A stretch of 35,695 bases of DNA from Nitrososphaeraceae archaeon (GCA_025935105.1 JAICVW010000001.1:1-35695), one strand, 5' to 3'; counted from the first letter of the stretch, positions 1-35,695 are shown. Notes: a model not told the origin generated them from the sequence alone. A program made the numbers and translations.

Positions 1-256
1 GTTGCCTCATACAAGTTGCCATTCCATAATCCTCAGCTTGTTTAATCTGTGTAAATGACATCGTAGAAGTATTTGAAGTATTTTGAATTGCTTTACTTGT
101 TATACTTTGGCAATCCATTAGGGCTTGAGATTTATTTTGTTGATAGAGACCTTGCTCTTGTCGAGTTGTTTGAATACTAGATGGTAAAGCAATAAAGAAG
201 TAATAGGCTAAAGACAATAAGAAGATGCTTCCAGCTACGTAAAATAAGTTCTTCAT
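1..256 (-). CDS. Partial membrane-anchored protein, unknown function
   Basis: The minus strand reads open from an ATG at 256 to the left edge, giving 85 residues with the C-terminus missing. It starts MKNLFYVAGSIFLLSLAYYF, a short positive N-terminus followed by one hydrophobic segment (about residues 4-24), then a polar Gln/Ser/Thr-rich exported-looking part containing two cysteines (about C49 and C82). This looks like a single-pass or secreted protein, but no family is recognised. Its start lies 5 bases from the 119-bp repeat and from the TTCTCATAACTAG motif, and no good Shine-Dalgarno is visible. In the circular reading of the genome this stretch has no place, so it may be host DNA next to a prophage, or a variant accessory gene. 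Confidence 0.55.
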   Translation of the reverse strand, partial: MKNLFYVAGSIFLLSLAYYFFIALPSSIQTTRQEQGLYQQNKSQALMDCQSITSKAIQNTSNTSTMSFTQIKQAEDYGMATCMRQ

Positions 257-258
257 AA

Positions 259-377
259 AATTCTCATAACTAGATTTCCCAACTTCTATGATCTCTTTAG
301 TTTTCTGAAATAAGAGGGAACGAAAAGAGTTAGGTAAATCCCAAAGAAAACAAAGAAAAGTACTCCAAGAAAACTTA
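259..377. repeat. Left copy of 119-bp exact repeat (end overlap)
   Basis: Bases 259-377 are identical to 35577-35695 at the right end of the window. Identity stops at base 258 (A against T at 35576), so the overlap does not begin at base 1. The simplest reading is that the molecule closes between 35576 and 259, with 1-258 a branch. The repeat spans the TTCTCATAACTAG motif and the last codons of the minus-strand gene 534-286. Confidence 0.9.
261..273 (+). promoter_or_regulatory. Late motif copy TTCTCATAACTAG (left end of contig)
   Basis: Full match to the dispersed motif described at 6018. Same copy as 35579-35591 if the genome is circular. No plus-strand gene starts 38-40 nt downstream; the next plus-strand gene is at 572. 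It separates two minus-strand genes here. Confidence 0.45.
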
Positions 378-534
378 AAGAAGATTCTGGAACTTTATCA
401 ATAACAAAATTGGGATTTGTCTTTGAAGCGATAAGTGCAACTCCGACCAAAAGAATGGCAAAGGTTGCAAAAGCAGCCAAAAAAGCTGAAGACACTCTGA
501 AAAGAAAACCTTTAATGAATCTTATAGTGTTCAT
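286..534 (-). CDS. Small protein with two transmembrane segments
   Basis: This 82-residue protein has two long hydrophobic stretches, about residues 16-36 and 52-71, joined by a polar loop with a DKVPESS segment, and a basic C-terminal end (FRKLKRS). The topology would suit a holin-like or exclusion-type membrane protein, but no family is recognised. It is the only minus-strand gene inside the late virion block and is bracketed by motif copies at 261 and 531, as expected of an accessory 'moron' gene. An extended -10 promoter (TGCTATAAT, minus strand, 549-541) ends 7 bases from the ATG. The mRNA could therefore start at or next to the start codon, and no Shine-Dalgarno is present. Confidence 0.6.
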   Translation of the reverse strand: MNTIRFIKGFLFRVSSAFLAAFATFAILLVGVALIASKTNPNFVIDKVPESSLSFLGVLFFVFFGIYLTLFVPSYFRKLKRS

Positions 535-540
535 AACTAG
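531..540 (+). promoter_or_regulatory. Late motif copy, partial (TCATAACTAG)
   Basis: Matches the last ten bases of TTCTCATAACTAG and lies about 31 nt before the ATG of the ejection protein gene at 572, which lacks a Shine-Dalgarno. On the opposite strand it overlaps the start codon of gene 534-286, so part of the match could be shared use of the same bases. Confidence 0.4.
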
Positions 541-568
541 ATTATAGCACTGATTAGAAAAAACGCAA
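541..568 (-). promoter_or_regulatory. Extended -10 promoter for gene 534-286
   Basis: On the minus strand, TTGCGT (568-563), a 16-nt spacer and TATAAT (546-541) preceded by TGC make an extended -10 sigma70-type promoter. The expected start point, 6-7 nt past the -10, falls at or beside the A of the ATG at 534, implying a leaderless transcript. It lies in the leader of the plus-strand gene at 572, so the two transcription units would overlap divergently. Confidence 0.5.
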
Positions 569-571
569 TAT

Positions 572-1684
572 ATGAGTTTTTTAAGTAATTTATTACAACC
601 AATTAGTCAAATAGGCTATGCTCTTCACCTTCCAGGTGCAGGTATATCTGAACCCGCTGGGACTCCTTATAGTGCAGCTAGAAGCCCTCAAAATGTATAT
701 GCTTCAGCTTCAATTGCGCCTCAACAGTCTGTTTTAGGTACTTCAACTCAAAACTTTTCTCCTAATAATGCTAGCTATGCCCCTCAACCAGGAGCAGGAG
801 GCGCAGCACCCTCTACAGGAGGTCAAGCAGCAGCTCCAAGTGGTGGCGGTGCACCATCAGGTGGGGGACAACCTTCTGGCCCTTCCAGCGATCAACAATA
901 TATAGACTCTTTAAGAGGAGCTTTTAATGAAAACGCTAACGCTCTTCAAGCACAAGGACCCCTATTAGATAGTGCTTACAATCAGGGTGTTACTGACATT
1001 AATAATCAGATAGATCAACAGCAAAAAGCAGCAGATTTACAGAAAACACAAAATGCTCAGACCTTTGGAGATATCCTTAGACAAAATGCTCAAACACACA
1101 ATGAGATCGGACAGCAAGAAAGAGGAACATTTTCAGGACTTGGTACACTTGATTCTAGCGCATTCCAAGACGCAACTCTTAAGAACGATCAAGACCTTTC
1201 TGACAATCAATCTAAAACACAAAATCAGCAAGCAATTCAATCTAATGTCATTGATAATGCTCTTACATCCTTTAGGCAAAATGCCCTTTCTAAATTGGCA
1301 GATTTGGGCAATCAATATCAACAGGGTAAACTTGGTATTGCACAGGCTCTTGCAAATAATGACCTTTCCTCAGCAAATGCAATTCAACAAGGACTATCTA
1401 GTATCCGAGCGCAAGCGCAAAATGTTCAAAATTCTATAATGAACTTTGGATTGCAAGCAGGACTCCTCTCAGGATATGGTAAAGATGTTGCTTCCACAAT
1501 TACTGGAGCAACAGGAAGTGACTTTGTAAATAACTTACTCAGTTCACTTGGAATAGCAAGAAGTAACGCAAATGCTACATACCAACTTCCAACTACAAGC
1601 GGTCCTTCTGGGCAAGGATATATTGGGTCTGGGAATAAATCTAATATAAATCCTTTTACTGGTCAACCAGTGACAACCCCTTAG
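572..1684 (+). CDS. Probable internal virion / ejection-type protein
   Basis: This 370-residue low-complexity protein is rich in Gln, Asn, Ala, Ser and Gly. A Gly/Pro/Ser linker (about residues 70-105, GGGAPSGGGQPSGP) is followed by a long Gln/Asn/Ala-rich helical region (110-290) and a C-terminal part starting with a Gly/Ala stretch. It lies directly before the giant ejection-type protein and the tail adaptor, where podoviruses encode internal proteins released with the DNA. That position and the composition are the only basis for the role; no catalytic motif is visible. The ATG at 572 has no Shine-Dalgarno; a partial late motif (531-540) precedes it. Confidence 0.5.
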   Translation: MSFLSNLLQPISQIGYALHLPGAGISEPAGTPYSAARSPQNVYASASIAPQQSVLGTSTQNFSPNNASYAPQPGAGGAAPSTGGQAAAPSGGGAPSGGGQPSGPSSDQQYIDSLRGAFNENANALQAQGPLLDSAYNQGVTDINNQIDQQQKAADLQKTQNAQTFGDILRQNAQTHNEIGQQERGTFSGLGTLDSSAFQDATLKNDQDLSDNQSKTQNQQAIQSNVIDNALTSFRQNALSKLADLGNQYQQGKLGIAQALANNDLSSANAIQQGLSSIRAQAQNVQNSIMNFGLQAGLLSGYGKDVASTITGATGSDFVNNLLSSLGIARSNANATYQLPTTSGPSGQGYIGSGNKSNINPFTGQPVTTP

Positions 1685-1686
1685 TT

Positions 1687-1698
1687 TTCTCATAAGTG
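1687..1698 (+). promoter_or_regulatory. Late motif copy TTCTCATAAGTG
   Basis: Begins two bases after the stop codon of the preceding gene and exactly 38 nt before the ATG at 1725. Its leader resembles that of the 8676 copy, both containing CCCACAAT or GCCACAAT and ending with TATG. No Shine-Dalgarno is present. Confidence 0.55.
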
Positions 1699-1724
1699 AG
1701 GCTTTGATCTCCCACAATACCGAT

Positions 1725-4700
1725 ATGAACTTCGGTGATAATTTAAGAAAATTCCTCTCTGATTCAGCTAATACAGTAAGTAATTATTTTGGGAATGCTG
1801 CAAATGCTGTAGGAAATGAGGTTCAACAACTTCCTCAACAAGTTGGCAATGCAATTAGTAGCTTTACCCAGCCACAAATACAATCACCTGTTCCACAGGC
1901 TCAAACCATAGCACCACAACAACCAAATTGGCTTCAAAATATTTCATCTTTTGGACAGAGTTTATTAAATGGAGCAGGACAACAAGCTAACTATTTTATG
2001 CAAGGAAAAAATGTCCTTGGACAACAGGAGCCATTCGGTATTAATAATCCTTTTGCACCAGCTCCTAGGTTAGACTTAACGAGTCACATAAATACTGGAA
2101 ATCCTATTACAGATTGGCTTGCGAAAACAGCGGTTGGTATACCACAAAGTATATTAAATTCTCCAGCAGACTTCCAAAAAGCAGTTCCTCAGGATATTCA
2201 AGATATTAAATCAGGAGATATTTTCAAGCCTCAGGTGGCAGCCAGTGATGTTGCTTCAACAGCTATGCCTATAGCGAATGTAGCACTTCTTGGAGAAGCT
2301 CCAGCAGCACTGGAAGGAGTAAATGCTGCAAAAGGGTTAATCCCCAAAGTTGTTGAAGGTGTTGCACAGGGAGCAAAATACGGAGGATTATTTGGAGCAG
2401 GTAGTGGATTAGAGAGTGGACGAGATATTAATGACCCTCTTCAATATGCTGGAAATCTGGCTTCAAATACTGCTCAAGGGGTAGGTGCAGGTGCTTTATT
2501 TGGAGGAATTACAGGAGGCATAAGCGCATTACCTGACACTTATAGAAAACAAGTAGATCCAGTTGTTGCGAAGCAAGTAGCATCAGATATTAACGCAGGC
2601 GATCCAGCTTTCTTAAATAACGAGGCTATTGCTCCTTATAAGAGGGCATTATCAATAAAAGATGATCCTAAAGCGAAAGGACAACTTGTTAATGCAATTA
2701 ATGATGTCAAAACAAATGGCATGATAGGAGACTCTACTGCTAATAACATTTTAACCACGATTTCTCAAAAATTACTTCCTAAAGGACTTATTGATAACCT
2801 TAGTACTCCTCAGTTGGCGGACACCTGGGATTATCTGCTTAGTAGAGTAAATGGAGCAGTTCCAGAAAATGTACCACCTTGGATGAGTAAATTTGATGGT
2901 GCAGTTTTTGACGTTTCAGGAAATAAAGCGTTACAAGCAGGATTTATAAAGGTACCTGGATTAGGTGAAGAAAAACCAGAAGAAGTACCTTCAAAGCTTT
3001 CTCTTAAAGAACAACTTACTCAACCACCTCTACCAGCAAAAATGTCTCAGAAAGCAATAGATAAAGGTCTCGAATTTCCTGTTAAAGGATCAGATATTTC
3101 AGTTAGTCCTCAGGCACAGATGAGGTACAGAATAGTAAAGAATGCAGGTCAACCCGTTGGAGGCAATCCAGAACCTTTGCCTTGGGAGGCAGGAAATCAG
3201 CCTCAAGCAGTTGGAGATATTCTCAAGGGAGGCAAATATAAATTTGATGAAGGATTGGGAACAAGTGTTTCTAAAAATCCTCCAGAACCCAAAGAGCCAT
3301 TTGTTACTAATCCTAATGGAACAGTAAAGCAAGCCCGTGAAAGTATGTATGCTGCTCAAGCACCTATCTTAGAGCGTGGAAAGGTATTGCAGCAATTAGC
3401 TAAGGAAGGCATTGATACGTCTGGTAGGCCAAAAGAAGGTGAATCAGTCACAAATTATGGAGAAAATAAACTTTTCAGACAAGCAGTAGAGCATCCAGAA
3501 ATGAAGGACGATATCTCTCAGCAAGTTAAAAACCCTGATAAGTTTAATAAAGCCGTAGAAGCCTTTGAAAACTTTACAGACCATGCTTATAGTCAATTTA
3601 AAGACGCAGGTTCAAGAATTGGCTTTTTGAATGATTATTATTCACACATTTTAGACCTTTCAAAACCTGGAGAAGCAGAAAGATTACAAGCATTTACTGA
3701 GGCTAAAGCTAAGAATTTTAAAGGATGGTACAACAAAGTTCGTACATTCAAAGATATAGAGGAATTAGAAGCAAATGGATTTGAACTCAAGAATAAGAAT
3801 GTTGTTGACGATATTAATGAATATACAAACGCAGTAAGTAGGGAGCTTGGAGGTCGAGTATTATCTAGTGAACTTCAAAAGATGTCTCCAAAAGAAGTGT
3901 ATATCTCGAATGGAGATGCATCACCAGCAAATATGTACCAATCTCGTATTCCAGGTATGAAAGGAACCTATTTAAGTAAAAACCTTCTAGACCAATTAAA
4001 AGATTTAGAGCCACAAGGTCAAAGTAAATTAGGTGGCCTTATAAATAAGGGACAACAGGGTATTAAACAAACAAAACTTGCTGGAGGACTTTTTCATATT
4101 CAAAACACTGGAGCAGATTATTTAGCAGGACAATTGGGTTTGGGTAAAGTTCCACGATTAGACAAAGCAGTTAGAGTATTTCTTTCTCCTGGTGAAGATG
4201 CCAAATATAGGCAAGAAAATATTGAGAGTGGATTAACAGATAAAGCTGCGAAGATGCAAGTTACCTTTAGCACAGAGCATGATATTAATAAAGATGATAC
4301 TGGGCTTCAAAAAGTTTCTAAAGGAATTAACAAATTTAATCCATTCACAAAGCTAAATGATGCAACTTTTTCTAGGTTGGAAGATTTCTTCAAGATGGAA
4401 ACAGTAAAAGCATTGGATAAGAGAGGTCTACTTAACACTGATACACCAGAAGGCTTGAAAGTAGCTAAAGACTATGGACGACAAATTAACAATATGTTTG
4501 GTGGTCAAAATAGAGTTGCAGGAGATGATGTGTTTAATAAGAATCCAGTCACTAAATTTATTGCGAATAATGCATTACTTCTTGCACCTGATTATCAGCA
4601 AGGGAGATTTAAGCGCACATTCTCAGCATTGAATCCAAATGTAACAGGAAAAGATATAAATATTTTTGGAAAAACTCTTGGAGCAAGAACTGGAGCAAAC

Positions 4701-6026
4701 AACTTTGCATTGGGCACTCTTGCCCTTCGTATTGCAGGAACAGCAGTAATCTCAGAAGCACTAAGGCGTGCTGTAACGGGTAAATTCAACCCTAACCTTA
4801 TTGCAGCAATTCAAAATGATGTAATAAGTCCAAACTTTCCCTCACCTTGGAAGAACACTAGCTCCAGTGGAAATAAGACAAATCAAATAGTCCATTTATC
4901 TGGAACAAATGCACAAGATTTACTCAGCTTAGCAAGCGATCCAGAACATTTTCTTATTTCTCATTTGCCAGGAGGTACAAGCGATGCTTTAAGTTATCTT
5001 TCAAATCAAGATTATTATGGCAATAAGCTTTCGGATACGAACAATCCACTTGAAAAAGGACTAAAGCTTACAGGAAGTAACCTTCCTATTCCAGTTGTTC
5101 AAGCTCAAAAAGTATTATCAGGTAAAGAAGCAGTGGGGAATGCATTACTTAATTTTGCAGGAAACAGAGTATCAACAGACCCAAATGATCCAACACAAGT
5201 ATATTTTAAGAATTTAGATGCTGCCCGTTCTTCTTTAACTGACCCAACGCAGCAAAAGATTTTCGATGCAGTATATGCTCGTGAGCGTGACATTAATGGA
5301 AATTCTATTCCTATGACTCCAGCTAATAGAATGGCTAATGCTATGCAACTATTAAATAATCCTCAAGTTTTAGCAGCTATAACAAAGTCAGAACAGGCCA
5401 CAGCAGAAGCGACAGGAAAGCCGATAAATCCTTTATATAATATGTCACCTACACAACAAAAAATTGTTCTTGAGTATGAATCTCAATTACCTGGGCCTGA
5501 AAGAACAAATGCGTTATATGTAAATAATAATTTATCTGCAAATGATCCAAATAGAGGACTCTTGCTTAATTTTTTTAATCAGCAACAGCAATTCTATAAC
5601 CAATTGCCAGCTTCAAACAACCCAAATAAAACAGATCCTAGCCTTGTGCCACCTTCAATGACAGCATATGTGCAGCAACAGCTTGCAGCTAAGAACTACA
5701 CAGATCCACAAGTCAAAGCATATTTGACTGCTGACACTGCATATAAGAATGCTGTTCGAGGAACAGTTGGTGCTCCACTTCTGAGTTCTTTTGGAACATT
5801 ACCAGCAGATGAAGCAAAATATAACGCCCAAGCTGCACAAAGACAAAATTCTAGTTTATTTAGAACACTGTCTCGAAAAGTAAAAAGTCAGCACTCTCTT
5901 TCGATTAAATCAAAAGCTCCAAGTAAAGGAAAAAGCTTTACTGTCAAAACACCTACTACTAAAATAAGCGGAAAGTTTTTGTCCCTCAAAGGAAAACCAT
6001 TCTCTTTACGAACTAAATTCTCATAA
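1725..6026 (+). CDS. Giant ejection-type virion protein
   Basis: The protein is 1433 residues. Hydrophobic Gly/Ala-rich segments lie at about 170-270 and 985-1010. The middle (about 540-960) is mostly helical and polar, with a conserved-looking block around RLEDFFKMETVKALDKRG. The last ~65 residues are strongly basic, with repeated K-x-K/S/T-F elements. Very large helical proteins with membrane-active stretches, encoded next to the tail adaptor, are typical of podovirus ejection proteins that form the DNA conduit through the envelope; this assignment is inferred from size, composition and position. A TTG at 1704 is in frame, but the ATG at 1725 fits the constant 38-nt distance from the late motif. 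The stop TAA is part of the next motif copy. Confidence 0.6.
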   Translation: MNFGDNLRKFLSDSANTVSNYFGNAANAVGNEVQQLPQQVGNAISSFTQPQIQSPVPQAQTIAPQQPNWLQNISSFGQSLLNGAGQQANYFMQGKNVLGQQEPFGINNPFAPAPRLDLTSHINTGNPITDWLAKTAVGIPQSILNSPADFQKAVPQDIQDIKSGDIFKPQVAASDVASTAMPIANVALLGEAPAALEGVNAAKGLIPKVVEGVAQGAKYGGLFGAGSGLESGRDINDPLQYAGNLASNTAQGVGAGALFGGITGGISALPDTYRKQVDPVVAKQVASDINAGDPAFLNNEAIAPYKRALSIKDDPKAKGQLVNAINDVKTNGMIGDSTANNILTTISQKLLPKGLIDNLSTPQLADTWDYLLSRVNGAVPENVPPWMSKFDGAVFDVSGNKALQAGFIKVPGLGEEKPEEVPSKLSLKEQLTQPPLPAKMSQKAIDKGLEFPVKGSDISVSPQAQMRYRIVKNAGQPVGGNPEPLPWEAGNQPQAVGDILKGGKYKFDEGLGTSVSKNPPEPKEPFVTNPNGTVKQARESMYAAQAPILERGKVLQQLAKEGIDTSGRPKEGESVTNYGENKLFRQAVEHPEMKDDISQQVKNPDKFNKAVEAFENFTDHAYSQFKDAGSRIGFLNDYYSHILDLSKPGEAERLQAFTEAKAKNFKGWYNKVRTFKDIEELEANGFELKNKNVVDDINEYTNAVSRELGGRVLSSELQKMSPKEVYISNGDASPANMYQSRIPGMKGTYLSKNLLDQLKDLEPQGQSKLGGLINKGQQGIKQTKLAGGLFHIQNTGADYLAGQLGLGKVPRLDKAVRVFLSPGEDAKYRQENIESGLTDKAAKMQVTFSTEHDINKDDTGLQKVSKGINKFNPFTKLNDATFSRLEDFFKMETVKALDKRGLLNTDTPEGLKVAKDYGRQINNMFGGQNRVAGDDVFNKNPVTKFIANNALLLAPDYQQGRFKRTFSALNPNVTGKDINIFGKTLGARTGANNFALGTLALRIAGTAVISEALRRAVTGKFNPNLIAAIQNDVISPNFPSPWKNTSSSGNKTNQIVHLSGTNAQDLLSLASDPEHFLISHLPGGTSDALSYLSNQDYYGNKLSDTNNPLEKGLKLTGSNLPIPVVQAQKVLSGKEAVGNALLNFAGNRVSTDPNDPTQVYFKNLDAARSSLTDPTQQKIFDAVYARERDINGNSIPMTPANRMANAMQLLNNPQVLAAITKSEQATAEATGKPINPLYNMSPTQQKIVLEYESQLPGPERTNALYVNNNLSANDPNRGLLLNFFNQQQQFYNQLPASNNPNKTDPSLVPPSMTAYVQQQLAAKNYTDPQVKAYLTADTAYKNAVRGTVGAPLLSSFGTLPADEAKYNAQAAQRQNSSLFRTLSRKVKSQHSLSIKSKAPSKGKSFTVKTPTTKISGKFLSLKGKPFSLRTKFS

Positions 6027-6029
6027 CTA
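6018..6029 (+). promoter_or_regulatory. Late motif copy TTCTCATAACTA (reference copy)
   Basis: The motif begins inside the last codons of the preceding gene (its TAA is the stop codon), and its first base lies 38 nt before the ATG at 6056. Similar copies lie at 261/35579, 531 (partial), 1687, 8676, 25602, 28580, 31087 and 34984. The core CATAACTA resembles a phage late -10 element of the T4 TATAAATA type in two-thirds or more of its positions. Whether it acts as DNA (promoter) or RNA (leader or processing site) cannot be told from sequence alone. Confidence 0.6.
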
Positions 6030-6055
6030 AGCTTCAGATTGTCGATACTCTCCCT

Positions 6056-6733
6056 ATGGCATTTCAAGGAGTAGACTTTCAAACACATTTGGCATATAGG
6101 TTGGGCGAATCTGGAGCACCTTCAGATTCAACGACTAAGATGCAGCGATATGTATGGCTAACGCAAGGATATTTTAAAATTGCCAGAAAAAGGAATTGGT
6201 GGTGGCAAGAAGCTACAGATACATCAAATACTAATACTGGTTCGACAACAGGATACCCTGAGCCTACAAACTTAAAAGATTTTATCGAACTAAAGATCAA
6301 TAATATCTACTATGATCTCGTTCCTTACAATGACAATCGTATTTTTACTAATACATTGGGTGTTGTTACCCTCCCTTCTCTAAGACGTAGCTTCAAATTT
6401 TATAGATTTAGTGGGAATTATTATCTCATTCCTACAGATGGAGCTGATGGGTCAGTTCACACTATTAAATACTGGAAAAGACCTTCTCAAATTTTATTAG
6501 ACACAGATACAGTTATGATGCCAGATTCATATGTTGAGGCAATTGAAGCATATGCTGAGGCTCAATACTGGATGTCTATATCTCAGCAAGCCAAAGCACA
6601 AGTACCACTTCAGGTTTTTGACGAAATTGTTGCTGAAATGATTAATGAACAATCAAGACGAGGATGGGGTTCACAAGGCTACTCAATTCACGATCCAGAA
6701 CAGGCATATGGTCAAACAGTCGGTTCTTATTAA
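6056..6733 (+). CDS. Head-tail/tail adaptor protein, T7 gp11 / P22 gp4 type
   Basis: A 225-residue protein with the layout of podovirus tail adaptor subunits: an N-terminal helical part with YVWLTQGYFKIARKRNWWWQ, a central beta-rich part (YYDLVPYNDNRIFTNT, residues about 80-135) and C-terminal helices with an acidic/amide-rich stretch (ISQQAKAQVPLQ). Such proteins form a ring under the portal and hold the nozzle. The next gene encodes a nozzle-like protein, which supports this. There is no Shine-Dalgarno; the start is fixed by the late motif 38 nt upstream. Confidence is good for a tail adaptor role, weaker for the exact subfamily. Confidence 0.65.
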   Translation: MAFQGVDFQTHLAYRLGESGAPSDSTTKMQRYVWLTQGYFKIARKRNWWWQEATDTSNTNTGSTTGYPEPTNLKDFIELKINNIYYDLVPYNDNRIFTNTLGVVTLPSLRRSFKFYRFSGNYYLIPTDGADGSVHTIKYWKRPSQILLDTDTVMMPDSYVEAIEAYAEAQYWMSISQQAKAQVPLQVFDEIVAEMINEQSRRGWGSQGYSIHDPEQAYGQTVGSY

Positions 6734-6738
6734 TATGT

Positions 6739-8673
6739 ATGGCAATAAAAGTAGCAGTAAAAGATATTCCAGAGAAAACAAACTATGTTTATGGATTTCA
6801 ACTTGGTGTTAATAAACTTCAAGACGAATCTCTTATAGATGACCACGAACTTTCAGACCACAGAAATGGTGTCATTCTTGTTGATGGAGTAAAGAAGCGT
6901 CAAGGATCTTCTCGATTTGGTTCTTCTTCTGGCTCAAGAGTGATGGGTGCTTCTCCTTTCTACACTTCCGCATCATCTAATAACTCTTGGATTATTCGTG
7001 AGGGTGGCACTTCATTAATGTATTACAACGCAAGTAATATTCCAACCGCAATCTCGGGAGCAACTATGACTACTGGTAAGAAGACAGATTTTGTCATGGC
7101 ACGAGATACGTTATATGTACAAAATGGTACAGATCCACTTACAAAGGTAACTATATCTGGAGGCGTGCCGACAGCAACAGTATTTACTGCTCTTACGACT
7201 CCCGTGAGTCTTACAGTTACTCCAACTGGCTCAACTGGCTCAACTGCTTATTCTTATAGAGTTTCTGCTTTTAATTCCGTGGGAGAAACCTTAGCTTGTG
7301 TTTCCGTAAGAATTACAAATGGAAACGCCACTCTTTCTTCATCTAACTATAACGCTTTAGCTTGGACAGCAGTTGCAAATGCTACAGGATATGTTATTTA
7401 CGGACGCAAAGGAGTAGCAGACAACGGGCTTGGCGAAACTAAAATGTCCACAGTCACAACAAATTCTTATAATGATCAAGGACAAGATAACCCATCTGTT
7501 GTTATTCTTCCTCAGGAAGGGAATACCACAAGTGGCCTTTCAGGATCTCTTCTTGAATATGCTCTTTCTAGACTTTTTATTGCAGGAGATGCTACGAATC
7601 CATCTCGTCTCTATTACAGTGCAGGATCAACACAAATTGACGACTTCTCAAGCGCATATGGAGGAGGATTTGTCGATGTTGCTAAAAACGATGGAGATTC
7701 TATTAGCGCAATTAAATTCTTCCAAAATCATATTATTGTGTTTAAGCACAGGTCTATCTGGCAATTTGACTTTACGTCAACGGGTTTACCTCAACTTACT
7801 CTTATTACTAATGAGGTTGGATGTGAGTCTGGACGATCTGTTCGTATTCTTAATAATGACTTATGGTTTATTACCAAAAAAGATGGAAGAGCAAGGGTAT
7901 ATTCTTTGGGAAATATTCAAAATTACTTTAGTGCATTACGTACTACTGAACAATCTCTAAAAATCTCTCAAGGATCCTATTTGGATGCAGTTAGTCTTAA
8001 TTATTTAAGTAATGCTGCAGCTTTCTATTTCAGAAATCTATACATCTTAGCAGTTACACAAACAGGGACAACAAATAATAGGTGTTATGTTTTTGATACT
8101 CGTTTTAATGCGTGGGTAGGTTATTGGGATGGAATAAACCCAAATGCACTTTTTAGCTATCTTGATAGTAACGGAAATGAAGAATTGTATTACTGTGACG
8201 AGACTTCTGGATATATAGTTAAGATGTTTAGTGGAACAGATGATAATGGGACTGCTGTCTCTTGGAAGCTACAAACTAAGAACTTTAATCAACAGCTTTT
8301 TGACCAATATAAGATTTATCGAAATCCTATTTTTTGGTTCAAAGATGTGGCTAATGGGTCAATAACTGGATATATCATTAATGATGGTATTTTCACCTCA
8401 ACTCCGTTTAATATTTCACCTATTACTTCAGGTATTGGGGCAGGCTTTGATATTCCTGGCACATTTGCAGCAGGAGACTCTTTAGGCGCAGCTACCACTT
8501 CTGCTAACTCAGATCAACCAATGGAGGTTATTACTACAAAAAACTATAGATCAATTAAATTTGAATTAGATGATACCAACAACGCTTCTGACTTTAAATT
8601 TCTAGGACTTTCATTTAGATGGACACTTCTTGCAGGAAAGCCATTGCCAGCCACAAATCGTATTAGAGTCTAG
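6739..8673 (+). CDS. Tail nozzle / stabilisation protein
   Basis: The protein is 644 residues, starting MAIKVAVKDIPEKTNYVYGF. It has a beta-rich N-terminal part with DDHELSDHRNGVILVDGVKK, a fibronectin-III-like insert at about residues 150-235 (YSYRVSAFNSVGETLA and GYVIYGRKG), and a C-terminal part with repeated short beta elements (LFIAGD, RLYYSAG, IKFFQNHIIVFKHRSIWQF) typical of the beta-propeller of podovirus nozzle proteins (T7 gp12/P22 gp10 type). The frame is open further upstream, but this ATG follows the stop of the adaptor gene by 5 bases, giving a TAA-ATG coupled start without Shine-Dalgarno. The neighbouring adaptor gene supports a role in the tail tube. Confidence 0.7.
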   Translation: MAIKVAVKDIPEKTNYVYGFQLGVNKLQDESLIDDHELSDHRNGVILVDGVKKRQGSSRFGSSSGSRVMGASPFYTSASSNNSWIIREGGTSLMYYNASNIPTAISGATMTTGKKTDFVMARDTLYVQNGTDPLTKVTISGGVPTATVFTALTTPVSLTVTPTGSTGSTAYSYRVSAFNSVGETLACVSVRITNGNATLSSSNYNALAWTAVANATGYVIYGRKGVADNGLGETKMSTVTTNSYNDQGQDNPSVVILPQEGNTTSGLSGSLLEYALSRLFIAGDATNPSRLYYSAGSTQIDDFSSAYGGGFVDVAKNDGDSISAIKFFQNHIIVFKHRSIWQFDFTSTGLPQLTLITNEVGCESGRSVRILNNDLWFITKKDGRARVYSLGNIQNYFSALRTTEQSLKISQGSYLDAVSLNYLSNAAAFYFRNLYILAVTQTGTTNNRCYVFDTRFNAWVGYWDGINPNALFSYLDSNGNEELYYCDETSGYIVKMFSGTDDNGTAVSWKLQTKNFNQQLFDQYKIYRNPIFWFKDVANGSITGYIINDGIFTSTPFNISPITSGIGAGFDIPGTFAAGDSLGAATTSANSDQPMEVITTKNYRSIKFELDDTNNASDFKFLGLSFRWTLLAGKPLPATNRIRV

Positions 8674-8675
8674 TT

Positions 8676-8687
8676 TTCTCATAACTA
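8676..8687 (+). promoter_or_regulatory. Late motif copy TTCTCATAACTA
   Basis: Starts three bases after the nozzle gene's stop and 38 nt before the ATG at 8714. The flanks add a small dyad (TAGTT and AACTA around TTCTCAT). This is the last copy in map order; none was seen in the lysis, lysogeny or early regions. Confidence 0.6.
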
Positions 8688-8713
8688 AGCCTTGAGATTG
8701 CCACAATTCCCGT

Positions 8714-9562
8714 ATGGCGAATATTTACTCAGTTCCGCAGAATTTTAGTACAACTCTTAATGTTGGTGGAGGAATAAACAACTCTCAGACAACAAGTATT
8801 GTTCTAACTTCTGTTACTGGGTTGCCTACTGATGGGGGTATTTTAGCATTTGACTGGGCTTCTCCTATTGATACTACTGTTATTGAATACATTGAGTATA
8901 CAGGAATTTCTGGTAATACCCTCACAGGAGTTATACGAGGAGCTGAAAGTGTTTCTGCAAAAACTCACAATAATGGAGCAAAAGTTGTTGGTGTTATCTC
9001 ACAGGCTCACATAAAACGTCTTAAAGAGAAATTAGATGGTACTGATACAACAGGAGTAACAGTTGGAGCAGTTACTAACAATACTTCTGAGACTTTTCTA
9101 CAAATTTCTACTCCAGCCAATCCTGCTTCTGGATATGACAAGCTTTATGCTAAAAGTGATGATAAACTTTACAAATTAAATAGCGCAGGAACAGAAACAG
9201 CAATCTTAACTACAAGTGACACTCAGACAGTTACTAATAAAAGAAGGACTAGAAGACTAGTTACAACAACTCAATCAGCAACTCCAACAATCAACACAGA
9301 CAATGGCGATATTTTTAAAATCACAGGACTTGCTCAAGCTATTACGTCTTTTACTACAAATCTAAGTGGTACTCCAGTAGACGGAGATTTAATGGAAATA
9401 AGAGTTACCGATAACGGGACCGCAAGGGCTCTGACTTTTGGAGCAAGTTTTGAAGCAACTACAGTCGCACTTCCTACGACCACAGTTATTAGTACTGAAA
9501 TCAAAATTCTTTTCGAATGGAATGCTACAGCCTCAAAATGGGATTGTGTAGCAGTAGCATAA
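8714..9562 (+). CDS. Tail fibre-like protein
   Basis: 282 residues. The N-terminal ~100 residues are beta-rich, with TTVIEYIEYTGISGNTLTGV and the VSAKTHNNGAKVV pattern seen in phage fibre and baseplate-attached modules. A short helical connector (QAHIKRLKEKLDG) follows. The C-terminal half (about 165-282) has the common fibre-tip arrangement SDTQTVTNKR, then GDLMEIRVTDNGTARALTF, ending FEWNATASKWDCVAVA. The protein probably attaches to the nozzle or to neighbouring fibres and contributes to host recognition. The start follows the late motif and lacks a Shine-Dalgarno. The family is recognised by pattern, not by a search. Confidence 0.65.
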   Translation: MANIYSVPQNFSTTLNVGGGINNSQTTSIVLTSVTGLPTDGGILAFDWASPIDTTVIEYIEYTGISGNTLTGVIRGAESVSAKTHNNGAKVVGVISQAHIKRLKEKLDGTDTTGVTVGAVTNNTSETFLQISTPANPASGYDKLYAKSDDKLYKLNSAGTETAILTTSDTQTVTNKRRTRRLVTTTQSATPTINTDNGDIFKITGLAQAITSFTTNLSGTPVDGDLMEIRVTDNGTARALTFGASFEATTVALPTTTVISTEIKILFEWNATASKWDCVAVA

Positions 9563-9565
9563 ATT

Positions 9566-10234
9566 ATGGCAGCAACAGGATCATCTTTAGGTGGAACAGG
9601 AACACAGAGTACAGCTAGTTTCACATCATTTTCTTTTACCGCTAGTGCAAATGCGTTGATTTTGCTTGCCATTTACTCTCAAAGAGCAGGTGGAGGTAAT
9701 AATGCACCAACTGTTTCTGGGGATAATTTGACATGGGTACAACATGACACGCAATTATTAGGAAATTATAGAGCTACTTTATTTCGGGCTATGGGCAGCC
9801 CTACAACTGGAGGAGTAACTATATCCTTTGGCGGACAAACTCAAGACAACATTACTTATGAAATTTGTCAATTTACAGGAGTTGATACCACAGGAACAAA
9901 TGGTTCAGGAGCAATAGTACAAGAGAACAAAAATTCTCAAAATACTACTGCTACTAGTCTTACTGTAACAAATGCTGCTTTTGCAAGTCCTAATAATGTC
10001 ACTTATGGAAGCATGATGATAGCTCAACAGGCAGCAATGACTATAGATAGTAATTTCACTCAATTTGATCAATCAAGTGAATCTAATATAGCATCTCTTA
10101 TGGGATGGTCAAATGCCAATAGAACCAGTTTTCAATGTACATGGGGTAGTTTTAACGGCGTTTCTATTGGATTTTCAGCAGAAATAAAAGCTCAGGTTAT
10201 TGCATCGGGAGGATTTTTCTTAGCAGCACAATAA
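9566..10234 (+). CDS. Lectin-like fibre accessory protein
   Basis: 222 residues, starting MAATGSSLGGTGTQ. The whole chain looks like alternating beta strands rich in Thr, Ser, Gly and Asn (FTSFSFTASANALILLAIYS, VTISFGGQTQDNITYEICQF), like a jelly-roll or carbohydrate-binding domain of a tail protein. It begins 4 bases after the fibre gene stop, with no Shine-Dalgarno, so it is probably co-expressed with the fibre by reinitiation. Receptor binding is an inference from composition and position. No catalytic residues are evident. Confidence 0.5.
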   Translation: MAATGSSLGGTGTQSTASFTSFSFTASANALILLAIYSQRAGGGNNAPTVSGDNLTWVQHDTQLLGNYRATLFRAMGSPTTGGVTISFGGQTQDNITYEICQFTGVDTTGTNGSGAIVQENKNSQNTTATSLTVTNAAFASPNNVTYGSMMIAQQAAMTIDSNFTQFDQSSESNIASLMGWSNANRTSFQCTWGSFNGVSIGFSAEIKAQVIASGGFFLAAQ

Positions 10235-10236
10235 AT

Positions 10237-10827
10237 ATGACAGATAACGCATTACTTGAAGGATTAGGAAAATTTACACCAGAAGGACAACTTACTCCTG
10301 GATATGGAGATCATTACCTTTTCTTTGTCGGTCGTGATGATGTACATGGAATCCTCTTAAAACTACTTCAAGCTGAAGCCTTAGAGTTAGATTTTAATAT
10401 GTATGGATTTGCAGACGATGAGTTGAATCAGGCTATTCTTGCTCTTCTTAAAAATCCTAGTGTTGTAGTAAAAGGTACTCTTGATAAGTCTCAATCAGGA
10501 GGAACACACGAAAAAGAGCTGTTATCTATGGATGAAATAAATGATCCCAACTTCTTAAATTCTATTGCTATTGGGCAGTCTGCAACACACCAAATAAGCC
10601 ATACAAAAGGAGCTGTCTTAGTAGGACAGGGTTTATGGTTTGAAGGTTCAACAAATTGGAGCGTTGGCGGAGAAGGTATAGGTATCTCTTTGAAGCTTGG
10701 AGCACAACCAACAGGATGGAAAGCGCAAAATAATACACTTTTAGTTTCAGCAAATAGAGTGGGGCTAGCGAGATTTAAAACCCAACTTGCAGCAGAGCAT
10801 TTAATTGCACAGAAACAGAAAGGGTAA
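10237..10827 (+). CDS. Phospholipase D-fold protein with degenerate HKD motif
   Basis: 196 residues. The first half (DDVHGILLKLLQAEALELDF and the following helices) resembles the first part of a PLD domain. The second half carries HTKGAVLVGQ (122-131) and then GSTNWS (137-142), the arrangement of the HxKxxxxD...GSxN motif. H122 and K124 are present, but the Asp position holds Val129, and there is one extra residue before GSTN. It is therefore a single PLD-fold domain that may be inactive or act by a modified mechanism. It starts 3 bases after the previous stop (TAAATATG) in the tail/fibre operon, so a virion-associated or lysis-time role is possible. Confidence 0.6.
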   Translation: MTDNALLEGLGKFTPEGQLTPGYGDHYLFFVGRDDVHGILLKLLQAEALELDFNMYGFADDELNQAILALLKNPSVVVKGTLDKSQSGGTHEKELLSMDEINDPNFLNSIAIGQSATHQISHTKGAVLVGQGLWFEGSTNWSVGGEGIGISLKLGAQPTGWKAQNNTLLVSANRVGLARFKTQLAAEHLIAQKQKG

Positions 10828-10829
10828 AT

Positions 10830-11159
10830 ATGCACGGAATTAGTATTGATTATCAATCACTTTTTAATATTTTTAGTTTTGTAGCACTGATTACGTCAGC
10901 TACAATTGTTGTTTTCTCTCAAATCAGAACAAATGATTTGAAAGTTTTGCGAGCATCAAATAAAGACCTTCGAGATTCAATAGATGATAAATCTACTCAA
11001 ATAAATGAATTAGAAGTAAAAATGAATATTCTAGAGAAAAAGGTAGCAGTGCTTGAGGCTAAAAATAACGATTTATCAATTTTAGTTAAAGAAGCATTAG
11101 TTATGTATTTCACAAGAAATCCAAAAATGGCAGAAAAAGTACAAGCAGAAAATAATTAA
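10830..11159 (+). CDS. Membrane-anchored coiled-coil protein in lysis block
   Basis: 109 residues: one transmembrane segment at about 11-31 (LFNIFSFVALITSATIVVF), then a charged coiled coil from about 40 to 90 with heptad-like spacing of Leu, Ile and Val (LEVKMNILEKKVAVLEAKNN). It lies between the PLD-like gene and the endolysin and starts 3 bases after the previous stop. It could be a lysis accessory (inner-membrane spanin-like or holin-modulating) protein. No outer-membrane partner is seen, so a spanin role is not supported. Function unknown. Confidence 0.55.
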   Translation: MHGISIDYQSLFNIFSFVALITSATIVVFSQIRTNDLKVLRASNKDLRDSIDDKSTQINELEVKMNILEKKVAVLEAKNNDLSILVKEALVMYFTRNPKMAEKVQAENN

Positions 11160-11160
11160 T

Positions 11161-11937
11161 ATGTTAAATATATCGACTGACGATTTTATAACTCTCTTAA
11201 ATGGTGTTGCAGCAAGGATTGTTGCGGACGGTATATCAACTCCGCAATGTTTTGATGTAGCTCAATTATGGGCAAGAGTAATAGGCTCTAGTCCATTCAC
11301 AGGAGCAACAGCAGATTTAATATATAACCAACCTGGAGACTTATATGAACAAGTGCCTAATTCTCCTACAAATTCTCCTGTTAAAGGTGATTTAGTTATT
11401 TGGAATTGGCCTCATGTTGCTTTAGCAACGGGTAACAATACAGATTCAAACCAGTTTGAAGTTATTGAACAAAATGACCCTACAGGAAGCGAATGCCATA
11501 TTAAGACATATAACTATAGTGGAGTTATTGGTTGGCTTCATCCCAAACAACTCCCTCAAAACATGCAAGCATTACTCGATCAATGTAGAGTTGATAGAGA
11601 TAATCATTGGAATGACTTACAAGCTGCAAAGGCAACAATTGATAACTTAAATGCAATTATTAAGGATAAGGATCAAGCGATTAGCTCGTCAAATCAACAA
11701 GTTAGCAGTCTTCAGTCCCAAGTGACAAGTTTGACGCAAGCAAAGGATGCAGCCGAGACAGTGGCAAAACAAGTGCCTACACTACAAGAACAACTCACTC
11801 AAGCACAAAATGATAGGACTACGTGTCTTACTGCACAAGAAACGCAGAATAAAACTATTGCACAGCTTAAAGTTCAACTTGCTCAAAAGATGCCAATAGG
11901 ATTTTGGAATAGATTGAAGTTTTTATTGAGTTTGTAA
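11161..11937 (+). CDS. CHAP-domain endolysin with C-terminal coiled coil
   Basis: 258 residues. Residues 1-128 look like a CHAP/NlpC-P60 cysteine peptidase: candidate catalytic Cys30 in TPQCFDVAQLW, the conserved VKGDLVIWNW strand, His85 in PHVALATG and a polar third residue near 103-105 (EQN). The rest is a long coiled coil (about 135-245) with a short amphipathic tail (GFWNRLKFLLSL) that may touch membrane. CHAP domains cleave peptide cross-links or the amide bond of peptidoglycan. The holin gene lies 13 bases downstream, giving a classic lysis pair. There is no signal peptide, so export would depend on the holin. Confidence 0.75.
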   Translation: MLNISTDDFITLLNGVAARIVADGISTPQCFDVAQLWARVIGSSPFTGATADLIYNQPGDLYEQVPNSPTNSPVKGDLVIWNWPHVALATGNNTDSNQFEVIEQNDPTGSECHIKTYNYSGVIGWLHPKQLPQNMQALLDQCRVDRDNHWNDLQAAKATIDNLNAIIKDKDQAISSSNQQVSSLQSQVTSLTQAKDAAETVAKQVPTLQEQLTQAQNDRTTCLTAQETQNKTIAQLKVQLAQKMPIGFWNRLKFLLSL

Positions 11938-11950
11938 AGGAGGTGAAATT

Positions 11951-12172
11951 ATGGCACTTACATTAACAGCACAAGGATTGGGTTCAACAGACTGGAAGAA
12001 AGTAGGGAAGGGGTTTGTTATAGCAGAAGGAGCAGCAATTTTAACAACAGCAACCCTTTGGCTACAAGCAGGTAAATTTGATCTTCATGAACTTTTTGTT
12101 TTGGAGTCAGCAGCAATAGTTAGTACTTTTATTAACATCATTGCTAAATCATTAGACGGCATAAAAGCATAA
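11951..12172 (+). CDS. Putative holin
   Basis: 73 residues with two hydrophobic segments (about 21-38, FVIAEGAAILTTATLWL, and 48-66, ELFVLESAAIVSTFINIIA) and charged ends. This matches small phage holins that make the membrane hole releasing the endolysin. It directly follows the CHAP endolysin. A very strong ribosome binding site (AAAGGAGGTGA, 6 nt before the ATG) contrasts with the SD-less genes before it, so it should be translated efficiently and independently. The assignment rests on size, topology and place. Confidence 0.65.
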   Translation: MALTLTAQGLGSTDWKKVGKGFVIAEGAAILTTATLWLQAGKFDLHELFVLESAAIVSTFINIIAKSLDGIKA

Positions 12173-12223
12173 GGGAGGCAAAACATGGAGCAAAACTAGG
12201 ACTTCCTTGGCATAGAAGTTAAT

Positions 12224-12610
12224 ATGCTAGAGCGAATCTTTAAAATAGGCTCATTTAGACGTCTTCAGCGACATGAGGCTCGCTTTGTCAAACAAGTACA
12301 TCTTGAGGAAACAAGAGAAAAAATCCAAAACATGCTTGATGCAGAGAATGAAGAGCATAAACAAGCAACAACAAGAGAAGAGAGAATGTGCGAGGTTGCT
12401 GACATGGCATTTCTTCTTACTAGAATGGCTGAATTAGACGGGTATTCTTTGAAAGATGCAATTAATAGTAAGATACGCAGAAACAATGATAAATACAATC
12501 CTAGAGCACTTAGAAGGCTTCAAAGAGATTGGGGAATGACACCTGATGAGAGTATGGCTTTTGCCAAACAACGATGGGATAGAGATAGAGATAAAAGTTA
12601 TTTTACTTAG
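12224..12610 (+). CDS. MazG-like nucleotide pyrophosphohydrolase
   Basis: 128 residues, all-helical. The central part has the MazG pattern: acidic residues E52/E53, E57 and D60 in TREERMCEVADMAFLL, the GYSLKDAINSKIRRNNDKY block (74-91) with Lys and Asn at usual positions, and a hydrophobic helix between them. MazG-like enzymes hydrolyse (d)NTPs or alarmone-type nucleotides to monophosphates using Mg2+ held by the Glu/Asp set; phages use them to shape nucleotide pools. The ATG lies in the 3' arm of a small hairpin (GCATA...TATGC) with no Shine-Dalgarno. The gene ends 8 bases into the convergent minus-strand gene. The family call is good; the substrate is unknown. Confidence 0.65.
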   Translation: MLERIFKIGSFRRLQRHEARFVKQVHLEETREKIQNMLDAENEEHKQATTREERMCEVADMAFLLTRMAELDGYSLKDAINSKIRRNNDKYNPRALRRLQRDWGMTPDESMAFAKQRWDRDRDKSYFT

Positions 12611-12809
12611 TGTGATATTCCTTAATGTGTGAACTAATAGCGTCTTTAATCGCTTTGTGCATTTCTTCACGAAATGAACTAATAAATTTTATAACTTCTT
12701 CATGAGTTCTTAGAATTAACAATTGTCCCTTAGTACTATGTTGATATAAAAGGAACGCAAGTGCAGAAATAAAAAGGAACAATATTGTTTGAATTATCTC
12801 AAAGTACAT
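12603..12809 (-). CDS. Small membrane protein of the lysogeny operon (distal)
   Basis: 68 residues: a transmembrane segment at about 5-22 (IIQTILFLFISALAFLLY), then a polar helical part ending HKAIKDAISSHIKEYHTK. No family is recognised. It is the last gene of the minus-strand unit starting before the integrase and would be co-expressed with it, possibly in the lysogen. Membrane exclusion proteins are a common occupant of this place, but nothing in the sequence proves that. Its stop overlaps the convergent MazG-like gene by 8 bases, with no terminator between them. An AAAGGAT-type ribosome binding site precedes the ATG. Confidence 0.55.
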   Translation of the reverse strand: MYFEIIQTILFLFISALAFLLYQHSTKGQLLILRTHEEVIKFISSFREEMHKAIKDAISSHIKEYHTK

Positions 12810-12818
12810 ATATCAATT

Positions 12819-13043
12819 CTAATCCTTTCCCTTTAACTTTTTCAACTCCTCTTCTGCTTTTAATTTTGCTTTCCAGAGTCTATAGTTCTTATCATCTAAT
12901 TGTTTCAGGAAGGGAAAAAGTCTTTTTTCAATACCATCTACTCGTTTCGATGTTTTTCGAGTAATAAGGATAAGGGCGAGCGCTAGCCCCAGTATGGATA
13001 AACTAATGATAAAGTAAAACATATTGATTATAATATCTGACAC
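12819..13043 (-). CDS. Small membrane protein of the lysogeny operon (proximal)
   Basis: 74 residues from a GTG at 13043 (an in-frame ATG lies 21 bases further in). A transmembrane segment at about 8-28 (MFYFIISLSILGLALALILI) is followed by a very basic helical tail with KLKAEEELKKLKGKD. AAAAGGAG lies about 12 nt before the GTG. The gene has the same membrane-anchor plus charged-helix layout as its downstream neighbour. Function unknown; co-transcription with the integrase suggests a prophage-stage role. Confidence 0.55.
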   Translation of the reverse strand: MSDIIINMFYFIISLSILGLALALILITRKTSKRVDGIEKRLFPFLKQLDDKNYRLWKAKLKAEEELKKLKGKD

Positions 13044-13069
13044 AGCTCTATTCTACTCCTTTTGGGAGC

Positions 13070-14086
13070 TCACTTAATGAAAACGGTGAAACTAAAAGAA
13101 TTATTCCCTTCGGTTTGATTAAAAGTGAATCTAAAATCCTCATCCAATTTGAAGGAGGCAATTGCTTCTTTCAGTTTATTAATAAGTCTTTGTGGGGTAA
13201 TTGACCTACTAAACAATGGGTGATTCTCAGCTCCCTTTTCTAAATCGTCATCATCAAATTTCATATATCCAAGAGTTGTATTTATGTCCCTATGGCCTAC
13301 CAGCCTAGAGATAGTAAATGGATCGGTATTTCTTCTATAGTGCTCCATAATATAAGAATTTCTGAAGCAGTGAGGATAAATGTGTTTTTGTATTCCCGCT
13401 AAATCTGCTCGCTTCTTTATATCTTCTTCGGCTGATGTCGTAGAAAGCCTATTGCCTGTTGTTGATCGAAAAATATATTCAGTAGGTTTCAGCATTTCTA
13501 CAAACGTATGTAACTTAAAGACTAAGATCGGAGGGATAGGCACTTTTCTATCCTCATTTGTTTTAGTGTCGGTGTAGATGACTTTTCCTTTTCCTTGAAG
13601 CCCAAGCATGAGTTGCCCTTTTTTGACATTAAGGGCTTCCTCTATTCTGCACCCAGTACTTGAAACTAACCACCAAAGCATCCTATATGTTTCGTCTAAA
13701 GAGTGATTGTATGTATGCTTATTACCTCTATATTGGTATGGTACCTCTACTTGGAGAATTGCATCTATCTCATCAATACTAAGTATGGTTGGGACTTTTG
13801 TTTGCTTTGGGAAATAAGAGATTTTCTTCAAAAGATTTAAGTCATTGTCATTTTCTCGCTCAAAGATGTCAATGAGATTAACAACTCGAATATGAGAGTT
13901 TAAAGAAGCATTTCTTAGTCCTTTCTCTCTTAAGTAAAGGATATAACTTTCTACTGTTTCTGCGGTTAACGTTCTATCTCCTAACCACTTAATGAGTAGA
14001 TCGTATCGTTGCCTTGTGTGCTTTATCGAGTTTTTAGCTAAATTCCTTTTTACCACACACCACACCAGAAATTTTTCTCTATCCAT
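13070..14086 (-). CDS. int: Tyrosine recombinase / phage integrase
   Basis: 338 residues. An N-terminal SAM-like DNA-binding domain (about 1-90) is followed by the catalytic domain with the expected residues: Arg147 in SSTGCRIEEAL, a beta-hairpin lysine region (165-181), His239-x-x-Arg242 in PHCFRNSY, His265 in LVGHRDINTTLGY and the nucleophile Tyr274. All are present, so the enzyme should be active. A C-terminal extension of about 60 residues follows the catalytic block. A good ribosome binding site (AGGAGGT) precedes the ATG, and a 36-codon ORF overlaps the start. The attachment site is not identified; a 119-bp repeat at the window ends is 13 kb away, which would be unusual for attP. Confidence 0.85.
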   Translation of the reverse strand: MDREKFLVWCVVKRNLAKNSIKHTRQRYDLLIKWLGDRTLTAETVESYILYLREKGLRNASLNSHIRVVNLIDIFERENDNDLNLLKKISYFPKQTKVPTILSIDEIDAILQVEVPYQYRGNKHTYNHSLDETYRMLWWLVSSTGCRIEEALNVKKGQLMLGLQGKGKVIYTDTKTNEDRKVPIPPILVFKLHTFVEMLKPTEYIFRSTTGNRLSTTSAEEDIKKRADLAGIQKHIYPHCFRNSYIMEHYRRNTDPFTISRLVGHRDINTTLGYMKFDDDDLEKGAENHPLFSRSITPQRLINKLKEAIASFKLDEDFRFTFNQTEGNNSFSFTVFIK

Positions 14087-14189
14087 AAGTACCTCCTAAA
14101 TTTTGGAAGGTTTTGTAAGAGTTATTCCCAGTATAAACCTCGTAACTCATTCCTTGTAAATACCCCTTAATCATATCGTAGTACTTCAC
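14079..14189 (-). CDS. Small ORF translationally coupled to integrase
   Basis: A 36-residue reading frame starts at GTG 14189, with GGAGG seven bases upstream (14201-14197 on the minus strand), and ends in a TAG (14081-14079) that overlaps the first codons of the integrase. The peptide starts MKYYDMIKGYLQGMSYEVYT and is rich in Tyr and Gly. The strong ribosome binding site and the stop/start overlap suggest real translation and coupling to integrase. It is small for an excisionase and no DNA-binding motif is visible, so it could equally be a leader peptide. Confidence 0.45.
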   Translation of the reverse strand: MKYYDMIKGYLQGMSYEVYTGNNSYKTFQNLGGTYG

Positions 14190-14245
14190 TATTTAGCCTC
14201 CATGAGCCTAGTTTTCTCTTAAAAAACTAATGCAATTTTACTATC

Positions 14246-14274
14246 TTGACAACAGGGTTCAGAACTGTTATTGT
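14246..14274 (+). promoter_or_regulatory. Sigma70-type promoter with operator-like palindrome
   Basis: TTGACA at 14246-14251, a 17-nt spacer and TATTGT at 14269-14274 preceded by TGT (extended -10). The predicted start is near 14281. The spacer contains the perfect palindrome GTTCAGAAC (14257-14265), a possible operator. This is the best consensus promoter in the window. Confidence 0.7.
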
Positions 14275-14280
14275 TAATGT

Positions 14281-14459
14281 GATCTTTAAGAATTTCATAT
14301 AAAATTTGATTGTAGGAGAAATCCTATAAGAGGAATATTTTGTAGAAATTCACTTCAAACTTACGTAAGATTGGGATATCCCCGCATTCTTACGACATAG
14401 AAACTGAAGCTGAAATCTACTTAAACCTCTTATAGAAGACCCTACAAGGGTCTTTTTTT
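14281..14459 (+). ncRNA. Structured ~180-nt RNA of unknown class
   Basis: The unit has its own promoter and terminator. Predicted stems, all Watson-Crick: TAGGA-GAAA-TCCTA hairpin (14313-14326, GNRA loop); then a long nested rod made of TAAGAGG/CCTCTTA (14327-14333 with 14426-14432), GTAGA/TCTAC (14342-14346 with 14416-14420), CTTCA/TGAAG (14353-14357 with 14405-14409), CGTAAGA/TCTTACG (14364-14370 with 14388-14394) and GGG-ATAT-CCC at the tip (14373-14382); then the terminator hairpin. Size and rod shape recall 6S RNA; position at the head of the early operon recalls cis-acting antiterminator RNAs such as HK022 put. Neither identity can be established from sequence alone. No open frame of note crosses it. 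Confidence 0.65.
14437..14459 (+). terminator. Intrinsic terminator after structured RNA
   Basis: AGACCCT (14437-14443), loop ACA, AGGGTCT (14447-14453), with a T-run continuing to 14459. This is the only clear Rho-independent terminator recognised in the window. It separates the structured RNA from the early genes. Confidence 0.85.
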
Positions 14460-14517
14460 ATTGAAATGCTTAAAGAACACCTATAGTATATCAAACTTGA
14501 TAAGAAAAATCAAATGT

Positions 14518-14670
14518 ATGAGTATTCTAAAAACAAAAAGAAACAACGAAATAATTCGCTTAAGAGACAGAGAAAAGAAAACATATAGAACCATTGCTCT
14601 AATCATGAGCATTAGTGAAGCAGCAGTTAGAAAGATTTACTTAAGAGAAAAGAAAAGAAAAACAATATGA
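14518..14670 (+). CDS. Short helix-turn-helix protein
   Basis: 50 residues, very basic. Residues about 20-45 (KKTYRTIALIMSISEAAVRKIY) form a plausible helix-turn-helix of the resolvase/sigma-4 kind: 'repeatedly try, small-residue turn, recognition helix'. It is the first gene of the early operon and the only small free-standing HTH protein near the integrase, so it may set early or lysogenic gene expression. The ATG at 14518 has no clear Shine-Dalgarno; an upstream in-frame TTG at 14461 is less likely because it lies right behind the terminator. It overlaps the next gene by ATGA. Confidence 0.5.
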   Translation: MSILKTKRNNEIIRLRDREKKTYRTIALIMSISEAAVRKIYLREKKRKTI

Positions 14671-15167
14671 AAAACATAATCGGCTCAAACCAATATAGAG
14701 CAAAGAGGAAGCTAAGTCATAAAGTAAGAGTGCACTTATCAGTTTATGTCCTACTGATAATTGCAACTTTCTCAGCTATTGTTTGCGGAAAAATTCGCTC
14801 CCATGAATTAGATTTAATGCTTCATACCCAAACAATTTATGCAATGACTCCTGAAAGACCTTATGTTGAACCACAGCTTAATCCAAATGAAAGTGGAAGA
14901 GATCAAGTAATTGGTCTTATAAAGAAAGTTTGGGGTAAAGATGCACAACTCGGACTTGCAATTGCTAGATGTGAAAGTGGATACAGTCCAACAAAACCTC
15001 ATGTATCAAATACTGATGGGTCCGTAGATCAAGGAGTATTTTCAATTAATTCTGTTCATCAAATGCCAGACATGGAAAATATGGTAGCAAATATTTCTTA
15101 CGCTTATTCAATGTACTTAACGCAAGGAACAACTCCCTGGAATCCAAGTAAAGGATGTTGGGAGTAA
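14667..15167 (+). CDS. Membrane-anchored lytic transglycosylase-like protein
   Basis: 166 residues. A basic N-terminus and one transmembrane or signal-anchor segment (about 24-41) export the rest. Residues 80-166 look like a lysozyme-fold SLT domain: catalytic Glu103 in AIARCESGY, then DGSVDQGVFSINSVH (117-131), Ala/Tyr helices and the ending PWNPSKGCW. Cys102 and Cys165 might form a disulfide. Such enzymes cut the glycan strands of peptidoglycan. Its place in the early operon, far from the lysis genes, is odd. The start overlaps the previous stop (ATGA). Confidence 0.7.
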   Translation: MKNIIGSNQYRAKRKLSHKVRVHLSVYVLLIIATFSAIVCGKIRSHELDLMLHTQTIYAMTPERPYVEPQLNPNESGRDQVIGLIKKVWGKDAQLGLAIARCESGYSPTKPHVSNTDGSVDQGVFSINSVHQMPDMENMVANISYAYSMYLTQGTTPWNPSKGCWE

Positions 15168-15171
15168 TAAT

Positions 15172-15357
15172 ATGGATCAACAACTATCAGAAAACGAAAA
15201 AGATTTAGCAACGAAAGGTGCAGTTACTGCATTAGTAACTGTTTGCAAAATGAATAATATTGATTTTATGTCACAACCAGAGCCGATACGAAAGTCTATG
15301 CTTGATTGCTTTATTGAAGGGGTAAGGTTTGTTAGAGATATGATCCCAGCAAAATAA
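15172..15357 (+). CDS. Hypothetical early protein (61 aa)
   Basis: 61 residues, helical, starting MDQQLSENEKDLATKGAV, with two cysteines and alternating acidic and hydrophobic residues (FIEGVRFVRDMIPAK at the C-terminus). No domain is recognised. The ATG lies 5 bases after the previous stop, with no Shine-Dalgarno, so reinitiation is likely. Short overlapping neighbours on both sides mark it as part of the early operon. Confidence 0.5.
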   Translation: MDQQLSENEKDLATKGAVTALVTVCKMNNIDFMSQPEPIRKSMLDCFIEGVRFVRDMIPAK

Positions 15358-15358
15358 T

Positions 15359-15526
15359 ATGGATAACTTTGATTACGACCAAGAATTAGAAAAAAGCTAC
15401 CATCCAGAGAATTTTTCAATGGCTGATGATGAAGAAGAAAAAATTATTCTAGAGGAAGAAGAACCAGAGCACTTTAGACATTTCTCAAATATAAAAGGAA
15501 TATTTTTAGAAGGAATAAAGCTATGA
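15359..15526 (+). CDS. Hypothetical acidic early protein (55 aa)
   Basis: 55 residues, starting MDNFDYDQELEKSY, with a strongly acidic run in the middle (DDEEEKIILEEEEPEH). The start follows the previous stop by one base (TAATATG) and its TGA overlaps the next ATG (ATGA), as is usual in this operon. The acid-rich make-up would fit a DNA mimic or a protein-interaction peptide, but that is a guess; no family is recognised. Confidence 0.5.
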   Translation: MDNFDYDQELEKSYHPENFSMADDEEEKIILEEEEPEHFRHFSNIKGIFLEGIKL

Positions 15527-15933
15527 ATAAAAATTTATTATCAGACACACCAAAAAGTCCAATGCAAAAAGCTGAAAAGCTAATTGAACTGCAAGCAATT
15601 TTAAAGGAGATAAAACCTCAAATAGATGAATTGAAAGCTGATTTATTGAAAGTCACTCAACAATTGGACGTTTATACTCTTAAAACAGGTTCTTATACAA
15701 TCTCCAGAGCTAAGAGAGTAACACCTCATATAGTAGATTTTGAGACTTTAAAATCTTCACTTGAAAAAGAGAATATACCTTTTGACACAGTTGTTGAGGA
15801 ATCCTTTGCTCCATTTATGATTGAGACATTTAAAAAGGCAATTGAGGAAGGAAGAAAGCTTGATGGATTAGAAGGAGTAGAAACTGAATATATTAGTGTT
15901 CGAGTAAAGGAAGGGGGTGAAAAACATGAATAA
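15523..15933 (+). CDS. Coiled-coil early protein, upstream of ssDNA-binding protein
   Basis: 136 residues. The N-terminal 55 residues form a probable coiled coil (AEKLIELQAILKEIKPQIDE and following). A small beta unit (DVYTLKTGSYTISRAKRVTP, about 49-69) and a helical C-terminal part follow. Proteins of this layout often precede the ssDNA-binding gene in phage early operons, where they may help recombination or replication, but no specific function can be assigned. It overlaps the preceding gene by ATGA, and the ribosome binding site of the next gene lies inside its end. Confidence 0.5.
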   Translation: MNKNLLSDTPKSPMQKAEKLIELQAILKEIKPQIDELKADLLKVTQQLDVYTLKTGSYTISRAKRVTPHIVDFETLKSSLEKENIPFDTVVEESFAPFMIETFKKAIEEGRKLDGLEGVETEYISVRVKEGGEKHE

Positions 15934-16543
15934 TTTTTATTCTGGAGATCAAGATAAAGAAATTCCATCAACGTCAAATTATATGCAATTTGAAGATGGA
16001 GATAATCGCTTCAGAATTTTAGGTTCTTTCGCTGAAAAAACTGCAATTAGAGGAATCGAGTATTGGAAAACAGTAGATGGAGTACGAAAACCAATACGTC
16101 TTGCTCCTAATGCAGATGGTACGTTTCCAAATGTTCCATCAAATGAATTAGAAGTTAATAAATTTGGAGATTTAGATAAACCTAAGTTTTTCTGGGCTTT
16201 CCCAGTGTGGAATTTTAGCGAGAAAAGAGTACAAATTCTTGAAATTACCCAAAAAACAGTTTTAGGTTACATAAAAAAAGTAATTGATAATCCTAAATGG
16301 GGAGATCCTCGTGATTATGACATTACTGTAACCCGTGGAAAAGAAGGTGAAAAAACTGTTTATACAGTAACAAATGATCCAAAAGAAAAATTAGATAAAG
16401 CAATTATTGATGCTTATATAAGCACAAATATTAAAATGCAAGCTTTATTTACAGGAGATGATCCTTTTGATTCTAATGGAGCAGTCGGTGAAGAATATTC
16501 AGCCGATGACATAGCTAATGATGCTGTGAGTGCAGGTATTTGA
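15926..16543 (+). CDS. ssb: Phage single-stranded DNA-binding protein
   Basis: 205 residues. The pattern YMQFEDGDNRFRILGSF (about 19-35), then GIEYWKTVDG, the aromatic FFWAFPVWNFSEKRVQILEI (86-105), LGYIKKVIDNPKWGDPRDYD and an acidic C-terminal tail with YSADDIANDAV is characteristic of a widespread phage ssDNA-binding family. The core would be an OB-fold and the acidic tail would bind partner proteins. The ATG at 15926 has AAGGGGGTG eight bases upstream; the GTG at 15917 is in frame but less likely. The stop TGA touches an interlocked-stem RNA element (16544-16581). No DNA polymerase is encoded, so it probably works with the host replisome. Confidence 0.7.
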   Translation: MNNFYSGDQDKEIPSTSNYMQFEDGDNRFRILGSFAEKTAIRGIEYWKTVDGVRKPIRLAPNADGTFPNVPSNELEVNKFGDLDKPKFFWAFPVWNFSEKRVQILEITQKTVLGYIKKVIDNPKWGDPRDYDITVTRGKEGEKTVYTVTNDPKEKLDKAIIDAYISTNIKMQALFTGDDPFDSNGAVGEEYSADDIANDAVSAGI

Positions 16544-16581
16544 GCCTTTCCTACTGGTCGTTTCCGAAAGGCAGCGACCAG
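16544..16581 (+). promoter_or_regulatory. Interlocked RNA stems (pseudoknot or switch) after ssb
   Basis: Stem a: GCCTTTC (16544-16550) with GAAAGGC (16566-16572). Stem b: CTGGTCG (16554-16560) with CGACCAG (16575-16581). Order a-b-a'-b'; linkers 3, 5 and 2 nt; all 14 pairs Watson-Crick. It starts on the base after the ssb stop codon and ends 27 nt before the next ATG. The shape is shared with elements at 23114 and 31130. Confidence 0.7.
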
Positions 16582-16608
16582 AAGAAAGTAACAAATGAAG
16601 GAAATAAC

Positions 16609-16923
16609 ATGAACGAAATAATTAATAAAAAAAGAAGACGATTTTTCGCATTAGCAAAAGAATTAGGTTACCAGAGTGAAATGATAAAAAATCGTGGAAA
16701 AGCTCATTTTAAAAAAGAGCATTTCAATGAATTAACAGAAGTGGAATTAGATTGGTTAATTAAAAAGTTAGAAAAGAAGTTATATGATGCTGAATTTGAA
16801 CAAAAAATTGCAGCTAATGAGGCAGATGCAATGAGACAAGAAGAAGAACAAGGGAAATTTGCGGAAATGGAAGCATGGGATGCTGAGCAAGCATTTTATG
16901 CAAGTCAGGGGCCAGATTATTAA
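16609..16923 (+). CDS. Charged helical early protein (104 aa)
   Basis: 104 residues. A basic N-terminus (INKKRRRFFALAKELGY) resembles a short DNA- or RNA-binding helix pair, followed by 'LTEVELDWLIKKLEKK' and an acidic, Ala/Glu-rich helix to the C-terminus (ANEADAMRQEEEQGK). The first part recalls small phage helix-hairpin modules that accompany ssDNA-binding proteins, but no family is firmly recognised. ATG 16609 has GAAGGA eight bases upstream. The same frame stays open back to a TTG at 16540 overlapping the ssb stop, which is less likely as start. The leader holds the interlocked RNA element. Confidence 0.55.
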   Translation: MNEIINKKRRRFFALAKELGYQSEMIKNRGKAHFKKEHFNELTEVELDWLIKKLEKKLYDAEFEQKIAANEADAMRQEEEQGKFAEMEAWDAEQAFYASQGPDY

Positions 16924-16932
16924 TTTTTTTAT

Positions 16933-16954
16933 TCTCCATGTAAGAAATTGGAGA
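16933..16954 (+). other. Small hairpin in 84-bp spacer
   Basis: TCTCCA (16933-16938) pairs with TGGAGA (16949-16954) around a 10-nt loop. A T-run lies before, not after, the hairpin, so it is not a plus-strand intrinsic terminator. Its function is unknown. The spacer also holds a mini hairpin GGC-GTGT-GCC near 16983. Confidence 0.35.
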
Positions 16955-17007
16955 GAAATTAACTAAAGAAATGTAAACATAGGGCGTGTGCCGATAAATT
17001 TGAAGCT

Positions 17008-17373
17008 ATGATAAATCCGAGTAAAAAAATAACACCCCTGGTCAGAGAAATTCTCAGAGACCATTTAGAAGCACGAGAGGATTATAAAATCCTCATAAAA
17101 CTTGTGTGGCAAAAACAAGGACTCTCTTTAAGTGATTTACAAATTGAAGAACTTCTTAATAATTGTTCTACCCCTGAATCAATAACTCGATCTGCAAGAG
17201 CTGTTTGGCAAAAGAAAGAATATCTTCCTACTCAAAGAACTCTCAAAAAAAGAGGAAGAATGGAAGTTAATTATCACAATACATATTCTCCTAAGAAGAA
17301 TTTTGTAGAAGTTTTAGATACAAATGGACGAGTTACAGGATATAGAGAGGAGCTATCTTATGAAATGGTTTAA
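17008..17373 (+). CDS. Hypothetical replication-region protein (121 aa)
   Basis: 121 residues. Residues 9-75 are helical, with LVREILRDHLEAREDYKILI and a later PESITRSARAVWQKKEYLPT that reads like a DNA-binding helical bundle. The C-terminal 40 residues are polar, ending TGYREELSYEMV. It lies directly before, and overlaps, the initiator-like gene, so a role in replication is likely by context alone. No clear Shine-Dalgarno is present for the ATG at 17008, only a GAAG four bases upstream. No named family is recognised. Confidence 0.5.
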   Translation: MINPSKKITPLVREILRDHLEAREDYKILIKLVWQKQGLSLSDLQIEELLNNCSTPESITRSARAVWQKKEYLPTQRTLKKRGRMEVNYHNTYSPKKNFVEVLDTNGRVTGYREELSYEMV

Positions 17374-18208
17374 ATTTTACGGACAGGATTTTTTAACCGA
17401 CTCAAAAATTGGATCTCTTAATCCATTACAAAAACTTATGTGGGTTGTTCTTTTATCTGTTGCCAGTCAGGATGAAGAAAAAACAGGAATAATTAAATTT
17501 CTTACTGAGTCGAGACTTAAAGAATTATGTGGAATTACTGATAATCCATACAACGATGATTGGTTAAGAACTAATGAAACGCTTGTAACATTTTGTAACA
17601 TGGGTCTTGTTACAATGCCAGACAAAGATACCATTATTATCAATAATTACAATGAACACCAGACAGAAAATCAAAGTAGTGCAGAACGAGTAAGAGCATA
17701 TAGAGATCGTCAAAAGGCCAAAATTGAGGCTAAGACTAATGTAACACCTGTAACAAATGTAACATTACAAAAAGTAAAAACTGTAACGCTAGATAAGAAT
17801 AGAATAGATAAGAATAATAAAGAAATAAATAAAGAAAATAAACCTTCTTCAAAAATAACCTACTTAATTGAACTTCCTTTAGAAGACGTAGATGAATTTA
17901 CTAAAAACTTTGTAATAAATAAATCTCGTTTAATAAGTAAAGGAAAGGAAGTTTATGACTCCTTAATTTCACGAGGTAAAACACATACCTATACAGACTA
18001 CAAAGCTCTTATGCGTAACATATTACGAAGAGATTTTGGAGAACGAAAAATTCAATTACAAACTGCGGACAATATTCCTAATGTTGCCCCAATAGTTCCT
18101 CCTACACCTGAAGAGTTAGCCAGAACAGAACGAATAAAATCAGAAATGCGTGAGAAATGGGGAAAAAAACATCCAACGGAAGGAGGTCAAGCAAATGTCA
18201 TTCGATGA
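17360..18208 (+). CDS. Replication initiator-like protein (replisome organiser type)
   Basis: 282 residues. The N-terminus MKWFKFYGQDFLTDSKIGSL, followed by a winged-helix-like part (about 20-110: LTESRLKELCGI, FCNMGLVTMPDKDTIIINNY) and the linker QSSAERVRAYRDRQKAK, is typical of phage replisome-organiser proteins that open the origin and recruit host helicase. The middle is Lys/Asn/Thr-rich and flexible; the C-terminal third (about 180-270) contains a second helical domain with YTDYKALMRNILRRDFGERK. ATG 17360 overlaps the previous gene, with AGAGGAG nine bases before it. An AT-rich, lysine-coding stretch near 17760-17840 might serve as origin, but no iterons are visible. Confidence 0.6.
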   Translation: MKWFKFYGQDFLTDSKIGSLNPLQKLMWVVLLSVASQDEEKTGIIKFLTESRLKELCGITDNPYNDDWLRTNETLVTFCNMGLVTMPDKDTIIINNYNEHQTENQSSAERVRAYRDRQKAKIEAKTNVTPVTNVTLQKVKTVTLDKNRIDKNNKEINKENKPSSKITYLIELPLEDVDEFTKNFVINKSRLISKGKEVYDSLISRGKTHTYTDYKALMRNILRRDFGERKIQLQTADNIPNVAPIVPPTPEELARTERIKSEMREKWGKKHPTEGGQANVIR

Positions 18209-18425
18209 TATCGCATATTGGAAAAAAAGAATGCTAGAGCAATTGAACTCTAATTGGAAAAGTTGGACAAGAGATACATTAGCAAAAGTTAAAGAAAATG
18301 CTTTTCATATTAAATTAGAGGACAAAGAAATAAATGTAGCTCTTAACAAAATAACAGATGGATTTACGGAATTAGAAGTTGCCATTGTTAAAGCAAAAAT
18401 TAGAAAGGATAAAAAAAGTGTTTGA
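18195..18425 (+). CDS. Hypothetical protein (76 aa)
   Basis: 76 residues, starting MSFDDIAYWKKRMLEQLNSN, predicted mostly helical with mixed charge; the second half (KLEDKEINVALNKITDGFTE) looks like a small alpha/beta module. It has a strong AAGGAGG site about 10 nt before the ATG and overlaps the end of the initiator-like gene. No family is recognised. Its position between the initiator and an HNH protein suggests a replication or DNA-processing helper. Confidence 0.5.
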   Translation: MSFDDIAYWKKRMLEQLNSNWKSWTRDTLAKVKENAFHIKLEDKEINVALNKITDGFTELEVAIVKAKIRKDKKSV

Positions 18426-18786
18426 TACACCTAATTTAGCCAAAGAATTCCATCCAGTACCAAAAGTGTTCAAAGGCAAAGAGCCAAAGAAATCTACACT
18501 TGGACCTGGAAAGAAAACAACTCAATGGGAGGGTGAAAGAGCAAAGCTTATTGAAGAGTTTGCCAACATGGACATAACTTCCTGTGAGATTAAATTTGAA
18601 GGATGCTGGAAAAACAATGCTCTTGGATTTGCCCATATAGATAAAAGGAAGAATTTACGACCAGAAGATTTACCAAGTGTGGTACTTGCTTGCACTCCAT
18701 GTCATCAGACAGTTGAGGCATGGAACAATATCAGAATGAGAAAGTTCTTACTAGAAATTATTAAAAAAAGAAATGAAAGCTTATGA
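18418..18786 (+). CDS. HNH-type nuclease domain protein
   Basis: 122 residues from GTG 18418 (AAAGGAT 7 nt upstream), overlapping the previous gene. Residues 54-100 carry a zinc-bound HNH/treble-clef signature: Cys56 and Cys63 in SCEIKFEGCW, the catalytic-type His73 in FAHIDKRKN, and ACTPCHQTVE with Cys92, Cys95 and His96. HNH enzymes nick or cut DNA with one metal ion; in phages they help packaging, recombination or homing. The basic N-terminal 45 residues may bind DNA. A longer upstream start (18379) is possible but would overlap much more. Confidence 0.65.
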   Translation: MFDTPNLAKEFHPVPKVFKGKEPKKSTLGPGKKTTQWEGERAKLIEEFANMDITSCEIKFEGCWKNNALGFAHIDKRKNLRPEDLPSVVLACTPCHQTVEAWNNIRMRKFLLEIIKKRNESL

Positions 18787-18789
18787 AGT

Positions 18790-18972
18790 ATGAAATGTAT
18801 TCATGGGGCTAAAGGGGACTGCAAAACCTGTGAGAGATCTGAAAAAACAAGGATACAAAAATTTTGCAAAGTACATAAGTCTATTTGGGGTAATGGTTCT
18901 TGGTGGTGTCTCTGGATTTTATGGAAAGACAAACTTAGCGAAAGATGTGAAGAGGAATATCTAAAAATATGA
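18790..18972 (+). CDS. Cysteine-rich mini-protein (60 aa)
   Basis: 60 residues with many Cys and His: MKCIHGAKGDCKTCERS, then KFCKVHKSIWGNGSWWCL and a last Cys near residue 53. The CxxC plus CxxH spacing suggests one zinc-binding site or two half sites. Several Trp residues follow. It starts 3 bases after the HNH gene and overlaps the next ORF by ATGA. It is one of several small zinc-type proteins in this genome. No known family. Confidence 0.5.
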   Translation: MKCIHGAKGDCKTCERSEKTRIQKFCKVHKSIWGNGSWWCLWILWKDKLSERCEEEYLKI

Positions 18973-19070
18973 AAAAGTACATTGAATATTTATTGTTGAA
19001 ATGGAGAAGAAGAAATACTTACGTAGTTAATTCAAGGGTAATGATAAAAATTTTGAAAGGAGGTGACTAA
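18969..19070 (+). CDS. Basic mini-protein (33 aa)
   Basis: 33 codons, MKKYIEYLLLKWRRRNTYVV and so on, very basic with a hydrophobic helix; its last codons contain the ribosome binding site (AAAGGAGGTGA) of the next gene. It starts by ATGA overlap with the preceding gene, which supports translation, but at this size it may be mainly a coupling device. No family can be assigned. Confidence 0.35.
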   Translation: MKKYIEYLLLKWRRRNTYVVNSRVMIKILKGGD

Positions 19071-19071
19071 G

Positions 19072-19461
19072 ATGTGGGATCAAAATAATTGGCAAAATCA
19101 CCAATATCAATCACAGTTGCAAAATCAAACAATGCAGCAATTAGCTCAGCCATGGCCTTTTTTAGGGAATGCGCTTTATGATGCAGAACATAAAGGATAT
19201 ATCAAAGTAGACAAAGGTACACCTGATAAAGCAAAATTCGTGATTTTCTATGCTGTAGAAAAGAAAGACCCAATGATTTTCTGCAATTCAAAGTCAGAAG
19301 TCATGAAAGAACTTAGTAAGCTTTCCAAGAGACGAGAAGTCGATATGGCAAGTGTCAGAGTTTTTGGATTTATGGGAGGAGTCAAGGTAAAAAAGACTGT
19401 CACCATTCAATTAAAAAGTGGCAGAAAAGTTAAAGGTATTCTTATTGAGGAAGAAAAATAA
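19072..19461 (+). CDS. Hypothetical early protein (129 aa)
   Basis: 129 residues. The N-terminal 28 residues are Gln/Asn-rich (NQNHQYQSQLQNQTMQQ-like composition), followed by a compact alpha/beta part: YIKVDKGTPDKAKFVIFYAV, a helix with SEVMKELSKLSKR, and beta strands VRVFGFMGG and TVTIQLKSGRKVKG at the end. No catalytic signature is evident. The perfect AAAGGAGGTGA site, just before ATG 19072, predicts strong translation in contrast to the flanking mini-genes. Function unknown. Confidence 0.55.
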   Translation: MWDQNNWQNHQYQSQLQNQTMQQLAQPWPFLGNALYDAEHKGYIKVDKGTPDKAKFVIFYAVEKKDPMIFCNSKSEVMKELSKLSKRREVDMASVRVFGFMGGVKVKKTVTIQLKSGRKVKGILIEEEK

Positions 19462-19494
19462 GAGGAATCTTAAGAAGAAAAGGAGGTGAACAAT

Positions 19495-19917
19495 ATGAAA
19501 GATTTTTTAGCATATACATTTATAACACTATTTGGATTATTTCTCATAGTATTTGTAGCTGTTGGCTTGAGATGGGCATGGCAATTTCCTGCTAGCTTCA
19601 CTTACAGCAACGGAGAAAGAATAGGAACATTAATTAAGTTTTCAGAAAGAGGATTTTTTATAAAGAATTGGTGCGGTGACATTCAAGTTGGAAGTATTAC
19701 TCAGACAGATAAAGGAATTATTACTAACTACAGTCAAAACCAATACGATCTAGAGTTTGGCATTGATAGACGAGTTAATGATCAAAAATTGATTGCAAAA
19801 ATCAATTCCTTAGCAGGTAAACCTGTACGTATTAGATACGAGCAAAAATCATTTGGTGGGAGTGCTTTTATCGGCTGCTCCGATTATTTAGTAACAGATA
19901 TTCAAGAAATAAGATAG
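19495..19917 (+). CDS. Membrane-anchored protein with beta domain
   Basis: 140 residues. One N-terminal transmembrane segment (about 8-29, FITLFGLFLIVFVAVGLRWA), then an extracytoplasmic-type beta domain with NGERIGTLIKFSERGFFIKN (39-58), two Cys (about 60 and 129) that could pair, and KPVRIRYEQ near the end. The GERxGxxxKFSxxG pattern occurs in small inner-membrane proteins of plasmids and phages whose role is unclear. A perfect ribosome binding site (AAAGGAGGTGA) stands just before the ATG. Function unknown. Confidence 0.55.
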   Translation: MKDFLAYTFITLFGLFLIVFVAVGLRWAWQFPASFTYSNGERIGTLIKFSERGFFIKNWCGDIQVGSITQTDKGIITNYSQNQYDLEFGIDRRVNDQKLIAKINSLAGKPVRIRYEQKSFGGSAFIGCSDYLVTDIQEIR

Positions 19918-19925
19918 CTTTTTGC

Positions 19926-19944
19926 CTCTAGCCTATGGCTGGAG
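19926..19944 (+). promoter_or_regulatory. Hairpin covering the Shine-Dalgarno of gene 19955
   Basis: CTCTAGCC (19926-19933) pairs with GGCTGGAG (19937-19944) around a TAT loop; seven Watson-Crick pairs plus one G-T. The 3' arm contains GGAG, the only Shine-Dalgarno for the ATG at 19955, so the hairpin would limit initiation. Confidence 0.5.
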
Positions 19945-19954
19945 AGAGAAAACT

Positions 19955-20062
19955 ATGAAACTAATTAGAAAAATACTTAACGCAATGAAAGAAGCAATGG
20001 AGTATTGGGATGAGCATCCAGAAGAATTGGCTCAATTTATGAATCAATGGAGGATATTTTAG
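19955..20062 (+). CDS. Mini-protein (35 aa)
   Basis: 35 residues, MKLIRKILNAMKEAMEYWDE followed by an acidic/aromatic end (HPEELAQFMNQWRIF). An amphipathic helix is likely. GGAG lies 11 bases before the ATG, within a hairpin. It is too short for the usual ORF threshold, but the ribosome binding site and the filled space between neighbours support it. No function can be proposed. Confidence 0.4.
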   Translation: MKLIRKILNAMKEAMEYWDEHPEELAQFMNQWRIF

Positions 20063-20095
20063 GTCGCCAACCTAACCTTGTGCGACGTTGAAGAT

Positions 20096-20578
20096 ATGAA
20101 TGATAAAAAAATACTAGATGTATGTTGCGGTGGCCGAATGTTTTGGTTCAATAAAAAGCATCCAAATGCTTTGTATGTTGATAAAAGAGTAGTGGATCCA
20201 ATGACTGTGGGGAAAGGAAGAAATGCTAGAACTTTTAGTTGCCAACCTGATAAAGTAATGGATTTTAGAAAACTAGACTTACCAGACAATAGTTTTAGTC
20301 TAGTGGTTTTTGACCCGCCACATTACACAAAAGCAGGAGAAAAAAGTTATATGGCACAAAAGTATGGAGTATTGGATCCAACTTGGGAAGATGATTTGCG
20401 AAAAGGTTTTGCAGAATGTTTTAGAGTCTTAAAGCCTGATGGAGTGCTTATCTTTAAGTGGTCCGAGTTTTTTATTCCACTTAGAAAAATCTTACAGCTC
20501 ACACCCCATCAGCCTTTATTTGGACATCCAAGCGGAAAAGCACAAAAAACTCATTGGGTAACATTTATGAAGGGCTAG
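20096..20578 (+). CDS. SAM-dependent methyltransferase, DNA-methylase-like
   Basis: 160 residues with a minimal Rossmann methyltransferase core: motif I ILDVCCGGRMFWFN (about 6-19), an acidic turn LYVDKR, LDLPDNSFSLVVFDPPHYTK (62-81) with the DPPH catalytic motif close to the DPPY of N6-adenine or N4-cytosine DNA methylases, and FRVLKPDGVLIFKW. No separate target-recognition domain is seen, as usual in small phage enzymes. It may protect phage DNA from restriction. An in-frame TTG at 20078 exists, but the ATG at 20096 is preferred. The leader holds weak overlapping stems (20059-20085). Confidence 0.65.
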   Translation: MNDKKILDVCCGGRMFWFNKKHPNALYVDKRVVDPMTVGKGRNARTFSCQPDKVMDFRKLDLPDNSFSLVVFDPPHYTKAGEKSYMAQKYGVLDPTWEDDLRKGFAECFRVLKPDGVLIFKWSEFFIPLRKILQLTPHQPLFGHPSGKAQKTHWVTFMKG

Positions 20579-20597
20579 CCTTTAGCAAGGGGAAAGT

Positions 20598-21077
20598 ATG
20601 AAGAAGATAAAACAAAGAATAGTAAGTAATATAATGGGAGATTGTTTTGCAGCCTGCATGGCTTCATTGCTTGAGCTTCCAATTGAAGTACTTCCAAATG
20701 ACCATAGTGAGGCGTGGTTTTCTGTGTGGGAAGTTTTTCTAAAACAGTTTGGATTAGAAATAACAAGCGATAGTGCAAAAGGTGCAATATGGGCAATCCA
20801 TCCATGGATAGCATCAGTAAAAAGCCAAAACTTTGAAAACGATACTCATGCAATTATTATGCACAATGGCGGAATAGTTTTATTTGACCCATCAACGAAG
20901 AAGACCTACAAGAAAGGTATGAGCATGTTAAGTAAAGATATTGTTATTGGTGGATATAGGATTGAGGTGTCTGATTTTAGTAAGTTGCATAAATTAAAGC
21001 AATATAGGGATAAACTGTCCCAAGAAAGAGGACAGTTGACGTCGCACAAGCTGCAGAAGGCGACAAGTAATATATGA
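20598..21077 (+). CDS. Papain-like (C39-like) cysteine peptidase-fold protein
   Basis: 159 residues. The pattern GDCFAACMASLLELPIEVLP (14-33) with candidate nucleophile Cys16, then His84 in NDTHAIIMHNGGIVLFDPS and Asp97, reproduces the Cys-His-Asp/Asn order of C39-like papain-fold proteins often found in phage accessory regions. The substrate is unknown; protease, transglutaminase-like and deamidase roles are all open. A polar helical tail (125-159) follows. AAGGGG lies about 9 nt before the ATG; the end overlaps the next gene by ATGA. Confidence 0.55.
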   Translation: MKKIKQRIVSNIMGDCFAACMASLLELPIEVLPNDHSEAWFSVWEVFLKQFGLEITSDSAKGAIWAIHPWIASVKSQNFENDTHAIIMHNGGIVLFDPSTKKTYKKGMSMLSKDIVIGGYRIEVSDFSKLHKLKQYRDKLSQERGQLTSHKLQKATSNI

Positions 21078-21187
21078 AAAACAAAATATATTGGCAACTA
21101 ACATTCTTTCGGGACAAATGGTTTATACCATCGTTTATTGTCAGCATTGTTGATTGGTTAAGGTATGAGTATTTTTGGGAAGGTTAA
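21074..21187 (+). CDS. Aromatic mini-protein (37 aa)
   Basis: 37 residues rich in Trp, Phe and Tyr (MKNKIYWQLTFFRDKWFIPS, then FIVSIVDWLRYEYFWEG). Probably membrane-associated, either as a short hydrophobic helix or an amphipathic strand. It overlaps the previous gene by ATGA and is followed 5 bases later by the next ATG. Composition does not allow a functional call. Confidence 0.4.
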   Translation: MKNKIYWQLTFFRDKWFIPSFIVSIVDWLRYEYFWEG

Positions 21188-21192
21188 GAATT

Positions 21193-21570
21193 ATGAAACA
21201 AACAGTAATTGCAGACGATGAAAAGCTTTATCAAATTAAAGCAAAAGAAATGAATAAAGATAAAGTAATTAAAATACTTACTGTTTGCGATCAAGGAAAT
21301 AATAGAGCTGTTCAATTTGCTCACTTGCTGAAATATAAATATAAAGCTGATGCTATTCCAGTTGGATTAGATACAACATCTAAAGAAACACTAGATATGT
21401 TATATACATGGGCGGATTACATTATTTTAACGGATAAAACACAAAAAGTACCAGGTGAGTATACAAGCAAAGTAAAGCTGTGGGATGTAGGAGAAGATAG
21501 ATACCCAAGACCGTTTAATCCAGTGTTACTTGTTATAGCGAAGAAAATGATTGAAGATAACCCATTATGA
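21193..21570 (+). CDS. Low-molecular-weight phosphatase-like protein
   Basis: 125 residues from ATG 21193. Near the start of the fold stands ILTVCDQGNNRAVQFAHLL with Cys32-x5-Arg38, the phosphate-binding loop of low-molecular-weight tyrosine phosphatases and arsenate-reductase-like proteins. Later come WADYIILTD and LWDVGEDRYPRP, the latter carrying Asp residues suitable as the general acid. This may be a phage phosphatase acting on nucleotides, phosphoproteins or sugar phosphates; the substrate is not evident. TTG at 21175 is an alternative, less likely start. Confidence 0.5.
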   Translation: MKQTVIADDEKLYQIKAKEMNKDKVIKILTVCDQGNNRAVQFAHLLKYKYKADAIPVGLDTTSKETLDMLYTWADYIILTDKTQKVPGEYTSKVKLWDVGEDRYPRPFNPVLLVIAKKMIEDNPL

Positions 21571-21689
21571 AAGAGAAATATAAGGAAATAAAATGTGTGG
21601 GTTGTGATAAGAAACTAATGGTTGATATTGCAACAGCAGCAGCTTGTTGTAGTGACTGCAATTGGTTTTCCAAACTCAAAAGAGAGTAA
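21567..21689 (+). CDS. Zinc-ribbon mini-protein (40 aa)
   Basis: 40 residues with Cys10-x2-Cys13 (KCVGCDKK) and Cys27/28-x-x-Cys31 (ACCSDCNW), a complete four-cysteine zinc ribbon separated by 13-14 residues. The start overlaps the previous stop (ATGA). It lies directly before the small terminase, so a DNA-binding or packaging-accessory role is conceivable; nothing else points to function. Confidence 0.5.
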   Translation: MKEKYKEIKCVGCDKKLMVDIATAAACCSDCNWFSKLKRE

Positions 21690-21693
21690 AAAT

Positions 21694-22119
21694 ATGAGTA
21701 CACAAAAGCAGAAAGCCTTAGCCAAGAAAATCGTAGGAAATCCCAGCTTACCGATGGCTGAGGCAATGCGTGAGGTAGGATATTCAGAAGCTTCAGCGAG
21801 TAAACCTAGTGAGGTAACTAATTCTAAGGGCTGGCAAGAGCTTATGGATAAATATTTACCCGATGATAAAGTGCTCGGAGCACATCAAGATGCTTTAGAA
21901 GCAACTAAAACAAGTAATGCAGCAATACTTCTCACAAAGGATGGTCAAACAGTTAAAGCAGAAGAACAAGGCTTAATTGAAGTACCCGATCATCAGACAA
22001 GGCTAAAAGCAGTTGAATTAGCTTATAAGGTAAAGAAGAAGATAGGAAATGAAAGTGTTGGTGCAGAGTTCAAAGACGGAGATAAACAAGATAGATTTAA
22101 TATTACACGAGTAGAATGA
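21694..22119 (+). CDS. terS: Small terminase subunit
   Basis: 141 residues from ATG 21694. The N-terminus MSTQKQKALAKKIVGNPSLP and AEAMREVGYSEASASKPSEV (18-37) form the helix-turn-helix-type DNA-binding region of small terminases ('number of cycles, EAxxxxGYS'). A helical oligomerisation region with TRLKAVELAYKVKKKIG and an acidic C-terminal end contacting the large subunit follow. TerS recognises phage DNA for packaging. Unusually, the large subunit gene is 1 kb away, behind four small genes. The upstream in-frame TTG/ATG region (from 21622) overlaps the zinc-ribbon ORF and is rejected. Confidence 0.7.
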   Translation: MSTQKQKALAKKIVGNPSLPMAEAMREVGYSEASASKPSEVTNSKGWQELMDKYLPDDKVLGAHQDALEATKTSNAAILLTKDGQTVKAEEQGLIEVPDHQTRLKAVELAYKVKKKIGNESVGAEFKDGDKQDRFNITRVE

Positions 22120-22304
22120 TTGAAAAACGTGGCATTAAATATTACACAATTGGTTTTGTTAGAGGCCCATTGAGCGGATGGCACAGAGGAGACATGGTAA
22201 AGTGTGGTCCATATTTCTTTAAGATTACACACGTAGATAGAAAGAAGTCACAACTTATTTCTAAACAGTCAAAAAAGGTATACATAATTATGGATTGTAA
22301 ATGA
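22116..22304 (+). CDS. Hypothetical protein (62 aa)
   Basis: 62 residues, starting MIEKRGIKYYTIGFVRGPLS, beta-rich with GWHRGDMVKCGPYFFKITHV and a basic end. It could be an SH3-like or OB-like small barrel. It overlaps both neighbours by ATGA. No family is recognised. It is one of four small ORFs between the terminase subunits. Confidence 0.45.
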   Translation: MIEKRGIKYYTIGFVRGPLSGWHRGDMVKCGPYFFKITHVDRKKSQLISKQSKKVYIIMDCK

Positions 22305-22471
22305 AAAAAAAGATTTGGCAACTACATTGTAAGGATGGAAAAGGGCATCAGTTTGAATTTACGGGAGCATTCTTTGGGCAAAGGAATTGTGTAAAATGTT
22401 CGATTTATGAATATATGTATAAGATGTTCTTAAAGAAGCAAAACAAGGATTTGAAAGGAGGTGAATTATGA
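22301..22471 (+). CDS. Cys/His mini-protein (56 aa)
   Basis: 56 residues: MKKKIWQLHCKDGKGHQFEF, then FGQRNCVKCSIYEYMY and a basic end LKKQNKDLKGGEL. Cys10, His16, Cys30 and Cys33 could bind one zinc (C-x5-H-x13-C-x2-C). It overlaps the previous gene by ATGA. Its last codons contain the AAAGGAGGTGA ribosome binding site of the next gene, tying their translation together. Function unknown. Confidence 0.45.
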   Translation: MKKKIWQLHCKDGKGHQFEFTGAFFGQRNCVKCSIYEYMYKMFLKKQNKDLKGGEL

Positions 22472-22725
22472 CACAAAAAACCTCATTAGTACTTGCTAGT
22501 AAGTCAGCAGTGAAAGGCTTTCAAGAAGCAGTAAAAGCTGAGTATGTTAAGAAATATGCGCAAGACGTGGTTGTAATGATTGAAGACCAGAAAAAATTAC
22601 AAAAAGCTTTAAATACTGTTACGGAAGCAATAAGGCAAGTCGAAGCTGGCAATTACGATGCAATTGCTAAGTATAAAAGTAAAAGGAAAAGACTTGAGTA
22701 TGAAGACGATGTCGAACTCGATTAG
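22468..22725 (+). CDS. Helical hypothetical protein (85 aa)
   Basis: 85 residues, almost all helix, with Lys/Glu/Ala/Val composition (SKSAVKGFQEAVKAEYVKKY, then QKKLQKALNTVTEAIRQVEA) and a charged end RKRLEYEDDVELD. A coiled-coil or helical-hairpin oligomer is likely. A perfect AAAGGAGGTGA site before ATG 22468 suggests high expression. The place between terminase genes hints at packaging or head assembly. No family is recognised. Confidence 0.5.
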   Translation: MTQKTSLVLASKSAVKGFQEAVKAEYVKKYAQDVVVMIEDQKKLQKALNTVTEAIRQVEAGNYDAIAKYKSKRKRLEYEDDVELD

Positions 22726-22933
22726 TCTTGTCCAATGGATGGTTGCAGACAAGGAACGTTACCTATCGCTTCTAGCGCATAAGAAGGAGATGGAAACGTA
22801 TCACTTGAGATATAAATATTATCAAAGAAGCTTTATTCCAGAACCTAAAAAGCGTTCCTTGTCTCTCATCCAGTTAGTAATCGGTATCAGAAAGTACAGG
22901 CATTGGAGTTTTGAAACAAATAAGTATGAATAA
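22700..22933 (+). CDS. Basic small protein A of a paralogous pair (77 aa)
   Basis: 77 residues from ATG 22700 (AAAAGGAAAAG upstream), overlapping the previous gene by 26 bases. The C-terminal part KKRSLSLIQLVIGIRKYRHW resembles the end of the next protein (RRKLNIVQLVLNVSKYREG), so the two genes share a duplicated motif R-x-L-x-hydrophobic2-QLV-x3-x-KYR. The rest is basic and Tyr-rich. Function unknown. Confidence 0.45.
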   Translation: MKTMSNSISLVQWMVADKERYLSLLAHKKEMETYHLRYKYYQRSFIPEPKKRSLSLIQLVIGIRKYRHWSFETNKYE

Positions 22934-23114
22934 TGTAGTTGTTAAAGATAAATATGGATATTCAATTTCAGCAACAGGAGATGTTTTTAATATTCCAATA
23001 AGACAGACATCAACAAGCACAGCGCCATTTAAGTTTAGAAGGAAATTGAATATAGTACAATTAGTGCTAAACGTGAGTAAATATAGAGAAGGTAAGATAG
23101 TAAAAATGATTTAA
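22926..23114 (+). CDS. Basic small protein B of a paralogous pair (62 aa)
   Basis: 62 residues from ATG 22926, overlapping protein A by 8 bases. The beta-like N-terminus NNVVVKDKYGYSISATGDVF is followed by polar linker and the shared C-terminal motif KLNIVQLVLNVSKYREGKIV. Its stop codon overlaps the first base of the interlocked RNA element before the large terminase. Function unknown. Confidence 0.45.
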   Translation: MNNVVVKDKYGYSISATGDVFNIPIRQTSTSTAPFKFRRKLNIVQLVLNVSKYREGKIVKMI

Positions 23115-23155
23115 CTAGTGGCATAGCGAAGGAGGGGTATCACTAGTGCTCCTCC
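23114..23155 (+). promoter_or_regulatory. Interlocked RNA stems directly before large terminase
   Basis: Stem a: ACTAGTG (23114-23120) with CACTAGT (23141-23147). Stem b: GGAGGGG (23131-23137) with CTCCTCC (23149-23155), six Watson-Crick pairs and one G-T. Linkers are 10, 3 and 1 nt. Stem b hides the only Shine-Dalgarno-like sequence (GGAGG), and the element ends 3 bases before the terminase ATG at 23159. Confidence 0.65.
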
Positions 23156-23158
23156 GTT

Positions 23159-24487
23159 ATGCAAGACATACGGGTAAATACCTTTTACCCTACAAGACCA
23201 CATGCAAAACAACAGGAAGTATTAAACGCTCTTGATAAAGGGGAGCGTTTTGTCCTGTTGAGAGCAGGAAGAAAGTTTCGCAAAACTTCTCTAATGATCT
23301 CATGGTTATTCGAGAAAGCTTTAGAGACAGGACTTGTATGTCCATATATTGCACCAAATAAAGTACAAGCTAAAAATATCGTATGGGATGATCACATTGG
23401 TAGACTCCTCAATCATCTACAAGCCTTAGGTGTTAAATACAAACCAAATGAGGTAGAGCTGTCTATTACACTTCCAAACAATGGGAAAGTACAGCTCTAT
23501 GGGGTTGAGAATAAAGAAGCGCTTCGAGGCATTTCCAATTGGGCAGCAATTGCATGTGATGAGTATGACGATTGGCAAGAAGATATCTGGCCGACAATCA
23601 TTCGTCCTAATCTTATTACCCATAAAGCTCAAGCAATTATTGGAGGAACACCAAAAGGGTATCGAAACCTTTTCAGATTAGAGAATAATTCTACATTCAA
23701 ATCATTCCACTACACTTCTTATGATAATCCAGACCTTGACGAAAGAGAACTAGAGCAAATGGTCAAAGAATACCAAGAGCAAGGCATGGGATATTATAGA
23801 CAAGAAATACTCGCAGAATACGAGAAGCCACAAGGGACAGTTTATGAAGAATGGGACATGGAACGTAGATACATTCCATTTACCTATGATCCTAACTTAC
23901 CACTTCATTTAACATGGGACTTTGGAGTTAATGATCCAACAGCAATTATCTTTATTCAACCAAATGGGTCAGAGCTACGAGTAATTGATTACTATGAAGC
24001 ATCAGATGCAAACATTGAGCATTTCGTTCAATACATCTCCTCGTTGCCTTATAAGGTGCCAGCTCTAGAGACAGGAGATATTGCAGGACGAGCGAGAGAC
24101 TTGGTAAGCGGTAAGTCTCCAATTGAGGAGCTAAGACGTTTAGGGCACTTTGTACGTACTTCAGCAATACCATCTATCGCAGACCAAATAAGAAATACCC
24201 ACAAGTTTATTCCGAGTCTATATATATCAAGCAGCAATCCTAATTGTGAACGAATGAGAGATTGTTTGGTTAACTATCGTTATCCTAAAAAAGAACAGAA
24301 TCTTATTAATCAATCTAACGAAGTACCTATCCATGATGAATACTCTCATGCTATGCGTGCTTTGGAATACTACTGCTGGAACACAACATTTGCTACAAAA
24401 ATTCTAGAGCAATCACCAAGTGAAAGGTCAGTCTTTGGTTATTTAAAGAAAAAAGAAGAGAAGAGGTGGATTGATGATGGATATTAG
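23159..24487 (+). CDS. terL: Large terminase subunit (ATPase-nuclease)
   Basis: 442 residues, full length. ATPase part: a P-loop-like RAGRKFRKTSL (35-45), where the usual Gly before Lys42 is Arg41; Walker B IACDEYDDW with D134-E135; coupling motif GGTPKG (162-167). Nuclease part: Asp254 in LTWDFGVNDP, Asp307 in ETGDIAGRA and Asp393 in IHDEYSHAMRALEYY, the RNase H-type metal-binding triad. It packages DNA into the procapsid through the portal. There is no free Shine-Dalgarno; the leader is occupied by an interlocked stem structure. This is the first gene of late block B. Confidence 0.85.
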   Translation: MQDIRVNTFYPTRPHAKQQEVLNALDKGERFVLLRAGRKFRKTSLMISWLFEKALETGLVCPYIAPNKVQAKNIVWDDHIGRLLNHLQALGVKYKPNEVELSITLPNNGKVQLYGVENKEALRGISNWAAIACDEYDDWQEDIWPTIIRPNLITHKAQAIIGGTPKGYRNLFRLENNSTFKSFHYTSYDNPDLDERELEQMVKEYQEQGMGYYRQEILAEYEKPQGTVYEEWDMERRYIPFTYDPNLPLHLTWDFGVNDPTAIIFIQPNGSELRVIDYYEASDANIEHFVQYISSLPYKVPALETGDIAGRARDLVSGKSPIEELRRLGHFVRTSAIPSIADQIRNTHKFIPSLYISSSNPNCERMRDCLVNYRYPKKEQNLINQSNEVPIHDEYSHAMRALEYYCWNTTFATKILEQSPSERSVFGYLKKKEEKRWIDDGY

Positions 24488-24617
24488 AAGATTACTAATT
24501 ATTGAAGAGTTGAAGCTAATTTATAACATGTTAACTAGAAAGTCAAAGACATGCAGTTGTCATTGCCATCTTCATCATAGTTTATGTGAAGCGTGCGAGA
24601 AAAGAGAAGAATTATGA
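24474..24617 (+). CDS. Cys/His-rich mini-protein (47 aa)
   Basis: 47 residues: a helical start MMDIRRLLIIEELKLIYNML, then a dense metal-binding run TCSCHCHLHHSLCEACE with five Cys and four His, then a charged end. AGAGGTGG lies about 6 nt before the ATG; the gene overlaps the terminase end by 14 bases and the next gene by ATGA. It probably binds zinc. No family is known. Confidence 0.5.
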   Translation: MMDIRRLLIIEELKLIYNMLTRKSKTCSCHCHLHHSLCEACEKREEL

Positions 24618-24994
24618 GTATTTTTCTACCACCAACAGAAGAGTTTAGACGAGGAGTTAAAGGAATTATAGAGCAACATTTTGCTCCATCAATTGCTGAA
24701 AAGTTTGTCTTGGAATACGAGGCTAATTTGTATAACGCAGACAAGAATAAAAATATTCAGGCTCAAATGAAAGACAAAAACTTTGTTATAGAAGTTAGAT
24801 ACAGAACATCAGATATTACCAGCGAATATGTTTGCGATGTTGCTTCTTGGTGGTCAAGAGGTAGAGTTGAATACACATTGCTCAAATACATTACAGATAA
24901 AGCTGTTAAAGGAAAAATAGGAAGAGATTGGGTAGAAAAGAATGGGAAGATTAGCCTAGAAGTCTTATCAGGTAAACATCAAACAAGAGAATGA
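24614..24994 (+). CDS. Hypothetical protein (126 aa)
   Basis: 126 residues from ATG 24614 (AAAGAGAAG upstream). A helical N-terminus PTEEFRRGVKGIIEQHFAPS is followed by an alpha/beta part with NFVIEVRYRTSDITSEYVCD, VASWWSRGRVEYTLLKY and a basic tail. It overlaps the genes on both sides. Position between the large terminase and portal suggests a packaging/head accessory role, but no family is recognised. Confidence 0.45.
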   Translation: MSIFLPPTEEFRRGVKGIIEQHFAPSIAEKFVLEYEANLYNADKNKNIQAQMKDKNFVIEVRYRTSDITSEYVCDVASWWSRGRVEYTLLKYITDKAVKGKIGRDWVEKNGKISLEVLSGKHQTRE

Positions 24995-25242
24995 GACATT
25001 TACTAAATAGATTTAAATTATTGCTCAAAGGCGAATGGTGGGAGTTTTGGCATTACGGAGAAGCAGGATTTTATAAGCTTTATTATCGTGGATTACCAGT
25101 TATTTTAAAAGATGATATCCCAGATAATGAATTACATTTCCATCAAAAAAATGGAAATGTAAAAGTTCTCAATATAAAAACTGGAAGAGTAAAATTTATA
25201 AAAGCTCGAAGGAAAGGAAAAGTAAAGGAGGTGAATAAGTGA
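24991..25242 (+). CDS. Hypothetical protein (83 aa)
   Basis: 83 residues, basic and aromatic: MRHLLNRFKLLLKGEWWEFW, then HYGEAGFYKLYYRGLPVILK and VKVLNIKTGRVKFIKARRKG. The alternating beta pattern of the second half suggests a small barrel. The ribosome binding site of the next gene lies inside its end. Start and stop overlap its neighbours (ATGA; GTGA). No family is recognised. Confidence 0.45.
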   Translation: MRHLLNRFKLLLKGEWWEFWHYGEAGFYKLYYRGLPVILKDDIPDNELHFHQKNGNVKVLNIKTGRVKFIKARRKGKVKEVNK

Positions 25243-25601
25243 AAGCAAAAATGTCTAAAATTATCGGTTTCAGGACTCCTGAAGATGGACTAACTCCAGA
25301 AGAAAAGCAAATAGAATTATTGGTTGGAACAATGGCAGTTGAGAATTTATACGCAAAGCTACCCACTTCACGTATGAAAGCTATTGTTGCAATGCACTTT
25401 GAGTTAGGCTATCCACAGCAAGTTATAGCAGCAGTCTTTAACGTAGATCAATCTCGCATTGCTCACGAGATACGGATTATAAAAAAGATATTTTTGAACA
25501 AAGATACAGAAAAATATAATCCGTTCAAACCAAGAAAACCAAAAGCTTTAAGCGTGCCAGAAGTTATAAAGATGCTAATGATGTTACAGGATCAACAGTA
25601 A
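25239..25601 (+). CDS. Sigma-region-4-like HTH regulator
   Basis: 120 residues from GTG 25239, with AAAGGAGGTGA six bases upstream (an ATG 12 bases further in is possible). The middle, LPTSRMKAIVAMHFELGYPQ followed by QVIAAVFNVDQSRIAHEIRI (41-80), has the spacing of a sigma70 region 4 or similar HTH: a helix, 'LGYPQQVIAAVFNV' turn, and recognition helix. The remainder is basic, with a proline-rich linker. It lies directly before the first copy of the late motif and at the head of the virion genes, so it is a good candidate for the activator or sigma-like factor of late transcription (inference). Confidence 0.6.
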   Translation: MKAKMSKIIGFRTPEDGLTPEEKQIELLVGTMAVENLYAKLPTSRMKAIVAMHFELGYPQQVIAAVFNVDQSRIAHEIRIIKKIFLNKDTEKYNPFKPRKPKALSVPEVIKMLMMLQDQQ

Positions 25602-25614
25602 TTCTCATAACTAG
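25602..25614 (+). promoter_or_regulatory. Late motif copy TTCTCATAACTAG
   Basis: Begins on the base after the sigma-like gene's stop codon and 39 nt before the portal ATG (25641), which has no Shine-Dalgarno. This is the first copy in map order. Confidence 0.6.
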
Positions 25615-25640
25615 CACCTTTACTCACGATACTAACGAAT

Positions 25641-27758
25641 ATGGCTGCTACCCAGACAAACAATAATCCGCTAAGTACAACGGATACATACTCACCTATT
25701 GCAGATCAATCATCTCGACTTGCTATCCTTAAATCGAGACTGAGACTTGCCAAGACATGGGCTAAAAAGCCACATGATGCATGGAAAGCATGGATGAATG
25801 AATATAACATTCAAGATTGGGATGATACTTCAGATATCCGAGACAAAGTAAGAATTGGATATCTCTTCAGAAAAGCTGAGTCAGATATGCCAGCTCTCTT
25901 TGATGATCAGCCAGACATCTTTATTAAAGGACGCAATGCCAATGCTTCACTTATTCAGCCACTCGCCTTAGGACTTTATGATTACCTTTGGGATAAGCAG
26001 GATTTAGAAACAAAAATAGAAGATGCAGCACTTTACTTTATTGTCCTTGGTATGGGATTTGTTTCATCTCCTTGGGTAACAAAGACAAAGAAAGTGCCTC
26101 AACAATCACAGCAACCAGTACTTGATCCTACAACTGGACAACCTGTTATAGATCCTACTACAGGACAGCCTCAAATGGAAACAAAAACAGAAATGTTGGA
26201 AGTACCAATTATTGATAATCCACAAGCAGAAGTCGAAGACCCATTCAAGATATTCTTCTCACCAGAGACCAAGTTTGCTATGACACTTCCTTATGAAAAG
26301 TGTCCTTATTACTTTAAGGAAATGACACTCTCAGTCGATGAGATTAAAGCTCGATTTGGTATTACTGTAGATCCACAAGAAACACTTCAAATTGATGATT
26401 TACCATACGATGAGCAGAAGCTAAAAAATATTCAAGATCCAGACATTATCAAAGATGACATGAAGCGGAGTACAGTATATGAGTATTATGGTGTTCTTCC
26501 TGAGTGGGCATGTAAAGATATGAAGCCTTCTGACGGAACTGAGGATGATGAGACTCAAGAAGATCCAAAAGAGGAAGCAACTGAAACACCAGCACAGGAA
26601 GCATCTGAAGAGCAAGCAGAGGGTGAAACTGATGCAACAGGGGGTTGGTCTTACGACAAAGATTACCACATCTTCTTTACTATGAATCGAGAGCTATTGG
26701 TAGAGGAATCACCATATGATGTTAAACCTCTCAAAGTGCTTGGTAATTACGGTTTTGCTAATAGATTTTGGAGATTTGGTGATAGTAAACATTTGATGCC
26801 ACTTATTCAAGAGCTGGAGTTTTACAGAACACAGATTCTCAGACATACACGAAAGATGGCCAATCCTAAGCCACTTATCCCAACCAGTGCAAATATAGAT
26901 GAAAACGCTTTCCTTGATCCACGATCTGGTAGACCTGTGAAATTCGATGGTCCAACTCCCCCAACCTACTTACAGCCTGGCGTATTAGGTCGTGAGGTAG
27001 GAGAAGGAATTAATGAAGTCAGACAAGACTTAGAGAAGCAATCAGGATCATTCGATCTTGCATCTGGTACTCCAAACTCAACTGTGAAGACGCCTAAAGG
27101 TATTGAGGTTTATTCAAATGCCTCAGACAAAAATACAGAGCGAAAGAGGAAAAAGATTGCTAAGTTTATTCGTGAGCTTCTTATTTTCCAATTCCAACAA
27201 GTTGGGCAAAACTGGAAGCCAGAGGATGGGAAAATTCTGTCAATCACAGGACAAGACCAAAACCAACAAAACATTAGCGTAGACCAAGAAGTTCTTAGTG
27301 CAATTAATGGAATCAATGAAATGTGGTCTTTGGATATAGAGACAGAATCTTTATCAGTCAACAAAGCCATGATGAAGCAGGATGCTCTTGATTTGTTTGC
27401 TTTAGGAGCACAGCATCCAGATGTATTTAATAAAGATGAATTGGCAAAAGATTTACTTCAGAATGGATATGGAAAGAAAGATGCAGACAGATACTTACTC
27501 AATGCACAACAGAAAGCACAACTTGCTCAAGCATCTGGTCCACAACCTCAAGTTAATGTCAGAGTTATGGCAGATGCAGGTAGTCCAGCAGGAGCAAAGC
27601 TTCTTGAGAACGAAGGCTTACTTAATCCACAAGATGCGGTAAATGCAGTTGCGCCAGCTAATCCAACAGTTGCAGGCTCAGATCATCCAGTCAATCAAAC
27701 ACCAGACGCAAATATTCAAGGTTACATAGGTCGTGTAACAGGATCGGGAGGTGAGTAG
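25641..27758 (+). CDS. Portal protein, P22-like length
   Basis: 705 residues, close to P22 gp1 (725). The N-terminal region starts with helical segments (SRLAILKSRLRLAKTWAKKP). It has a KRSTVYEYYGVLPEW strand-turn (about 274-288), wing/stem helices (QELEFYRTQILRHTRKMANP, 394-413) and a long C-terminal amide-rich barrel-like region. An acidic linker (about 293-335) and a duplicated DPTTGQP element (about 161-177) are phage-specific. The portal ring is the DNA entry/exit and binds the terminase and adaptor. The stop overlaps the ribosome binding site region of the next gene. Late motif leader, no Shine-Dalgarno. Confidence 0.75.
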   Translation: MAATQTNNNPLSTTDTYSPIADQSSRLAILKSRLRLAKTWAKKPHDAWKAWMNEYNIQDWDDTSDIRDKVRIGYLFRKAESDMPALFDDQPDIFIKGRNANASLIQPLALGLYDYLWDKQDLETKIEDAALYFIVLGMGFVSSPWVTKTKKVPQQSQQPVLDPTTGQPVIDPTTGQPQMETKTEMLEVPIIDNPQAEVEDPFKIFFSPETKFAMTLPYEKCPYYFKEMTLSVDEIKARFGITVDPQETLQIDDLPYDEQKLKNIQDPDIIKDDMKRSTVYEYYGVLPEWACKDMKPSDGTEDDETQEDPKEEATETPAQEASEEQAEGETDATGGWSYDKDYHIFFTMNRELLVEESPYDVKPLKVLGNYGFANRFWRFGDSKHLMPLIQELEFYRTQILRHTRKMANPKPLIPTSANIDENAFLDPRSGRPVKFDGPTPPTYLQPGVLGREVGEGINEVRQDLEKQSGSFDLASGTPNSTVKTPKGIEVYSNASDKNTERKRKKIAKFIRELLIFQFQQVGQNWKPEDGKILSITGQDQNQQNISVDQEVLSAINGINEMWSLDIETESLSVNKAMMKQDALDLFALGAQHPDVFNKDELAKDLLQNGYGKKDADRYLLNAQQKAQLAQASGPQPQVNVRVMADAGSPAGAKLLENEGLLNPQDAVNAVAPANPTVAGSDHPVNQTPDANIQGYIGRVTGSGGE
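26124..26171 (+). repeat. Short tandem coding repeat in portal gene
   Basis: GATCCTACAACTGGACAACC (26124-) recurs 27 bases later with a few changes (26151-), coding for DPTTGQP twice in a disordered linker. Slippage-type duplication is likely. Confidence 0.6.
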
Positions 27759-27761
27759 TTT

Positions 27762-27902
27762 ATGCCAAGAGGAGTAAAACCAAAAGCAGATTCCATAAAA
27801 TCAGGAGAAAAAGCACGAGGTGGTCTTGCTGATCCACAAAGCGATGACTTATCAGCACCAGATAAAGGAAAAGATTTTGTAAAAGCAGGAGAAAACGCTT
27901 AA
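27762..27902 (+). CDS. Small virion-region protein (46 aa)
   Basis: 46 residues, polar: MPRGVKPKADSIKSGEKARG, then a Gly/Asp/Ser-rich part and the end KGKDFVKAGENA. GGGAGGTGAG spans the portal stop. The DF-V-x-AG end resembles the DFIPAG element of the small proteins at 35024 and 35194. Probably a minor structural or assembly peptide. Too short for a family call. Confidence 0.45.
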   Translation: MPRGVKPKADSIKSGEKARGGLADPQSDDLSAPDKGKDFVKAGENA

Positions 27903-27925
27903 TGGTGAAAGGGGGTGAATAAGAT

Positions 27926-28165
27926 ATGGCAAATGTAACAAAAGGAGCACAAGGACCTACGGCTACAGCAGCAACAGTACGAGGCTATATGAAAAATAGT
28001 CCCGTGGTTAATCATGCTGTTATGTATCCAAGTGTAGGTACTACAACAAAGAACCTTCCAGTAGGAGGAAATCCTGGATTAAAAACAGGGTTGGGTCAAA
28101 GCAAAGCTACTTATGGTGGAATGAAAAGTGGTAGCGGAGCAGCAAAAAGGATGGGAGGCGAGTAA
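27926..28165 (+). CDS. Gly-rich structural-region protein (79 aa)
   Basis: 79 residues, basic and Gly/Thr/Ala-rich, apparently unstructured (MANVTKGAQGPTATAATVRG, then GLKTGLGQSKATYGGMKSGS). AAAGGGGGTGA stands about 8 nt before the ATG. The next gene's ATG shares its last base (TAATG). It may be a minor head protein; no family is recognised. Confidence 0.5.
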   Translation: MANVTKGAQGPTATAATVRGYMKNSPVVNHAVMYPSVGTTTKNLPVGGNPGLKTGLGQSKATYGGMKSGSGAAKRMGGE

Positions 28166-28572
28166 TGCAAATTCCCAGTCCTAATAAAGGCAAAAAGTTT
28201 ACCTCAATTGTCGGCAATGAGGGTCTATACTATGAAAATAGTCATCAAGAACAAATAACTGTTCTTGAGCCAATAGACCCTCAGGAACCTCGTTTAGGAT
28301 CACGTCCAGTTGTAAAAATAATTGAAGTACCAGAAAATCCTGAAGTGGTTAATCTTCAAACAGGTGAATCAAACTCTCAATACTGGAAACCAGAACTCAT
28401 TTTAGATCCTGAAGGATGTGAGCATGAATTTGTTCCAGTAGATTTAGGAAAACGTGAAGTACAATGCAAACATTGCAATATGGGGCTTATTTTCCACGTT
28501 GGTCTTAATTATAAAGAAGTTGATGGACAACCCTATATTACCCTCAATAAATACGATTATCCTCTTGTTTAA
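28165..28572 (+). CDS. Zinc-ribbon head-region protein (135 aa)
   Basis: 135 residues. The N-terminal 85 residues are polar with a beta element VVKIIEVPENPEVVNL. A C-terminal zinc-ribbon-like part has Cys-x-His (GCEHEFVPVDLGKREVQCKH, about 91-110) and CKHCNMGLIF. Four ligands (one Cys/His set and CxxC) are present. Similar zinc-ribbon proteins occur next to portal or scaffold genes in several phages, but their role is unclear. GGGAGGCGAG precedes the ATG. Confidence 0.55.
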   Translation: MQIPSPNKGKKFTSIVGNEGLYYENSHQEQITVLEPIDPQEPRLGSRPVVKIIEVPENPEVVNLQTGESNSQYWKPELILDPEGCEHEFVPVDLGKREVQCKHCNMGLIFHVGLNYKEVDGQPYITLNKYDYPLV

Positions 28573-28579
28573 CCCCGTT

Positions 28580-28592
28580 TTCTCATAACTAG
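28580..28592 (+). promoter_or_regulatory. Late motif copy TTCTCATAACTAG before scaffold leader
   Basis: Lies 8 bases after the zinc-ribbon gene's stop. Unlike most copies it has no ATG 38 nt downstream; instead a folded leader of about 70 nt leads to an SD-driven TTG start at 28666. Confidence 0.55.
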
Positions 28593-28594
28593 CT

Positions 28595-28636
28595 CTTATA
28601 GCCTCTATAAGTTAATCAACCTTACTAGAACAAGGT
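28595..28636 (+). promoter_or_regulatory. Two hairpins in scaffold leader
   Basis: CTTATA-GCCTC-TATAAG (28595-28611) and ACCTT/AAGGT (28619-28623 with 28632-28636, 8-nt loop) follow the late motif and precede the ribosome binding site. They could set scaffold expression level. Confidence 0.5.
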
Positions 28637-28665
28637 AAATACCACTCGAAAGGAGGTGAATTAAA

Positions 28666-29514
28666 TTGACAGACGAATTAGTCAGCTCAGAGTCCTCTGA
28701 AGGAGCAACTGAAGCTGAAGTAGATAACAGTCAAGGGGAAGGTCAAGCGACTGAACAGGTAGCGCAACCTTCAACAGGAAAAGAAGAACAGGCTGAAGAG
28801 TCATTCTTTGATCCCAACCAAGTACCTGAAGAGCTTAAACCTGCATACAAGCAGATGCAAGCAGCTTTTACGAAGAAAACTCAAGAAATCGCTAACACGA
28901 AGAAAGAGGCAGAAGCGTTAAGGCAGAAAGCAGATGCATATGGAAGGTATGAGCAATATGTACCGATTCTGGAGGAGATGCTAAAAACTCCAGTAAGTCA
29001 GACACAACAGGCAAGTCCAGAAATGGCAGCGTTGGAAGCAGAACTGACAAAAGCGGGATATAGCAAGGAAGCAATTGATTTGATGAAAATGGGTGCAGCG
29101 TTTACGCTTCGCCAAGTAAATCAAACCCAAGCTCAAAAAGATTTTCAAGTTCGACTTGAAGGTGGAATAAGAGACGCAGAAAAGCTAGATCCACGATTGG
29201 CAGACGAAAATCTGAAGTACACGCTCGATGATGGACAATCAATGAGTTTTGGTGATGTCGTATCGAAAATAGTTTTATCGACACCCAACTGGCAAAAAGA
29301 TCCAGTTGCAGCAACCAAATCAGCCATTAAAACTGTTGATGCGCTTATTGGAAAAGCAAAAACCGAAGGGAAACAGGAACTATCTGCATCAGCAAAAGCA
29401 AAGGGTCAGAAGTTTCCTCCCATTAACCGCTCTCCTCAAACAGCAGTCTCGGATACACAACCATCGAGCATGCGTGAAGCAGCTCAATTAGCACGAGACG
29501 AACTAGGAATCTAG
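28666..29514 (+). CDS. Scaffold protein
   Basis: 282 residues from TTG 28666 with AAAGGAGGTGA 7 nt upstream. An acidic, Ser/Gly/Gln-rich start, a long coiled coil (about 60-160: YKQMQAAFTKKTQEIANTKK and on) and a basic C-terminal end (INRSPQTAVSD, then REAAQLARDELGI) match phage internal scaffolds, which guide capsid assembly and leave or are degraded afterwards. It directly precedes the major capsid gene, the usual order. Function is inferred from composition and order; no protease gene is visible. Confidence 0.65.
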   Translation: MTDELVSSESSEGATEAEVDNSQGEGQATEQVAQPSTGKEEQAEESFFDPNQVPEELKPAYKQMQAAFTKKTQEIANTKKEAEALRQKADAYGRYEQYVPILEEMLKTPVSQTQQASPEMAALEAELTKAGYSKEAIDLMKMGAAFTLRQVNQTQAQKDFQVRLEGGIRDAEKLDPRLADENLKYTLDDGQSMSFGDVVSKIVLSTPNWQKDPVAATKSAIKTVDALIGKAKTEGKQELSASAKAKGQKFPPINRSPQTAVSDTQPSSMREAAQLARDELGI

Positions 29515-29537
29515 ACGTTGAGAGGAGGTGAAAAATA

Positions 29538-30491
29538 ATGGCAGATGTAAATGTAGGGTTACTCTTATCGACAACCCTCAAAAAATACAGAAAAACACTT
29601 GTTGACCAAATCCACAAATCTAATGCTGTGTTCTATTTCCTTAAACAAGAAGGGAACATAAAAGAGGAAGATGGCGGAGAAAGAATTGTTGTTCCTGTTA
29701 TGTACGGCAAAAACAGCACCGCTGGCTCGTACTCTGGTTATGATTCTCTCGATGTTACCCCACAGCAAGGTATAGATAGTGCTGAATTTAACTGGAAACA
29801 GTATTCAGTTTCTATTGCTATCTCTGGAGAAGAAGAAAGAAAAAACGCAGGCAGTTCAAAAATCATTGACATCCTCGAAGCTCGCACAAAGCAAGCTCGA
29901 ATGTCCATGACTGAACAGCTCTCAACTGGACTTTTCTCTGATGGTACTGGAAACGGCGGAAAAGACCTTACTGGTCTTGAAGCTATGGTTACTAACTCTG
30001 GCACGTACGGAGGTATTAACTCAGCAACCTATACATGGTGGCAAGCAGGTGTAGATACGGCTTCTGAAGCTCTCGGTTTAAGTAAGATGAGAGTTGGATT
30101 CAATACCGCCTCTTTAGGAGGTAAAGATACTCCAAATCTTATTGTTACAACGCAAACACTCTATCAGTCATACGAAGGTCTTTTAACAGCCACATCCCCA
30201 GCAGTTCCATACTTCCCTTCTGAGGGAACGAAGAAATTGGGCGATGGCGGATTCCAAGTTTTGGAATTCAAAGGAACTCCAATTGTCTGGGATGAGTTAG
30301 CTCCTTCTGGAGACATGTACTTCTTAAATACAAATCATATGAACTTAACTGTTCATAAGGATGCGAATTTTGAAGTTACTGACTTTGTGAAACCAGAGAA
30401 CCAAGATGCACGTGTTGCACAAATTCTCTTCATGGGTAATCTTACCTGTGATCGTAGAAAGAGTTTCTACAAGTTGACGAGTAAGACATAA
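29538..30491 (+). CDS. Major capsid protein, HK97 fold
   Basis: 317 residues. The N-arm (VNVGLLLSTTLKKYRKTLVD) is followed by the E-loop-like stretch GGERIVVPVMYGKNSTAGSY (45-64), the spine helix with ILEARTKQARMSMTEQLSTG, the P-domain region ending in IVTTQTLYQSYEGLL (202-216) and the A-domain/C-terminus FQVLEFKGTPIVWDELAPSG with HMNLTVHKDANFEVTDFVKP. This is the pattern of the common HK97-type phage capsid proteins. GAGGAGGTGA stands 8 nt before the ATG. A folded spacer follows the gene. Confidence 0.8.
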   Translation: MADVNVGLLLSTTLKKYRKTLVDQIHKSNAVFYFLKQEGNIKEEDGGERIVVPVMYGKNSTAGSYSGYDSLDVTPQQGIDSAEFNWKQYSVSIAISGEEERKNAGSSKIIDILEARTKQARMSMTEQLSTGLFSDGTGNGGKDLTGLEAMVTNSGTYGGINSATYTWWQAGVDTASEALGLSKMRVGFNTASLGGKDTPNLIVTTQTLYQSYEGLLTATSPAVPYFPSEGTKKLGDGGFQVLEFKGTPIVWDELAPSGDMYFLNTNHMNLTVHKDANFEVTDFVKPENQDARVAQILFMGNLTCDRRKSFYKLTSKT

Positions 30492-30509
30492 AGTTAAACC
30501 TTTATGCAT

Positions 30510-30617
30510 GCGGTGGTTCCAGCTTGAGTGGCAATCGTAAGAAATACCACGAACCGCAAATCTTCTCAATGCGTAGGAGTTGGAGAAATACCAGCCTATA
30601 CGTAAATTTATGAGAAG
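30510..30617 (+). ncRNA. Folded spacer between capsid and decoration genes
   Basis: Between the capsid stop (30491) and ATG 30636 the RNA can fold into two domains. Domain 1: GGTTC (30515-30519) with GAACC (30551-30555), enclosing GTGG (30528-30531) with CCAC (30547-30550). Domain 2: CTTCTCA (30562-30568) with TGAGAAG (30611-30617), enclosing CGTAGG (30572-30577) with CCTAtaCG (30595-30602). The last arm abuts the ribosome binding site of the next gene. It may act as an mRNA stabiliser, processing site or translational control element; class unknown. Confidence 0.55.
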
Positions 30618-30635
30618 GAAGGAGGATGAAAAGAA

Positions 30636-31067
30636 ATGATTATAACAAGAGTACAAAGAGGAGATAAAAACCAAGAAAAGGTCTTTATTTCTGTAAGTAA
30701 TACATCAGGAACAACCATTACCACAGGGTATGGTGTTTCTTACCAATTAGGTGCTTCTAATGATGGCATGCAAGCTCAACTTGCAAGCGTAGCAGCTAAT
30801 GGATTTGTCGGTGTTGCTGTAAAAGATATTGCTATTAACGATATTGGATTAGTACAGATTGCAGGGTTTGTAAACTCTGTCTTACTGTCTAATGTAGGAA
30901 CTTCAATCACTGTTAACGCAGGAGATCCTTTAGTTCCAGCACCAGCAGGATTCGCTTCCTCTGCACCAACTTATGCAAACTCTGGATTTAGAATGGTGTT
31001 CGCATCAAACGTTCCAGTTGCTGTCTCAGCAGTTGCATACGCATCAGGGTTAATTAAGATGATCTAG
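30636..31067 (+). CDS. Capsid decoration-like protein
   Basis: 143 residues, beta-rich, with Ala/Gly/Val/Ser bias: GYGVSYQLGASNDGMQAQLA, then ANGFVGVAVKDIAINDIGLV and FRMVFASNVPVAVSAVAYAS. The size and the 'GvavkdiaindiGlvqi' pattern resemble DUF2190-type head decoration or stabilising proteins encoded right after the capsid. AAGGAAGGAGG precedes the ATG by about 8 bases. Probably on the capsid surface. Family by resemblance only. Confidence 0.6.
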   Translation: MIITRVQRGDKNQEKVFISVSNTSGTTITTGYGVSYQLGASNDGMQAQLASVAANGFVGVAVKDIAINDIGLVQIAGFVNSVLLSNVGTSITVNAGDPLVPAPAGFASSAPTYANSGFRMVFASNVPVAVSAVAYASGLIKMI

Positions 31068-31086
31068 TTATGCGAATTGTCACAGA

Positions 31087-31096
31087 TTCTCATAAC
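31087..31096 (+). promoter_or_regulatory. Late motif copy TTCTCATAAC before sugar-transferase block
   Basis: Lies 19 bases after the decoration gene stop. The bases after TTCTCATAAC diverge (AAGG instead of TAG) and there is no ATG at 38 nt; a folded leader follows. Confidence 0.5.
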
Positions 31097-31120
31097 AAGG
31101 ATTGTTAAAGGTTATCCTTG
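31096..31120 (+). promoter_or_regulatory. Hairpin at the head of the 31-kb leader
   Basis: CAAGGAT (31096-31102) pairs perfectly with ATCCTTG (31114-31120) around an 11-nt loop. It immediately follows the late motif and precedes the interlocked stems. Confidence 0.55.
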
Positions 31121-31129
31121 AGACAACTA

Positions 31130-31179
31130 AATCGGCTGTAGATATATCCGCTCCTTTTTCAGCCGATTGAGGGGCGGAT
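31130..31179 (+). promoter_or_regulatory. Interlocked RNA stems before sugar-transferase block
   Basis: Stem a: AATCGGCTG (31130-31138) with CAGCCGATT (31160-31168), nine Watson-Crick pairs. Stem b: ATCCGCTCC (31146-31154) with GGGGCGGAT (31171-31179), eight plus one G-T. Linkers are 7, 5 (TTTTT) and 2 nt. It ends 6 bases before ATG 31186. The order a-b-a'-b' equals the 16544 element. Confidence 0.7.
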
Positions 31180-31185
31180 TTCTTT

Positions 31186-31335
31186 ATGGAAGACTTATAT
31201 CAATGCACACATGACGGGAAAATACTCACCTATAAAGAGGTATGCAGTGGGAAATGTGCAGGACATGAATTAAAACAACCCATTACTCCAAATCTATGGC
31301 AAAGGTTTATTCTATGGCTAAGAAACAAGAAATAA
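31186..31335 (+). CDS. Cysteine-containing mini-protein (49 aa)
   Basis: 49 residues: MEDLYQCTHDGKILTYKEVC then SGKCAGHELKQPITPN and a basic/aromatic end. Cys7, His9, Cys20, Cys24 and His27 could form a zinc site. It follows the interlocked RNA element and overlaps the glycosyltransferase gene by 22 bases, so its translation may control that gene. No family is known. Confidence 0.45.
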   Translation: MEDLYQCTHDGKILTYKEVCSGKCAGHELKQPITPNLWQRFILWLRNKK

Positions 31336-32069
31336 AAAAAGTAGTTATTTGCATTCCAAGTGAAGGACATACGCTTCCTGAGGCGTATGATAATCATCTT
31401 ATGATGGCTACAAAAACAGGGGGATGGGAAGTCGATATGAAATACAAGAAGCGCAATCCCCGCTATGAATTCTATTGGTATACTGTTGGACGTCTCCTCA
31501 CTCCTTTAGCTCGAGAAAAAGCAATTGAAGAAGCCCTTAAAGGGGAAGCAGACTATCTAATCATGTATGACGATGATATGGTACTTCCTCTAGACATGAT
31601 TCAAGCTCTCCTATTTGATATGGAAGAACACCCAGAAATAGACGTACTTGCTCCCTTAGCTTTTATGCGTAATCCTCCACACTTTGCAGTTATGTACAAC
31701 GTAGAAGAAGGCTACGATCCAGTGAGACACCAAGAATATTACATTAACCAATTTGTAAAAAACTATCCAAGAAACAAGCTTGTAGAGTGTGAGGCTGTGG
31801 GATTTGGAGCGGTATGTATTCGCATGAGTCTTATTAAGAAATTGAAAGCTCCCTACTGCTTCTCCACAGCGAATACAGGTGAAGATATTTGGTTTTGTGT
31901 AAAAGCACGGAAAGAAGCGAAAGCAAGAATCTTTATGGATACACGAATTAAGTTAGGTCATTTAGCAAATCCCAAAGTGATAGATGAGGCATACTTTGAT
32001 AAGTATATAAAGGACAACAAAATTAAGTTACCAGAAATGCCAGATAGGTATAAGGAGGTGGAGGCATGA
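31314..32069 (+). CDS. Glycosyltransferase, GT-A fold
   Basis: 251 residues from ATG 31314 (AAAGG 8 nt upstream; the in-frame ATG 31296 has no ribosome binding site). The N-terminal strand VVICIPSEGHTLPEAYDNHL, the metal-binding DDD at 86-88 in ADYLIMYDDDMVLP, an AVGFGAVCIRMSLI acceptor region and the GEDIWFCVKARKE motif (about 202-214) mark a family-2-like GT-A enzyme that moves a sugar from a nucleotide sugar. Target unknown: virion protein, DNA or host glycan. The next ATG overlaps its stop. Confidence 0.65.
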   Translation: MAKKQEIKKVVICIPSEGHTLPEAYDNHLMMATKTGGWEVDMKYKKRNPRYEFYWYTVGRLLTPLAREKAIEEALKGEADYLIMYDDDMVLPLDMIQALLFDMEEHPEIDVLAPLAFMRNPPHFAVMYNVEEGYDPVRHQEYYINQFVKNYPRNKLVECEAVGFGAVCIRMSLIKKLKAPYCFSTANTGEDIWFCVKARKEAKARIFMDTRIKLGHLANPKVIDEAYFDKYIKDNKIKLPEMPDRYKEVEA

Positions 32070-32374
32070 TTAGGCATGATAGTTTAGTTATTTGTGATGC
32101 ACATATTAGAAAAGCAGTAGACGATAAAGGGAAAGAAATTTATCACAGTATTGTTGTAAATGATGGAGTAACCATTCTTCAAGGTTGGATTCAGGTTCTT
32201 AAGGGAAAAGTATATGAATGGTTTTCATCAGACAAGAACGGTTTTATAAAAGACAATAACGGAAACTCACTACTTACAAGTAATGAAATCGGAACGTATA
32301 AGAAAAAGAAAGTTAAAGCTGATTTTTGTAATGCTGTCTGTTACGAAAAATGGTTGGAGGATCAGAAGAAATGA
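32066..32374 (+). CDS. Hypothetical protein (102 aa)
   Basis: 102 residues, beta-rich in the first two-thirds (DSLVICDAHIRKAVDDKGKE, then GVTILQGWIQVLKGKVYEWF), and a basic C-terminus with FCNAVCYEKWLEDQKK containing two Cys. TAAGGAGGTGGAGG precedes the ATG, which overlaps the glycosyltransferase stop. It may be a small accessory of the sugar-transfer block; no family is recognised. Confidence 0.45.
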   Translation: MIRHDSLVICDAHIRKAVDDKGKEIYHSIVVNDGVTILQGWIQVLKGKVYEWFSSDKNGFIKDNNGNSLLTSNEIGTYKKKKVKADFCNAVCYEKWLEDQKK

Positions 32375-32685
32375 ATTACGTTACACAAATAACTGGTTGG
32401 ACAATTACTCTTGATACTACTTATTTTTATAGTATTGAGACAACGATTCGTACAAATAAGCCTGTTACACCTGAAATAATAGGACATTTAATTGGAATGG
32501 CAAAACCAACTTTTGAAAATGTGAAATGCTCATTTTGTAAAAAAGATATCTTGGAAGACGAAAAAACAACTAAAGAATCAGGAGATGACTTTATGTTTCG
32601 TGTCAAAATGGCTTCTACTCATCAGAAATGTTATGACAAAGAGCATGAAAAATGGCTAAAAGAGCCAAGAATGACTTATGAATAA
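32371..32685 (+). CDS. Zinc-site protein (104 aa)
   Basis: 104 residues from ATG 32371. The N-terminal part (MNYVTQITGWTITLDTTYFY) is beta-like. The middle has a zinc site: CSFCKKDI (about 57-64) and HQKCYDKEHEKW (about 87-98), a treble-clef-like spacing. It overlaps the genes on both sides. Function unknown. Confidence 0.45.
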   Translation: MNYVTQITGWTITLDTTYFYSIETTIRTNKPVTPEIIGHLIGMAKPTFENVKCSFCKKDILEDEKTTKESGDDFMFRVKMASTHQKCYDKEHEKWLKEPRMTYE

Positions 32686-33919
32686 TTTAGTTGATATTAT
32701 TATTCCAACATGGAATAACCCACAATACCTTAACCCTTGTGTTACTTCTTTGATGCAAAACAATGCAACAGAGAACCTTTTTCATATTTATATTATTAAT
32801 AATGGTCATCCAAAAAGTATTGAAATTGATAATCCACATATTACAGTAATTGATGCAGGAGAAAACTTAGGATGGGAGGGAGGATTAAAACTAGGACTAG
32901 AACATTCTAAAGCTCCGTTTGTTGTCTTCCATAATGATGACACCTACATCCCTCCCATTTCTAGACTTTGGCTTAATCACTTACTTCAACATTTCAAAGA
33001 TCCACGTGTTGGAGCTGTTGGCCCATCAAGTAATGTAGTTATGGGAAGACAAAATATATTTGCAAATATTAGAGCACACGTTTTTCCAGTGAAATATCTT
33101 ATTGGTTTCTGTATGGTTCTTAGGCGTGAAGCATTAGAAAAGGCGGGAGGAGTAGATGATACATTGCCAGGTGGAGATGATTTTGACGTATCTATACGCC
33201 TCAGAGATGCAGGATACACCTTATTAGCAGATCGTAGCGTATTTGTGTATCATCATGGCTTTAAGACAGGAGAGAGAGTCTTTGGTACATCAGACAAAGC
33301 TGGAGGATGGAACTCATATGAATTTAAGGAGCGAACAGACTTTGCTCTTATAAGAAAGCATGGGTTTAGAAAATGGTATGAAGTGATTATGTCAACCTAT
33401 GAAGAGCCAAAGATTAATTGGGCTTCGCCTTGGGAAGACACAGAAGGATCAATTATCGAAAAGCTTGCTGAGGGGAAAACTATCTTAGACTTAGGATGTG
33501 GAAGTAAGAAAACAATTCCTAATTCTATCGGAGTAGACATGGTGTATAGGGACGATATAGTCGAGACTTTAACTGGGAGACCTCAGTCAGTCGCAGATGT
33601 TCAAGCTGATGTTTCACTCCCTCTTCCCTTTGAAGATAATTCAGTAGATACAATCATTGCAAGACACATCATGGAGCACATGGTAGATCCTATTTCAGTA
33701 GTATTACAATGGCAAAAAACCCTTAAAAAGAACGGGCAACTTATCATAGCTGTGCCTAATCAAGACCTTAATAATAGTATTCCGATGAATGTAGAACATG
33801 TTCATGCGTGGAATCCTGGTTCAATGAAAAAAATGCTTGAGTTGGCAGGAATGAAAGTCTTAGATCAAATTGACCCACGTAATGGTATTTCCTTTATTAC
33901 AGTTGCAGAAAAAGTATGA
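32678..33919 (+). CDS. Fused glycosyltransferase 2 and SAM methyltransferase
   Basis: 413 residues. N-terminal half (1-245): a GT2-type enzyme with VDIIIPTWNN, a GENLGWEGGLKLGLEH segment, the HNDD metal site (85-88), a VGAVGPSSNVVMG strand and GGDDFDVSIRLRDAGY (165-180). C-terminal half (about 255-413): a class I methyltransferase with ILDLGCGSKKT (269-279), DNSVDTIIARHIMEHMVDP and KKNGQLIIAVPN. A bifunctional protein could transfer a sugar and then O-methylate it, as in decorated surface glycans. The start overlaps the previous gene by 8 bases. Both halves are complete; the fusion is not explained by a lost stop codon. Confidence 0.7.
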   Translation: MNNLVDIIIPTWNNPQYLNPCVTSLMQNNATENLFHIYIINNGHPKSIEIDNPHITVIDAGENLGWEGGLKLGLEHSKAPFVVFHNDDTYIPPISRLWLNHLLQHFKDPRVGAVGPSSNVVMGRQNIFANIRAHVFPVKYLIGFCMVLRREALEKAGGVDDTLPGGDDFDVSIRLRDAGYTLLADRSVFVYHHGFKTGERVFGTSDKAGGWNSYEFKERTDFALIRKHGFRKWYEVIMSTYEEPKINWASPWEDTEGSIIEKLAEGKTILDLGCGSKKTIPNSIGVDMVYRDDIVETLTGRPQSVADVQADVSLPLPFEDNSVDTIIARHIMEHMVDPISVVLQWQKTLKKNGQLIIAVPNQDLNNSIPMNVEHVHAWNPGSMKKMLELAGMKVLDQIDPRNGISFITVAEKV

Positions 33920-34071
33920 ATGATATAGTTAAAAAATTTGCACAGAATTGGATGAAAGATAGAAAAATTACTGATATGCATACTCAGCAGCTAATTATTG
34001 AATTTGCTCACGAGATAGACAAAATGCTAGTAGAATCACTAGTTGTGAAAGGATCAAATGAAAAAAACTAA
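33916..34071 (+). CDS. Helical mini-protein (51 aa)
   Basis: 51 residues, MNDIVKKFAQNWMKDRKITD and on, mostly amphipathic helix with HTQQLIIEFAHEIDKML. ATGA overlap with the fusion gene; its end overlaps the next glycosyltransferase by 14 bases and contains that gene's ribosome binding site (AAAGGA). No family is recognised; a coupling or partner peptide is likely. Confidence 0.4.
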   Translation: MNDIVKKFAQNWMKDRKITDMHTQQLIIEFAHEIDKMLVESLVVKGSNEKN

Positions 34072-34996
34072 ACCAAGAATAGCTATTTATTACGACAATA
34101 GATGGGGTCGAAATGATGGGCCACCGCTTTATTATTTCAATGCCATGCAAAACATGAAGATGGATATTACCCACCTTATTCCTCAAGGAGATACAAGTAA
34201 GTATGGAAAATTTGATTACCATTTCTGGGTAGACTGGGGAGAAGATGGACTACCAGTCGATCATGATTGGATGCCACCAAAAGATGGCGGGAAGACTATT
34301 TATGTAGTCTCAGATGCTCATATTGATAAAAAGGGTAAAAAGTATAGATTCAATCGAGCCAATAAGTTTGATCTCGTTTTCTTTAATCAGAAAAGAGCAT
34401 GGAGTGAATACGTTGCTCAAAAGAAAGAACCAGTTATAGCAAATAGTTTATGGCTACCTCATGCAGCAGAACCACAGGCGTATCCTCAAATAGAGCAAGC
34501 TAAAAAGTATGATGTGTGCTTTATTGGACATTTTCAAGATACAAAAAACTATAATGGATTTTCACGAGTAGATATGCTTGATTTTGCATTCAAGAAATTC
34601 CCTAATTTCTATTTTGGTACACGATCTCCACAAGATCCAACAAAAAATATGTTTGAAGATGCAGCAAAGAAGTTTAATCAGTCTAAGATAGTTCTGAATA
34701 TTTCTATTACTGATGATGTGAACATGAGATTTTGGGAAACACTTGTAGCTGGCAGTTTCCTACTTACCAATTGGATTCCTGGGTTGAAAGATTTGGAAAA
34801 AAACTACGGATTAGTAGATGGAGTTCATTATATTACCTACAAAGACCTTACTGACCTTGAAGTAAAAGCAAAATACTTCTTATCAAACGACAAAGAGAGA
34901 GAGCGAATTGCTAGCGTTGGGTATAAGCAGGCTATGAAGACTGGAACATACAAAAGCAGAATAAAAACTATCTTTGACATAATTTCTCATAAGTAG
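34058..34996 (+). CDS. Glycosyltransferase, GT-B / CgeB-like
   Basis: 312 residues. The N-terminal Rossmann half has PRIAIYYDNRWGRNDGPPLY and KTIYVVSDAHID. The C-terminal half has YDVCFIGHFQDTKNYNG (about 151-167), SKIVLNISITDDVNMRFWET (209-228, the acidic 'RxxE' donor-binding type) and GSFLLTNWIPGLKDLEKNYG. This matches CgeB-type GT-B glycosyltransferases of phages and spores. AAAGGA lies 8 nt before ATG 34058. The substrate is unknown. It ends inside a late motif copy (stop TAG at 34994-34996). Confidence 0.65.
   Translation: MKKTKPRIAIYYDNRWGRNDGPPLYYFNAMQNMKMDITHLIPQGDTSKYGKFDYHFWVDWGEDGLPVDHDWMPPKDGGKTIYVVSDAHIDKKGKKYRFNRANKFDLVFFNQKRAWSEYVAQKKEPVIANSLWLPHAAEPQAYPQIEQAKKYDVCFIGHFQDTKNYNGFSRVDMLDFAFKKFPNFYFGTRSPQDPTKNMFEDAAKKFNQSKIVLNISITDDVNMRFWETLVAGSFLLTNWIPGLKDLEKNYGLVDGVHYITYKDLTDLEVKAKYFLSNDKERERIASVGYKQAMKTGTYKSRIKTIFDIISHK
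34984..34996 (+). promoter_or_regulatory. Late motif copy TTCTCATAAGTAG
   Basis: Covers the last codons and the stop of the CgeB-like gene and lies 40 nt before the SD-less ATG at 35024 (TATATGG). Confidence 0.55.
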
Positions 34997-35023
34997 AATT
35001 TGGGGTAGATAAAATCTTTGTAT

Positions 35024-35182
35024 ATGGCAGTCGGAAAGAAAGACCAACCAGATTTTATACCAGCAGGAACGCCTGAGACACGTTCTCCTGATCCTACAGA
35101 TGAAAATAAAAGCGCTGTAGATATGGGAATGGATTTTGCAGTAACAGTCCCAACAGTAGCAGCAGATCCAAATGAACAATAA
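35024..35182 (+). CDS. Small acidic protein with DFIPAG element (52 aa)
   Basis: 52 residues: MAVGKKDQPDFIPAGTPETR, then an acidic, disordered part (SPDPTDENKS) and a Val/Thr/Pro end. DFIPAG recurs in the next protein. The start has no Shine-Dalgarno and stands 40 nt after a late motif copy. Possibly a minor virion or head-coat peptide. Function unknown. Confidence 0.45.
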   Translation: MAVGKKDQPDFIPAGTPETRSPDPTDENKSAVDMGMDFAVTVPTVAADPNEQ

Positions 35183-35193
35183 GGAGGTGAACT

Positions 35194-35334
35194 ATGCCAA
35201 CAGCAGATTTTATACCAGCAGGTGAAGATACAGGAGCATATGAAGGAGGTTCTTATTCTGATTTCGTACCAGCTAAAAAACCTGTAGCTAAACCTGAACC
35301 AGAAGCTAAAGTAGAAAAGCCTAAAAGTAAATAA
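35194..35334 (+). CDS. Small protein with DFIPAG element (46 aa)
   Basis: 46 residues: MPTADFIPAGEDTGAYEGGS, then SDFVPAKKPVAKPEPEAKVE. It repeats the DF[IV]PA element of its neighbour and ends in a Pro/Lys/Glu linker. AAGGAGGTGA lies 3-4 nt before the ATG. A short interaction peptide repeated in two adjacent proteins suggests docking to a common partner such as the capsid. Family unknown. Confidence 0.45.
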   Translation: MPTADFIPAGEDTGAYEGGSYSDFVPAKKPVAKPEPEAKVEKPKSK

Positions 35335-35335
35335 T

Positions 35336-35578
35336 ATGGTTACACTAACTACAAAAGCGAGAAAATCGTTACCTAAATCTACATTTGGGCTTCCTTCTAA
35401 ACGTGCCTATCCAATGCCTGACCGCCAACATGCTGCACTCGCCAAGGCATACGCTACTCGTTACGCAACACCTGGACAAAGAGCGACAATAGATGCAAAA
35501 GCAAATAGGATACTCGGAAAACCAAAAGACGCAATGGACGTTGCAAGAAGAGCTATTAAAAGAGTCACAGGAAAATAA
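35336..35578 (+). CDS. DUF6582-like small basic phage protein
   Basis: 80 residues. RKSLPKSTFGLPSKRAYPMP, DRQHAALAKAYATRY and AKANRILGKPKDA form the pattern of a small phage family with 'RKSLPxSxFxxPxxRxYPMxDxxHA' that is usually encoded near head genes. Basic and helical, probably a minor virion or head-assembly protein. The ATG follows the previous stop by one base (TAATATGG), without Shine-Dalgarno. Its stop is followed directly by the late motif copy and the terminal repeat. Confidence 0.6.
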   Translation: MVTLTTKARKSLPKSTFGLPSKRAYPMPDRQHAALAKAYATRYATPGQRATIDAKANRILGKPKDAMDVARRAIKRVTGK

Positions 35579-35695
35579 TTCTCATAACTAGATTTCCCAA
35601 CTTCTATGATCTCTTTAGTTTTCTGAAATAAGAGGGAACGAAAAGAGTTAGGTAAATCCCAAAGAAAACAAAGAAAAGTACTCCAAGAAAACTTA
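35577..35695. repeat. Right copy of 119-bp exact repeat (end overlap)
   Basis: Identical to 259-377. The sequence runs to the last base of the window. Joining the two copies gives a circle of 35,318 bp and places the minus-strand gene 534-286 directly after the DUF6582-like gene. Confidence 0.9.
35579..35591 (+). promoter_or_regulatory. Late motif copy TTCTCATAACTAG (junction copy)
   Basis: Directly after the stop of the last gene and inside the terminal repeat; equals 261-273. In the circular map it precedes the minus-strand gene and the ejection block. Confidence 0.55.

Follow-up and report, generated by a model that had tools for sequence, protein, structure and literature searches.

Organization of the locus

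The window analysed here, i.e., the whole stretch of 35,695 bases, is an entire contig (G000:C249) in a metagenome bin. Its genes include an integrase, a phage major capsid protein, glycosyltransferase-like genes, and a terminase large subunit (terL), the product of which shows about 30% identity to that of Pelagibacter phages. The family-level relatives of the bin are Nitrososphaeraceae archaea, and a complete genome from the same family (G006) resembles Nitrosocosmicus-like ammonia-oxidising archaea. The Shine-Dalgarno-like leaders and a gene of lysozyme-like type, both recognised by eye, nevertheless suggest a bacterial phage. Misbinning of a phage contig into an archaeal bin is possible. 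A close TerL relative was found neither in the genomes of the bin's genus and family nor in a scan of genome contigs, and a search of annotated phage DNA with the part of the window from 16300 to 31400 yielded zero matches.

Three elements, designated E1, E2, and E3, are situated at gene boundaries on the + strand, each consisting of four arms in the order a-b-a'-b', such that a can pair with a' (stem S1) and b with b' (stem S2). E1 follows a gene at 15917..16543 with a weak match to phage single-strand DNA-binding proteins (phrog_8542, phrog_1192) and precedes a gene of 104 amino acids with no assigned function (16609..16923), whose Shine-Dalgarno sequence AAGGAA falls outside the element. 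E2 precedes terL (23159..24487). E3 is located between a gene for a small protein (30636..31067), which adjoins the major capsid gene and whose orthologues served as anchor for the comparison of gaps among phages, and a directly following 49-codon gene without Pfam match (31186..31335). All of these genes are encoded on the + strand. A close relative of the window could not be found, which puts E1-E3 beyond the reach of a base-by-base covariation analysis.

Geometry of the interlocked elements

In E1, arm a (GCCUUUC, 16544..16550) starts one base past the TGA at 16541-16543 and is directly abutted by arm b (CUACUGGUCGUU, 16551..16562), followed by a' (GAAAGGC, 16566..16572) and b' (AGCGACCAGAAG, 16573..16584), with the AUG at 16609 situated 24 nt downstream. 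In E2, the first base of arm a (ACUAGUG, 23114..23120) is the final base of the stop codon TAA; arm b (GCAUAGCGAAGGAG, 23121..23134) includes a Shine-Dalgarno-like AAGGAG, and behind a' (CACUAGU, 23141..23147) arm b' (CUCCUCCGUUAUGC, 23149..23162) includes the terL AUG at 23159. E3 comprises a (AAUCGGCUG, 31130..31138), b (UAGAUAUAUCCGCUCCUU, 31139..31156), a' (CAGCCGAUU, 31160..31168), and b' (GAGGGGCGGAUUUCUUUA, 31169..31186). The latter contains a Shine-Dalgarno-like GAGGGG, is U-rich at its 3' end, and extends to the A of the following AUG, where the second stem stops.

A first-pass annotation of this DNA had described the elements as two alternating stems of 7-9 bp with short second and third linkers. 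Their position and arm order are confirmed, as is the count of 46 pairs (44 Watson-Crick, two G-U), and the placement at gene boundaries also holds, with E1 beginning after a TGA, E2 on the last base of a TAA, and E3 62 nt past a stop. The sizes given for stems and linkers, by contrast, have to be revised: if few mismatches are allowed, the second stems of all three elements lengthen until the first linker disappears, so that the second stem comprises 12-18 pairs and the first linker 0 nt. For E2, the second stem originally proposed (GGAGGGG) is in the wrong register, the better pairing spanning 14 positions, one of them a mismatch and another a G-U. Taken together, E1-E3 possess stems of 7-18 bp, a first linker of 0 nt, and a third linker of 0-1 nt. 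The second stem covers the ribosome-binding site in E2 and E3; that of E1 does not reach it. A first linker that is always 0 nt was considered as a defining feature and rejected: it is true of the strict set, but the linker ranges from 0 to 19 nt in orthologous leaders. The feature common to the elements is their topology.

Comparison with chance expectation

On the + strand of the window, E1-E3 are the top three interlocked pairs by score, and in a strict scan for the pattern [a][b]L2[a'](0-2 nt)[b'] at a threshold of 34 they are the sole matches. The earlier claim that such a set is unlikely to form by chance is borne out, as an equally good triplet occurred in 0 of 600 dinucleotide shuffles, and a nearest-neighbour score of -37 kcal/mol was reached in none of them; simple scoring with 400 shuffles agrees with this result. 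E2 (-26.8 kcal/mol), the weakest of the three, has an expectation of 0.05 per window and is, taken alone, only suggestive. Apart from this value, which chance could accommodate most easily, the shuffles without a triplet as good and the recurrence of such elements at gene boundaries in relatives make it extremely improbable that chance accounts for the three elements as a set.

Concerning related phage contigs (1.56 Mb), 13 elements with a score of at least 44 were found vs 1.5 expected, 6 with at least 50, all of them intergenic, vs 0.25 in shuffles, and 5 with at least 55 vs 0 expected, where G-U was counted as mismatch and a few matches represent the same place re-read on the opposite strand. 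The intergenic share amounts to about 6% of bases in a larger contig set that overlaps the 1.56 Mb. Among 519 same-strand gaps, taken from the window and from related phages, 19 contain interlocked pairs at or below -32 kcal/mol vs 0.9 expected, and nested pairs exhibit a similar enrichment in the same gaps (21 vs 0.6 expected); these figures are subject to partly post hoc thresholds, a crude gene caller, and some overlap among contigs, identical elements in overlapping contigs being counted once. The controls thus fail to reproduce the interlocked stems; equally strong stems in shuffled sequences would have refuted the first-pass annotation.

No convincing intergenic instance was detected in the Pelagibacter phages HTVC010P and HTVC035P, in a TM7 phage, or in Manatee Spring phages. 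An archaeal genome from the bin's family, of which 400 kb were scanned, yielded a single weak intergenic match. Because these other phages and the archaeal sequence gave almost nothing, the motif is not universal.

Orthologous sites in related phages

In the gap after the orthologue of the gene at 30636-31067, phage contig L017 possesses an interlocked element of near-identical geometry to E3 and of unrelated sequence. At the same orthologous site, canonical intrinsic terminators are found in L014, L016, and L051/L152, and a long hairpin in L015. The leaders of replisome-organiser-like genes exhibit the a-b-a'-b' order in divergent phages, namely in L273 and its homologues L275 and L274 as well as in L157 and its homologues L263 and L256, in both cases with unrelated sequences and with linkers of 0-19, 3-16, and 0-25 nt; the arms of L275, L274, L263, and L256 were chosen by eye, with folding rather than separate shuffles as the check. 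The distance from the end of b' to the start codon is 12-14 nt in each of four orthologous replication-gene leaders. In L272, the arrangement is weak at best. The replisome-organiser homologue of the window carries no element before the gene, E1 being situated two genes upstream. L012 does not possess E1 at the corresponding site, and none of the terL leaders inspected (L002, L003, L005) contains E2.

As far as a test for compensatory changes was feasible, topology is kept and pairs are changed, namely at the E3 site of L017 and in the replisome-organiser leaders. Searches against Rfam revealed nothing above the gathering threshold or at E<=5 in the window, and nothing except one tRNA in the related loci searched. 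An undescribed recurrent element, as the first-pass annotation had proposed, is accordingly a fair claim, given the non-random geometry, the recurrence in related phages, and the lack of an Rfam match; a homologous family with conserved sequence is not what was found, as only the architecture is shared.

Some further observations were made in these contigs. Sigma70-like -10 boxes (TATAAT, TATACT), recognised by eye, are located shortly before arm a in L148 (near 970), L157 (near 4955), and L176 (near 485), and some elements may, given these boxes, sit at the 5' end of a transcript. A geneless gap of roughly 300 nt (L040:1967-2267), which has a strong interlocked element at its start, resembles a structured noncoding RNA and lacks an Rfam match up to E=1. 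A conserved long hairpin is present in L159:7792-7876 and 21 homologous gaps (among L157, L160, L161, L164-L187, L197), in the gap after a 138-aa gene resembling a virion protein gene in a clade of TerL relatives. It consists of a 5' x:y hairpin and nested y:y' and b:b' stems with a loop near CCCACCGAU, has a mean folding z-score of -6.5 (22 sequences), and is without Rfam match in the loci searched; its stems were misaligned in the MAFFT/RNAalifold alignment. In relatives identified by the major capsid protein (L095:7589-7632, L101:9104-9145, L115:10967-11005, L119:2618-2659), GC-rich terminator-like hairpins are found whose U-rich tail is complementary to an A-rich loop, e.g., TATGGCGGGGGG AACAGAAA tt CCCTCCGCCATA TTTCTATT.

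Folding order and stability

Partition-function folding of growing transcripts, an equilibrium calculation without kinetics or pseudoknots, gave a probability of 0.77-1.00 for S1 at the completion of a' in 10 of 13 elements, among them E1 (0.93), E2 (1.00), and E3 (0.99). In the full RNA of these elements, S2 attains 0.99-1.00 and S1 at most 0.01. S2 overtakes S1 after 5 (E1), 8 (E2), and 9 (E3) nt of b' and then reaches 1.00. Early S1 is not dominant in L040, L145, and L273. The four orthologous replication-gene leaders fold much alike, with S1 early and S2 afterwards in 4/4.

S2 is the stabler stem in 12 of 13 elements compared, by a slight margin in L136, with L148 as the exception. Weaker-first outnumbers stronger-first arrangements by 9 to 1 at or below -36 kcal/mol and by 12 to 2 at or below -30 kcal/mol, and in a broader gap test by 29 to 13, where about 15 of 46 gaps are expected by chance. 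A weak-then-strong order is required by a switch that depends on folding order, but not by a static knot or a DNA site, and therefore favours the switch.

Imperfect pairs and the level of selection

Inverted repeats are visible in the DNA and the pattern is almost strand-symmetric, so the elements might work as DNA, e.g., as protein sites or cruciforms, with incidental RNA pairing. A function at this level would give G-T and A-C imperfect pairs in equal numbers. In the intergenic elements, however, 30 G-U vs 4 A-C pairs occur on the gene-sense strand (binomial p about 3e-6; tallied over two element sets, with ambiguous ones excluded), whereas chance matches inside genes from the same scan, used as control, contain 69 G-U vs 75 A-C. 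The G-U excess therefore identifies the sense RNA as the selected object, and a DNA-level function appears very improbable.

Discussion

The topology, the enrichment, the selection on sense-strand RNA, and the stability order of S1 and then S2 were established by computation. Our main reading, to which we assign a probability of roughly 0.4, is that the elements represent co-transcriptional two-state RNA switches in intercistronic leaders, acting as attenuators or expression timers. Arm a would pair with a' as soon as the nascent RNA exposes both, and the emergence of b' would allow the stronger b:b' hairpin to form. As the short linkers leave no room for the two complete helices, S1 has to be displaced by S2. 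In the first state, b' would be open together with the stretch leading up to the next gene; in the second, b' would be closed and a free. The delay is presumed to be functional, and the presumed output would be the expression of the downstream gene. Whatever holds arm a would free S2 early, a candidate being the ribosome that finishes on a stop codon beside a (E1, E2, L161, L040, L136).

Concerning the output, a number of second stems resemble weak intrinsic terminators, with a U-rich end in E3 and L017 that is absent from E1 and E2. We think transcription attenuation most likely where S2 is terminator-like, i.e., A-rich/GC/U-rich (E3, L017, L145, L256, L274); for E2 and E3, whose start region is covered by S2, a translation timer is possible. 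A U-run is missing in many elements, E1 included, and S2 of E1 stops short of the next ribosome-binding site, such that no single output fits all elements. As general functions, both Shine-Dalgarno masking, which fails in E1, L145, and L157, and termination, given the many elements without a U-run, were rejected.

Of the two shapes admitted by the first-pass annotation, two mutually exclusive hairpins fit better than an H-type pseudoknot of full stems. The arm order is that of an H-type pseudoknot, but with linkers of 0 and 0-1 nt beside stems of 7-18 bp the length needed for groove crossing is lacking, and both full stems cannot coexist; partial stems alone could. A true pseudoknot from parts of both stems, bound by a phage protein or the ribosome as a translational operator like the T4 gene 32 leader, receives some weight from rough estimates in which the partial pseudoknot is about as stable as S2 in E3 and L158, and from linkers that are long enough in some orthologous leaders (12/4/13 in L275), but E1-E3 share no sequence that a protein could read, and we regard it as improbable. 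Better placed, though still rather unlikely, are static 3'-end or processing elements, i.e., strong intergenic hairpins that terminate transcription, block exonucleases, or serve as RNase III cleavage sites, with a:a' secondary, serving as a second barrier after removal of b'. The plain intrinsic terminators and the long hairpin that relatives carry at the site orthologous to E3 would be in line with such elements, as would the conserved long hairpin after the virion-like gene; however, they leave unexplained both the weak-first order and why interlocked pairs are enriched equally to nested ones, and several elements are situated at the 5' side of a gene and not just past the upstream stop (L157, L176). 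The two-state switch shares with metastable RNAs that, in the equilibrium calculation, an early structure is favoured first and a stabler one later replaces it.

There are similarities to known systems, as well as differences. The leader of T4 gene 32 is an H-type pseudoknot operator with a-b-a'-b' arms near a phage gene start; the arm order of such operators is alike, but the present linkers do not have the length that both full stems would require. ToxI type III antitoxin pseudoknots are likewise short RNAs with interlocked arms that precede a gene, but form tandem repeats before a toxin gene; the elements described here were seen as single copies only, and a toxin gene was not recognised next to them. 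Attenuators and intrinsic terminators resemble the elements in their position before genes, in the A-rich/GC/U-rich second stem of part of the set, and in the terminators that occupy the orthologous site of E3. Classical attenuators, however, have overlapping arms, whereas in the present elements the segment 5' of the second hairpin is the pairing partner of that hairpin's loop, and E1, E2, and others differ from terminators in having no U-runs.

In the maturation-gene leader of the RNA phage MS2, a kinetic-trap hairpin delays folding and thereby times expression (PMC6582335, PMC6733600). A transient early hairpin that delays a stabler, leader-closing structure is likewise predicted here, but the final fold of MS2 is cloverleaf-like and belongs to an RNA phage, whereas the present elements are small interlocked hairpins that recur with private sequences in intercistronic gaps of DNA phages. 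The type I toxin mRNAs aapA3 and hok form metastable hairpins in order during transcription (PMC6733600), i.e., also short sequential hairpins that give way to stabler pairing; in aapA3, successive arms compete for one Shine-Dalgarno sequence before 5'-3' long-range pairing, whereas the arms described here have no bases in common and are exclusive only through threading. Our literature search, mostly of openly accessible papers, found these related mechanisms and no description of an interlocked, sequence-free architecture.

The elements might constitute an undescribed, sequence-free class of RNA switches, in which phages repeatedly evolve interlocked hairpins of private sequence that exclude each other by topology and time or gate the next gene; we put this forward tentatively and at clearly less than even odds. 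In an extreme version, the loop arm a' of one transcript would pair with the free a of another, resulting in transcript-specific self-association.

The discovery of RNA motifs relies on conserved sequence plus structure. Elements that keep their arm order while the sequence turns over fully go unseen in searches with covariance models and might be common, and a simple scan for interlocked stems with the weak one first and an excess of G-U could reveal further ones. If the switch model is true, the phages would possess a minimal design that times gene expression through folding order alone.
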